DNA from: a virus
Reading direction: 5' to 3' (one strand)
DNA: 44,435 nt
Virus record (IMG/VR): IMGVR_UViG_3300035181_002356
Location: 1 to 44,435 of that record
Each line of letters begins with the position of its first letter. The first letter of the stretch is position 1. Positions 1 to 44,435 of this stretch are shown piece by piece. The position numbers and the translations under genes are program-made. Under the pieces are notes generated by a model. It was not told the origin of the DNA, searched no databases, and saw nothing but the letters and a program-made list of their open reading frames with translations.

Positions 1-519
1 GCAGGGGTTACCTTAGTGGGGGTTCAGCAACTAAGGAGTAAGATAGGTGTTTCATATGGAGACCCTACAACCACGTCAGGGGGGAGAGCCTGGAAGCACG
101 ACGTATCTGTATCAATTAATCTTACACCTAGTGAGTCCAAAGATTGTAAAATTTTAGATGGCGAGGGTGCAGTTGTAGGTACCTCAGTTACGGCGTATAT
201 TTCTAAGTCTAAAGTATCTAGACCATATATGAAAGGTCAGTATAAGGTAATATTTGGACAGGGGATAATTGAACCCGAGCGTGAAGTTTTTGACATTGCA
301 TTACGTCGGAAGGTGATTACCAAGCCTAATAACGTGACGTATGAGTTTGAGGGGACAACTTGGCGTGGCGAAAAAGCTGTTCTTGCCGCTATTGCCGCAG
401 ACGAATCTCTGCGCGACAAGTTGATAGCAAGTATATATGCTCGTCGATATGAAATATTGGATGATGAGCGCGATCCTGCTCCCCCGGCAGGAATGATTTC
501 AGATGATCAAGATATTTAA
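1..519 (+). CDS. recA: RecA-type recombinase, C-terminal part (5' end outside window)
   Basis: The reading frame is open from base 1, so the gene starts upstream of the window; 172 codons are visible. The first residues match the RecA L2-loop region: GVQQLRSKIG followed by a GDPTTTSGG stretch, equivalent to the INQxRxKIG...NPETTTGG segment of bacterial RecA. Downstream come the end of the ATPase core and the small C-terminal domain (VVGTSVTAYISKSKVSRP, then FGQGI). RecA coats single-stranded DNA and drives homologous strand exchange; phage copies serve recombination-dependent replication and repair. The Walker A and B motifs lie outside the window. The acidic C-terminal tail is typical of RecA. 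The next gene starts 17 bases later. Confidence 0.9.
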   Translation, partial: AGVTLVGVQQLRSKIGVSYGDPTTTSGGRAWKHDVSVSINLTPSESKDCKILDGEGAVVGTSVTAYISKSKVSRPYMKGQYKVIFGQGIIEPEREVFDIALRRKVITKPNNVTYEFEGTTWRGEKAVLAAIAADESLRDKLIASIYARRYEILDDERDPAPPAGMISDDQDI

Positions 520-536
520 AATTAGGAGGAGATAAG

Positions 537-956
537 ATGTTGACGACTTGCAATAAATGTGGCTCACAGAAGGAAGTAAAGCTTAGGAAGAGTGACAATG
601 TACCGGTGTGTGTGGAGTGTGGGACAGTAGTGAACTTGTCTCAAATGATGATTAATAGTATGAAAATGAGCAATGACTATATCACAATATCAGATAATAA
701 AATTCCATTTGGATGCAAGTGTGATAAGTGTGGGGCAATTGCTGAGTTGATTCTTAACCCTGGTTCTAATGAGGCGGAGTGCACGGTTTGTCATCAAACT
801 ATGAACATTACTCCTTTTATGATAAAGGCCCTTCAAATTGCCGGACATTATCGTCCGTCTAGGGAGGCACCGGTAACGCTTGACGAGAAAGAGGAGACAA
901 ATGTGTCTGAGTCCGATAAGCAGATTAGTAGCGATGTGCCACGCGAACCTAAGTAA
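537..956 (+). CDS. double zinc-ribbon protein of unknown function
   Basis: A 139-aa protein with two zinc-ribbon-like units: C5/C8 with C25/C28, and C62/C65 with C82/C85 (CNKCG...CVECG and CDKCG...CTVCH). Each is followed by a similar helix (LSQMMINSMKMS and ITPFMIKALQIA), so the protein looks like a duplicated ribbon-plus-helix module with a charged tail. The start is set by AGGAGG at 523-528. It sits between recA and the primase core and overlaps the latter by about 55 bases, so a role in nucleic-acid binding is likely. It is not the CHC2 zinc domain of DnaG. Function is inferred from context only. Confidence 0.75.
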   Translation: MLTTCNKCGSQKEVKLRKSDNVPVCVECGTVVNLSQMMINSMKMSNDYITISDNKIPFGCKCDKCGAIAELILNPGSNEAECTVCHQTMNITPFMIKALQIAGHYRPSREAPVTLDEKEETNVSESDKQISSDVPREPK

Positions 957-1722
957 CACCCACAGAGAGTACTTTAGGGGACGTGGTTATAGTGACGATG
1001 CCCTGGAGTCTTTTGGTATTGGTACTTTTCCTTTGGGATTAGTCGTCTCTGCTTTTAATTGTAATGAGTTAATAAGTCTGAAAATTATACATGCTTCTAG
1101 GGCTGGATATATGTCCTATTACTCAGAATTTAGTGATAGGATTATTATTCCGGTCCACGATGCGTATGGTCAACCAGTTGGTATAACCGGCAGGCTTATT
1201 GCAGAAAATCCTAATAGAGGGAAGTATTACAATAGTGATTATCCTAAGGCTTCTACTCTTTTTAACCTGCATAGAGCGAAGCAGGAAATATTAAAGGCTG
1301 GGTATGTTGTAGTGGTGGAGGGGAACTTAGACGTTGTTGCGATGTGGGATGCTGGGATTAGGAACGTAGTGGCATGTACTGGAGCCTTTATTACGCCCAA
1401 GCAAATTAGAAAACTTCTGAGATATACTGATAAAGTTCTAGTGGCTACCGATAATGATAATGCTGGTCATATGTCTTATACGAAATTTTTAAAGAATTCG
1501 GCTTACTATATTAAGAATGGGGAGCTTAGTGCTATTAGGATTATTCCTCCATTCGGGCTTAAAGACCCCGATGATTTTATTAGAAAATATGGGGCTAAAA
1601 CCTGTAGAGAATGGGTGGCGGCAGGAGCCAAGCATTTGATGGACGTAAGTAATAAGGGCAATTCTATAAGCTTTAAAGGAGTTTGGAATGGCTGTGGACA
1701 GGAAGAAGTCGGGGGTCAGTAA
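901..1722 (+). CDS. DnaG-type primase catalytic core (TOPRIM), without zinc domain
   Basis: A 273-aa protein from ATG 901, chosen because GAGGAG lies at 891-896; ATG 934 is an alternative. Residues about 18-45 match the start of the DnaG RNA-polymerase domain (EYFRGRGYSDDALESFGIG). Residues 79-125 match the core (DRIIIPVHDAYG, then KYYNSDYPKASTLFNLHRA). The TOPRIM fold follows, with the catalytic Glu in VVEGNLDVV (E140, D144) and the metal-binding acids in ATDNDNAG (D184, D186). It would make RNA primers at the replication fork. Compared with bacterial DnaG it lacks both the N-terminal CHC2 zinc domain and a C-terminal helicase-binding domain. The upstream double zinc-ribbon protein overlaps it and could supply a DNA-binding part in trans. 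Confidence 0.88.
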   Translation: MCLSPISRLVAMCHANLSNTHREYFRGRGYSDDALESFGIGTFPLGLVVSAFNCNELISLKIIHASRAGYMSYYSEFSDRIIIPVHDAYGQPVGITGRLIAENPNRGKYYNSDYPKASTLFNLHRAKQEILKAGYVVVVEGNLDVVAMWDAGIRNVVACTGAFITPKQIRKLLRYTDKVLVATDNDNAGHMSYTKFLKNSAYYIKNGELSAIRIIPPFGLKDPDDFIRKYGAKTCREWVAAGAKHLMDVSNKGNSISFKGVWNGCGQEEVGGQ

Positions 1723-2287
1723 GCGCTATCAATACAAATTTAGAGAAATACCAGTAGAGTCCATGGATGTTTTTTCTGAGGATATGGCTCTTCACAATAA
1801 AGAAAATATATCTAGTGCACAGAAGCAGAAACAGAAGGCGAACATTCTAGAAGCTATATTCAATATTGCGGATGAGCAACTAACCCAAAGACAGAAAGAC
1901 ATACTGTATTGCAGGTATGTTTTAGGTATGACTCAGGTAGAGATAGGAAAAAAATTAGGTATTACGCAAAGTTGCGTTTCTCTTCAGATTAATGGCATTC
2001 CAAATTATACTTATAATAAAATTCATGGGGGAGTTTTACCTAAGCTTAGAAAGATGTGTATCAATGAGGCAGCTATTGCCTCTGGCTCTGCAACAAGTGA
2101 AGAGGTAGACGTTCTACTGAAGACCATAAAAAGTAGAATTAAAAAATCTCATCCAGACTACTCCGATTTAGAATTAGCTAAGAAGGCCGTAGAGAGTTTT
2201 TCTAATATGAGCAAGATACTGGACTTGTTTGAGATGTTAATAAAAGAAGAAGTTGAACAAGAAGAGGAGGACCTTAATCAGGATTAA
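1688..2287 (+). CDS. sigma-70 region 4-like HTH protein, candidate transcription regulator
   Basis: A 199-aa protein that starts at ATG 1688 after AAGGAG (1676-1681) and overlaps the primase gene by 35 bases. Residues 64-101 are a clear sigma-region-4-type helix-turn-helix: LTQRQKDILYCRYVLG, then MTQVEIGKKLGITQSCVS. No convincing sigma region 2 is visible, so on its own it would not open a -10 element. The C-terminal third is charged and ends in an acidic tail (EEVEQEEEDLNQD). It may be a phage sigma-like cofactor that redirects host RNA polymerase, functionally like T4 gp33 or a split sigma factor; this role is inferred. It is the last gene before the terminator at 2351-2378 and precedes the first CTATTAATA site. 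Confidence 0.7.
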   Translation: MAVDRKKSGVSKRYQYKFREIPVESMDVFSEDMALHNKENISSAQKQKQKANILEAIFNIADEQLTQRQKDILYCRYVLGMTQVEIGKKLGITQSCVSLQINGIPNYTYNKIHGGVLPKLRKMCINEAAIASGSATSEEVDVLLKTIKSRIKKSHPDYSDLELAKKAVESFSNMSKILDLFEMLIKEEVEQEEEDLNQD

Positions 2288-2350
2288 ATTGGCAGCCTGA
2301 TGTACTTCCACGGTTAAAACTAGGAGCTTCATGAATGGAACCATAATGCG

Positions 2351-2378
2351 AAGGCCCGGGAATAACCCGGGCCTTTTT
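2351..2378 (+). terminator. rho-independent terminator after the sigma-like gene
   Basis: Perfect 8-bp GC stem GGCCCGGG (2353-2360) with CCCGGGCC (2366-2373), extendable by two A:T pairs, a 5-base loop AATAA, then TTTTT (2374-2378). It closes the replication/regulatory module, and a CTATTAATA site follows 20 bases later. Confidence 0.93.
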
Positions 2379-2397
2379 ATAAAAGCGTAGATGTCTC

Positions 2398-2406
2398 CTA
2401 TTAATA
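2398..2406 (+). promoter_or_regulatory. CTATTAATA element, putative phage late promoter 1
   Basis: First of seven exact copies of CTATTAATA at gene boundaries on the + strand. It lies just behind the terminator and about 80 bases upstream of the next gene. No -35 box is recognisable. It resembles the T4 late octamer TATAAATA. The leader that follows contains a possible hairpin (TTTGCG 2430-2435 with CGCAAA 2452-2457). Confidence 0.72.
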
Positions 2407-2429
2407 CTTTAAGATACTATAGCGGGAGC

Positions 2430-2457
2430 TTTGCGTCTGTTAAAAGCCGGGCGCAAA
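2430..2457 (+). other. possible 5'-leader hairpin
   Basis: TTTGCG (2430-2435) can pair with CGCAAA (2452-2457) over a 16-base loop, between the putative late promoter and the Shine-Dalgarno site of the next gene. It is only six base pairs, so support is weak; it is listed because two other late leaders also hold hairpins. Confidence 0.3.
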
Positions 2458-2485
2458 CGGAATTGTATTGACGGAGGATTAAAAA

Positions 2486-2971
2486 ATGGATTTTATAGCT
2501 CTGGAAGCTTCTTTAAATAAAGCTGGGAAAAGAGAATATGATGGAATGATTAAGTTTGCTGTTGGGACTAAATTACCAGTAGATGAATTCAAATCTTTAT
2601 TTATAAAGACAGCGGCTTTTGATTTATGGACTTTGGACCCGAACGTCCAAAGCGGGGGGGATTCATATTGGAAGCTAAGTGACGATAATAAATTCTTCAT
2701 TTGTATGTATGAAAGCGATAGTCTAGAGACTCACGATCGTCGGTGGAGTGTTTATTCGGACGATAACAATAAGCGTATTTCAATCGCATATAAGAACGAT
2801 ACGATTGCCACTATGGACAGTTCTTATTTCCCAGATGGGGTAGACCCAATTACCATTAAGAGTAGTCTATTAAAAATACTTAGCTCAAAAGAGGGGCAGG
2901 TTGCTTTTTTGGATACTCTTAATGAAACAGAGCGAAATTTAATTATCAAAAAATATCCAGAGCTTCTATAG
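2486..2971 (+). CDS. unknown protein, probable late gene
   Basis: A 161-aa protein with SD GGAGGA at 2473-2478. I do not recognise a family. The N-terminal 45 residues are helical and end in FIKTAAFDLW, one of several lysine-Thr-Ala sites seen in proteins of this window. The middle part (YWKLSDDNKFFICMYESD, then RRWSVYSDDNNKRISIAYKN) looks like a small beta-sheet domain, and the C-terminus is helical. It is first in a run of nine unknown genes that follows the putative late promoter at 2398. Confidence 0.7.
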   Translation: MDFIALEASLNKAGKREYDGMIKFAVGTKLPVDEFKSLFIKTAAFDLWTLDPNVQSGGDSYWKLSDDNKFFICMYESDSLETHDRRWSVYSDDNNKRISIAYKNDTIATMDSSYFPDGVDPITIKSSLLKILSSKEGQVAFLDTLNETERNLIIKKYPELL

Positions 2972-2982
2972 CGAGGAAAGAC

Positions 2983-3822
2983 ATGAAACTTACTAAAGCT
3001 GCCAAGTATATCGAAAAACAGGCAGATGCAGACCGTAAACCAACTGAGGCTAATGTTTTTATTTTTCCTAGAATAGCGCTAATAGGAGCAAATATTGAGC
3101 TTGCCGGTCTCATTCTAGAGCTTCTGAATGTTGCCATTGATGGCAAAGAAGTAGAGGCGGAAGTAAACATAACCGATGAACAGCAAGAGGAAACTGGGAG
3201 TCAGTCCTCTCAATCGGAATTAACTTCCAAGCCAGTTCAGGTATCAGTAAATCCGCAAGAGGTTTCTGGAGTTGGTGGGGCTAAGGAAAAAACTGCATCT
3301 TTAGCAAAGTTAGCCGCATGGCAAGAGGCGTCTTCTAGTGAGGCTGTCGAGGCCCTCGCCGATGTTATAGTAAAGCTTTCTAACTTAGCAAAGCAAATAG
3401 TACGAGTGGTAGACGGGGCTACTGAAATAACTTCTGCCCTAGGACTAGAGGACGATGCAGAGCTTGCAGATAGACTTATTAAAATTCTCGTCGCGGGATT
3501 GGCAGCTCGTATTAAAGATGAGGCAGTCCAACACTTTTTAAATGGCACATCTACTGAGGAGCCTAGCAGCTTTTATAAGGTTCTAGATGAGATTTTAAGA
3601 GAATATTTTGACAAAGCAGAACATAAGAAAGAGATTACTAAAGCAGTTAGGATGATTCTAAGTAAAGGGACTCAGAATGCTTCTTATATAGGTTCTATGA
3701 ATATCAATTTTCTTTCAGGGTGGTTTCTTTCAGAGCTAAGGGGGAAGTTAAGGAAAGAAATCCACTGGCAGGCTCCAATTTCACCTGAGGCAAAAGTGGA
3801 GAGTAGAAGTGAAAATAAATAA
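2983..3822 (+). CDS. unknown helical protein with acidic Ser/Gln-rich linker
   Basis: A 279-aa protein that starts 11 bases after the previous stop (SD AGGAAAG). The N-terminus is basic and helical (MKLTKAAKYIEKQADADRK). Residues about 55-100 form a low-complexity linker rich in Glu, Gln and Ser, after which the chain is mainly helical (LAKLAAWQEASSSEAVEALA, VKLSNLAKQIVRVVDGATE). No catalytic motif is seen. It overlaps the next gene by 14 bases, which suggests translational coupling. It may be a virion or assembly protein of the late operon, but the function is unknown. Confidence 0.68.
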   Translation: MKLTKAAKYIEKQADADRKPTEANVFIFPRIALIGANIELAGLILELLNVAIDGKEVEAEVNITDEQQEETGSQSSQSELTSKPVQVSVNPQEVSGVGGAKEKTASLAKLAAWQEASSSEAVEALADVIVKLSNLAKQIVRVVDGATEITSALGLEDDAELADRLIKILVAGLAARIKDEAVQHFLNGTSTEEPSSFYKVLDEILREYFDKAEHKKEITKAVRMILSKGTQNASYIGSMNINFLSGWFLSELRGKLRKEIHWQAPISPEAKVESRSENK

Positions 3823-4726
3823 ACTCATTAAGCTTTCAGTGCTATCTAGAAATTTAGAAAAAATAGCGGCTGACGCTCCACCCTCTTCAGCCACCCCCCC
3901 ACCGGTACAAGCTCCGCCGAAGCTACTTATGAAACTTCACACGGTGTTTAATTTATTATCTCTTAGGCCACAAGGCAGAGAGGCAATTGAGAATATTATA
4001 CGCAAGCAACCGGACTTAAAAGAGATATGGGACAGAATTCAAACTATGTCTATCACAATAAATGAACCAACAGTAAGGAAGGACATTGAAAAGGCTAGTG
4101 CGTTAGCTGTCCAATTTTGGAGGAATATTAATGAGCTTCAAACAATTGCAGAGAAAGATTCGAAGGATAGAGAAGTCACAGTAGTAGAGAATTTGAAGGA
4201 ACTTAAGAGATGTATAGAGGAGATGCTTAGGCTTTCTGATAATTCTGGTGCAGATAATAACGCTACTTTGTGTGCTATGATTGATCTTCAAGCTCGTAAG
4301 GCTCTGCAAGCGATTCTTAAAGCTACGGATGTGTCTAATCCTGAAGAAGCAAGGAAGGGCGTCATAGATGCTATAAATAACCCAGAGTATAAAACGGCTT
4401 TAAATAATATAGCCACTGGAATAACTTTTGAGAATTTAAAGCCTTTTGAGAATTTAAAGTCTTTAGATATAACTCGATCTTCGCCAGTGAAGAAGGCTCC
4501 GGCGTCATCGCGCGCCCACGGAGCTAATTATAAATATAGGTTTAAGGGCAAAGCAAGAGAGATACTAGTAAAAATTGACAAGTGGTTTGACGCAAATGCG
4601 AATTTGATAGCATCGAGTATTAGGGCGGGGTTAACAGATAAATTAATTCAAAGTGGCCTTGCCGCTAAGATAGGGGAGAGCCAGGTTGATATAGTAAGGC
4701 AGGAAATCAAAAAGTTAATTGAATAA
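3809..4726 (+). CDS. unknown helical protein, GTG start
   Basis: A 305-aa protein that begins at GTG 3809, seven bases after GGAG and inside the end of the previous gene. It has a basic hydrophobic N-terminal helix (LIKLSVLSRNLEKIAADA), then a Pro-rich linker (PPSSATPPPVQAPPK), then a long all-helical region with a basic C-terminal part. The segment ENLKPFENLKSLD contains a small direct repeat. No known family is recognised. The N-terminus resembles those of other proteins in this window (short Lys/Leu/Ala helix ending in KIA or KTA). Confidence 0.68.
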   Translation: MKINKLIKLSVLSRNLEKIAADAPPSSATPPPVQAPPKLLMKLHTVFNLLSLRPQGREAIENIIRKQPDLKEIWDRIQTMSITINEPTVRKDIEKASALAVQFWRNINELQTIAEKDSKDREVTVVENLKELKRCIEEMLRLSDNSGADNNATLCAMIDLQARKALQAILKATDVSNPEEARKGVIDAINNPEYKTALNNIATGITFENLKPFENLKSLDITRSSPVKKAPASSRAHGANYKYRFKGKAREILVKIDKWFDANANLIASSIRAGLTDKLIQSGLAAKIGESQVDIVRQEIKKLIE

Positions 4727-4744
4727 AAATATGGAGGGAGTTCA

Positions 4745-5881
4745 ATGAGTAACAGCATTTTTAGGTTGGCTAGTAAGCTGGCAGCGGCATATAAGGAAAT
4801 TCCGTATGTCGTTTTAAAGCGTTTCCTTTTAGAAAAAACAGCGCAATTTCCTGGAGATAGAGTAATTCAGCATATGGGGGCTATTATTGAAAAGCGTGCC
4901 GCAGACCAACCGTTCGGGGCGGTCTCAGTTAAAGAATTAGATTCTTTGATCGGTGAGCTGTCCTCTTTTGGAGATACTACAAATACACGCAATTTATTTA
5001 GCTCTTATCTATCAAAGCTAACAGCAGATGAGACTACAAGAACTAGGGCCGGAGAAGTCTTTACAGACGATGTTCGCGAAATAAAGAGTTCCCCCAAAAG
5101 AACGGTTGACGAGCCTACTCCGGTGGTTGGGGTAGATCCTAAAGAAATTTTTTCAGAGTATAATATTTCAAGAAAATATGACGCTCAAACTATTGCGAAG
5201 GGTGCAGATATTGTCTCTCGTGCCGTGCAAGTTGCCTTTGGGGTAGCGCCAAATTCTATTAAGTTTTCAAAGGATATAGATAATGGTGTCTCTTACTTAG
5301 TTAAGCTTACACCTAAGGCTGGCAAGATGGAAATAGAGGTTCCTATTGAGAAGACGGCACTAGGCTTTCATAAGCCTACTTCATTTTTATGCAAGTTGGC
5401 GGAGAATATCAGTGAGTTTCCATTAAATGACGATGGGGTGGAAAAGGCTATTGGTGCTATCTCCCAGCATTCCTCCTTTACGTTTGACCCCTCTTGGCTA
5501 AAAATGAGTTTTACGGAGCTACGAAGCGAGATGCTTAAATATGCCATGAAGAAAGACTATAAACAAGCAGAGGAAGCCATTAGGCTCATTGGTGAGAAAT
5601 ATCCTACTATGATGAAGGCAGTCTTAGATGATTTTCAGCATGTGCTTGTTGCTTTTCAAAAAGCTAACAATGACCACATATGTCGTAAGTGTGCATTTTA
5701 TCAGCCAGCTGGGATGAAGTCGGCTAGTGTAGATAATTATTGTGCGCGATTAAGAATGCCCACAAAGCAAATTATAAAAGCTTCCTCTCCAGACTCTTGT
5801 GAAGCATTGGGGACGTCAATTAAGCGAACTATTCCAGGTTTTGAGGGGACTATTAACACGAGCAATATTAAGATCACCTAA
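4745..5881 (+). CDS. unknown protein with C-terminal four-cysteine cluster
   Basis: A 378-aa protein with SD GGAGGGAG at 4734-4741. The N-terminus is a Lys/Ala-rich helix (FRLASKLAAAYKEIP), followed by FLLEKTAQFPGD. The C-terminus carries four cysteines (C313, C316, C333, C352) in the arrangement CRKCAFYQP...NYCARL...PDSCEAL. This spacing could bind zinc or an iron-sulfur cluster, but I cannot assign a family. Residues about 240-305 are helical. It belongs to the unknown late block, and the next gene starts 11 bases later. Confidence 0.7.
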   Translation: MSNSIFRLASKLAAAYKEIPYVVLKRFLLEKTAQFPGDRVIQHMGAIIEKRAADQPFGAVSVKELDSLIGELSSFGDTTNTRNLFSSYLSKLTADETTRTRAGEVFTDDVREIKSSPKRTVDEPTPVVGVDPKEIFSEYNISRKYDAQTIAKGADIVSRAVQVAFGVAPNSIKFSKDIDNGVSYLVKLTPKAGKMEIEVPIEKTALGFHKPTSFLCKLAENISEFPLNDDGVEKAIGAISQHSSFTFDPSWLKMSFTELRSEMLKYAMKKDYKQAEEAIRLIGEKYPTMMKAVLDDFQHVLVAFQKANNDHICRKCAFYQPAGMKSASVDNYCARLRMPTKQIIKASSPDSCEALGTSIKRTIPGFEGTINTSNIKIT

Positions 5882-5892
5882 GGTGAGGAGCT

Positions 5893-6216
5893 ATGGACGA
5901 GGGAAGATTAGTTGTAGGTGTTTTTTTAACGGCGAATGAAGTACCTGTTCCTGGTGAACTTGAGCATGATATGATTTTTGGCCCTACTTCTGTGCAGACT
6001 AGAAATTGCCCAGACATGCATGGAGTTCCAATGCAGTATATTGGGGATGGGATGTATGTAAACCCTATAACTGGACAGGTATATGATTTTCGGCGTGGCT
6101 TTAGGTTGGGAGATAAGGAATATCTAGCAACGAGTATTGAAGAGCAGCATGTGGTTGATAGTCCGCTTACAAATGGAGTCCCGCATGATGTATATAGGTT
6201 TAAGAGAGAGAGATAA
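5893..6216 (+). CDS. small unknown protein
   Basis: A 107-aa beta-rich protein (SD GAGGAG just upstream) without a recognised family. It contains short Gly/Pro/Asp turns (GDGMYVNPITGQVYDFRRG) that suggest a compact beta domain. It sits between the Cys-cluster protein and the HTH/coiled-coil protein and is likely cotranscribed with them. Confidence 0.65.
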   Translation: MDEGRLVVGVFLTANEVPVPGELEHDMIFGPTSVQTRNCPDMHGVPMQYIGDGMYVNPITGQVYDFRRGFRLGDKEYLATSIEEQHVVDSPLTNGVPHDVYRFKRER

Positions 6217-6229
6217 GTAGGAGGAGACA

Positions 6230-6991
6230 ATGAGGGGAGCGAGTCTATGTCGTCATCCCGATATAGATCATATTATTCGCCTTGTTAAGGCCGGTCAGGG
6301 GGCCCGTAGTATTGCAGCTATTATTAATCGGAAGTATACGGCGGCTCCTAGATATCAGGTTAATTGGATTACAATTAATGATTTTATCAAGAATTATTTG
6401 CATTTAGATAAGAAGCAGCGAGAGGCCCTAAGGGCGGAGGCTAAGTCTAATGGAATGGTGGTAACTAACAACCAGATAAAGGATTTAGCTATTCAATCTC
6501 GTCTTAATCAAAAAACAGACATTTTAGATATGCAAGAAATTCTTGCCGAGAGAGAGTTAGATGTTAGAGAAGAGATGGAAAAATTATACAATACAGCTCT
6601 CGCGGAAATTGATGCTATTAATGATAAGGTCAATAAGATGGATGGTAGAAATTTTGTTGCTGGCAAGGCGGCTTTAGTTGCGGCCATTGACCAGGTGCGC
6701 AAGATCATCGGAGATGTGCGGATTGAACAAATGGAATCTAAGGCATCTCAGCAGGTGGCCAATAGCCAAGTGGTATTGAATTTTAATCAGATCAATGCCC
6801 ACGTAGACGCTATTAAGCAGGCGGTAGTAGAAACCTTTAGAGAACAAGGGCTGATGCATCAGCTTCCAGAATTTCTAAATAGGTTATCTGGTAAGCTTTC
6901 AAAGTTAAGCGAAGTTAAAGTGACTACGTCTACTGGTGAAACTATAACGGTCCAGCACCATGGTGCGTTAAACGGAGGTTCGTGTGAATAA
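6230..6991 (+). CDS. HTH plus coiled-coil DNA-binding protein, possible small terminase subunit
   Basis: A 253-aa protein with SD AGGAGG. Residues about 9-60 look like a helix-turn-helix (IDHIIRLVKAGQGARSIAAI, then WITINDFIKNYL). Residues about 100-140 are a strongly charged coiled coil (ILAERELDVREEMEKLYNTA). The C-terminal region may form an oligomerisation domain ending in short beta strands. HTH followed by coiled coil is the layout of phage small terminase subunits, but the large subunit lies 18 kb downstream, so the assignment is tentative; another DNA-binding role is possible. It overlaps the next gene by 8 bases. Confidence 0.6.
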   Translation: MRGASLCRHPDIDHIIRLVKAGQGARSIAAIINRKYTAAPRYQVNWITINDFIKNYLHLDKKQREALRAEAKSNGMVVTNNQIKDLAIQSRLNQKTDILDMQEILAERELDVREEMEKLYNTALAEIDAINDKVNKMDGRNFVAGKAALVAAIDQVRKIIGDVRIEQMESKASQQVANSQVVLNFNQINAHVDAIKQAVVETFREQGLMHQLPEFLNRLSGKLSKLSEVKVTTSTGETITVQHHGALNGGSCE

Positions 6992-7844
6992 AGCTGGGTA
7001 TCCTCAGCCAACAGTTTATACTACATCTGAGTTTGCCACTCAACCGGCAGATCTAGAGAGGTGGTCTGAGGCATATAAAAACATTTGGAGGCTAGTTGAA
7101 ATTACTGGTACTCCTTTAAGTAAAGCTAAAAATATTGTGTTACGTGGGTGGAAGGATTCTGAAATTTCTAGATTTTCTGCCTGGATGGCTTATTATGAGA
7201 ATAAAGATGACATTAAATATCATAGAGTAGATAAACTAGGTTATTTAGATTGTAATTTATCTATTATTAGGCAAGCGGCTTTAAAAATGGCAGAGAATAG
7301 GGCGCTATCAGATATGGCGGATAAAGTAAGAATGGCTAAGACCGCTCAAACTATAGTAGATTTAATTTATGTTATGAACCAGGATAGGGTAAAGGTGGCG
7401 GCTGAAGAGACTGACCGCAATAGAGAAAAGATGGTAAAAATTTTTAACGTTGTGAAGGATGTAAACAATGAGGTGGCTAGAAAGAAGTTAATTAGAAATC
7501 TAGCTCGTGTTCTGTCTATGGACACAGAGGGCTTATTTCCAGAGATTTCGCAGGCTCTATCTAAGCTTATAGATGCTTATTCTTATTCTGCTTCTAGGAT
7601 TCAAGATGTTATGAATAGGTTGGGGCTGCAGATTAGTATGTCTGCTGAGGGTGATGAAAAGGCTACCCCAGAGGAGGTAAAAGAAAATTTCTCAGTCGAA
7701 GAGCCTAAAGAGAGTGAAGTATCTACAGAGAAAGTGGAACCGCCCTCCTACACAAAGAAAGAGAATATGACGATCACGCCTCAATCAAGCCCACCCTCAG
7801 AAGAAGTACCGATTATACCTAGACCGGAAAATAGGGGAGTATAA
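6984..7844 (+). CDS. unknown helical protein with disordered acidic C-terminus
   Basis: A 286-aa protein starting at GTG 6984 with GGAGGT at 6974-6979, inside the end of the previous gene. The first 210 residues are mainly helical (IIRQAALKMAENRALSDMA, VRMAKTAQTIVDLIYVMNQD). The last 60 residues are Pro/Glu/Ser/Thr-rich and probably disordered. The stop codon overlaps the ATG of the next gene (TAATG), so translation is coupled. No known family is recognised. Confidence 0.66.
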   Translation: MNKAGYPQPTVYTTSEFATQPADLERWSEAYKNIWRLVEITGTPLSKAKNIVLRGWKDSEISRFSAWMAYYENKDDIKYHRVDKLGYLDCNLSIIRQAALKMAENRALSDMADKVRMAKTAQTIVDLIYVMNQDRVKVAAEETDRNREKMVKIFNVVKDVNNEVARKKLIRNLARVLSMDTEGLFPEISQALSKLIDAYSYSASRIQDVMNRLGLQISMSAEGDEKATPEEVKENFSVEEPKESEVSTEKVEPPSYTKKENMTITPQSSPPSEEVPIIPRPENRGV

Positions 7845-9487
7845 TGGAAGACGGTTTTATGGGTCCAATGGACATAGAAAAGAATGATGCCGACGCTGTT
7901 GTTCCGCTAGATGACATGTCTATTATGGGCGGAGGTGATGATAATGTTTTGCCGTTGGATACTGATATTCTTCGTATGAAGCTACTTATACGGCGTAAGA
8001 TAGCGACAGTAGAGAAGGAAAAAACTAAAGATAATTTATCCATACTAGAACAAGACTTGATATATGCTAAGGTATATGGGCCTTTTGATGAGCTTATAGA
8101 TCATACAATGAAATTTTTTAGATCCGAAAGATTTAAGGATATTATAGATGGCGATCCATCCTTAACCAAGGACATCAGGAGGCTCTATAGAGATATAAAA
8201 CAATTTCGAAAGATACGGGACATTCCTAAGGATGCCCCTATTGTTTGGTTTATGGATGAATTAAGTGAAGCTTTTAAGCGATATGTCGATTCTATGGATA
8301 TTAAGTCTAAGTCTTTGTTTTCCAATGCGAGTATCGCTAGTGGAGTAATGAGGGTGCTATCAGATAAATACCGCGATCCCTCAAATAGTGAATATTCAGG
8401 AATGGAACAGAATGCTGCAAAATCCGCCTATTACGTGCTTGACGTTGTTTCTCATTTAGACCCCAAGAGTTTAATTGATAATGCTTTATTGCATCATGCT
8501 TTTGCGAGATTATTATATATCCATGTGTTATATCAATGGTTTAGTTCCTTGAAGATATTCGAGGGGGGTATTTCTGCTGATTCTATAGGCACATTGGCAT
8601 TAGCTAGTTTTAAAAAAAGTGTTGCTAAAACGATTTTGGATGCTTTATCTAGTGCGGATTTTCTTCGTCCTTCAACTGTGTCCATGAATAAAAGCTCGGA
8701 TGTTAGAATTGTTGCGTCTAAGGTTTATTCGGTGCTTGGGAATTTTCCTTTCATGAGGGAACCAAAAAATGATGTGGCCATGGTTCTTGAACAAGAGGCC
8801 AAAACTGAAGCGCTAGATTTTTTACAGAAACACTATAATGATATTATCGCGGAGAGGAAGGATAAAAGGGGTAGAACTATTTACGATCGCGCTTTTTTTA
8901 ACGATCCGGCTCAGATAGAAGAGGTTAAGAAACAGGATAAGTTGTTGGTATATATGAAGATAGTCAATCAAATTTTATCTATGGATCTATCTGATTTATT
9001 AGATATAAATAAATATAATTTTAGGGAGAGCAGTCTAGCTCCAAGAACAAGCACACTAAGAACCATGAAGTTCATTCATACCCGACTCACCACACTAAGC
9101 ACGTACTCACCATCAGAGAATGACCTGAAGAAGTTCTCCACGTTTATTATGCAGTTAATATGGGCAAAGATTCAATATGAATGGCGCATGTTTACCAAGG
9201 ATCAAGATATATCTGAGTCTCCAATGTATGTAACGTTAGACCGAGTTGATCAGGGTGCAGGACAGTCCGGGGAAATGTTTAATTTTTTCTTTTTTCAACA
9301 AATGCCGCCACAAGATAAATATCTGAATGTTGAATGGACAAAAACTACTGCCTACGTGGACAGAACCGATAAGGCCATTACTATTGCGTCAACGTGGAAA
9401 GAAACACATCCCCCAAAAGCTGAATCCGCCCCGCAGGATCTAGATTTGATAGGGATACTTAATTCAATGTTATCGGACTGGGAGTGA
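7844..9487 (+). CDS. unknown 547-aa protein
   Basis: It starts at ATG 7844, overlapping the upstream stop codon. The protein begins with an acidic, Asp-rich 40-residue segment and continues as a mixed, mostly helical chain with no transmembrane segment and no catalytic motif I recognise. It lies between a coupled upstream gene and an 865-aa unknown protein four bases downstream, so all three probably act in the same structure or complex. Whether that is a virion part cannot be told from the sequence. Confidence 0.66.
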   Translation: MEDGFMGPMDIEKNDADAVVPLDDMSIMGGGDDNVLPLDTDILRMKLLIRRKIATVEKEKTKDNLSILEQDLIYAKVYGPFDELIDHTMKFFRSERFKDIIDGDPSLTKDIRRLYRDIKQFRKIRDIPKDAPIVWFMDELSEAFKRYVDSMDIKSKSLFSNASIASGVMRVLSDKYRDPSNSEYSGMEQNAAKSAYYVLDVVSHLDPKSLIDNALLHHAFARLLYIHVLYQWFSSLKIFEGGISADSIGTLALASFKKSVAKTILDALSSADFLRPSTVSMNKSSDVRIVASKVYSVLGNFPFMREPKNDVAMVLEQEAKTEALDFLQKHYNDIIAERKDKRGRTIYDRAFFNDPAQIEEVKKQDKLLVYMKIVNQILSMDLSDLLDINKYNFRESSLAPRTSTLRTMKFIHTRLTTLSTYSPSENDLKKFSTFIMQLIWAKIQYEWRMFTKDQDISESPMYVTLDRVDQGAGQSGEMFNFFFFQQMPPQDKYLNVEWTKTTAYVDRTDKAITIASTWKETHPPKAESAPQDLDLIGILNSMLSDWE

Positions 9488-9491
9488 GATA

Positions 9492-12089
<2,598 letters not shown>

Positions 12090-12099
12090 AAACGAATGC

Positions 12100-12108
12100 C
12101 TATTAATA
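12100..12108 (+). promoter_or_regulatory. CTATTAATA element, putative phage late promoter 2
   Basis: Exact copy of the 9-mer, 36 bases upstream of the start codon at 12144 and directly after the 12067-12098 hairpin. It probably drives the two small genes, the giant gene and the terminase/portal genes. Confidence 0.72.
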
Positions 12109-12143
12109 AATTTTTATAAGAATTGCAGTGTTGGAGGAAGACA

Positions 12144-12884
12144 ATGAATTATGATATTTCCACTGATCTTCAGGTAATGAGCGAAGCAAAGGAATCGGTT
12201 GTTGCGTCAGTTGTTCCTATTAACGATGGGATAAATAAGGAGGCTTCAGGCAGGCATGTATATGATGTTGACTCTGTTAGTGGCAGAGCTGTATATGGGA
12301 AGAGCCTAGACGCAGCTATTGCATTCCTGTGGGAAAAGGTAAATAGAAGCATTGATTTCAAGGCCGATAACAAGCTTTCCATTCAGCGTGCAGCGAGCTA
12401 CTATGGAGAAATAGACAAAGCTATTTCAACTATTGTGCGTGCAGATGTGGCAGCCTTGCTTACCTCTGAAGACCTATCAAAGCTTGAAGATATCCGAGTT
12501 GCCATTAATAAGAAACATGAGGAAGTTCTTAAGACGGTGTTTGCTACTTACACTAAGCCATCCGATGATGAGTGTCCAGAATGTGGGGCGCTGCTTTATA
12601 ATGGCAAGTGTGTGGCTTGTGGAGGAAATGGTGAGATGGTAAAGGAAGCCGGTTCACCTGCTCTACAGTTTTTTGAGAGTGGTTTCATTGTAGGAATGGC
12701 CACTGATATTATGAATTATGTTGTTACTTCTGGTATGAATCTTAATGATGCCATTAATATTGCCAAAGATTCATTTGGACTTACAAAACGTGAGGAGTAT
12801 CGTCTACGTAAATACTTGAATTATATGGGGATGTTTGCCCCGCAAATGATTTGGCTTCCTCCTTCAGAAACACGCTTTTCATGA
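12144..12884 (+). CDS. unknown protein with one zinc ribbon
   Basis: A 246-aa protein. ATG 12144 is chosen because GGAGGA lies at 12133-12138; an upstream in-frame start at 12123 has no ribosome site. Residues 1-135 are mainly helical. A zinc ribbon follows (C144/C147, C156/C159; CPECG...CVACG), then a helical C-terminal domain with a hydrophobic stretch (FIVGMATDIMNYVVTSG) that could be amphipathic. It is the first gene behind the second late-promoter motif. No family is recognised. Confidence 0.7.
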   Translation: MNYDISTDLQVMSEAKESVVASVVPINDGINKEASGRHVYDVDSVSGRAVYGKSLDAAIAFLWEKVNRSIDFKADNKLSIQRAASYYGEIDKAISTIVRADVAALLTSEDLSKLEDIRVAINKKHEEVLKTVFATYTKPSDDECPECGALLYNGKCVACGGNGEMVKEAGSPALQFFESGFIVGMATDIMNYVVTSGMNLNDAINIAKDSFGLTKREEYRLRKYLNYMGMFAPQMIWLPPSETRFS

Positions 12885-12903
12885 TTATTGGAGAAAACTT
12901 TAA

Positions 12904-13623
12904 ATGGCAATCAAAACTTGGAAGGAATTACTTCAAATAATAAGTCCAAATATAGATCCATCAAAGGTAGTTCTCACTCAAATTTCTGTTAGCTTAAATC
13001 TACCCGATGGAAGAGAAGTTGTTCTTCCTATTCGGAAAGATTCCACCATAGAGAGTCTAAAGAAAGTCATATCTCCACCGTTGCCCCCAAAAGAGCCATT
13101 CAATCCGGTTACCACTTCCTCATCCCCGCAGAAGATGACACCTACCATGACAAAATTTATGTACGCGTTTTTTAATGAAGAAGATTATTCGGAATTTGAA
13201 GAGTTTGTGAAGAAAGATAAAAGAGCTCTGGAATTCTTTAAAAATACTTCCAATCCTATAGAGACCTATGGTGAGGAGTATACGAGTATTGAAGGGCTTA
13301 CTGATTTGGAAAAGTTTAAGAATTTTTTATCTCAAATATCTAGCGAACAAACAGAGGATGCATCGCAATCACCAACAGAGCCAACGGCACCATCATCACA
13401 ATCACCAACAGAGCCAACGGCACCATCTAAGCGAGGGCCCACACTAACTAATAAGAAAAAAGTACCCACACTAACTAATAAAAAAGTACCAGGGAAGGGC
13501 TCGCAAACAGAGGCTGCATCGCAATCACCAACAGAGCCAACGGCACCATCTAAGCGAAGGCCCACACTAACTAATAAAAAAGTACCAGGGAAGGGCTCGT
13601 CTAAGAAAACAAAAAAACAGTAG
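12904..13623 (+). CDS. unknown protein with repetitive Ser/Pro/Thr-Lys tail
   Basis: A 239-aa protein. Residues 1-60 look like a small beta-grasp-like domain (VVLTQISVSLNLPDGREVVL), followed by an acidic helical segment. From about residue 150 the chain is low-complexity, with three copies of QSPTEPTAPS and three of PTLTNKK, and it ends in a basic stretch. The tail has expanded by DNA-level tandem duplication (13363-13599). It is probably a flexible arm or spacer and sits just upstream of the giant gene. The function is unknown. Confidence 0.66.
   Translation: MAIKTWKELLQIISPNIDPSKVVLTQISVSLNLPDGREVVLPIRKDSTIESLKKVISPPLPPKEPFNPVTTSSSPQKMTPTMTKFMYAFFNEEDYSEFEEFVKKDKRALEFFKNTSNPIETYGEEYTSIEGLTDLEKFKNFLSQISSEQTEDASQSPTEPTAPSSQSPTEPTAPSKRGPTLTNKKKVPTLTNKKVPGKGSQTEAASQSPTEPTAPSKRRPTLTNKKVPGKGSSKKTKKQ
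13363..13599. repeat. imperfect tandem duplications inside the 239-aa gene
   Basis: A 32-base unit (with CAATCACCAACAGAGCC at its core) occurs at 13363-13394, 13396-13427 and 13519-13550, nearly identical. A 39-base unit (starting CCCACACTAACTAATAA) is identical at 13465-13503 and 13561-13599, with a shorter copy at 13438-13466. The frame is kept throughout, so this is a coding expansion and not a CRISPR array. Confidence 0.9.
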
Positions 13624-13659
13624 GATAGGTTGTTATCTCGCAATAAGACGGAGGAGAAT

Positions 13660-16600
13660 ATGGCTTTTATTTTGTATTCCGCTAAGGGCAAAAATAAAGA
13701 AGTCAAAGAATCTGAGGAAAAGGGCAAAAATAAAGAAGTCAAAGAAGAATCTGAGGAAGTGGAAACTCTTCTTCCAGGTCAGGGTAATTTAGAGTCCGCC
13801 CAAGCTGTCCTAAGAGGCAAACCAAAGAAGACTAAAACCGATGAAAAAGAAATTACACCCAAAAAGCCTAGGATTACTACAAAGACAGTTCCTGAGGCGG
13901 TCGCCCTTGAGGAGATTGAGCAAGTAGAAGATACCTCTAGCACTTTAGCGGAAACTTTTGAAAAAGCGGAGGCGATTTATAAAAAGAAGAGGCCATATAG
14001 TTTTAATACTAACTCTCAATACGAGATAGATACGGATCCATATTATAGGGTGTTTGAAAGACGGAATAAGATTATTATTGCTGGCGAACCAGATACCTAT
14101 GTTGTTTTTGACAATAAGACTGGAGCATATAACATAGGTTATAAGATGGGGGATGGTTCCGTTTCCTGGACGAGACTTACTGGAAATAGTAAAGTACTTG
14201 TGGCTAAAATGAAAGAAAAGTTGGAACATGTTCCCGATATAGTTGATGGCCCCAAGGAATCAAAGGTGAGCGCAATTTGGGGCGGTAAACTTAGTAGGTT
14301 TTTTCGTCTTAAAAAGGCTGTCTCATATAGTAATTCTGCTATTTTTAATGTTTATGTCGTTTCTGGTCGTAACATTGTTCCTGATTTAGACTGGCGAGAG
14401 CAAACATTTGTAAAGGTTGGGGATTATTACAGGCCCGTCGAGAAGGAATGGGAACCAGAAGATATTTTTACTTGGTATAGGGTTATTGCCACTGTTGATA
14501 ATTCTTCTGGTGAAAGGCTACTTGGGATTGCAAAACATCGTGGGGCTTCGACTTTTGATGTTTTGGTGGCCAAGTTGGATGGTTCTGACTCTCATAGGGT
14601 CGCACCAAATGAAGTTAAGCTATTCGATTATGTTTCTGGGGATCAGATTAATCTATCCGATATCGGTACCTATTATCATGGTTTTCCCAATAAAGAGTCA
14701 GCTAAATATGCCAGCTCTGCTGGTACAATAGCCACAGAATTTGCCACGGAGGAGGTAGATAAGCTTGATAGGTCTACCTTTTTCTTTGTGGACGGGGAGG
14801 CACCTCATCGCGTTGTTACAGGGACAAGGTACGAGAAAGTTAAAGAAGAGGATAAAATTTACATCAAAGCCGTCACGGGTCCTGCCACAGGACTTTATTC
14901 TGATTTATTCTTAAGAACGGCATTAAATGCTGAACCTATTTTGCCTACCAAGATAGATAGAGTGGCACGAATTAAAGATAGGAAATCTGGCTTTTATCAT
15001 GCGGATATCATGGATGCCAAGAAAAAGGAGAGCATATTTACCCAGGGCCACGCCGTCCAATTTGAAATTGGCTCTATGGATGAGGACGGCGCCTTCTATC
15101 CCACGGGTAAAGATGGCGATGTCTTTTGGGCTATTCTCCCTACGGGTAGAGACTTTTATGTAGAAGTTGAAAAACCGGCAGGTGGCTCAGCATCTCTAGC
15201 GGCCGATACTAAGACGTTGGAATTAGTTAGCACAGCTACAGCAACGCCGGAGCAGCTCGATGCAGTTTCCAAGTTAATTCTCTCGGCTTATCCTATATTC
15301 TCTAAAGAGATATATGATGATGAGAAGCTTAGACGTGAGTTTGCTTCTTTATTATTAGAACCACACCCCAACCCGATATATGCTTTTAGCCCTGTTTCTC
15401 AGCCTGAGAAATCTAAGGCCTTGCTTAATTTATTTATCAATTTCATGTTTAATAATTTAGAATCTAAATTATCAAAAGATAGTGATAACAATGTTACTAG
15501 TAGGGAGAATGTGTTAGCTAAGGTTGATTCGTATCTAAGTAGGGTAACTAAAGTGGACCCTCATGGTTTAGCCCAATTATTTTTTGGTGCTCCTATTAAA
15601 CAAGTTAATGTCAATATAGATCAGTTTTATAATGATGTCATTGGTTCCGGTGTCGATCAGGAGACAGCGACGACAGAAAGAGGGCCGGAACAACTTAGGC
15701 AGCGTGGCAAGTTTATTGACTTCTATATACAGAGCCCTATGATTGGCACGTTGGAGGCGGGGAGATGGATCGTTGAGGCCGTAGATGCTGTGACGGTTGA
15801 GCCTAGCGGTATTTATGTTATTAAAAGCCATGGCACTACTAAAAAGAAACAAAGTGTCTATCTAGCCAAGAGGGATTGGGATTTAAACTTTGAAAGCGGT
15901 GCTGACGATAGCCGTTTGCCGTTTGGAGCTGTATCTTTTAGTATTATTGATTTTAGGACTGGGGATGTTGTGGCTAATGTTATTACAAAAGAATATGAAA
16001 AAGATAAGTTTCGGGAAATCTCTAAAGATGAATTTACTAAGGCGTTTTATTCCAGTCGGCCTATACGAGAAACGCTTGACCGTCGCCTATCTACTGGTCT
16101 GAGAGATATTGGGCTTACTTCGGACAAAGCTAATACTGTGTCCACTCAGTTGATTGATCAGCTGTCTGTTCTTTTGTCCACTCCAAAAGTTATTGCTGGA
16201 ATTCTTGGAGTGCCAAAACAGGACGTGGTTACCTGGCTACATGGCCCAGAAAAACTAGATGAAAAGATTCTTGTTGAAGTAGTGTCATATTTTATGTCTA
16301 TTTTGGGAGAAGATAAACATTTGGAACTTTCTGTCGCAAAGGAATTAGAAGGCTTAATATCGAAGTTATCTAAACCTAATAAATTTAGTGCGAAGAACTT
16401 TCTAGATGAGGCGCCTACTATTGCTGCTGAACTTATGGTAATCGTTTTAAATAAGCTTCGCAGCACAATGTTGATGGATAAGATTGCGACAGAGGCTCGT
16501 CGCTCGCTTGATACCTATTACGATAATTTGGAGACAGCAGCATTTGTTAAGGTGGCTACTAATTTATATAGTGGGCCTTGTGCTGTCTTTGCTGATAAAA

Positions 16601-19600
16601 AAGATAAGAATAAAATTATTCTATACCAAGAGGGCAGAATTTATAAGGTACGAGATAGGGCGGAAAACAGCAGATTAATGGACAATGTGATTTCCAATGT
16701 GGTTTCCAGTAAGAATGTTTTCTATATATCCTCTCTTGGTAGGACGGCCGTGAAGTCCGAGGTATCTGTCGTTGAGAAGTCGGACAGAGCTACGGTGGAA
16801 AATGAAGTAGCTAAGGACATTATGACATTTATTTCTAGGTATACTGGAGATACTGTCATGCCTTCGGATTTTATGGAATTCGTTCAGACAACCATAGCAA
16901 CAAAGCTAAACGTTAAGATTAGCCTTGGCATATTAAATAAACTTGGGCAAATGGTAGCCATGCCTCGCTCTAGTTTTACGCCGGAGAAGGCGCAACAAAT
17001 TGCTAAAATATTTAGCGCTGCGGCTTTTATCCCTAGAACTTTGGGGCATATTGTTATTTATGATATTGGAGCTGGTAAAGAGGGACAATCGATTAAAATT
17101 TATAGAGATTTAGCTTCTTCTAATGGTTTCTGGACTGAGGTTCCGTCAGAGTGGCTAGTTGATCCAAAGACAGAAAAGAAGGGAATAGTAATACATAGTA
17201 ACTCTAGGTCTACCTACATTAAGAATTTAATTTCCATTACTCAACCCGCTCCCGCGTTTGGAGATATCGAGACGACTATTGCTGCCATGGATAGAGACTG
17301 GTCTCAGGCTCCAGAGGCGCAGAAAAAGGTCTATGATTTTTTTAGAAGAGTTAATTATTCATCTGGGATGTGTCTTGCAAATATAGTCACCTTTGACAAA
17401 GAGGATGAGGTTGTTACTGAGAAAGAGGATAAGAAAGAGGATGAGGTTGTTACTGAGAAAGAGGATAAGAAAGAGGATGAGGTTGTTACTGAGGAATTAG
17501 AATTACTGAATATACAAATGGTGAATCAGAAGATTAAAGAGTTTTTCGTGGGATCAGAGAAAGAGCCAGGGATTTTGGCTTCTCGCTTGAGAGATGTGAT
17601 TAAATCTGGGCACAAAGCACTCAGTAAAGATGTTAAGCTCCATGACCCATCCACATTGGCAAAGGGAGTTGCATATTGGGCAATGCAGAATTTACATATT
17701 TCTGCCTCTTTCATTGGCCTGTCCTCTAACAGTACTGTGGAATTTAACAAATCTTCTTTTGTTGATTTAATTAATGCCTATTTAGCGATGTCAGAGAAGT
17801 TTAGGGCTGATAACCTTTACGTCGATGCTCTCTTTGCTGCAATTAAGGTCTCTTTGGGCAGGGCAATGCAAATTGTAATGTCTGATCCGCGATATGAGTT
17901 AGAGAGAGAGGCCGTCTTAGCTAAGGTTCCTGAGGAATATTTGAGTGGCGATGCCGTAAGTCAAAGTCGTATGGTTCAGTTAGTCGATTATTTAACACAA
18001 GCTATTATGTCATATTGGTTGTCAAACTTATCTTCGATGTCGGCTCCGACTGGAAGGCTTAAGGTTAATCAAAAGTTCTCTGGCTTTAGTGACTTAATGA
18101 GAGACCCAGATGAAGTAGTTGCTGGCTTAGCCTCAGCCTCCCCAGCATATCTTATTGGGCTTTTATTATGGGCATTAGGGGACAATAAAGTACAACGCGC
18201 CGTGCGTTCCTCTTTGGGCGGGGCTAACACTGGGGTTACTTTCCATGATGTCATGGAACCAGATAAGCTTTCCCCGGCTTTAATACAGCAGATTTTGTTT
18301 GATACAGTTGGGTCTTTTGCCGTTTCTTTGATGTCTATTTTAGATAAGTCTGGTAGTATTGTGTCTAAATATTACAATCTGGCTATTTTAAAAGACTATA
18401 ATAGGGCGCGAGCTCATAATGCGACATTGTCTCTTCGCGACTTTGTAGACGACACAGTTAATGAGGAATATCGTAAGAAAAAAATGATGGAAGCTTGGCC
18501 GATGGCCTTTGAGAGCATGAAGACTAGGGCAACTGTCCAGAATTGGAAATCAGCAAGTGCCAAAAGTATTATTAGTCCTTCCTTTGCGTTGGCTGCAAAG
18601 TTTGGGGCAGGAGCCGTGATTGACCAAGATATGGGGCCTGATAAAGCCATTAATAATGGAGTTCCATTTTTGATTACAGCTCTACAGGCTCTTACTAAGG
18701 ATCATAGGTTTGCGTTTAAGATGACGGCGGGTATTCTTGAGAAAGAGGATTTTTCTGAAGGGCTTCCATTTGCCGCTCAGGAGATTAAAAGAATTCTGGA
18801 GACGGGAAAGTTTAAACATAGTTACAAAGGTAAGTTGGACGGGGACAGTCTAAAGAAATATTTATTAAATGTGTATTTTGAAATTAGGCGCAGGCGTCGT
18901 GGGGCTTATTATGTTAGACCTGAAGATTCTATGCTCACAGATGAAGGTCAAAGTACGCTATTTGCAGACGTGGTAAAGGAGCTAGCGAATAAAGAGGGAG
19001 GGTTAACTAAATATAGTTTTAGCGATGTAGATAAGGAGTTTAACTTTGCCTCTCTACCAAATAAGACAAATGACAAGTTTACTCCTATGGATAAGTTTTT
19101 TGAGGCATTTAAAAAGCAAATATTAGAAAGCGGCATGAATCATGAGGGGGCATTCTCTACTATCATGCAGGCGTTTAATTATAGCAAGAATTATGCTTCT
19201 TTCCCTCTTCTTATTTATATGCTCAACAGAAATCTTGGATCCATTCCAAATCTTTCTGAAATTAAATATGATAAGGATTTTTTTGAAACTATGGGAAAGG
19301 CCTTAGCGGCTACTCTGATGGAAGTTTCTAAAATCAATGCCTTGACTGACTCTGCCGCTAGGGGTATGCAGAAAAGTTTTATTAGTGGAGATCTAAGTAA
19401 GATAGAAATTGTTTCTAATATTATAGCTTTTGTATACTGTTTGAATAATCCAGCTATCGGTGATCGATTGAGGGAAATAGGTAAGCTTGATACTCCAGGT
19501 CGCATAGTTTTAAATAAAAACATGATGGCGGCGCGCTATAGGGTTCCAGTGAAAGTTCGTAAAATTCTAGGTGTTTCTGGGGTATCTGTTTCTCCAGATT

Positions 19601-22600
19601 TTATAGGTATGTTGGATCAGGGTCGGGTTAATAGTTTAGCAGATGCGATTAGGATTTTTAGTAGTCGGCACCAAGACATAGAAGACATTGTAGATTATAT
19701 TAGTGGTGAAGCTCTATATATGCCGGAAGAGGCCAAAAAGCTTTTTGATGTTTTTGCTTCTATGGCCGGTTATCAACTTAAAGAATCCTATGGGGTTGTG
19801 CGCATAGGAGCACAGGAGGCTATAAAGAAAAGCATGTCCGGTTCATATGATGCTAGCGCAGAGCCTCAGCATAATTCCTATGTGCTGGAAGCAGTAAGAC
19901 AAATTAACGATAACGTTGTTTATAATATATGTGGGGCTGTTGGCAAACATAAATTTGATGTTAAAAAACCGTTTTCGACTGGGGCTATTCCAGTAGAGAG
20001 ATTTTCTAATTTTACAGACGCTATTAAGTCTGCCCTAAAAAGCAATGGTATTCATACGTCAGATGATTTAGTTAGTGCTATATACAATACGCAAAGGGAT
20101 ACCAAGCCTAGTGGAGAGCAACTCTATGAAACGATTTGTGATATGGTAACTTCAATGTTTCCGCGTCAAGCGCCAGATTCGGGGCTTATGCCAGTGTCTG
20201 GGGCTACGAATGCGGCTTGGAGTTTCTATATTACGAATCGGATGGTAGACGTTTTACTCCCAGAGGCACTTAAAAATGAAATTAAAACAGCAGACGTGGA
20301 AGAGCTTTCGGTTGCAGATATTTTGGCGTTAGCAGAGAAAGTGTTTGATGTTCTTTCCACAAAGCTTATTGGCCAGTCTTTAGATGATTTAACTTCTGTA
20401 AACTATAAACTTAATGGTCAAATTGCGGAGAGTTCGGTTCCGAATGATATTCAAGGTAGTCAGACAGATGTACAAAAATATTATCGTAATACCATGGCGA
20501 CCAACGCAGATAAGTATATTCCCACTCTACGTGCAAATGTTAGGGCGTTGACAGCAAGATATCAAGAGGTCGCTAATGGCGGTAGTGTCAATGAAGCTCT
20601 ATTGTCTTTATCTAAGGTGATTCTAGATAAAAAACATGATTTGGACATTTCTGGCGTTGCGTATCGTTCTCTTGTTAAATCTATTCCGCTCTCAGAAAGA
20701 ATTGAAACCGGAGTTTTAGAAGATAAAGATAAGCAGGTTCTTGTTTTACCTACATTCGCAGTGAAGACTCAGGATAAGATTAACTATTATATCGTATTGC
20801 AGGATTTGACTACCAAGAAAGTGAATAAAATTAAGGACCTTGATTCAGATAACGTTGCGATTGAGTTATATCCTGGGGCTGAAAAAGATATTGCAGTTGT
20901 AGCTAGTGTTTCTGGCGGGTATTTAACCCCTACTGCCTTATCTGCGGTTTCTAATTTTGAAAAGGCTCTTGGCCAAAAAATGCCAGTAGACAAAGCTTCC
21001 GTCTTGCTCGCTCTTTTTGACTATCAGTTGGGATCCATTGTGACGGCTTTAAGGGACACGCTGTCTGCTTTTGAATTTTATAGGTCGGTGATTGTTAAAA
21101 GGATGGGATTTCATAGTGGGTCCTACGCCATAATTAGTCCTTCTATTTTAGAGATTTCGGCTACTGTGCCCATTATCCCCAAAGAGGAATTGCCTGATTC
21201 TTTTGAATCTTTTCTTTCTGATTTTGTGGATTCTTCTAAAGATGAAATATTGTATCTTAACGACAAACTCCTTTCTGAATTATTAAGGTCTACGGTTTCT
21301 GTTAAGGTTTTGAAGGTAGACAGGAATAAAAAACGTAGAAAATGTGCTATTGTAGCTATAGAAACTCCAGGAAAGAGAGTTACCCCTAAGGGTGTACCGG
21401 TAGCCACAACCCCGTCTCGAAGAATAATAATTCCCAATGTTCCTTATGAGTATATCTCATCGGCTTCGTCGGAGAGTGTTCTGCCTGGAGTATATTTCAC
21501 GTCCAGAGAGCGACTTTTGTATGCTTTGAGTCATCCGTTAAAAGAGAAAGAAATGTCTCTTAAAAAATTCGGGTTAGGCCCAGTTGACCCAACAACATTA
21601 AACTCTTCCTGGCTTCAGAAACATTTTGATAATATTAAACAGGCGGAGGAGGCTGGTGCACTGCTAACGGGCGCAACGGCTTGTGCTAAAAGATTAATGG
21701 AGCATAAACTGTCGGAACCGATTAGAACTAGAGAGCCTCTTGTTAATAAGCTTACTCGGGTGCCCGTTATTACCACAAGAGACATTCATACTATCGTATT
21801 AGACGTACTAAATAGAAAATGCAAGGGGAGCGAGCAGGCGCTAGAGGACATAAACACTCATTTAGCTCCTACGTTGCCCAAGCTATATTCTACTATACCA
21901 GTGAAGACTCGGACGTTAGCAAATGCAATGGGTAAAAAGAGCGTGAGGTTTAATAGTGGGTCTGAACTTATTAATGTTTATTGGGTTCCAGCCGTTGGAG
22001 CTGATGTAGAGTTTGAAAAAAATATCAGTAAATATTATGATACGGCCAAGTTAGCATATGGAATCAAGAAAACAAAGTCGGTTGGACTAGGAAAATCACT
22101 TACTGAGGCAACCATCATAGCTCCCATTGAGAAAGCAATAAACCTTCTAAGTGAATCCTTAGCGGTTGCCGAAGACCTTAACGACAAATCAAAGGTTTCG
22201 ATTATTAAGGACGCTATAGATGCCGCACGGGATCATTTGGACGAAGATGCTGTTTCTGGTCAAACTTTGATGTTATTAACTAAATCATTAATTGGAGGGT
22301 CGGAAATCACAATACCTGTGAGCAGCAGCAATATGTTTTGTTCTCTGCCGCAGCTTATGGGCGCTTATCCTAATTGGGCCGATCTTAAAAATAAGCTAAT
22401 AGTAACCCCCCGTCTTGCGGAGACCTTATCTGGCGGGCAAGAGATGCCCTGCTCATTTACATACGTGGAATCTTATTCTGATGGGAGTGAGATAAAGGTT
22501 CGTATTGCAGACATGGGGGATAGCTTTAAGGTTATACCTCATAAAATTACTTTGAAGAGCCCATCGACGAATACAGATTTGGGAGTGGCTACTGGTGGCT

Positions 22601-25305
22601 CTAATTCTCATCTTGAAGATAGTTCAGCTAGAGCTGATAGTGATTTTGTAAGGTCTAAGGAAGATAAGGCAGTAAAGGTTTTAAGGCCTTCGGCGTTTAC
22701 AAGGATTAGGAATGTTAATGGACTGCGCCTTGTGGTTTATAATGGTAAATCTTTTACTAAAAAGTTTGAAGTTCCCATTATTCCTAATGCCGTGAGAGGG
22801 ACGAAGATTGAGTTTTTCCCACAGCGCGACAATACAGTCGTCGCTGGAGATAGATATGAAATTGTGTCCGACGCAGAAGTTATACTTAACCCAGAATTTT
22901 CTCTGCGCAGGACGAGGGAGCACAGTAAATCAGCGCTCAAGTGGGAGCGCGGTAGATCAGCAGGTAGAAAATACAGTATTAAGATTAGCGACGGTAGGAA
23001 CACGTTTGTTAGATCTATTTCTGGAAAAGAAAGAATAAATAGAATTAGGAATATGATAAGTCAAAGCTCTACTATTTATGAAATTTTAGGTGCTGAATTC
23101 GGTAATTTGGGTGACATTCTTAAGGAGCAAATGAATCAAATTGCCATTAGCGAAAGGGCTCGCCGTACTGCAGAAATTCGCATGGAGCAGGGTGGAGATG
23201 TCGATTTGTGTGCAGATTTGCGGGCATTGGGGCGAAAGTTTGACGACAAAGGGAATAGAATAGATAATACTATTTTTGATGACTTAGGCCAATTACGATG
23301 TGTGGGTATCGGTTCTAAGATTCAGCCGTTACTTCACCCTCCCACAGAGGACGTGGAAGATTCACCAGAGGTCAACGCTCCCATAGTGGTCAATACCATT
23401 GCTGCAGCTAAACGTATGAAGGTTAAGCATTCTGGGTTTGCGACGAGGGGAGGGGTAAGTTTACTTAATAGCTTAATTGGAAAGAGAAAGCAAGGAATAG
23501 AGACTCCTCTATTGCAATCTGCCTTGCAATCATCTTATAATTCTATTCTTAACGTGGGCTGGAATGAATTTATCAACACGTATGAAATGTCTGCCAGTAA
23601 GAGATTTGCCAAGAAAAACCCGTATATTAACTTGGTTGACACCTATAAGCAGCTTTTGAAAGCTAAACGGTCTGGGATTCGTTTAGGCCCGGCTGCGGAG
23701 AGGCAATTTAAGGTACTAGGGAATATTATTGGAGAGGGTAAATCTTATTTAAACATGCCTATATCCAAAGCTATGGCTTTAATTCAGGACGATGTTCAGT
23801 GGGCTGTTCTTTTTAGGTTCCATGAGATGGCCGTCATAGAGAGGATGATTACTAATAGTCCTAAAAACGGTCGTGGGCAACATGCGTCAAGAGTGTCAAA
23901 GCAGCTGTTTTTACTTGGGGCCATTCTAGCGCACTATATTTATTTAGCTAAACATGAGCCTACGCCAGAATCCCTGGAGGCGGTAAAATGGTATGAGCAT
24001 TTCTTGTTTACCGAAGCTCAAGGGATAGTGTTTAAGTTTATTCAACAATTTGGGTTATTGGATGCTGGCTCTAGGTTGGGCATTACTGGCATTAGAGGTA
24101 GGGCTAGTAATTTGTTTACTGAAAAAGAGCAGGAGACGGTGAATGCCAGTGGGCAGCTTAGGGAAAATATTAAAAGCATTATAGATAGCATTGCTTCCAA
24201 TGACGGCTCCGTTGGATATATAATGGGGCTATCTAATTTCTTCGGCTTGATGCCATTGTGTAATCGGGTCTTACTTAATACCTTGTTTAAGGGCGTTGTT
24301 CCGTTTGGGACTAAAAAGGGAGAAAATAATCCCCGAATTAAAGAAGTGGCTAAGGAATTAAACGCTTTATTTAGAGAAACAATGCTTGGTAATAATTCTA
24401 CTTTACAATTAGATTCCAGTACTAACATGGCCCTTGGTGAATTGTCGGCTACGTTTTTACCAGAGAACTTCCGAAAACTATTAGCAGAAGAAGACCATGT
24501 TGATGAGTCTGAGCCTGTGGAAGGGGCAGATCTTACTGAGAAACAGCTTAAAGATTTGGAGCGTGAGGGCGCAATGTCTGTCGTATTCTATAAAAAAGCA
24601 GTGCCCCATAGATTTGCAAAACTTATGGCTAAACCCAGAAAATTAAGGATTACTACTATGAAATGTAAAACGTTTGGAGATCTTGATGTAGGAACAGTTA
24701 CAGAGGAGCCGTCTAGTCCTATGAACGTGCCCGAAGATAATAAGCGTAGACAAGAGCAGGCGTCGACCAACAGGCTATTGCTTTTTAAGTATGCAGATGA
24801 AAAAGTTATTGACGGGCAGATAGAGGCGTTAAGAGTTGTTTTAGCAGATAAAGATAAAAAAGTGCGATCTTTAAAGAAAGAGTGGATTAAGAGGATAGTT
24901 CATTCTGCTGATCTTAGTCAGTTTGATGAAAGTGTAAAGACAAAGTTTGCAAATGATACGTTTAAGGATTTCACCAGATTTATCTATAAGCGTGACAATT
25001 TACATAAGACTGTAGACCATTTACCAGCAATGTTGGGAAAACTATATGAAATCGTTTCCAATGGACATAAGTATGATGCTATTCCTGCGGATTTCTTAAA
25101 GATGTTTTTTAGTTATAGGTCCCCGATATATGATGTGATGCGTAAGTTGGTTAAGCTTTTTAATGATGATAGCTTTTTAGCTGAACAAACTGCTCTGATC
25201 GAGGATGTAATTTCTTCTAATAGTATTGAATACTCGCAGAGTGGAGACCGGTCTGACGAAGGAGAGGATGCCCCAAGCGGGACGTTAGTTAATCCTCATA
25301 CATAA
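13660..25305 (+). CDS. giant unknown protein of 3,881 aa
   Basis: One uninterrupted frame of 11.6 kb. ATG 13660 is chosen because GGAGGAG lies at 13650-13656; the frame is open to TTG 13630. Residues 1-100 are charged and disordered, with a KGKNKEVKE repeat. The rest alternates beta-rich segments (IIIAGEPDTYVVFDNKTGAY) and helical segments, with an acidic repeat linker (KEDEVVTEKEDK) at about residues 1247-1280. I see no long coiled coil, no transmembrane block of the kind usual in tape-measure proteins, and no motif of lysozymes, peptidases or the N4-type virion RNA polymerase. It lies directly upstream of the large terminase, two bases apart. It may be a virion-internal or ejected protein, by size and location only. 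It takes up about a quarter of the window. Confidence 0.75.
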   Translation: MAFILYSAKGKNKEVKESEEKGKNKEVKEESEEVETLLPGQGNLESAQAVLRGKPKKTKTDEKEITPKKPRITTKTVPEAVALEEIEQVEDTSSTLAETFEKAEAIYKKKRPYSFNTNSQYEIDTDPYYRVFERRNKIIIAGEPDTYVVFDNKTGAYNIGYKMGDGSVSWTRLTGNSKVLVAKMKEKLEHVPDIVDGPKESKVSAIWGGKLSRFFRLKKAVSYSNSAIFNVYVVSGRNIVPDLDWREQTFVKVGDYYRPVEKEWEPEDIFTWYRVIATVDNSSGERLLGIAKHRGASTFDVLVAKLDGSDSHRVAPNEVKLFDYVSGDQINLSDIGTYYHGFPNKESAKYASSAGTIATEFATEEVDKLDRSTFFFVDGEAPHRVVTGTRYEKVKEEDKIYIKAVTGPATGLYSDLFLRTALNAEPILPTKIDRVARIKDRKSGFYHADIMDAKKKESIFTQGHAVQFEIGSMDEDGAFYPTGKDGDVFWAILPTGRDFYVEVEKPAGGSASLAADTKTLELVSTATATPEQLDAVSKLILSAYPIFSKEIYDDEKLRREFASLLLEPHPNPIYAFSPVSQPEKSKALLNLFINFMFNNLESKLSKDSDNNVTSRENVLAKVDSYLSRVTKVDPHGLAQLFFGAPIKQVNVNIDQFYNDVIGSGVDQETATTERGPEQLRQRGKFIDFYIQSPMIGTLEAGRWIVEAVDAVTVEPSGIYVIKSHGTTKKKQSVYLAKRDWDLNFESGADDSRLPFGAVSFSIIDFRTGDVVANVITKEYEKDKFREISKDEFTKAFYSSRPIRETLDRRLSTGLRDIGLTSDKANTVSTQLIDQLSVLLSTPKVIAGILGVPKQDVVTWLHGPEKLDEKILVEVVSYFMSILGEDKHLELSVAKELEGLISKLSKPNKFSAKNFLDEAPTIAAELMVIVLNKLRSTMLMDKIATEARRSLDTYYDNLETAAFVKVATNLYSGPCAVFADKKDKNKIILYQEGRIYKVRDRAENSRLMDNVISNVVSSKNVFYISSLGRTAVKSEVSVVEKSDRATVENEVAKDIMTFISRYTGDTVMPSDFMEFVQTTIATKLNVKISLGILNKLGQMVAMPRSSFTPEKAQQIAKIFSAAAFIPRTLGHIVIYDIGAGKEGQSIKIYRDLASSNGFWTEVPSEWLVDPKTEKKGIVIHSNSRSTYIKNLISITQPAPAFGDIETTIAAMDRDWSQAPEAQKKVYDFFRRVNYSSGMCLANIVTFDKEDEVVTEKEDKKEDEVVTEKEDKKEDEVVTEELELLNIQMVNQKIKEFFVGSEKEPGILASRLRDVIKSGHKALSKDVKLHDPSTLAKGVAYWAMQNLHISASFIGLSSNSTVEFNKSSFVDLINAYLAMSEKFRADNLYVDALFAAIKVSLGRAMQIVMSDPRYELEREAVLAKVPEEYLSGDAVSQSRMVQLVDYLTQAIMSYWLSNLSSMSAPTGRLKVNQKFSGFSDLMRDPDEVVAGLASASPAYLIGLLLWALGDNKVQRAVRSSLGGANTGVTFHDVMEPDKLSPALIQQILFDTVGSFAVSLMSILDKSGSIVSKYYNLAILKDYNRARAHNATLSLRDFVDDTVNEEYRKKKMMEAWPMAFESMKTRATVQNWKSASAKSIISPSFALAAKFGAGAVIDQDMGPDKAINNGVPFLITALQALTKDHRFAFKMTAGILEKEDFSEGLPFAAQEIKRILETGKFKHSYKGKLDGDSLKKYLLNVYFEIRRRRRGAYYVRPEDSMLTDEGQSTLFADVVKELANKEGGLTKYSFSDVDKEFNFASLPNKTNDKFTPMDKFFEAFKKQILESGMNHEGAFSTIMQAFNYSKNYASFPLLIYMLNRNLGSIPNLSEIKYDKDFFETMGKALAATLMEVSKINALTDSAARGMQKSFISGDLSKIEIVSNIIAFVYCLNNPAIGDRLREIGKLDTPGRIVLNKNMMAARYRVPVKVRKILGVSGVSVSPDFIGMLDQGRVNSLADAIRIFSSRHQDIEDIVDYISGEALYMPEEAKKLFDVFASMAGYQLKESYGVVRIGAQEAIKKSMSGSYDASAEPQHNSYVLEAVRQINDNVVYNICGAVGKHKFDVKKPFSTGAIPVERFSNFTDAIKSALKSNGIHTSDDLVSAIYNTQRDTKPSGEQLYETICDMVTSMFPRQAPDSGLMPVSGATNAAWSFYITNRMVDVLLPEALKNEIKTADVEELSVADILALAEKVFDVLSTKLIGQSLDDLTSVNYKLNGQIAESSVPNDIQGSQTDVQKYYRNTMATNADKYIPTLRANVRALTARYQEVANGGSVNEALLSLSKVILDKKHDLDISGVAYRSLVKSIPLSERIETGVLEDKDKQVLVLPTFAVKTQDKINYYIVLQDLTTKKVNKIKDLDSDNVAIELYPGAEKDIAVVASVSGGYLTPTALSAVSNFEKALGQKMPVDKASVLLALFDYQLGSIVTALRDTLSAFEFYRSVIVKRMGFHSGSYAIISPSILEISATVPIIPKEELPDSFESFLSDFVDSSKDEILYLNDKLLSELLRSTVSVKVLKVDRNKKRRKCAIVAIETPGKRVTPKGVPVATTPSRRIIIPNVPYEYISSASSESVLPGVYFTSRERLLYALSHPLKEKEMSLKKFGLGPVDPTTLNSSWLQKHFDNIKQAEEAGALLTGATACAKRLMEHKLSEPIRTREPLVNKLTRVPVITTRDIHTIVLDVLNRKCKGSEQALEDINTHLAPTLPKLYSTIPVKTRTLANAMGKKSVRFNSGSELINVYWVPAVGADVEFEKNISKYYDTAKLAYGIKKTKSVGLGKSLTEATIIAPIEKAINLLSESLAVAEDLNDKSKVSIIKDAIDAARDHLDEDAVSGQTLMLLTKSLIGGSEITIPVSSSNMFCSLPQLMGAYPNWADLKNKLIVTPRLAETLSGGQEMPCSFTYVESYSDGSEIKVRIADMGDSFKVIPHKITLKSPSTNTDLGVATGGSNSHLEDSSARADSDFVRSKEDKAVKVLRPSAFTRIRNVNGLRLVVYNGKSFTKKFEVPIIPNAVRGTKIEFFPQRDNTVVAGDRYEIVSDAEVILNPEFSLRRTREHSKSALKWERGRSAGRKYSIKISDGRNTFVRSISGKERINRIRNMISQSSTIYEILGAEFGNLGDILKEQMNQIAISERARRTAEIRMEQGGDVDLCADLRALGRKFDDKGNRIDNTIFDDLGQLRCVGIGSKIQPLLHPPTEDVEDSPEVNAPIVVNTIAAAKRMKVKHSGFATRGGVSLLNSLIGKRKQGIETPLLQSALQSSYNSILNVGWNEFINTYEMSASKRFAKKNPYINLVDTYKQLLKAKRSGIRLGPAAERQFKVLGNIIGEGKSYLNMPISKAMALIQDDVQWAVLFRFHEMAVIERMITNSPKNGRGQHASRVSKQLFLLGAILAHYIYLAKHEPTPESLEAVKWYEHFLFTEAQGIVFKFIQQFGLLDAGSRLGITGIRGRASNLFTEKEQETVNASGQLRENIKSIIDSIASNDGSVGYIMGLSNFFGLMPLCNRVLLNTLFKGVVPFGTKKGENNPRIKEVAKELNALFRETMLGNNSTLQLDSSTNMALGELSATFLPENFRKLLAEEDHVDESEPVEGADLTEKQLKDLEREGAMSVVFYKKAVPHRFAKLMAKPRKLRITTMKCKTFGDLDVGTVTEEPSSPMNVPEDNKRRQEQASTNRLLLFKYADEKVIDGQIEALRVVLADKDKKVRSLKKEWIKRIVHSADLSQFDESVKTKFANDTFKDFTRFIYKRDNLHKTVDHLPAMLGKLYEIVSNGHKYDAIPADFLKMFFSYRSPIYDVMRKLVKLFNDDSFLAEQTALIEDVISSNSIEYSQSGDRSDEGEDAPSGTLVNPHT
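17398..17493. repeat. 36-base tandem repeat, coding acidic linker in the giant protein
   Basis: Units beginning AAAGAGGATGAGGTTGTTAC start at 17398, 17434 and 17470 (two full, one partial). They code for repeats of DEVVTEKEDKKE and mark a domain boundary in the giant protein. Confidence 0.9.
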
Positions 25306-25307
25306 GA

Positions 25308-27293
25308 ATGAAGTGTAGCGTTTGTAAATTAAAATTTGAACCATTAGATGATCCTACTGTGGGTATGTGTCCGGAGTGTAAGTTGTTTTTAGCTCGTGCC
25401 CCACAGGGCTGTCCAATATCTGTTCCAGAGGCCGCCAAAGAGATTACAGTTCCAGTAGCACAAAACTTCGTTAAAGATTTAACTTCGTCCTTTGAAGACT
25501 TAGACGTCATCAGGTGGTGCGAGAAGTATGTTAGTCTACCTGATAGCGATGGTTCTTTTAGTGTAAATAATTGTGGTAGAGATTATTTAAAGGAGCCGTT
25601 TTACTATATTACCGGTGAAGCTCTATCTAGAGAAGGTAAGCCCACTGTGATAGTTAAGGGTAGGCAGATAGGCTTTTCAGTATCCTCATCTGCTTTGTAT
25701 TTCTATTTATTAAATTGTGGGCTATATACCGACCTTAGGGTTCTTCATGCTTTTCCTTCTCTTTTAAACTCTGCGTCTTTTAATGATGAGAAGATCGAAG
25801 TAATACTCTCTAAATCTGAGTATATTAGACGTAGGACCTATACTCCAGAGACTATGTGGTTTGATGAGAACTCTAAGACTCCTAGCAGTAAGCCGCAATA
25901 TATAGGCAAGTGGACGCAACGAGTTAAGCAGTTTCAAGGCAATAATTTTTTGGTTGTAGACGCCACCTCTAAAGATGCTGGCCGTCTTAGGGGTCAGACC
26001 TTTCATATAATTTTTTATGATGAAGTTCAGGATATGACTAGAAAAGCTATAGAAAACTTAGAAGAAACTTTGACAACTTCTCCATATGGTCCGCCGGGTT
26101 TAGGAGTTAAAGTGTTTTTTGGTACGCCGTTTAACGAAGGGAGTTATTTTCATGCTCTATGGTTGAAAACCGACCAAAGGTTCTATCAGTTAAGATGTCA
26201 TACCTGTAACAAATTATATCCCTTCTATCAATATGGGTCAAGTTCTTGGAGAGATATCTGGATAGAAAAATATACAGTTAAATGTCCTTTATGTGGAGCT
26301 CTAGAAGATAAACGTGAAGCAATAAAAGATGGGGCTTGGGTTCCCACAAATCCAGGCTCGCCAATAAGGGGATATCACTTTAACCAACTGTATGTTCCGA
26401 CTTTATCTAAGGAAAGTATTCTTGCTAAAGAAATGGATAAGGCGCCGCAGCAATTCCAGAATGAGGTATTGGGGGAATTTTACACTGGGGCAATGTCGGG
26501 TGATTCTTATCGAGAGTTAGTTCTAAGTTGTGCTGATGATCAGATATCATATCCACCGTATATTGAACCATATACGTCTACGGCAGTAACCCTGGGTGTG
26601 GATTGGGGAGGGAAGATAGATGAACAGTCTTCTCAGGGGAGTTATACCTACGTATTAATACTTTCGCATGTAGATGGGAAGATGCGAGTAGAGAAGCTTG
26701 AAAGGGTGGATACTCGCGATCCCAGCGAGCAAGTGAAGAGAGTGAAAGATTTGTTTGTAAAATATTCTGTTATTCAGGGTATTGGCGATATGGGCTATGG
26801 CTTAGCCCAAATCTATGAACTTCAAAAGGAGTTCAACAGGAGGTTCTTAGGGTGTCATTCCGTGTCGTCAAAGAATGTCTATAATTATAATGAATCTTCT
26901 ATTCCTCCATTTGTTAGCGTTAATAAGGATATGGTTATCGATGAGATTTTGTCTCAGTTTAGAAATTCCAGATTCATTCTACCGTACAAAACTTCGGAAG
27001 ATCAGTTTATAACAGAAGCCTTAGCCGAAGAGACAGCTGGCTTATTGTCGTCTGAGAAGATTGTGAATGGCAATCGTGTTAAGGTTTTTGGGAAGCGCGG
27101 CGCAAAAACGATTGATGGTTTTATGGCTTTAATGTATGCCTATATAGCAATGAGGTTTACGCTTTCTGGTGGGTTTGCTACTAATGCACCGTTAGCTTAT
27201 GGGGGTGGTAGTAGGGCAATGCCACTACCTAAGAAGGTAGTAAATTTATCCCCCAACATCATAAGTAGAATGAAATCAAGGGCCAGACGGTAA
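25308..27293 (+). CDS. terL: terminase large subunit (DNA-packaging ATPase and nuclease)
   Basis: A 661-aa protein that pumps DNA into the prohead and cuts the concatemer. Residues 117-128 (KGRQIGFSVSSS) are the terminase P-loop region in a variant form, where the usual GK[ST] is GFS and a Lys precedes the RQ. Walker B is IIFYDE (D238, E239), followed by a coupling-type segment FFGTPFNEGS. The C-terminal RNase H-like nuclease has acids D432 (GVDWG), D494 (GDMGYG) and D603 (TIDGF). Two extra zinc-binding units are seen: an N-terminal ribbon (C3, C6, C21, C24) and one between ATPase and nuclease (C297, C300, C326, C329). The ribosome site is weak; translation is probably coupled to the giant gene. 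Portal follows directly, as usual. Confidence 0.93.
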   Translation: MKCSVCKLKFEPLDDPTVGMCPECKLFLARAPQGCPISVPEAAKEITVPVAQNFVKDLTSSFEDLDVIRWCEKYVSLPDSDGSFSVNNCGRDYLKEPFYYITGEALSREGKPTVIVKGRQIGFSVSSSALYFYLLNCGLYTDLRVLHAFPSLLNSASFNDEKIEVILSKSEYIRRRTYTPETMWFDENSKTPSSKPQYIGKWTQRVKQFQGNNFLVVDATSKDAGRLRGQTFHIIFYDEVQDMTRKAIENLEETLTTSPYGPPGLGVKVFFGTPFNEGSYFHALWLKTDQRFYQLRCHTCNKLYPFYQYGSSSWRDIWIEKYTVKCPLCGALEDKREAIKDGAWVPTNPGSPIRGYHFNQLYVPTLSKESILAKEMDKAPQQFQNEVLGEFYTGAMSGDSYRELVLSCADDQISYPPYIEPYTSTAVTLGVDWGGKIDEQSSQGSYTYVLILSHVDGKMRVEKLERVDTRDPSEQVKRVKDLFVKYSVIQGIGDMGYGLAQIYELQKEFNRRFLGCHSVSSKNVYNYNESSIPPFVSVNKDMVIDEILSQFRNSRFILPYKTSEDQFITEALAEETAGLLSSEKIVNGNRVKVFGKRGAKTIDGFMALMYAYIAMRFTLSGGFATNAPLAYGGGSRAMPLPKKVVNLSPNIISRMKSRARR

Positions 27294-27307
27294 TTGAGGA
27301 GAAGAGA

Positions 27308-30202
27308 ATGGATGACGATGCTAAGAAATTTTATTATGGTGACAGTAAAGAATTTGATCCTCTAAATGAGCTCTCCCCAGTTAGAAGAGAACAGCTCAAA
27401 AATGTATCAGGGTCAGGGAAAAGAGGTGGCGCTTCTCCAAGTTCGCATAAAACGGCGGACGCTAATCTGAATATGCCCACCTCTGTTACAGACGCCACAA
27501 CCTCGTTGGCCGCCTATAAGATAGCTTCTTTTAGTAAGACAGCTGAGTTTGGCGGTACCTATGGGGGGAATAATAGTGGGGGTGGCGGTGGTTCAGTTAG
27601 AACTATTCCTAGGGTTTACTCACCACTATTTGAGCTTTCTAACTTACAGTTGCCGAGAGATAGGCGCACGCTTAATGCGTGGTGTAGGCATTTCTATTCT
27701 ACTCATCCTTTAGTGAGAAACTGTATTAATCTACATGCAACGTTTCCTATTTCTAAATTTGAAATAACTTGTGATAATAAAAAGATTGAAACTGAAATGA
27801 ACGAGCTAGCAGAAGATATGAGACTTCTGCATGTTTTATATGGCGTAGCCCTTGTTTATTGGATGTTAGGTGAGGCGTTTCCGTATGGAGACTGGAATGA
27901 TAATGACAAGACGTGGCGCCGTTGGGTTGTTCACAATCCAGACTACGTCGATGTTAAGTATTCGGCCGTAACTATGGAACCTCTTATCACACTGCAGCCT
28001 GACGATACACTAAAACGCCTCGTTAGGAGTAATGATCCTAAAGATAAATACATTAGAGCTACCCTTCCTAAAGAAATTATTTATTATATTTCACGAGGGC
28101 AGAATATTCCCCTAGACTCTTTTAACGTAACCCACGTGAAGTTTTTGTCTGAGCCCTATGATCATCGTGGCACTAGCATTATTGCCTCTTGCTTTAAAGA
28201 TCTTATGCTATACGATTTACTTAGGGAAAGCGAATATGCCCAGGCAGCGAACTTGATTAACCCCATCACTCATGTTAAATTGGGGGATCCGCTTGGCAGA
28301 TGGCGTCCAACCGATGAAGACTTAGCACAATTCAGAGATATCTTTGTAGATTTACAGTTTGATTTGGACCCGAAGCTTATTACTCATGGAGCCGTTCAAA
28401 TAGAAAAGATTGGTAATGCAGGTGGTATTATTGACACTACTCCAAAATTAGACCGTATTATTAAAAACATCATGGCCGGTTTAATGGTCCCAGAAGGAGT
28501 TATTACCGGAGAGGGTCCTAATTATTGCTATGACGAAGAGACTGAGACTCTTACCAAGCGCGGCTTCAAGAGGTATGATGAAATTGTAGATACAGATGAA
28601 ATTGCCACATTTAATCCAGAAACTAAAGTGATAGAGTATCATCATTACAAGGAGAAGATAGTCAATTATTATTCTGGGAATATGATAAGTTTTAAAACAC
28701 GGTTTATGGATATTAAGGTCACTCCAAATCACAGGATGTATGTTAGAGATAGAAAGACTATGCAGTGGGAAACGGTCCAAGCTGCTGATGTAAAAGTGAG
28801 AAGCAGTATACTAGATCATGGAGATTGGGTGGGGCACACTCCAGAAACAATTACATATGGTGGTTTTGTTTTTACCCCAAAGGAATTTATCAATTTAGTA
28901 TTTTATACTTGGACTAGAAGTAAGGTTATTGAAGAAGACGGTCAAAAGGTAATGATATATAAATATGCTCAGCGTGGCCCAGCCGTGGAGTGGAAGGACG
29001 CCATGGTAGTATTAGGCGTTAAGTATGATGAGAAATATAAGGGCTATGTTATGAGGGATCAGAATTTTATAGAACTCTGTCAAAGAGAAATCAGTAGCGA
29101 GTTTGACACTTGGAAGCTTCCAAGGTTAATTGGAGATTGGTCAAAGCATGATATTTATGAGGTTCTTAATAAGTTGGCTGGAAGACATGGTATTGCAAAA
29201 AAAAGCTATGTGAGCAAAAGAGGATTACTATTAAGGGCGTCTTTTGCTTTGTACTCTAAAGAATTAATAGACTTTATCCAGGAGCTATTTTTCAAGTGTG
29301 GGTATTCAACTAGAGTAGATGCGGAATTTAAACCTTGGAGAAATAAAACAATTTATCGTATGAATTTTTCACATGCCGCTAAACAGACAGCTAGAGTAAT
29401 TGACCTTAGGTCTAAGGGCCGAGTACTAATGCCTTGCAAGTCAGAGGTGCCATATGACGGCATAGTATATTGCTTTGATGTGCCGCCAAACCATCTATTT
29501 GTGACTAGGAGAAATGGCCTAGTTACTATTCAGGGGAATAGTACCGCTTCGGTTGGTCTGGAAGTTTTGCGTCAAAGATATTTAATGTTCAGAGACGAAT
29601 TGGAATATTGGATTCGTAATAAGGTAATAAAGCCTATCGCCGTGGCGAGAGATTGGACGATTATCGAGTCAAAGCAAAAGAAGCTTATCATCCCCAAGAT
29701 ACAGTGGAATAAGCTTACTCTTAAGGACTTGAATGATTACATGCAAAAGGTGGCAGATGGGTTCAATTCAGCTAAAGTGGTTTCTCGAGATTCCTATTTG
29801 AAAAGTTTAGACTTAGATCCCGAAGAAGAGTTAGCAAATAGAAGGAAAGAGATGCTAGAGGATGCTATTCTTGCAAAGGAAAAAAGGATTTTAGAGTCTT
29901 CGGCTTATTCTCTCACAGAGATGCGCTCAATGACTCCTAGTACCGTAATAGAGGACAGGGTAATTCCAGGAACTCAACAGCCAGCCTCTCAATCTGGTGG
30001 AGGTGCACAGGGGCCAGATTTGTCTGGGGGTCTGGGTGGTGGTGCTCCCAATGGAGGTGGGGGCGGTATGCCAGATTTGGGAAGTGGATTAGGACCAATG
30101 TCGGAGCCCTCTTCATCAGACATTGCTCCAGGTGGAGCTCCAGAAACTGGAGAGGGGGCGGTGGGTACTCCTCCACCTCCATCGCCGGGACAAACATCTT
30201 AG
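27308..30202 (+). CDS. portal protein, interrupted by an intein
   Basis: A 964-codon frame with SD GAGGAG. The exteins are portal-like: LPRDRRTLNAWCRHFYSTHP near residue 113, then a long body, IKNIMAGLMVPEGVITGEG just before the intein, and SVGLEVLRQRYLMFRDELEY just after it. The C-terminus is Gly/Pro-rich and disordered. The portal forms the dodecameric ring at the head vertex through which terminase threads DNA. Residues 407-744 are an intein; splicing would leave about 626 residues. The N-terminal 100 residues are Gly/Ser-rich and contain FSKTAEFGG, a possible processing site. The position after terL and before the protease supports the call. Confidence 0.88.
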   Translation: MDDDAKKFYYGDSKEFDPLNELSPVRREQLKNVSGSGKRGGASPSSHKTADANLNMPTSVTDATTSLAAYKIASFSKTAEFGGTYGGNNSGGGGGSVRTIPRVYSPLFELSNLQLPRDRRTLNAWCRHFYSTHPLVRNCINLHATFPISKFEITCDNKKIETEMNELAEDMRLLHVLYGVALVYWMLGEAFPYGDWNDNDKTWRRWVVHNPDYVDVKYSAVTMEPLITLQPDDTLKRLVRSNDPKDKYIRATLPKEIIYYISRGQNIPLDSFNVTHVKFLSEPYDHRGTSIIASCFKDLMLYDLLRESEYAQAANLINPITHVKLGDPLGRWRPTDEDLAQFRDIFVDLQFDLDPKLITHGAVQIEKIGNAGGIIDTTPKLDRIIKNIMAGLMVPEGVITGEGPNYCYDEETETLTKRGFKRYDEIVDTDEIATFNPETKVIEYHHYKEKIVNYYSGNMISFKTRFMDIKVTPNHRMYVRDRKTMQWETVQAADVKVRSSILDHGDWVGHTPETITYGGFVFTPKEFINLVFYTWTRSKVIEEDGQKVMIYKYAQRGPAVEWKDAMVVLGVKYDEKYKGYVMRDQNFIELCQREISSEFDTWKLPRLIGDWSKHDIYEVLNKLAGRHGIAKKSYVSKRGLLLRASFALYSKELIDFIQELFFKCGYSTRVDAEFKPWRNKTIYRMNFSHAAKQTARVIDLRSKGRVLMPCKSEVPYDGIVYCFDVPPNHLFVTRRNGLVTIQGNSTASVGLEVLRQRYLMFRDELEYWIRNKVIKPIAVARDWTIIESKQKKLIIPKIQWNKLTLKDLNDYMQKVADGFNSAKVVSRDSYLKSLDLDPEEELANRRKEMLEDAILAKEKRILESSAYSLTEMRSMTPSTVIEDRVIPGTQQPASQSGGGAQGPDLSGGLGGGAPNGGGGGMPDLGSGLGPMSEPSSSDIAPGGAPETGEGAVGTPPPPSPGQTS
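28526..29539 (+). mobile_element. intein in the portal gene with degenerate LAGLIDADG-type region
   Basis: A 338-codon in-frame insertion from Cys407 to Asn744 of the precursor. Block A is CYDEETETLTKRGFKRYDEI; block B is TPNHRMYV (T472, H475). The C-terminal blocks are YCFDVPPNHLFV and RNGLVTIQGN, followed by Ser745 as the +1 residue. The penultimate residue is Gly instead of the usual His. The middle resembles a LAGLIDADG homing endonuclease (ELIDFIQELFFKCGYSTRV is typical of the second half), but the motif position reads VLNKLAGRHG without the acidic residue, so the nuclease is probably inactive. Splicing would join GEGPNY to STASVGLEVL. Confidence 0.9.
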
Positions 30203-30205
30203 TGG

Positions 30206-30214
30206 CTATTAATA
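30206..30214 (+). promoter_or_regulatory. CTATTAATA element, putative phage late promoter 3
   Basis: Exact 9-mer four bases after the portal stop codon and 40 bases upstream of the next start codon. It lies in a 52-base intergenic gap. Confidence 0.72.
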
Positions 30215-30254
30215 TAGTTATGTCGGTTGGGACCTTGTTGTTTATGGAGTGGTT

Positions 30255-31157
30255 ATGAAGCTAGCATCTGCTATTAGTCGTTCTTTAAGCGAAGAGGAGA
30301 TTAGGATTTTAAGAAAGTTGTCTTCTAAATTAAGTGGTTATTCCACGGACATAGCCTTATTTGTCTCAAGCATTAAGAATAGCGATGTCACTAGACTTGT
30401 CGCTAGCGGAGAGCTTATGAAAAAACTTACTGATTTGGATGGGGCCGTGGATAAAGCCAAAAGCATGGAAGAACTTAATAATCTTCTAGTGGGAGAAAAG
30501 GCTGGAAAAGAAACTCCTGTTTCTTCTGGGATCGAGAAAAAAACCACCTCCCCGCCTTCGGACGTAGCAAAACTAAAAGAGCCGGTAGACAATCTAGTTA
30601 AGGATATCAAAGAACAGGCAGACGCAGAGCTTAAACCAGAGAAAGTAAATGGAGGTCGGTCTATGAGAGATATTATTAAGGAGGCGTTAAATAATTCCCC
30701 TTTGTCCGAACCCCCTTCTTCGTCTACTGATGCCGCCACTTCCCCTCTGCAAGGACAGGAAGATAATTCCCTGGTGGCAATTCTGAACATGGCAAACCTT
30801 GGGCAGTTTATAGAAGCCATGGTTGGTCAAGGCAAGACGAATATTACCGCTGTTCTGTCAGATTTAGATAGTAGCTTAAAGGAGGTTTCAAATTCCACTT
30901 CCACAGGAGGGCAATCTGCTCTAAGTCGAGACTTAAGGGAGAAGGTGGCCGATATTCAGCAAGCTTCTACTAATTCAGCTCAAGCTATAGAAGAGATGAA
31001 AAAACAAATTAACGTTGTTTTACAGTCTCTTAAGAGTTTTGTTGATTTTGCCAAAACAAGCTCTCCTAGCGAGTCTTTGCAGTCTTTGCAGACTGCAATT
31101 GATGCTTTAGTCTCTGGGATTAATGAAGGGATTAAAGATGTAAATACGAATAGTTAA
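30255..31157 (+). CDS. unknown Ser/Lys-rich helical protein of the head cluster
   Basis: A 300-aa protein. ATG 30255 is preferred over GTG 30249 because GGAG lies at 30246-30249. The N-terminus is a Lys/Leu-rich helix pair (RSLSEEEIRILRKLSSKLSG). A Pro/Ser/Glu-rich middle follows (residues about 85-165), then a helical C-terminal third with heptad-like Ala/Leu spacing. Position between portal and protease/scaffold suggests a head-assembly or internal head protein. No family is recognised. Confidence 0.68.
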   Translation: MKLASAISRSLSEEEIRILRKLSSKLSGYSTDIALFVSSIKNSDVTRLVASGELMKKLTDLDGAVDKAKSMEELNNLLVGEKAGKETPVSSGIEKKTTSPPSDVAKLKEPVDNLVKDIKEQADAELKPEKVNGGRSMRDIIKEALNNSPLSEPPSSSTDAATSPLQGQEDNSLVAILNMANLGQFIEAMVGQGKTNITAVLSDLDSSLKEVSNSTSTGGQSALSRDLREKVADIQQASTNSAQAIEEMKKQINVVLQSLKSFVDFAKTSSPSESLQSLQTAIDALVSGINEGIKDVNTNS

Positions 31158-31167
31158 GGAGATAAAG

Positions 31168-31335
31168 ATGTTAGTCAAAACGGCTATTGTGGGTGTCCCC
31201 GAGCTTTGTGAAAAATGTGGGCATTGTCACGATCTAAATTCTCCATGCCTAAAGCCGGCTTCGATAGAGGAGGTTAACAATTTAAGTTTTAGGAAAGAGA
31301 GCAAAGAAGATTCAGCAGAAGAGAAAGAGAGTTAA
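31168..31335 (+). CDS. small Cys-rich protein (55 aa)
   Basis: A short gene with AAGGAG at 31156-31161 and ATG at 31168. The protein has C14, C17, C20 and C27 (LCEKCGHCHDLNSPCLKP), a possible metal-binding knuckle, followed by a Glu/Lys/Ser-rich tail. The N-terminus MLVKTAIVGVPEL carries the Lys-Thr-Ala site found in several neighbours. It lies 10 bases after the previous stop and just before a CTATTAATA element. The good ribosome site and tight spacing support it as a real gene; the function is unknown. Confidence 0.65.
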   Translation: MLVKTAIVGVPELCEKCGHCHDLNSPCLKPASIEEVNNLSFRKESKEDSAEEKES

Positions 31336-31342
31336 CGGAAAT

Positions 31343-31351
31343 CTATTAATA
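31343..31351 (+). promoter_or_regulatory. CTATTAATA element, putative phage late promoter 4
   Basis: Exact 9-mer in the 62-base gap ahead of the protease/scaffold operon; the next base makes it the palindrome CTATTAATAG. A small hairpin begins 24 bases downstream of the motif start. Confidence 0.74.
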
Positions 31352-31366
31352 GTTAAATATGAAATA

Positions 31367-31382
31367 AGCACGAAAATGTGCT
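31367..31382 (+). other. small 5'-leader hairpin
   Basis: AGCAC (31367-31371) pairs with GTGCT (31378-31382) over a six-base GAAAAT loop. It lies between the putative late promoter and the Shine-Dalgarno site (about 31385-31391). Its start is 24 bases from the motif start, the same offset as the hairpin at 39533. Confidence 0.4.
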
Positions 31383-31397
31383 GTAAAGGAGAGTAGC

Positions 31398-31811
31398 ATG
31401 CGAAAAACATTTAGTTTTAGTGAGCTAAAGGAGGCCCTTCGCACTACAGGTCTTACCAAGACGGCTGCGGCAATTAATCCTGGGGAGCTAACTCCAGGGC
31501 AGGTCATTGAGAACATTTGCAGTATTGGTGATACTCTGGATGCGCATGGCTTCGAGCAGCTAGCAGAAAAGCTTACGGCTTCTATTCAGGCTCTTCTTAG
31601 CTTTAAGACTGCAGCTGAGAATGAAGAGAATTTTGAGCTGTCATTTAAGTGTCCAGAGTGTGGCGCTGAGATTGTGGCTGAGATAGAGATTGAGAGTGAA
31701 GAACAGGACGAGAAAGAAAAGGCTGGCAATGCGCCGTCAGAAGAGGAAGAAGAGGAAGAAGAGGGGAAAGAGGGGAAAGAGGAAAAAGAGGAAGAAGAAG
31801 AGGAAGAATAG
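31398..31811 (+). CDS. small protein with CPECG knuckle and poly-Glu tail
   Basis: A 137-aa protein. The N-terminal 70 residues are helical, with LTKTAAAINPG and SFKTAAENEE flanking a helical hairpin (ICSIGDTLDAHGFEQLAEKL) that resembles the helical motif of other head-region genes. A beta segment follows with a single CPECG (C85, C88), then a tail made almost only of Glu and Lys. It is 18 bases upstream of the protease/scaffold gene. An acidic helper or scaffold-like part is possible, but this is inference. Confidence 0.68.
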   Translation: MRKTFSFSELKEALRTTGLTKTAAAINPGELTPGQVIENICSIGDTLDAHGFEQLAEKLTASIQALLSFKTAAENEENFELSFKCPECGAEIVAEIEIESEEQDEKEKAGNAPSEEEEEEEEGKEGKEEKEEEEEEE

Positions 31812-31829
31812 GAAAATAAGGAGTAAAAT

Positions 31830-34760
31830 ATGTTCATTAAAGTTGGTGAAGCCGCTGACTCTCTTACTGCTTTCAAGTTTATGACTCCAGATGAGGCGCT
31901 CGAACCCAAGGTGGTTAGTGAGCGCTTTATAAAGTTTTTAGAGAGATTTAAGTCTGCCGCCGATAAGAGGTTAGCTAAGGGGTCTCCTGTTGCGCCTTAT
32001 CGTAGTGATGACTTTTTGTATTTTAGAACTGTCATTATGCACGCAGCGGAGAGAGCTAATCTAGACAAAACTGGGGCCTTGGTTGGTGATGGCAGGTTTA
32101 TCGTAACTAAAGCTGGGGAAAAGGAAATTTGGCGTTGGGTATCTGAGAAGGGCATTCATCCCTATGCTAATGCCAATGGAGATATTTTTCCTGAGGATGA
32201 GCTAATAAAGGCGGCTGGTACCTGGATTGGCAAGGGACTTTATTGTAACCACCAGTCCAACGATGTTGAAAAACTTAGGGGTATTATTATAGACACGTTT
32301 TACGACAAAGCTACTAAAGAACTGTGGGGTTTGGTTGCTTTAGACAAAAAAAATTTTCCAATCCTAGCGGCTCAAGTGAAAAATGGAACTATTAGAAATG
32401 TTTCAATGGGGACAGCAGTTAAGCGTTCCTATTGCACGCTTTGCGGCAATATGGCTGTTGTCGAAGCCGATTATTGCGATTGTATTAAGAAAGGATTAAA
32501 AAATAAGATAGTAAACAATACGCTAGTTGGAGAAATTAATGTTGGGCTAACTGGTGTTGAGTTGTCTTTGGTTGGTATGCCAGCCGATAAAGATGCAACC
32601 ATTCGACATGTCTACGCGAGCCTACAGGCTCAGCTTGAAGAACTTAACGCGGAACTTAGCTCAGAAGAGTCTTATGATGATGGATTACAGAAAGTTGCTG
32701 AGCTGAAAGAACAGATAGATGCAGTTGAGCGCACGATGCATCAGTGCGACAAGGAAAAAAAGTCTATAGGAGGCATTAAAATGCTTACAGTTGAAGAGAG
32801 GGAAAAGCGGGCGGCAGATCGCCGTAGGATCCTAACCGCTTATATGCAGGGTACTACCGAGCCAAAGCCTGGCCAGGTAAACTATCCTCCAGAGCCTACC
32901 AATGCAAACCTTCGCGATGAAGAGCTTGCAAAGGCAAAGAAAGAGGAGAATGAAACCGCTCCTAAGATGGGCGATAAGGGTACCGACCAGAAGACTAGGG
33001 CCGATCAACAGAGAACGGTTGCCGAAAGGAAGATGAATCGTGAAAAGATTCGTCAGGCGTATATGCAGGGAACAACTGAGCCCACTCCGGGTGGCCAATA
33101 TACTCCTGAGCCGATGGGTGTGAAGGTTCGTGACGAAGAACTATCCAAAGCGAAAGGTGAAGAAAAGGCTACTGAGACAGCAATTGGTAATACGAAGGCT
33201 ATTAAAGAAAAGCTGCAGAGAGCCTCTTATCTTGGTGCACGCTTTGTATATGCTAAAGACGATGATGGGACCGTTATTCCAGAGCAGTCTTATTGGACTG
33301 TTTACGCTACCAATGATCCTAAGGCTGAGTTTACGGAAGATAATGCTATTTTAACGGTCACTGCGGCTGAAGCTTATGGTAGTGATCTCCATAAAATTGC
33401 TAAAGACGATGAGGGCAAAGACGACACTGAGGGGCGTACTAATTGGCAGTTTATGGCTAGCAAAGCATATGGCAATGAGCTTATCTCATTTGTTAAGGAG
33501 GCTGGTATTGATACTGTTCTAGCTACCTTTAAGACGGCTGCTGAGTCTCCGCTTGCTTCTGGGCTTGAAGCCCCCTCAGTTACTGAAGAGCCAGGTAAAG
33601 GTGAGCTAGCAGAACCCGACACGGAGTCAGGTCTACTTGACAACGAGAAAGAGAAAGAAGAGGGAAAGGAAGAAGAGGGAAAGGAAGAAGAGGGAATGGA
33701 AGAGGAAGAGAAAGAGAAAGAGGAAGAGGCAAAGGAAAAGCCAGCCGACGGTCCGATTACAAATAAAGAGGAGGCTGGCGAGGCGATTTCTCATGTTGAG
33801 GAAATCCTTGGCAAGGTTAAGGATTTTGTTGTAGATCAACTTAGTTCTCCAGATTTTGATGCCACTGAGGCTGACCACGCTGTTGGTCTAGCCGAAGAGG
33901 GCAAGGGTCTTATGGAGAAATCTAAGACTCCAGGGGAAGCGGGGTCTGCACTTGCGTCTGAGATTCAGGACTTTATCAAACGCGCAGAGACTTTTCTTGA
34001 AGCTAAAAAGAAGGCTCCGAAGTGCAAGAAGTGCGGTAAGAATCATTTCCCCTTCCAGAAGTGCCCAACGGATAAAAATGAAGATAAAAATGAAGAGAAG
34101 GCATGGAAGGAAGATAAAAAGAAGAATAAGAAGGAAGCCGCTGCGACGGGTAGGGAAGTAAAGGATATTCCAGCCCCAGCAAATCAGGGTGCGGCAGCTA
34201 AGGCTCCAACAGGCAAAGAGGTGAAGGACATTGGTGACATTATTTCTCCTCTAGCCTCGCAATCGGTTGATATTGACAATGTCGGTGGGCAGGATATGCA
34301 TATAGAGTCTAAACCAGAGCAGCATGAGAAAGATCAGGCTGCAGCTAAATCGGTTCCTACTGGCAAGGTTGGTTCTGAGACATTCGCCCAGAAGGTTGGG
34401 GCGACTATTCAGGCTGAGCAGCTTAAACGAGAAAAAGATCTCGCAGTTGCTAAGATGAGAAGGGCTTACGATTTAGCTTCCGTTCTTTCCGCTAAAGGTC
34501 ATATTTCTGATACTGAAATTCGTAAGAAGGCTGATGAGTTCTATGAACTTTCTGATGATGCCTTTGCTTCAGTGAAGAGGATCATTGAGGCTATGCCCAA
34601 TGCACAGGGTACGGTTAAGGTGGCTAGTGCTATTGCTTCACTGGGTAACATTAATGGAGACAATACCCTTAGCAATGTTTCTTCTGCCAATGAAAAGTCT
34701 CTTACGGAGAAGCTTTCTGATATTTTTACTGTAAGGGGACCCAAGATTCGCTTTAAGTAA
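31830..34760 (+). CDS. prohead protease fused to a scaffolding domain
   Basis: A 976-aa protein with SD AAGGAG. Residues about 60-265 match the phage prohead maturation protease fold: candidate catalytic His141 (YCNHQSND) and Ser192 (IRNVSMGTAV), an inserted Cys cluster (C202, C205, C216, C218) and the typical ending VELSLVGMPADKDA. From about residue 318 the chain is a highly charged, helical, acidic scaffold-like region with an internal duplication, a Glu/Lys block (residues about 605-645), a Cys knuckle CKKCGKNHFPFQKC and a helical C-terminus. The scaffold shapes the procapsid; the protease then removes it. A strong internal ribosome site at codon 318 suggests a separate scaffold product. 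It lies upstream of the capsid genes, as usual. Confidence 0.85.
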   Translation: MFIKVGEAADSLTAFKFMTPDEALEPKVVSERFIKFLERFKSAADKRLAKGSPVAPYRSDDFLYFRTVIMHAAERANLDKTGALVGDGRFIVTKAGEKEIWRWVSEKGIHPYANANGDIFPEDELIKAAGTWIGKGLYCNHQSNDVEKLRGIIIDTFYDKATKELWGLVALDKKNFPILAAQVKNGTIRNVSMGTAVKRSYCTLCGNMAVVEADYCDCIKKGLKNKIVNNTLVGEINVGLTGVELSLVGMPADKDATIRHVYASLQAQLEELNAELSSEESYDDGLQKVAELKEQIDAVERTMHQCDKEKKSIGGIKMLTVEEREKRAADRRRILTAYMQGTTEPKPGQVNYPPEPTNANLRDEELAKAKKEENETAPKMGDKGTDQKTRADQQRTVAERKMNREKIRQAYMQGTTEPTPGGQYTPEPMGVKVRDEELSKAKGEEKATETAIGNTKAIKEKLQRASYLGARFVYAKDDDGTVIPEQSYWTVYATNDPKAEFTEDNAILTVTAAEAYGSDLHKIAKDDEGKDDTEGRTNWQFMASKAYGNELISFVKEAGIDTVLATFKTAAESPLASGLEAPSVTEEPGKGELAEPDTESGLLDNEKEKEEGKEEEGKEEEGMEEEEKEKEEEAKEKPADGPITNKEEAGEAISHVEEILGKVKDFVVDQLSSPDFDATEADHAVGLAEEGKGLMEKSKTPGEAGSALASEIQDFIKRAETFLEAKKKAPKCKKCGKNHFPFQKCPTDKNEDKNEEKAWKEDKKKNKKEAAATGREVKDIPAPANQGAAAKAPTGKEVKDIGDIISPLASQSVDIDNVGGQDMHIESKPEQHEKDQAAAKSVPTGKVGSETFAQKVGATIQAEQLKREKDLAVAKMRRAYDLASVLSAKGHISDTEIRKKADEFYELSDDAFASVKRIIEAMPNAQGTVKVASAIASLGNINGDNTLSNVSSANEKSLTEKLSDIFTVRGPKIRFK
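32768..34760 (+). CDS. nested internal start: free scaffolding protein (ATG 32781)
   Basis: Inside the protease/scaffold frame a perfect AGGAGG (32768-32773) stands 7 bases before an in-frame ATG at 32781 (codon 318, MLTVEEREKRAADRRR). It lies just where the protease domain ends. Translation from it would give a 659-aa scaffold without the protease, as lambda Nu3 is made from within gene C. The coding part is 32781-34760; the feature start marks the ribosome site. The function is inferred from position and composition. Confidence 0.62.
32820..33164. repeat. internal duplication in the scaffold domain
   Basis: Residues 331-373 and 404-445 of the protease/scaffold protein share AYMQGTTEP, a PEP tripeptide and RDEEL[AS]KAK in the same order and spacing. 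DNA copies are at about 32820-32948 and 33039-33164. The repeat starts 13 residues after the internal start codon. Confidence 0.85.
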
Positions 34761-34775
34761 TTCTTTTTAAGTGGG

Positions 34776-34811
34776 GGGGGTCTGAAATGACCCCCTCTGT
34801 TTTATTTTTTT
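34776..34811 (+). terminator. probable rho-independent terminator after the scaffold gene
   Basis: GGGGGTC (34776-34782) pairs with GACCCCC (34789-34795) over a six-base loop, followed by a T-rich tail (34796-34811) that includes seven or more T in a row. It lies in the 64-base gap before the next gene. No promoter motif follows, so it may be an attenuator that lets part of the transcripts continue. Confidence 0.65.
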
Positions 34812-34824
34812 GGCGGAGGTTACT

Positions 34825-35235
34825 ATGGATATTGGCAAAGAGCTTGTTAAACTGGCAGACGAATTGGACAATGAGGGCTATGTAGAGGCTTCCAATAAAA
34901 TAGATGCGATACTTGTGCGCCTTGCCGCCAAGAAGGACGAAAAAAAAGAAGATGGTTTTAAGCCTATTCTCAAGATGCATTGTTCTAAAGATGGCGACGA
35001 TGGTTCTTATACTGTTACTGTAGAGGCGCCAGCCGGCGTTGCTCCAAACGATCCAGTGGTATTAGAATACATGAGGAAATATGGTCCGTATGACAACATT
35101 GACGTAGACTATAGAGATATGATTGCCGACTCAGACCCAAATCATTTAAATAAATTTACTTATACCATTAGAAATCGTGGTAATAAAGAGAAGCCAGAGC
35201 TAGATATTTCTGGTGTATTGCCTAATATTGACTAA
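34825..35235 (+). CDS. small unknown head-region protein with N-terminal helical motif
   Basis: A 136-aa protein from ATG 34825, with GGCGGAGGT at 34812-34820. Residues 5-34 form an amphipathic helical hairpin (LVKLADELDNEGYVEASNKI, then DAILVRLAAKK) that recurs in other proteins of this cluster. The remaining 100 residues look like a beta domain with a charged surface (GSYTVTVEAPAGVAPNDPVV). It sits between scaffold and the first decoration-like protein. The function is unknown; a minor head protein is plausible. Confidence 0.7.
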   Translation: MDIGKELVKLADELDNEGYVEASNKIDAILVRLAAKKDEKKEDGFKPILKMHCSKDGDDGSYTVTVEAPAGVAPNDPVVLEYMRKYGPYDNIDVDYRDMIADSDPNHLNKFTYTIRNRGNKEKPELDISGVLPNID

Positions 35236-35269
35236 GACAAGAACGTGAGATAGTAGGAGGAGACGTAAT

Positions 35270-35971
35270 ATGATGCGACCGCTTGACGTAGAGGGATTAC
35301 CGACAGGCATATATAGCGTTGATCCCAATGCCATATTCCAGCCTGGTATGATTGGCGGTCTTCAGGCTATTGGTGGTGAAATTTTTATGACAGTTTGTGA
35401 TGGTGTTACGATTCCGCCATATGGTATTTTTGACGATGTTAAGACGCATGCGTTTACTAAGCCAGTATACCATGAGCGAATTGTGCTAACTCCAGATCCT
35501 TCTTTTGTCAGTATTGATAGTACTGGCACTCCATACATTAATAGGCCACTAGACAAGGCTTTGCGCACAGGTAATATAATTCCTAATTCTTTTAGGTCTG
35601 ATGTAGATATGGTTCTTAATCCTATTAATGGTATTGTCACATTTCCAGCTAATACGCCTCTTAACTATTCTCTTAATGGTACGGTGCCACTAGATTCTAT
35701 TTTAGCGGTGGCTTCTTATACGTTTGAAATTGCAGGAGTACCGGGAGACGATACAACTAGAGGTAGCGGTAAAGTAACTGTTTGGAATAGGCGTGGAGAG
35801 TATATTACTGATCAGTTTGATACTCTTGCGACATATCCATTGAATGCTCCGCTATATGTCTACGGTGGAAAGCTTACTACAAAGGCGCCATGTGACACTG
35901 CTCCTATGGTAGGAATTGTTACTGGGCCCCCATCTACTATTAATGCTACTTTACAATTCCTATGGTGGTGA
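35270..35971 (+). CDS. beta-rich virion protein, probable capsid decoration protein A
   Basis: A 233-aa protein with AGGAGG at 35255-35260. It is beta-rich, with Gly/Pro/Asn turns and few charged helices. Near the C-terminus, GSGKVTVWNRRGEYITDQF closely resembles GSGKVTGWFQNGLYGTDVY in the protein at 39586, and both end in an aromatic segment (LQFLWW versus LFAWAQ). They are probably distant paralogues. A beta-rich protein of this kind beside the major capsid gene is usually a head decoration or stabilisation protein. The assignment is by context and resemblance, not by a named family. Confidence 0.6.
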   Translation: MMRPLDVEGLPTGIYSVDPNAIFQPGMIGGLQAIGGEIFMTVCDGVTIPPYGIFDDVKTHAFTKPVYHERIVLTPDPSFVSIDSTGTPYINRPLDKALRTGNIIPNSFRSDVDMVLNPINGIVTFPANTPLNYSLNGTVPLDSILAVASYTFEIAGVPGDDTTRGSGKVTVWNRRGEYITDQFDTLATYPLNAPLYVYGGKLTTKAPCDTAPMVGIVTGPPSTINATLQFLWW

Positions 35972-35974
35972 TAG

Positions 35975-36727
35975 ATGCCTGACCTGTTAGAGTCGGTTAC
36001 GAAACATATTCTTGGGTTAATCAAACATCAGCCGTGGGAGTATATAATTGATGCGACTCGTGGGGAAGTACTCGCCAGGGAGCTTATTAAAGCTTATCTC
36101 GCCAGTAGGAACAAAAAAACAGAATCGCAGCTAGTAAAAAGCGAGATATCAGATTTAATGTCAAAGATTACTACGGTGATATCCCGTGAAGCTAAAAAAT
36201 CTGCAAGAATCGGCGATGGAGAATTTTCTGCTGTACAGAAATTTTTCTTTGATGTGCGTAAGGCGTTTGAGTCGGCTTTGAAGGCGGAGACTCATATTCC
36301 TACGGAACCATCAGAGGCGCCGTCCATAGGGCGGCAGCCATATCCAGATAAAACGCCTCTTGATTTAACTCTTCCTCGTGAAGCCTTAAATAAAATGTTT
36401 AAGGGACTCATAGCAGATATTTTTAGCGTTAATTCTATTACCAAAATGTTAGACGAAGGCTTGGATGACTTGGATGACGTGGATGACGTGGATGATAAAA
36501 ATAAAAAAAGATTTTCATTTGAGGAAATAAGAGGGCTATTGAATGCTTATTTCCTACATGGAATGTCTAATGCTTGGATCGAGACCGTTAGAAAGGTTTA
36601 CCATCTTTCTTCTCAGATTGTTTCTATGATTAAAATTGCCGATGCTCTAGATGAAGCGGGCTATGAGCAAGAGGCTGATGAAATAGATTCTATTGTGAGG
36701 GGGCTCTTAAATGACCAGCAAAGTTGA
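35975..36727 (+). CDS. unknown helical protein with C-terminal helical motif
   Basis: A 250-aa protein that starts 3 bases after the previous stop (GGTGGTGA serves as ribosome site). It is all helical, with an Asp-rich repeat LDDLDDVDDVDD coded by four 9-base units (36461-36496). The last 34 residues (MIKIADALDEAGYEQEADEI, then DSIVRGLLND) are the same helical-hairpin motif found at the N-terminus of the protein at 34825. It overlaps the next gene by 17 bases. The function is unknown. Confidence 0.68.
   Translation: MPDLLESVTKHILGLIKHQPWEYIIDATRGEVLARELIKAYLASRNKKTESQLVKSEISDLMSKITTVISREAKKSARIGDGEFSAVQKFFFDVRKAFESALKAETHIPTEPSEAPSIGRQPYPDKTPLDLTLPREALNKMFKGLIADIFSVNSITKMLDEGLDDLDDVDDVDDKNKKRFSFEEIRGLLNAYFLHGMSNAWIETVRKVYHLSSQIVSMIKIADALDEAGYEQEADEIDSIVRGLLNDQQS
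36461..36496. repeat. 9-base tandem repeat coding Asp-rich linker
   Basis: Four in-frame units TTGGATGAC / GTGGATGAC / GTGGATGAT, coding for LDD/VDD. A short slippage-type expansion. Confidence 0.85.
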
Positions 36728-38984
36728 TTATTCTGGGGCGTTTGTTGCACTTCATAAAATTGCGACGCTGTTGAGGAAGTACGATAAAAATGCTGAGGCA
36801 ACTGCTCTGAAGGCGATTATGTGTAATGACATATCCGCTTTAGAGAAAGCAGGTCTATCTGGTGAGCAGCTTTTGAGCCTCCATAATGAGATTCAGGATG
36901 TAATGAACGAAGACAAAGCCCCCCTCGCGATTCGTTCAGCTGTTTTAGATATCTTTAAAACATCGCTTAAGGCCATAGGAGTGAAGATGCTTAAAAGGAA
37001 AAGGATTGTAAATGCTACGATGAAGGTGGCCGCTAAAGCCCCAATGACTACTCATTTAAAACTAGAGACTGATAGAGCTGCTCGTCCCAAGGAAATCACT
37101 CGCCCTCTGATGTTAAGAAAATATCTCAAGACTAACTTTGAAGGATATAGCAATCAACAGCAGATGGGCTTTAAGGATGCTCCTTCTATGGTGGCAGATT
37201 CCTATGATAAGATAGAAGATAATTATAAGGCTAATCCAAATACCAATGTGAATAAGGGGCGGTTTAAAGACACCCAGGAAGCGCACGATAAGTCTGGGGT
37301 TTTGATTGTTCCGTCTTATATGAATTATGCAGTCATGTTTAGGGACGACGTATCTCATATGATTATGGAACAAGTTGCCAATCGTGGTACCACTGGTCTT
37401 TCACCTTATGTGGGTGGAGTTCCATTAAATAATGAGGACCTTAATACAATTGGAGATGTAGCTGTCCGTTTGATTTTAAAAGATGAAACTAAGCTAGCTA
37501 AACGCGCAGCAGCAATTATTTACACTGAGCTATTAAAGCGTGCAATCAGTCGCCCAGAAGGAATTCAGAAGGCTGCTTATAATAATCTGTCTATGGCATG
37601 GCGTTGGCCGGCGGTGGCAAGGGAAGTGATTTATCCCATTCGCCCAGATTCCAATGCTCTGCAGTATGCGCATCCAGAGCAGGCGGTTAGTATTGACCCT
37701 AGGTCTTTGCATGGTATTTTAATGCGCATTGATATTAAAAATAAAGTAATGCAGAATGCAGCGTATAGCCTCCCATTGGGCAAGACAGCAGAAGATCTTA
37801 AGGTTCAGTATCTTAAGATGATTAATGCTGGTGACTTTGCGGAAGCGTTAAAGTTTCGTAAGTTTGCTGAAGAAATTTATAATGTTAATTGTGGCGAATA
37901 TGATGATAAAATAGTAGAGAGGGCGCATAAAGAGCCATATACTAAAGTTGAAGATGGGATTTTCCCAACAACCATAAAACAGCAAGACATTGATGCAGCT
38001 ACTGCCAAAACTCTTCCTACGGGTAAAGTTAGCGATGAGCCAAAGCATTTCGCTTTTATTGATCTTTATGATTTGACTGATAGGTTTATTTCAGCTAAAA
38101 AGAAAACCAAGAAGAAGGACGATAAGTCAAACAAGGGCAATAAAGCAGATAAGGATGATAAGTCAGATAAAGAGTTCAAGAAAGAACCAGTTGATTTATC
38201 CTTTGTCGTTCCTACTAACCCAGAGGATCATCCTGAAGCCTACGTTGAAGTGGTTGGGCCTGGTCATGGTCCTGGTCATGGGCTTGGTCGTGAACTTGGC
38301 CTTGGTCCTGGTCGTGGACTTGGCCTTGGTCCCGGTCGTGGTCTTGGCCCCGGTCATGGGCTTGGCCTTGGCCCAGATGGCGAGGGCTGTCCCTATAGCG
38401 ATGGTGACACTAACGTTGAAGAGATAGAAGTTATTGGTAGCCCTAAGGGGGTTGGACCTGGTCTTGGTCCCGGTCGCGGGCTTGGTCCCGGTCATGGGCT
38501 CGGTCCCGGTCATGGGCTTGGTCTTGGCCCAGACGGTGAGGGTTGCCCCTATCGTAACCGTGACATTGAGACTAAGGATATGGAAGAAATTCTTAGCGGT
38601 CCTCAGGTTATAGAGGTTGAAGACGCAAAGCCTTTAGCTATAACACCTGAACATAAGAATTGGTATAAGAATCAAGTGGATGATAAAATTCAGAATACTG
38701 GTATTAACTTTTCAACTAATCCAGATACTGGTGTTGTAACTTTGAATATTAATATGTCAACTAATAAAGAGTTTGCTTCTATCTCTGAGGCTATGGATTG
38801 GGCGGCAAAACTTAGTGAATTAATAAATACTAAGTTGGACGATATCAAAGAAGCTGGCTATAAGCTTCCAGCAGTTATTAGGGCCGCTCAGGTTCATAAT
38901 GAGTTTGTAAGATTCCTGACTTCCAGTGTCGTTTTCTCTAGGAATATAAATACTCTATTGGATATGGTGAACGACCTTGATTAA
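36711..38984 (+). CDS. unknown 757-aa head-region protein with Gly-Pro-rich repeats
   Basis: It starts at ATG 36711 inside the end of the previous gene. Residues 9-37 are a diverged copy of the helical motif (FVALHKIATLLRKYDKNAEA). Residues 100-440 are mixed, without a recognised family. A Lys/Asp linker (KKKTKKKDDKSNKGNKADK) leads into two blocks of GPG[HR]GLG-type repeats at about residues 516-560 and 582-614. Each block ends in the same GLGLGPDGEGCPY. A helical C-terminal domain of 120 residues follows. The repeats could form an extended, flexible or fibrous spacer, and the two conserved Cys could link chains. Position next to decoration and capsid genes suggests a virion protein; this is inferred. 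Confidence 0.7.
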   Translation: MTSKVDYSGAFVALHKIATLLRKYDKNAEATALKAIMCNDISALEKAGLSGEQLLSLHNEIQDVMNEDKAPLAIRSAVLDIFKTSLKAIGVKMLKRKRIVNATMKVAAKAPMTTHLKLETDRAARPKEITRPLMLRKYLKTNFEGYSNQQQMGFKDAPSMVADSYDKIEDNYKANPNTNVNKGRFKDTQEAHDKSGVLIVPSYMNYAVMFRDDVSHMIMEQVANRGTTGLSPYVGGVPLNNEDLNTIGDVAVRLILKDETKLAKRAAAIIYTELLKRAISRPEGIQKAAYNNLSMAWRWPAVAREVIYPIRPDSNALQYAHPEQAVSIDPRSLHGILMRIDIKNKVMQNAAYSLPLGKTAEDLKVQYLKMINAGDFAEALKFRKFAEEIYNVNCGEYDDKIVERAHKEPYTKVEDGIFPTTIKQQDIDAATAKTLPTGKVSDEPKHFAFIDLYDLTDRFISAKKKTKKKDDKSNKGNKADKDDKSDKEFKKEPVDLSFVVPTNPEDHPEAYVEVVGPGHGPGHGLGRELGLGPGRGLGLGPGRGLGPGHGLGLGPDGEGCPYSDGDTNVEEIEVIGSPKGVGPGLGPGRGLGPGHGLGPGHGLGLGPDGEGCPYRNRDIETKDMEEILSGPQVIEVEDAKPLAITPEHKNWYKNQVDDKIQNTGINFSTNPDTGVVTLNINMSTNKEFASISEAMDWAAKLSELINTKLDDIKEAGYKLPAVIRAAQVHNEFVRFLTSSVVFSRNINTLLDMVNDLD
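38256..38552. repeat. two blocks of GGTCNTGG-type coding repeats (GPGHGLG protein repeats)
   Basis: Block 1 (38256-38396) and block 2 (38454-38552) consist of short repeats of the kind GGT-CCT-GGT-CAT-GGG-CTT, coding for GPGHGLG and GPGRGLG. They end in near-identical 39-base segments that code for LGLGPDGEGCPY. They look like one block copied and shortened. Confidence 0.9.
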
Positions 38985-39504
38985 ACAAGACAATGTCTCC
39001 CCTATAATAATTGCTGAAGAGGCATCTTTAACGGCTGCTCCTAAGTTAGATAAAGAGATGGAGTCGTGTGCCAAAACTGAAGATAAAGAAGGGATATCGG
39101 CTCTTGGACAAGCTCTTATGAGTATGGAGCTGTATTCTAAGGATGCAATACTTCTTAGTCAACTTCTTCAGTCGGCGGCAGTTATATGTGAGGCAAGAAC
39201 AAAGACGAACATTCTGGACACTCTTGAGTCTGTGTTCCAGGAGTTTGGTATTTACGCTGGATACGTGATGAGTATGGAGGATAATATCGCTGTAAAGTTC
39301 GCGTCATTAGTGAACGAAAAAGTATTAATACCTACGCTCCTACTCAGAGAAAACATAGCGGCCCTTTATAATCAGTCCGGGGATCGGAAGTTATTAACGA
39401 GTATTGCGATACTGGACGGTATTAGGACTCAGGTTGAACAGAAAATTGTAGGAGAAAAGATTGATACACCTTATATGAGTAAACTGAAACAAGATGTAAA
39501 TTGA
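38977..39504 (+). CDS. unknown helical protein, TTG start
   Basis: A 175-aa protein starting at TTG 38977, overlapping the stop of the previous gene by 8 bases, with a weak GGTGA upstream; translation is probably coupled. It is all helical (QALMSMELYSKDAILLSQLL) without a recognised domain. It is the last gene before the promoter motif of the decoration/capsid operon. Confidence 0.65.
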   Translation: MIKQDNVSPIIIAEEASLTAAPKLDKEMESCAKTEDKEGISALGQALMSMELYSKDAILLSQLLQSAAVICEARTKTNILDTLESVFQEFGIYAGYVMSMEDNIAVKFASLVNEKVLIPTLLLRENIAALYNQSGDRKLLTSIAILDGIRTQVEQKIVGEKIDTPYMSKLKQDVN

Positions 39505-39508
39505 TTAT

Positions 39509-39517
39509 CTATTAATA
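39509..39517 (+). promoter_or_regulatory. CTATTAATA element, putative phage late promoter 5 (capsid operon)
   Basis: Exact 9-mer in the 81-base gap ahead of decoration protein B and the major capsid protein. This is the place where the strongest late promoter is expected. An 11-bp hairpin begins 24 bases downstream of the motif start. Confidence 0.78.
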
Positions 39518-39532
39518 TTTTGTTTTGGAAGT

Positions 39533-39563
39533 GGCTTGCAAATGTATGCTTATTTGCAAAGCC
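39533..39563 (+). other. 5'-leader stem-loop of the capsid operon
   Basis: GGCTTGCAAAT (39533-39543) pairs with ATTTGCAAAGCC (39552-39563): eleven base pairs with one bulged A and an 8-base loop. It lies between the putative promoter and the strong AAAGGAGG (39571-39578), so it would sit near the 5' end of the most abundant late mRNA. A stabilising or translation-enhancing role is inferred. No T-run follows, so it is not a terminator. Confidence 0.6.
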
Positions 39564-39585
39564 TATTAGTAAAGGAGGATGTAAA

Positions 39586-40299
39586 ATGCTTTATCTATTT
39601 TACGATGATGGCAAGCCGTTTGGGTTTTTTGATTTTTACAACGATGCCACGTCCGTCGTAACTACAGCTCCCCTTATTCAGGGCGGTATGCTTGGCTTCT
39701 TCAAGTCAACAGCCGGTGGTCCCATGGGTGATGGGTACGGCCCAGTTATTCCTTTGGGCGATGGTTTCGATGAGGGCGCGGGATCCCAAGTAAAAACGGT
39801 TATTGCCCCTGCAACCACACAGAATGGCTATGTGGCTTCAGCTACAACCCCGCTTGTCCTGCTTGATGACGGCAGCACGGGGTATGGAACAATGTTTGGT
39901 CATCAGTTTGGTTATGATAGTGGCTCAACCGAGTATAAGTATTATCACGGTTGGAGAACAGGCGACCTAGTTGGTCCGAATACCATGATGGGCTCTGGTA
40001 AAGTGACTGGCTGGTTCCAGAATGGTCTTTACGGCACCGATGTTTACTACGCCTATGACCCAGCAACTCCAGAAGTTCCTGGCTCGGCTCTTGCCTTCAG
40101 TGTCACTGGTACGGCTGGTGCTCACGGAGCTTGCTTCACTAAGGGCGGTTCAGTGACTGGTGTAGCCTCTAAGACCGTTGCTTACTTCATCTCTTTTATG
40201 GGCGATCCATCTTATGTGTCGACGTCTTTCCCCGCCGCACACAGTCAAACGGGTGGCGACACAGGTCAGCCTGTGATGCTATTCGCGTGGGCCCAGTAA
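39586..40299 (+). CDS. beta-rich virion protein, probable capsid decoration protein B
   Basis: A 237-aa protein. ATG 39586 follows AAAGGAGG by 7 bases; an open upstream stretch from 39520 has no ribosome site. The protein is Gly/Thr/Ser-rich and beta-type (MLYLFYDDGKPFGFFDFYND). GSGKVTGWFQNGLYGTDVY resembles the C-terminal region of the protein at 35270. Codons here use clearly more C in third position than most of the window, as in the capsid gene downstream, a sign of high expression. It is 22 bases upstream of the capsid start. Major head decoration protein is the best guess. Confidence 0.68.
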   Translation: MLYLFYDDGKPFGFFDFYNDATSVVTTAPLIQGGMLGFFKSTAGGPMGDGYGPVIPLGDGFDEGAGSQVKTVIAPATTQNGYVASATTPLVLLDDGSTGYGTMFGHQFGYDSGSTEYKYYHGWRTGDLVGPNTMMGSGKVTGWFQNGLYGTDVYYAYDPATPEVPGSALAFSVTGTAGAHGACFTKGGSVTGVASKTVAYFISFMGDPSYVSTSFPAAHSQTGGDTGQPVMLFAWAQ

Positions 40300-40321
40300 G
40301 GGATATAAAGGAGATATGACA

Positions 40322-41302
40322 ATGTCTAATATTAATGCTAATACGCAGGTTGACGCTCTCAAAGAGCTAGTCCGCTATGCTCAGATGATTGCCGAGGGTG
40401 GGGAAAACCTTCCGAGCAATTTTGGTCTTACTAATAGCGAGCCCAGCTATAGTGAGTCGGAAAAAGAGGCCCTTCTTAAAGAGGCTTTGGCTACTGATGC
40501 TGGTCGTGTTGCGCTAGGTCAGGCAATGGCCAACCCGATTCGTAGGAACCTTGACTACCAGGGTATCGGTCGTAAGGCTCTTATCGTCGATCCTCTTCCG
40601 CCCGGCGCTCTTGCCGTGTACGATAAGGATATTGACGTGGGTGCTACCGTTATTTCTTCTAACGGTGCTGCTCCAGAATCACGTGTTTTTGGTGACAGGG
40701 TATCTGTTCCAGAGTTCGAAGTTGTTTCTTATCCTACGGTTCGTATAGCTGAAGTTCGGCGTCGTAGATTTAATGTCATCGACAGGGCTCAGCAGAAGGC
40801 CCGTCAGGAAATCCAGGCCCAGGAAGATGCTAATATCTTTGCGGCTTTGGACTTTGCAGCTGGCCAGGAAAATACGGCCCAGACGATTCCTTCTTCATTG
40901 ACTGTGCCTGATCTTCTAAAGCTTAAGCAGCAGATTGACCGTTGGGACTTGGTAACTACTAAGTTCATGATGAACATTACCGAGTTTACCGATATCATGG
41001 GCTGGTATTCCTTGAATGCTTCGGGCTACGGCGTTGATATGGTTACCCAGCGTGAAATTTTGCAGACCGGTCTTTATGCTCGCATCTGGGGCGCTGATAT
41101 TATCGTCAGCAAGATGGTTCCTCGCGGCACCGTTTACGCCCTTACGGATCCTGAGTTCGTGGGTGTAATGCCCGTCCGTCAAGATGTGGAAGTACTTCCG
41201 GCAGATGAGCCGAGGCAGCTAAAACTAGGATGGGTGGTCAATGAAATTATTGGCATCGCGGTTGTAAACGGTCGTGGCGTAGCAAAGGGCACTAAGATAT
41301 AA
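40322..41302 (+). CDS. major capsid protein, HK97 fold
   Basis: A 326-aa protein. ATG 40322 is preferred over ATG 40316 because AAAGGAGA (40307-40314) is too close to the first. The sequence matches a well-populated family of phage major capsid proteins: GIGRKALIVDPLPPGALAVY, then VRIAEVRRRRFNVIDRAQQK, ARQEIQAQEDANIFAALDFA, WGADIIVSKMVPRGTVYAL and the C-terminal GWVVNEIIGIAVVNGRG. The N-terminal 75 residues are helical and may form a delta-like scaffold domain removed by the prohead protease. Codon use is GC-richer than most neighbours, fitting the most abundant protein of the virion. A strong terminator follows. Confidence 0.9.
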   Translation: MSNINANTQVDALKELVRYAQMIAEGGENLPSNFGLTNSEPSYSESEKEALLKEALATDAGRVALGQAMANPIRRNLDYQGIGRKALIVDPLPPGALAVYDKDIDVGATVISSNGAAPESRVFGDRVSVPEFEVVSYPTVRIAEVRRRRFNVIDRAQQKARQEIQAQEDANIFAALDFAAGQENTAQTIPSSLTVPDLLKLKQQIDRWDLVTTKFMMNITEFTDIMGWYSLNASGYGVDMVTQREILQTGLYARIWGADIIVSKMVPRGTVYALTDPEFVGVMPVRQDVEVLPADEPRQLKLGWVVNEIIGIAVVNGRGVAKGTKI

Positions 41303-41333
41303 GTCTTTAATAATCAATAGTTTGTGTCCACGG

Positions 41334-41367
41334 TGGGCCGGGAATAAAATCCCGGCCCATTCTTTTT
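41334..41367 (+). terminator. rho-independent terminator after the major capsid gene
   Basis: TGGGCCGGGA (41334-41343) pairs perfectly with TCCCGGCCCA (41350-41359) over a six-base loop, followed by TTCTTTTT (41360-41367). Its core resembles the terminator at 2351-2378. A CTATTAATA site follows 13 bases later. Confidence 0.95.
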
Positions 41368-41380
41368 GTCGAAATAAATA

Positions 41381-41389
41381 CTATTAATA
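41381..41389 (+). promoter_or_regulatory. CTATTAATA element, putative phage late promoter 6
   Basis: Exact 9-mer right behind the capsid terminator and about 110 bases upstream of the homing endonuclease gene. It shares this terminator-then-motif layout with 2351-2406. Confidence 0.74.
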
Positions 41390-41438
41390 ATTTTCTATTT
41401 AATTGTGGTTCTCTGGCAGGTAAGTAAGATTAACAAAT

Positions 41439-41467
41439 TTGATTTTTCTAGATAATGATATTATATT
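41439..41467 (+). promoter_or_regulatory. sigma-70-type promoter ahead of the homing endonuclease
   Basis: TTGATT (41439-41444) and TATATT (41462-41467) with an exact 17-base spacer; the start of transcription would be near 41474, about 25 bases before the ATG. This could allow early expression by unmodified host polymerase. Confidence 0.6.
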
Positions 41468-41498
41468 GCTATGACGAAAGGTAGCTGGAGTTTAAAAA

Positions 41499-42911
41499 AT
41501 GGCAAAAGAAATGGGAGTGTATGTGATCACTAATTTAGTTAATAAGAAAATATATATTGGTTCTACTAACGATTTTAAACATCGAGAATATAAACATTTC
41601 AAAGACTTAGCAGATCATGTTCATCCGAACAGATGGCTTCAAATGAGTTATGATAAGTATGGCCCTCAGGCTTTTTTATTTTCTCAGCTTGAGATTGTCA
41701 CCGACATTAACCAGTTAATTCCTAGGGAACAGTTTTATTTGGATAAATTAAAGCCATGGAGACCTCACAAAGGATACAATATTTGCAAAATTGCCGGTGG
41801 GACAGATGGCATTACCTATACGGAGGAATCCAGGGCTAAAATTGCTAAGATTAAAAGAGGTCTTCCTGCTACAGGTAAAAATCAGAAAGGCCCAGGACAT
41901 TCTAGGGCAAAAGAATTTACTCTTAAGTCTCCGACTGGAGAGATCGTCACGGCTAAAAATATAGATGATTTTGCTAGGCAGCATGGCCTAGACCCAGAGC
42001 ATATCAGGGCCGTATTGAGGGGCGATAGCCATACTCATGCCGGTTGGTCTCTTCCTGATTATGTAGCGCCAGAGGTTAAAACATATAAATTTAAAGACCC
42101 AGATGGGAACATTCAGGAAGTTACGGGGAATCTCAAGGCATGGTGCCGAGAAAAGAATCTTCGCTATAATGCCATTCAGGGTCTTATTTATAAAACTAGG
42201 CTTTCTCATCAGGGATGGACTTTAGCCGATACCACCAAAATTAAAGAGGCTTATTATAAAATTCAAGGGCCGGATGGAACTATCTATGAAACTAACAATT
42301 TAAAAATGTTTTGTCTAGAACATGATTTGTCGGATGGTGCGATGAGCCGAGTTGCTAATAAAAAAGCAAAGCAACATAAAGGCTTTAAGGTTTTAGAAGC
42401 GATTATTCCAGAAAGAAGACGGCTGTTTACCTTATTGGGCCCAGATGGTAAATCGCACTCTGCGCCGTCTATAGGGGAATTATGCGAGAAATATAATCTT
42501 GAGCCTGGGCCCATAAGCCATATCTTTAAGCACAATCAACAGCAATGGAACGGTTGGCGTCTTCCAGATGAGGAAGATAAGAGAGAGAAAACATATACAT
42601 TAGTTTCACCAGAAGGCAAAGAGTATACTTTTATAGGATTAAAAGAATTTTGCGAAGAGCATAATCTTAATCCAGGCGGCGTTTATCAGGTGCTTCAGGG
42701 TATATCTCAGCATCATCATGGCTGGACAAAACCAGGGTCATCTTTTATTCCACATGAAAATATCACCTATAGGTTTATTTCTCCTGATGGGATTGTACAC
42801 GAAACTAATAAACTTCGCGCTTGGTGTAGAGAGAAGGGTTTAAATAAAGGTACAATGTATCAGGTTTGGACTGGCAAATGTAAATCCTGCAGAGGATGGA
42901 GGAAAGCGTGA
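41499..42911 (+). CDS. GIY-YIG homing endonuclease with six C-terminal DNA-binding-like repeats
   Basis: A 470-aa protein with SD GGAG at 41487-41490. Residues 1-95 are a GIY-YIG nuclease: GVYVITN (6-12), KIYIGSTNDF with YIG at 19-21, catalytic Arg29 (KHREYKHF), metal-binding Glu77 (PREQFYLDKL) and GYNI at 92-95. A short NUMOD3-like stretch (SRAKIAKIKRG) follows. Six repeats of about 57 residues start at about 140, 196, 253, 310, 366 and 424. Each has [FY]xxxxPxG, a helix with a conserved acid or Cys, and a final hGW. They resemble NUMOD-type DNA-binding modules. It would cut a cognate site in related phages and spread with its flanks. It is free-standing, not inside an intron, directly after the capsid operon, and coupled to the next gene. 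Confidence 0.9.
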   Translation: MAKEMGVYVITNLVNKKIYIGSTNDFKHREYKHFKDLADHVHPNRWLQMSYDKYGPQAFLFSQLEIVTDINQLIPREQFYLDKLKPWRPHKGYNICKIAGGTDGITYTEESRAKIAKIKRGLPATGKNQKGPGHSRAKEFTLKSPTGEIVTAKNIDDFARQHGLDPEHIRAVLRGDSHTHAGWSLPDYVAPEVKTYKFKDPDGNIQEVTGNLKAWCREKNLRYNAIQGLIYKTRLSHQGWTLADTTKIKEAYYKIQGPDGTIYETNNLKMFCLEHDLSDGAMSRVANKKAKQHKGFKVLEAIIPERRRLFTLLGPDGKSHSAPSIGELCEKYNLEPGPISHIFKHNQQQWNGWRLPDEEDKREKTYTLVSPEGKEYTFIGLKEFCEEHNLNPGGVYQVLQGISQHHHGWTKPGSSFIPHENITYRFISPDGIVHETNKLRAWCREKGLNKGTMYQVWTGKCKSCRGWRKA

Positions 42912-43330
42912 AAAAGACAGACTTAAGTTCTAAGCCTGTGACTATCCAACAAAACGCAAGGGAATTTCAAAATTGGAAAGAATTTGCGCTTCAATGCTCT
43001 CGGAATGCAGATTTTTATAGAGATCTTATAGTTAGAGTGGGTCAGATCGTAGGAGAAGAAGTTCATATATGTGATGATGAATTTAGGTCTGAACTGGATG
43101 CCATTGCGAGAGCTGGGCATTGGAAAGAATTTGCGGTTCGGTGTCATCAGAATGCACAGCTTTATAGAGACCTCATAGTTAAAGTGGGACAGATTATAGG
43201 GGAAGAAGCTTATATCTGTGATGATGGATCTAGGTCCGAAGATGTTCTTTGTCTTAAGGTACCAGAGCTAGTTGATAAGTTATTGTCTGATGCGCGTCGG
43301 TTAACTTCTCGCCAGTCGTGTCCCTCCTGA
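42908..43330 (+). CDS. small unknown protein made of two repeated units
   Basis: GTG 42908 is preferred: it overlaps the previous stop as GTGA and has GGAGGA at 42898-42903. ATG 42896 is an alternative. The protein (about 140 aa) holds two homologous units: NWKEFALQCSRNADFYRDLI with VRVGQIVGEEVHICDD, and HWKEFAVRCHQNAQLYRDLI with VKVGQIIGEEAYICDD. The identity between them shows a fairly recent internal duplication. No family is recognised. Coupling to the endonuclease suggests a shared transcript, but not necessarily a shared function. Confidence 0.7.
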   Translation: MKKTDLSSKPVTIQQNAREFQNWKEFALQCSRNADFYRDLIVRVGQIVGEEVHICDDEFRSELDAIARAGHWKEFAVRCHQNAQLYRDLIVKVGQIIGEEAYICDDGSRSEDVLCLKVPELVDKLLSDARRLTSRQSCPS

Positions 43331-43382
43331 TTTTTTATAATTCGCTTAGTCTTTCTCGTGCATAAAGGCTTATTTTTGACTA

Positions 43383-43411
43383 TTGACTTTTTTGTTGTAG
43401 TGCGTTATATT
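43383..43411 (+). promoter_or_regulatory. strong sigma-70-type promoter ahead of kamA
   Basis: TTGACT (43383-43388) and TATATT (43406-43411) with an exact 17-base spacer, in a 149-base intergenic region; transcription would start near 43418. It is close to the bacterial housekeeping consensus. A CTATTAATA site follows 18 bases downstream. Confidence 0.72.
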
Positions 43412-43428
43412 GTCAGTGTGTTGAGTAA

Positions 43429-43437
43429 CTATTAATA
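43429..43437 (+). promoter_or_regulatory. CTATTAATA element, putative phage late promoter 7
   Basis: Exact 9-mer between the sigma-70-type promoter and the kamA gene, about 40 bases upstream of the preferred start codon. It ties this gene to the same regulatory system as the head genes. Confidence 0.72.
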
Positions 43438-43479
43438 AAATATAACTAGCGTGATGCCCCTATGGAGGTGGGTGATAAA

Positions 43480-44435
43480 GTGGGCGAGGATGCGTTAATA
43501 AAAAGTTCTTATTTTCCTAATGTAACTGTTAAAGAATTCAACTCATGGCATTGGCAATATCGTAATAGAATTAAAACACTTTCTCAGCTATCCAAATTTT
43601 TCCCTGTAGATGCCGAGCTGTCGAAACGTAGCAATGACGAGCTTCATATGGCTATCACGCCGTATTATTTAAATCTTATTGACAAAGAAAATTATCTCAA
43701 TGACCCGATATACAAACAGGCTGTACCATCTGCGGCAGAATTTTGCGATACGGGATTCATTGACCCTTTGCATGAAAAGGAACAGTCTCCAGTAGATGGG
43801 ATTGTTCATCGATATCCAGACCGATGTTTGTTTATTAGCACGTCATGGTGTGGAATGTATTGTCGCTTTTGTACTCGCAAACGCCAATGGAGACAAGGTG
43901 ATATGCCTAAGTCTCGCCGCCAACTTGAATTAATGATAGATTATATCCGGAAGACTCCAGTTATAAGAGATGTAATTCTTTCTGGTGGCGATCCTCTTTC
44001 ATTACCATTGGACACTCTTGAATTTATTTTGTCTTCTCTCCGGGCTATTCCTCATGTCGAGATTATCCGCATTGGCACTAGGTTTCCCGTGGTATTGCCT
44101 CAAAGAATCACAGATGACTTAGTCGGCATGGTTAAGAAGTATAGGCCGGTATATGTCAATACTCATTTCAATCATGTTAATGAAATTACGCCAGACTCAG
44201 CTCAGGCTTGCGACAAATTTCTTTGTGCGGGGATTCCAGTTAATAATCAGTCTGTATTGTTACGTGGGATTAATGATACCCCAGAAGATATGCTTCGTCT
44301 GTGCCATGGCCTTTTAAAAATTAGCGTGAGGCCGTATTATCTTTTTATCTGTGATACGGTTGTGGGCGCTGAACATTTTAGGACTTCAATAGAGACTGGA
44401 GTAAATATCATTAGGAGTATGCGTGGTTTTACATC
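43480..44435 (+). CDS. kamA: lysine 2,3-aminomutase (radical SAM), 3' end outside window
   Basis: The frame is open to the last base; 318 codons are visible. GTG 43480 is preferred, with GGAGGT at 43464-43469; ATG 43462 in the same frame is possible but lacks a ribosome site. The sequence follows KamA closely: NSWHWQYRNRI, then VDGIVHRYPDR, the radical-SAM cluster C124-X3-C128-X2-C131 (WCGMYCRFCTRKR), SGGDPLSLP, IRIGTRFPVVLPQRIT, NTHFNHVNEIT, VLLRGIND and VRPYYLFICDTVVGAEHFRT. The last segment is KamA-like and not EpmB-like. The enzyme uses a 4Fe-4S cluster, SAM and PLP to turn L-lysine into L-beta-lysine. The PLP lysine and zinc cysteines near the C-terminus are beyond the window. Confidence 0.9.
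   Translation, partial: MGEDALIKSSYFPNVTVKEFNSWHWQYRNRIKTLSQLSKFFPVDAELSKRSNDELHMAITPYYLNLIDKENYLNDPIYKQAVPSAAEFCDTGFIDPLHEKEQSPVDGIVHRYPDRCLFISTSWCGMYCRFCTRKRQWRQGDMPKSRRQLELMIDYIRKTPVIRDVILSGGDPLSLPLDTLEFILSSLRAIPHVEIIRIGTRFPVVLPQRITDDLVGMVKKYRPVYVNTHFNHVNEITPDSAQACDKFLCAGIPVNNQSVLLRGINDTPEDMLRLCHGLLKISVRPYYLFICDTVVGAEHFRTSIETGVNIIRSMRGFT

What the first reader, a model, noticed from the sequence alone, without database searches (positions are those of the whole stretch)
2398..43437. Seven identical CTATTAATA sites at gene boundaries: a candidate late-promoter system
Seen directly: the 9-mer CTATTAATA occurs on the + strand at 2398, 12100, 30206, 31343, 39509, 41381 and 43429. All lie between genes, in gaps that add up to only about 1 kb, and two stand right behind strong terminators. 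I found no copy inside a coding region. Known: T4 late promoters consist of the -10-like octamer TATAAATA without a -35 box. Inference: this is the phage's own late promoter, one mismatch from the T4 octamer, and it delimits six or seven transcripts including the capsid operon.
Basis: partly seen in the sequence, partly recalled or inferred. Interest (0 to 1): 0.78.

Follow-up and report, generated by a model that had tools for sequence, protein, structure and literature searches.

The report
A giant phage's own late-gene promoter
A nine-letter DNA word placed in front of the virion and lysis genes of an uncultured giant bacterial virus is very probably its own "late genes on" switch; the same switch, with one or two letters changed lineage by lineage, recurs in relatives that encode candidate sigma factors, although a published survey reported none in this group.

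Summary
CTATTAATA occurs 7 times on the + strand, always between genes (3.3% of the window) and always 44-118 nt before a gene; shuffling gives 1.0 copy. A 332-kb relative (G001) has 27 copies, 24 in gaps, and it is the most enriched 9-mer there. Minus-strand copies precede minus-strand genes. De novo counting in more distant relatives finds CTATCAATA or CTA(C/T)TAAT(A/T) at corresponding gaps. These variants follow the capsid phylogeny and break the palindrome, so the site is directional. Fixed-distance bases downstream (A16, T17, G24) and ribosome sites that never begin before position 21 put the predicted start about 8 nt past the motif. There is no -35 element. Genes behind the motif are virion and lysis genes plus a few enzymes; a second motif, TTGAC-N17-TATATT, precedes replication genes. 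No RNA polymerase beta subunit was found, but sigma-like proteins are encoded, and the gene of a 272-aa sigma-70-like protein itself lies behind a CTATTAATA. Best reading: a phage-sigma-dependent late promoter that works like T4's but is not the T4 octamer, with a sigma factor only tentatively linked to gp55. No start site has been measured.

The parts
2398..2406 (+). late-promoter motif CTATTAATA, site 1; predicted start near 2414; in front of 2486-2971 and the following genes
   Evidence: terminator at 2353-2378 just upstream; distance to start codon 88
12100..12108 (+). late-promoter motif, site 2; predicted start near 12116; in front of 12144-12884
   Evidence: 44 nt to start codon
30206..30214 (+). 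late-promoter motif, site 3; predicted start near 30222; in front of 30255-31157
   Evidence: the corresponding site in G001 is at 329382
31343..31352 (+). late-promoter motif, site 4, palindromic CTATTAATAG; predicted start near 31359; in front of 31398-31811 and the 976-aa gene 31830-34760 (head maturation protease match)
   Evidence: the corresponding site in G001 is at 330450
39509..39517 (+). late-promoter motif, site 5; predicted start near 39525; in front of 39586-40299 and the major capsid gene
   Evidence: orthologous gap carries the motif or its variant in G001, G002, G003, G006, G007
41381..41389 (+). late-promoter motif, site 6; predicted start near 41397; in front of a GIY-YIG homing endonuclease gene (41499-42911)
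   Evidence: (terminator 41332-41361)
43429..43437 (+). late-promoter motif, site 7; predicted start near 43445; in front of 43480-44433 (radical SAM protein, cut by the window end)
43383..43411 (+). sigma-70-type promoter TTGACT-N17-TATATT upstream of site 7 (dual early/late control)
2353..2378 (+). intrinsic terminator (GGCCCGGG aataa CCCGGGCC, then T5) just upstream of site 1
   Evidence: sequence
41332..41366 (+). intrinsic terminator just upstream of site 6
1688..2287 (+). small protein (199 aa) with sigma-70 region 4 only, conserved in relatives with all motif variants; candidate accessory factor
   Evidence: Pfam Sigma70_r4, E 1.1e-9; orthologues in ten contigs
40322..41302 (+). major capsid protein gene, in the transcription unit of site 5; anchor for the comparisons
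   Evidence: 53% identical to the Bacillus phage G major head protein

Best explanation
CTATTAATA is the -10-like recognition element of the phage's own late promoters. After early genes have been read from ordinary TTGAC-N17-TATATT promoters by the host RNA polymerase, phage-encoded sigma-type protein(s) redirect the host core enzyme to CTATTAATA. The element is recognised without a -35 box, melted over the A+T-rich stretch just downstream, and RNA starts about 8 nt past the motif (position 16 counted from the C as 0). This switches on virion, assembly and lysis operons and, through a copy in front of its own gene, the 272-aa sigma factor (positive feedback). Shown here: enrichment, position, orientation, conservation with lineage-specific drift, fixed-distance downstream bases, absence of a -35 signal, two promoter classes in front of different gene classes, no RNA polymerase beta subunit found, sigma-like genes present. 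Inferred: that it is a promoter at all, the start position, that the 272-aa protein (not the region-4-only protein, or both together) reads it, and the late timing.
For: Enrichment against chance and top rank in unbiased k-mer counts in G001. In gaps in front of genes, with minus-strand copies in front of minus-strand genes. Unbiased counts in relatives give CTATCAATA (G003, G007, G008; 6 of 6 copies in gaps in the 54% GC contig G008) and CTA(C/T)TAAT(A/T) (G006, G009, G010, G012). The variant labels follow the capsid tree (5 changes against 8.9 in shuffles, 0 of 200 as low). The orthologous gap before the gene preceding the capsid gene carries the lineage's own variant; 14 of 71 capsid loci have CTAYYAATW within 1.1 kb upstream, against 0 for each of two control patterns. 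Downstream columns exceed shuffles: T17 in all three groups, A16 21/21 in the CTATCAATA group, G24. Shine-Dalgarno sites never begin before position 21 in 30 short leaders, which bounds the start. Nothing conserved at -35. Gene classes: tail/baseplate, spanin and capsid units behind the motif; helicase, DNA polymerase and DNA-binding protein behind TTGAC-N17-TATATT. No RNA polymerase beta domain; sigma region 4 in 16 of 17 records. The 272-aa protein aligns to RpoD over residues 41-263 (E 6e-10) and matches PHROG 234 weakly; its gene starts 33-34 nt behind a CTATTAATA in both G001 and G014.
Against: No RNA 5' end has been mapped. A published sequence-based prediction for phage 7-11 promoters (PMC4331800) was not borne out when its promoters were mapped (PMC8948821). 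Three G001 copies lie fully inside called genes. Some genes behind the motif are not virion genes. Direct comparison of T4 gp55 with the 272-aa protein is not significant, and its AlphaFold model is poor (pLDDT 46). In marine relatives a conserved palindromic copy is followed by a terminator-like hairpin before the next gene, odd for a promoter. Bacillus phage G itself shows no excess of the 9-mer, and lineage G005/G011 shows no excess of CTAYYAATA in its gaps.
Confidence: 0.85

Rival explanations
1. Operator: a phage repressor or activator binds the palindromic core TATTAATA near host-type promoters and turns late operons on or off.
For: TATTAATA is a perfect palindrome. In two G001 sites and one locus of the window's own population (L010) the motif sits in the spacer of a TTGAC...TATATT promoter. 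The phages encode conserved helix-turn-helix proteins.
Against: The palindrome is not conserved: the CTATCAATA and CTACTAATA lineages break it, while the 5' C and the orientation are kept. Most sites have no host-type promoter beside them. Bases downstream are conserved at fixed distance, as expected around a start site.
Confidence: 0.06
2. Activator box for appropriated host sigma-70 holoenzyme, as with T4 MotA: the 9-mer replaces the -35 box and a -10 hexamer lies at about position 17.
For: T17 and nearby A/T letters look weakly -10-like in some sites; host-type promoters exist elsewhere in the genome.
Against: The second -10 base (A at -11), the most conserved base of a real -10 box, is not conserved at position 18. 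A start from such a -10 (about position 28) would fall downstream of the Shine-Dalgarno sequence in many short leaders (first base at 21-27).
Confidence: 0.05
3. RNA-level element: a conserved leader sequence for mRNA processing, stability or translation, in transcripts made from promoters elsewhere.
For: All copies are upstream of coding regions at leader-like distance; several start within a few bases of the upstream stop codon.
Against: Copies between divergent genes and right behind terminators (W 2398, 41381) need a promoter there, and in those gaps no TTGAC-type promoter was found. Shine-Dalgarno sites keep a minimum distance from the motif although leader lengths vary widely.
Confidence: 0.03
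4. Late promoter as proposed, but recognised mainly through another factor: the region-4-only protein (window 1688-2287) or a second region-2 protein (family B in G003, G007, G009, G010, G012), not the 272-aa protein. (A sub-variant of the best explanation, so its confidence overlaps with it.)
For: The region-4-only protein is found in ten contigs covering all motif variants; its gene stands shortly before a motif in W, G001, G015, G009, G010 and G012.
Against: -10 recognition is a function of sigma region 2, which that protein lacks. The window clade shows no family-B protein, while the 272-aa protein spans regions 2-4 and is behind its own motif.
Confidence: 0.3

Closest known systems
Bacteriophage T4 late promoters (gp55/gp33/gp45 system)
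   Same: Single -10-like element of 8-9 bp without a -35 box, A+T-rich just downstream, start about one helical turn downstream, strict consensus, early/late division, host core polymerase (review PMC2988020).
   Different: Sequence CTAYYAATA instead of TATAAATA; extra conserved bases at the presumed start (A16, T17) and at G24; the candidate sigma factor has both region 2 and region 4, whereas gp55 has only region 2; dependence on a sliding clamp unknown.
phiEco32 gp36-dependent middle/late promoters
   Same: One 9-bp element (tAATGTAtA), start 6-8 bp downstream, phage sigma on host core (PMC8948821).
   Different: Different word; gp36 lacks region 4; unrelated phage group.
AR9/phiKZ non-virion RNA polymerase late promoters
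   Same: Short upstream element at fixed distance from a conserved initiator (AACA-N6-TA/G in AR9, last base is the start; PMC5312081).
   Different: Those phages read them with their own multisubunit polymerase; no RNA polymerase beta domain was found here.
Bacillus phage G
   Same: Related capsid protein (53% identity); also encodes sigma-like region 2 and region 4 domains.
   Different: No excess of CTATTAATA; its late promoters remain unknown to me.

Membership tests
T4-type late promoter | octamer TATAAATA | tested here: not met
   TATTAATA in all seven window sites; the one-mismatch scan shows CTATAAATA only once, inside a gene
T4-type late promoter | no conserved -35 element | tested here: met
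   no informative column at the -35 position in any of three lineage groups
T4-type late promoter | A+T-rich stretch directly downstream | tested here: met
   AT 0.76 at positions 9-23 against 0.60-0.66 in the flanks, window clade
T4-type late promoter | start about one helical turn downstream | not testable with these tools
   only inferred from A16/T17 and the Shine-Dalgarno limit
T4-type late promoter | gp55-family sigma factor encoded | tested here: inconclusive
   272-aa protein matches PHROG 234 at E 2.5e-4 and 5.6e-4, but phmmer with T4 gp55 is not significant
T4-type late promoter | gp33 co-activator and sliding-clamp dependence | not testable with these tools
   a region-4-only protein is conserved, but homology to gp33 and clamp binding were not shown
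Host sigma-70 promoter | TTGACA-like -35 about 17 bp upstream of a -10 hexamer | tested here: not met
   no -35 column conservation at motif sites; such promoters form a separate set, with a few composite sites
phiKZ/AR9-type promoter | phage-encoded multisubunit RNA polymerase | tested here: not met
   PF00562 not found in 17 records, found in all 14 control genomes; several records are fragments
phiEco32 gp36-type promoter | single element tAATGTAtA read by a gp36-type phage sigma | tested here: not met
   element sequence differs; the architecture is alike

The most novel reading that the evidence does not exclude
A previously undescribed late-transcription system of a large group of uncultured giant phages related to phage G: a phage sigma factor with regions 2 and 4 (region 2 possibly gp55-like) plus a widely conserved region-4-only partner read a single 9-bp element with a fixed initiator, and the element's central letters (TT, TC, CT) drift with the phage lineage, leaving a natural record of sigma-promoter co-evolution.
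Probability: 0.45. Interest if true: 0.7.

Novelty: new variant of a known kind. Interest (0 to 1): 0.6.

Why it matters
[quoted passage not shown] Here such phages are shown to encode sigma-like proteins and to carry a strict promoter-like element in front of their virion operons, so the question can be tested with cloned proteins. Motif variants across lineages make it a ready data set for sigma-promoter co-evolution and would let late operons be annotated in uncultured giant phages.

Tried and rejected
Palindromic operator: rejected as main reading because the lineage variants break the palindrome. Chance from A+T-rich gaps: rejected by gap shuffles. MotA-like box plus -10 at position 17: rejected because position 18 is not A and Shine-Dalgarno sites would precede the start. 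Start site at about position 28: rejected by short leaders. G24 as a by-product of Shine-Dalgarno sequences: rejected, it persists in leaders longer than 45 nt. Phage G as carrier of the motif: no excess. AlphaFold2 of the 272-aa sigma candidate: only three sequences, pLDDT 46, not used. A general test of which promoter class follows strong terminators gave too few cases: late in 2, neither class in 14 of 16. Literature search for CTATTAATA, TATCAATA or CTACTAATA as whole words: no paper; the library holds open-access papers only.
Full report
What was checked. The 9-mer CTATTAATA is at 2398, 12100, 30206, 31343, 39509, 41381 and 43429 on the + strand; a - strand match at 31344 belongs to the palindromic copy CTATTAATAG at 31343. 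Dinucleotide shuffles of the window give 1.0 copy on average and at most 4. With gene calls from a codon-usage script, all copies lie in gaps, which total 1454 of 44,435 bases, and each is followed by a start codon 44 to 118 nt downstream. In shuffled gap sequences the most widely shared 9-mer reaches 1-3 gaps in 300 runs; observed 7. Sites 2398 and 41381 stand behind strong terminators.

Where the window comes from. It is a fragment of an uncultured phage. Its major capsid protein (40322-41302) is 53% identical to that of Bacillus phage G. IMG/VR holds many relatives, among them a 332,730-bp contig, G001, with a 93% identical capsid protein, and contigs of 130-340 kb with 62-68% identity. A 70.8-kb contig, G014, is identical to the window at the sigma-region-4 gene and extends the genome upstream.

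Genome-scale test. In G001 the 9-mer occurs 27 times, 24 in gaps (12.9% of the sequence) and 20 less than 140 nt before a same-strand gene. It is the most enriched 9-mer in gaps without being named beforehand; gap shuffles reach 3-8 against 19 observed. The few minus-strand genes have minus-strand copies in front (12237, 155976), and a palindromic copy stands between divergent genes (151890). One-letter variants are hardly enriched.

Relatives. The same unbiased count finds CTATCAATA in G003, G007 and G008 (in G008, at 54% GC, all six copies are in gaps), CTA(C/T)TAAT(A/T) in G006, G009, G010 and G012, and a different word, TGATATAT, in G005 and G011. On a capsid-protein tree these labels need 5 changes against 8.9 for shuffled labels, 0 of 200 as low. 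The gap before the gene preceding the capsid gene carries CTATTAATA in W, G001 and G002 (76-77 nt before the start codon), CTATCAATA in G003 and G007 (106, 89) and CTACTAATA in G006 (102). Of 71 capsid loci, 14 have CTAYYAATW within 1.1 kb upstream, and none has either control pattern. Since CTATCAATA and CTACTAATA are not palindromes, the element is directional.

Anatomy. Relative to the C as position 0, shuffles of the flanks show significant columns at T17 in all three lineage groups, A16 (21 of 21) with C15 and G14 in the CTATCAATA group, and G24 in two groups (G23 in the third). Upstream only the base next to the motif is informative; there is nothing at -35. Positions 9-23 are A+T-rich in the window clade (0.76 against 0.60-0.66). 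In 30 leaders of 45 nt or less, no Shine-Dalgarno sequence begins before position 21, and the closest ones cluster at 23-27. If the ribosome site must be in the RNA, the start is at or before about position 21. The conserved A16-T17 is therefore the best candidate for the start: 8 nt past the motif, as for phiEco32 sigma promoters (6-8 bp, PMC8948821) and close to the T4 late promoter layout (PMC2988020). This is inference.

Two classes. A second motif, TTGACtttt with TATATT at 17-bp spacing, occurs about 35 times in G001 and six or seven times in G014. First genes behind it include a DNA helicase, a DNA polymerase, an RNA-binding protein and a DNA-binding protein. First genes behind CTATTAATA include a baseplate protein, a virion structural protein, a spanin-like protein and, in the window, the units holding terminase, portal, protease and capsid; but also a ribonucleotide reductase and an AAA ATPase. 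The 62 kb of G014 upstream of the window has three copies against seven in the 44-kb virion-gene window. At 43383-43437 in the window both promoter types stand in front of one gene. In two G001 sites and one L010 site CTATTAATA sits inside the spacer of the TTGAC promoter, probably dual control, as AR9 genes expressed throughout infection have both promoter types (PMC5312081).

Who reads it. No RNA polymerase beta domain is found in 17 records, while the control genomes are positive, so host core polymerase is the likely enzyme. Sigma region 4 is found in 16 of 17 records and region 2 in ten. Two proteins matter in the window clade. First, a 199-aa protein at 1688-2287 with region 4 only; orthologues were found in ten contigs covering all motif variants. 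Second, a 272-aa protein outside the window (G001 270838-271656; G014 33630-34448; L251): it aligns to RpoD over residues 41-263 (E 6e-10), matches PHROG 234 'late sigma transcription factor' weakly over its region-2 part, and its gene starts 33-34 nt behind a CTATTAATA in both genomes. T4 gp55 does not find it directly, although both share an NPxxYI stretch after the FD of region 2. It is the best candidate for the reader of the motif, with perhaps 0.5-0.6 probability.

Comparison and novelty. It works like a T4 late promoter but is not filed as one: the T4 octamer was tested and not met, the gp55 relationship is inconclusive and clamp dependence is untestable here. A survey of jumbo phages (PMC7824862) states that group 3 phages lack RNA polymerases and sigma factors; the sigma-like proteins found here, including in phage G, argue against that. 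No paper in the held library contains the motif words. I class it as a new variant of a known kind.

Limits. Everything is sequence-based; a published prediction of this sort for phage 7-11 (PMC4331800) was not borne out by mapping (PMC8948821). The statistics here are far stronger, but start mapping is still required. Gene calls are my own and approximate.

Noticed in passing
window 27308-30202: The portal protein gene holds an intein-like insertion (residues about 400-750; weak Pfam Intein_splicing match); portal genes of some relatives (G003, G005) also seem to carry insertions.
   Followed up: no
window 13660-25305: An open frame of about 3,880 codons between the structural genes and terminase; no Pfam match in any third.
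   Followed up: partly
window 41499-42911: A GIY-YIG homing endonuclease gene with NUMOD-like repeats has its own late-promoter motif and stands behind a terminator right after the capsid gene.
   Followed up: partly
L089 10881-10915, L090 10744-10780, L010 about 7096: CTATTAATA placed at the same offset (11 bases from the start of TTGAC) inside the spacer of TTGAC-N17-TATATT promoters: composite early/late promoters.
   Followed up: partly
contig coordinates G009 33145 (in L124), G010 75514 (in L182), G012 119194 (in L202); also L054, L061, L079, L080, L087: In marine relatives a conserved palindromic CTATTAATAG is followed within about 20 nt by a GGGAGGG/CCCTCCC hairpin with a T run, then by the homologue of window gene 35270; a promoter directly before a terminator is unexplained.
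   Followed up: partly
G005 (L217-L233) and G011 (L209-L216): This sister lineage shows no excess of CTAYYAATA in its gaps; TGATATAT is enriched there instead, and G005 has a repeated gap word around TTCCCATCGCCTAACGGCA in 9-15 gaps.
   Followed up: no
Bacillus phage G record NC_023719 (L106), record positions 3684, 45763, 218550, 428701: Phage G encodes sigma region 2 and region 4 domains, although a 2021 survey says its group lacks sigma factors.
   Followed up: partly
window 31343-31397: The leader behind the palindromic copy holds a small hairpin (AGCAC gaaaat GTGCT) just before the ribosome site; a similar one is present in G001.
   Followed up: no
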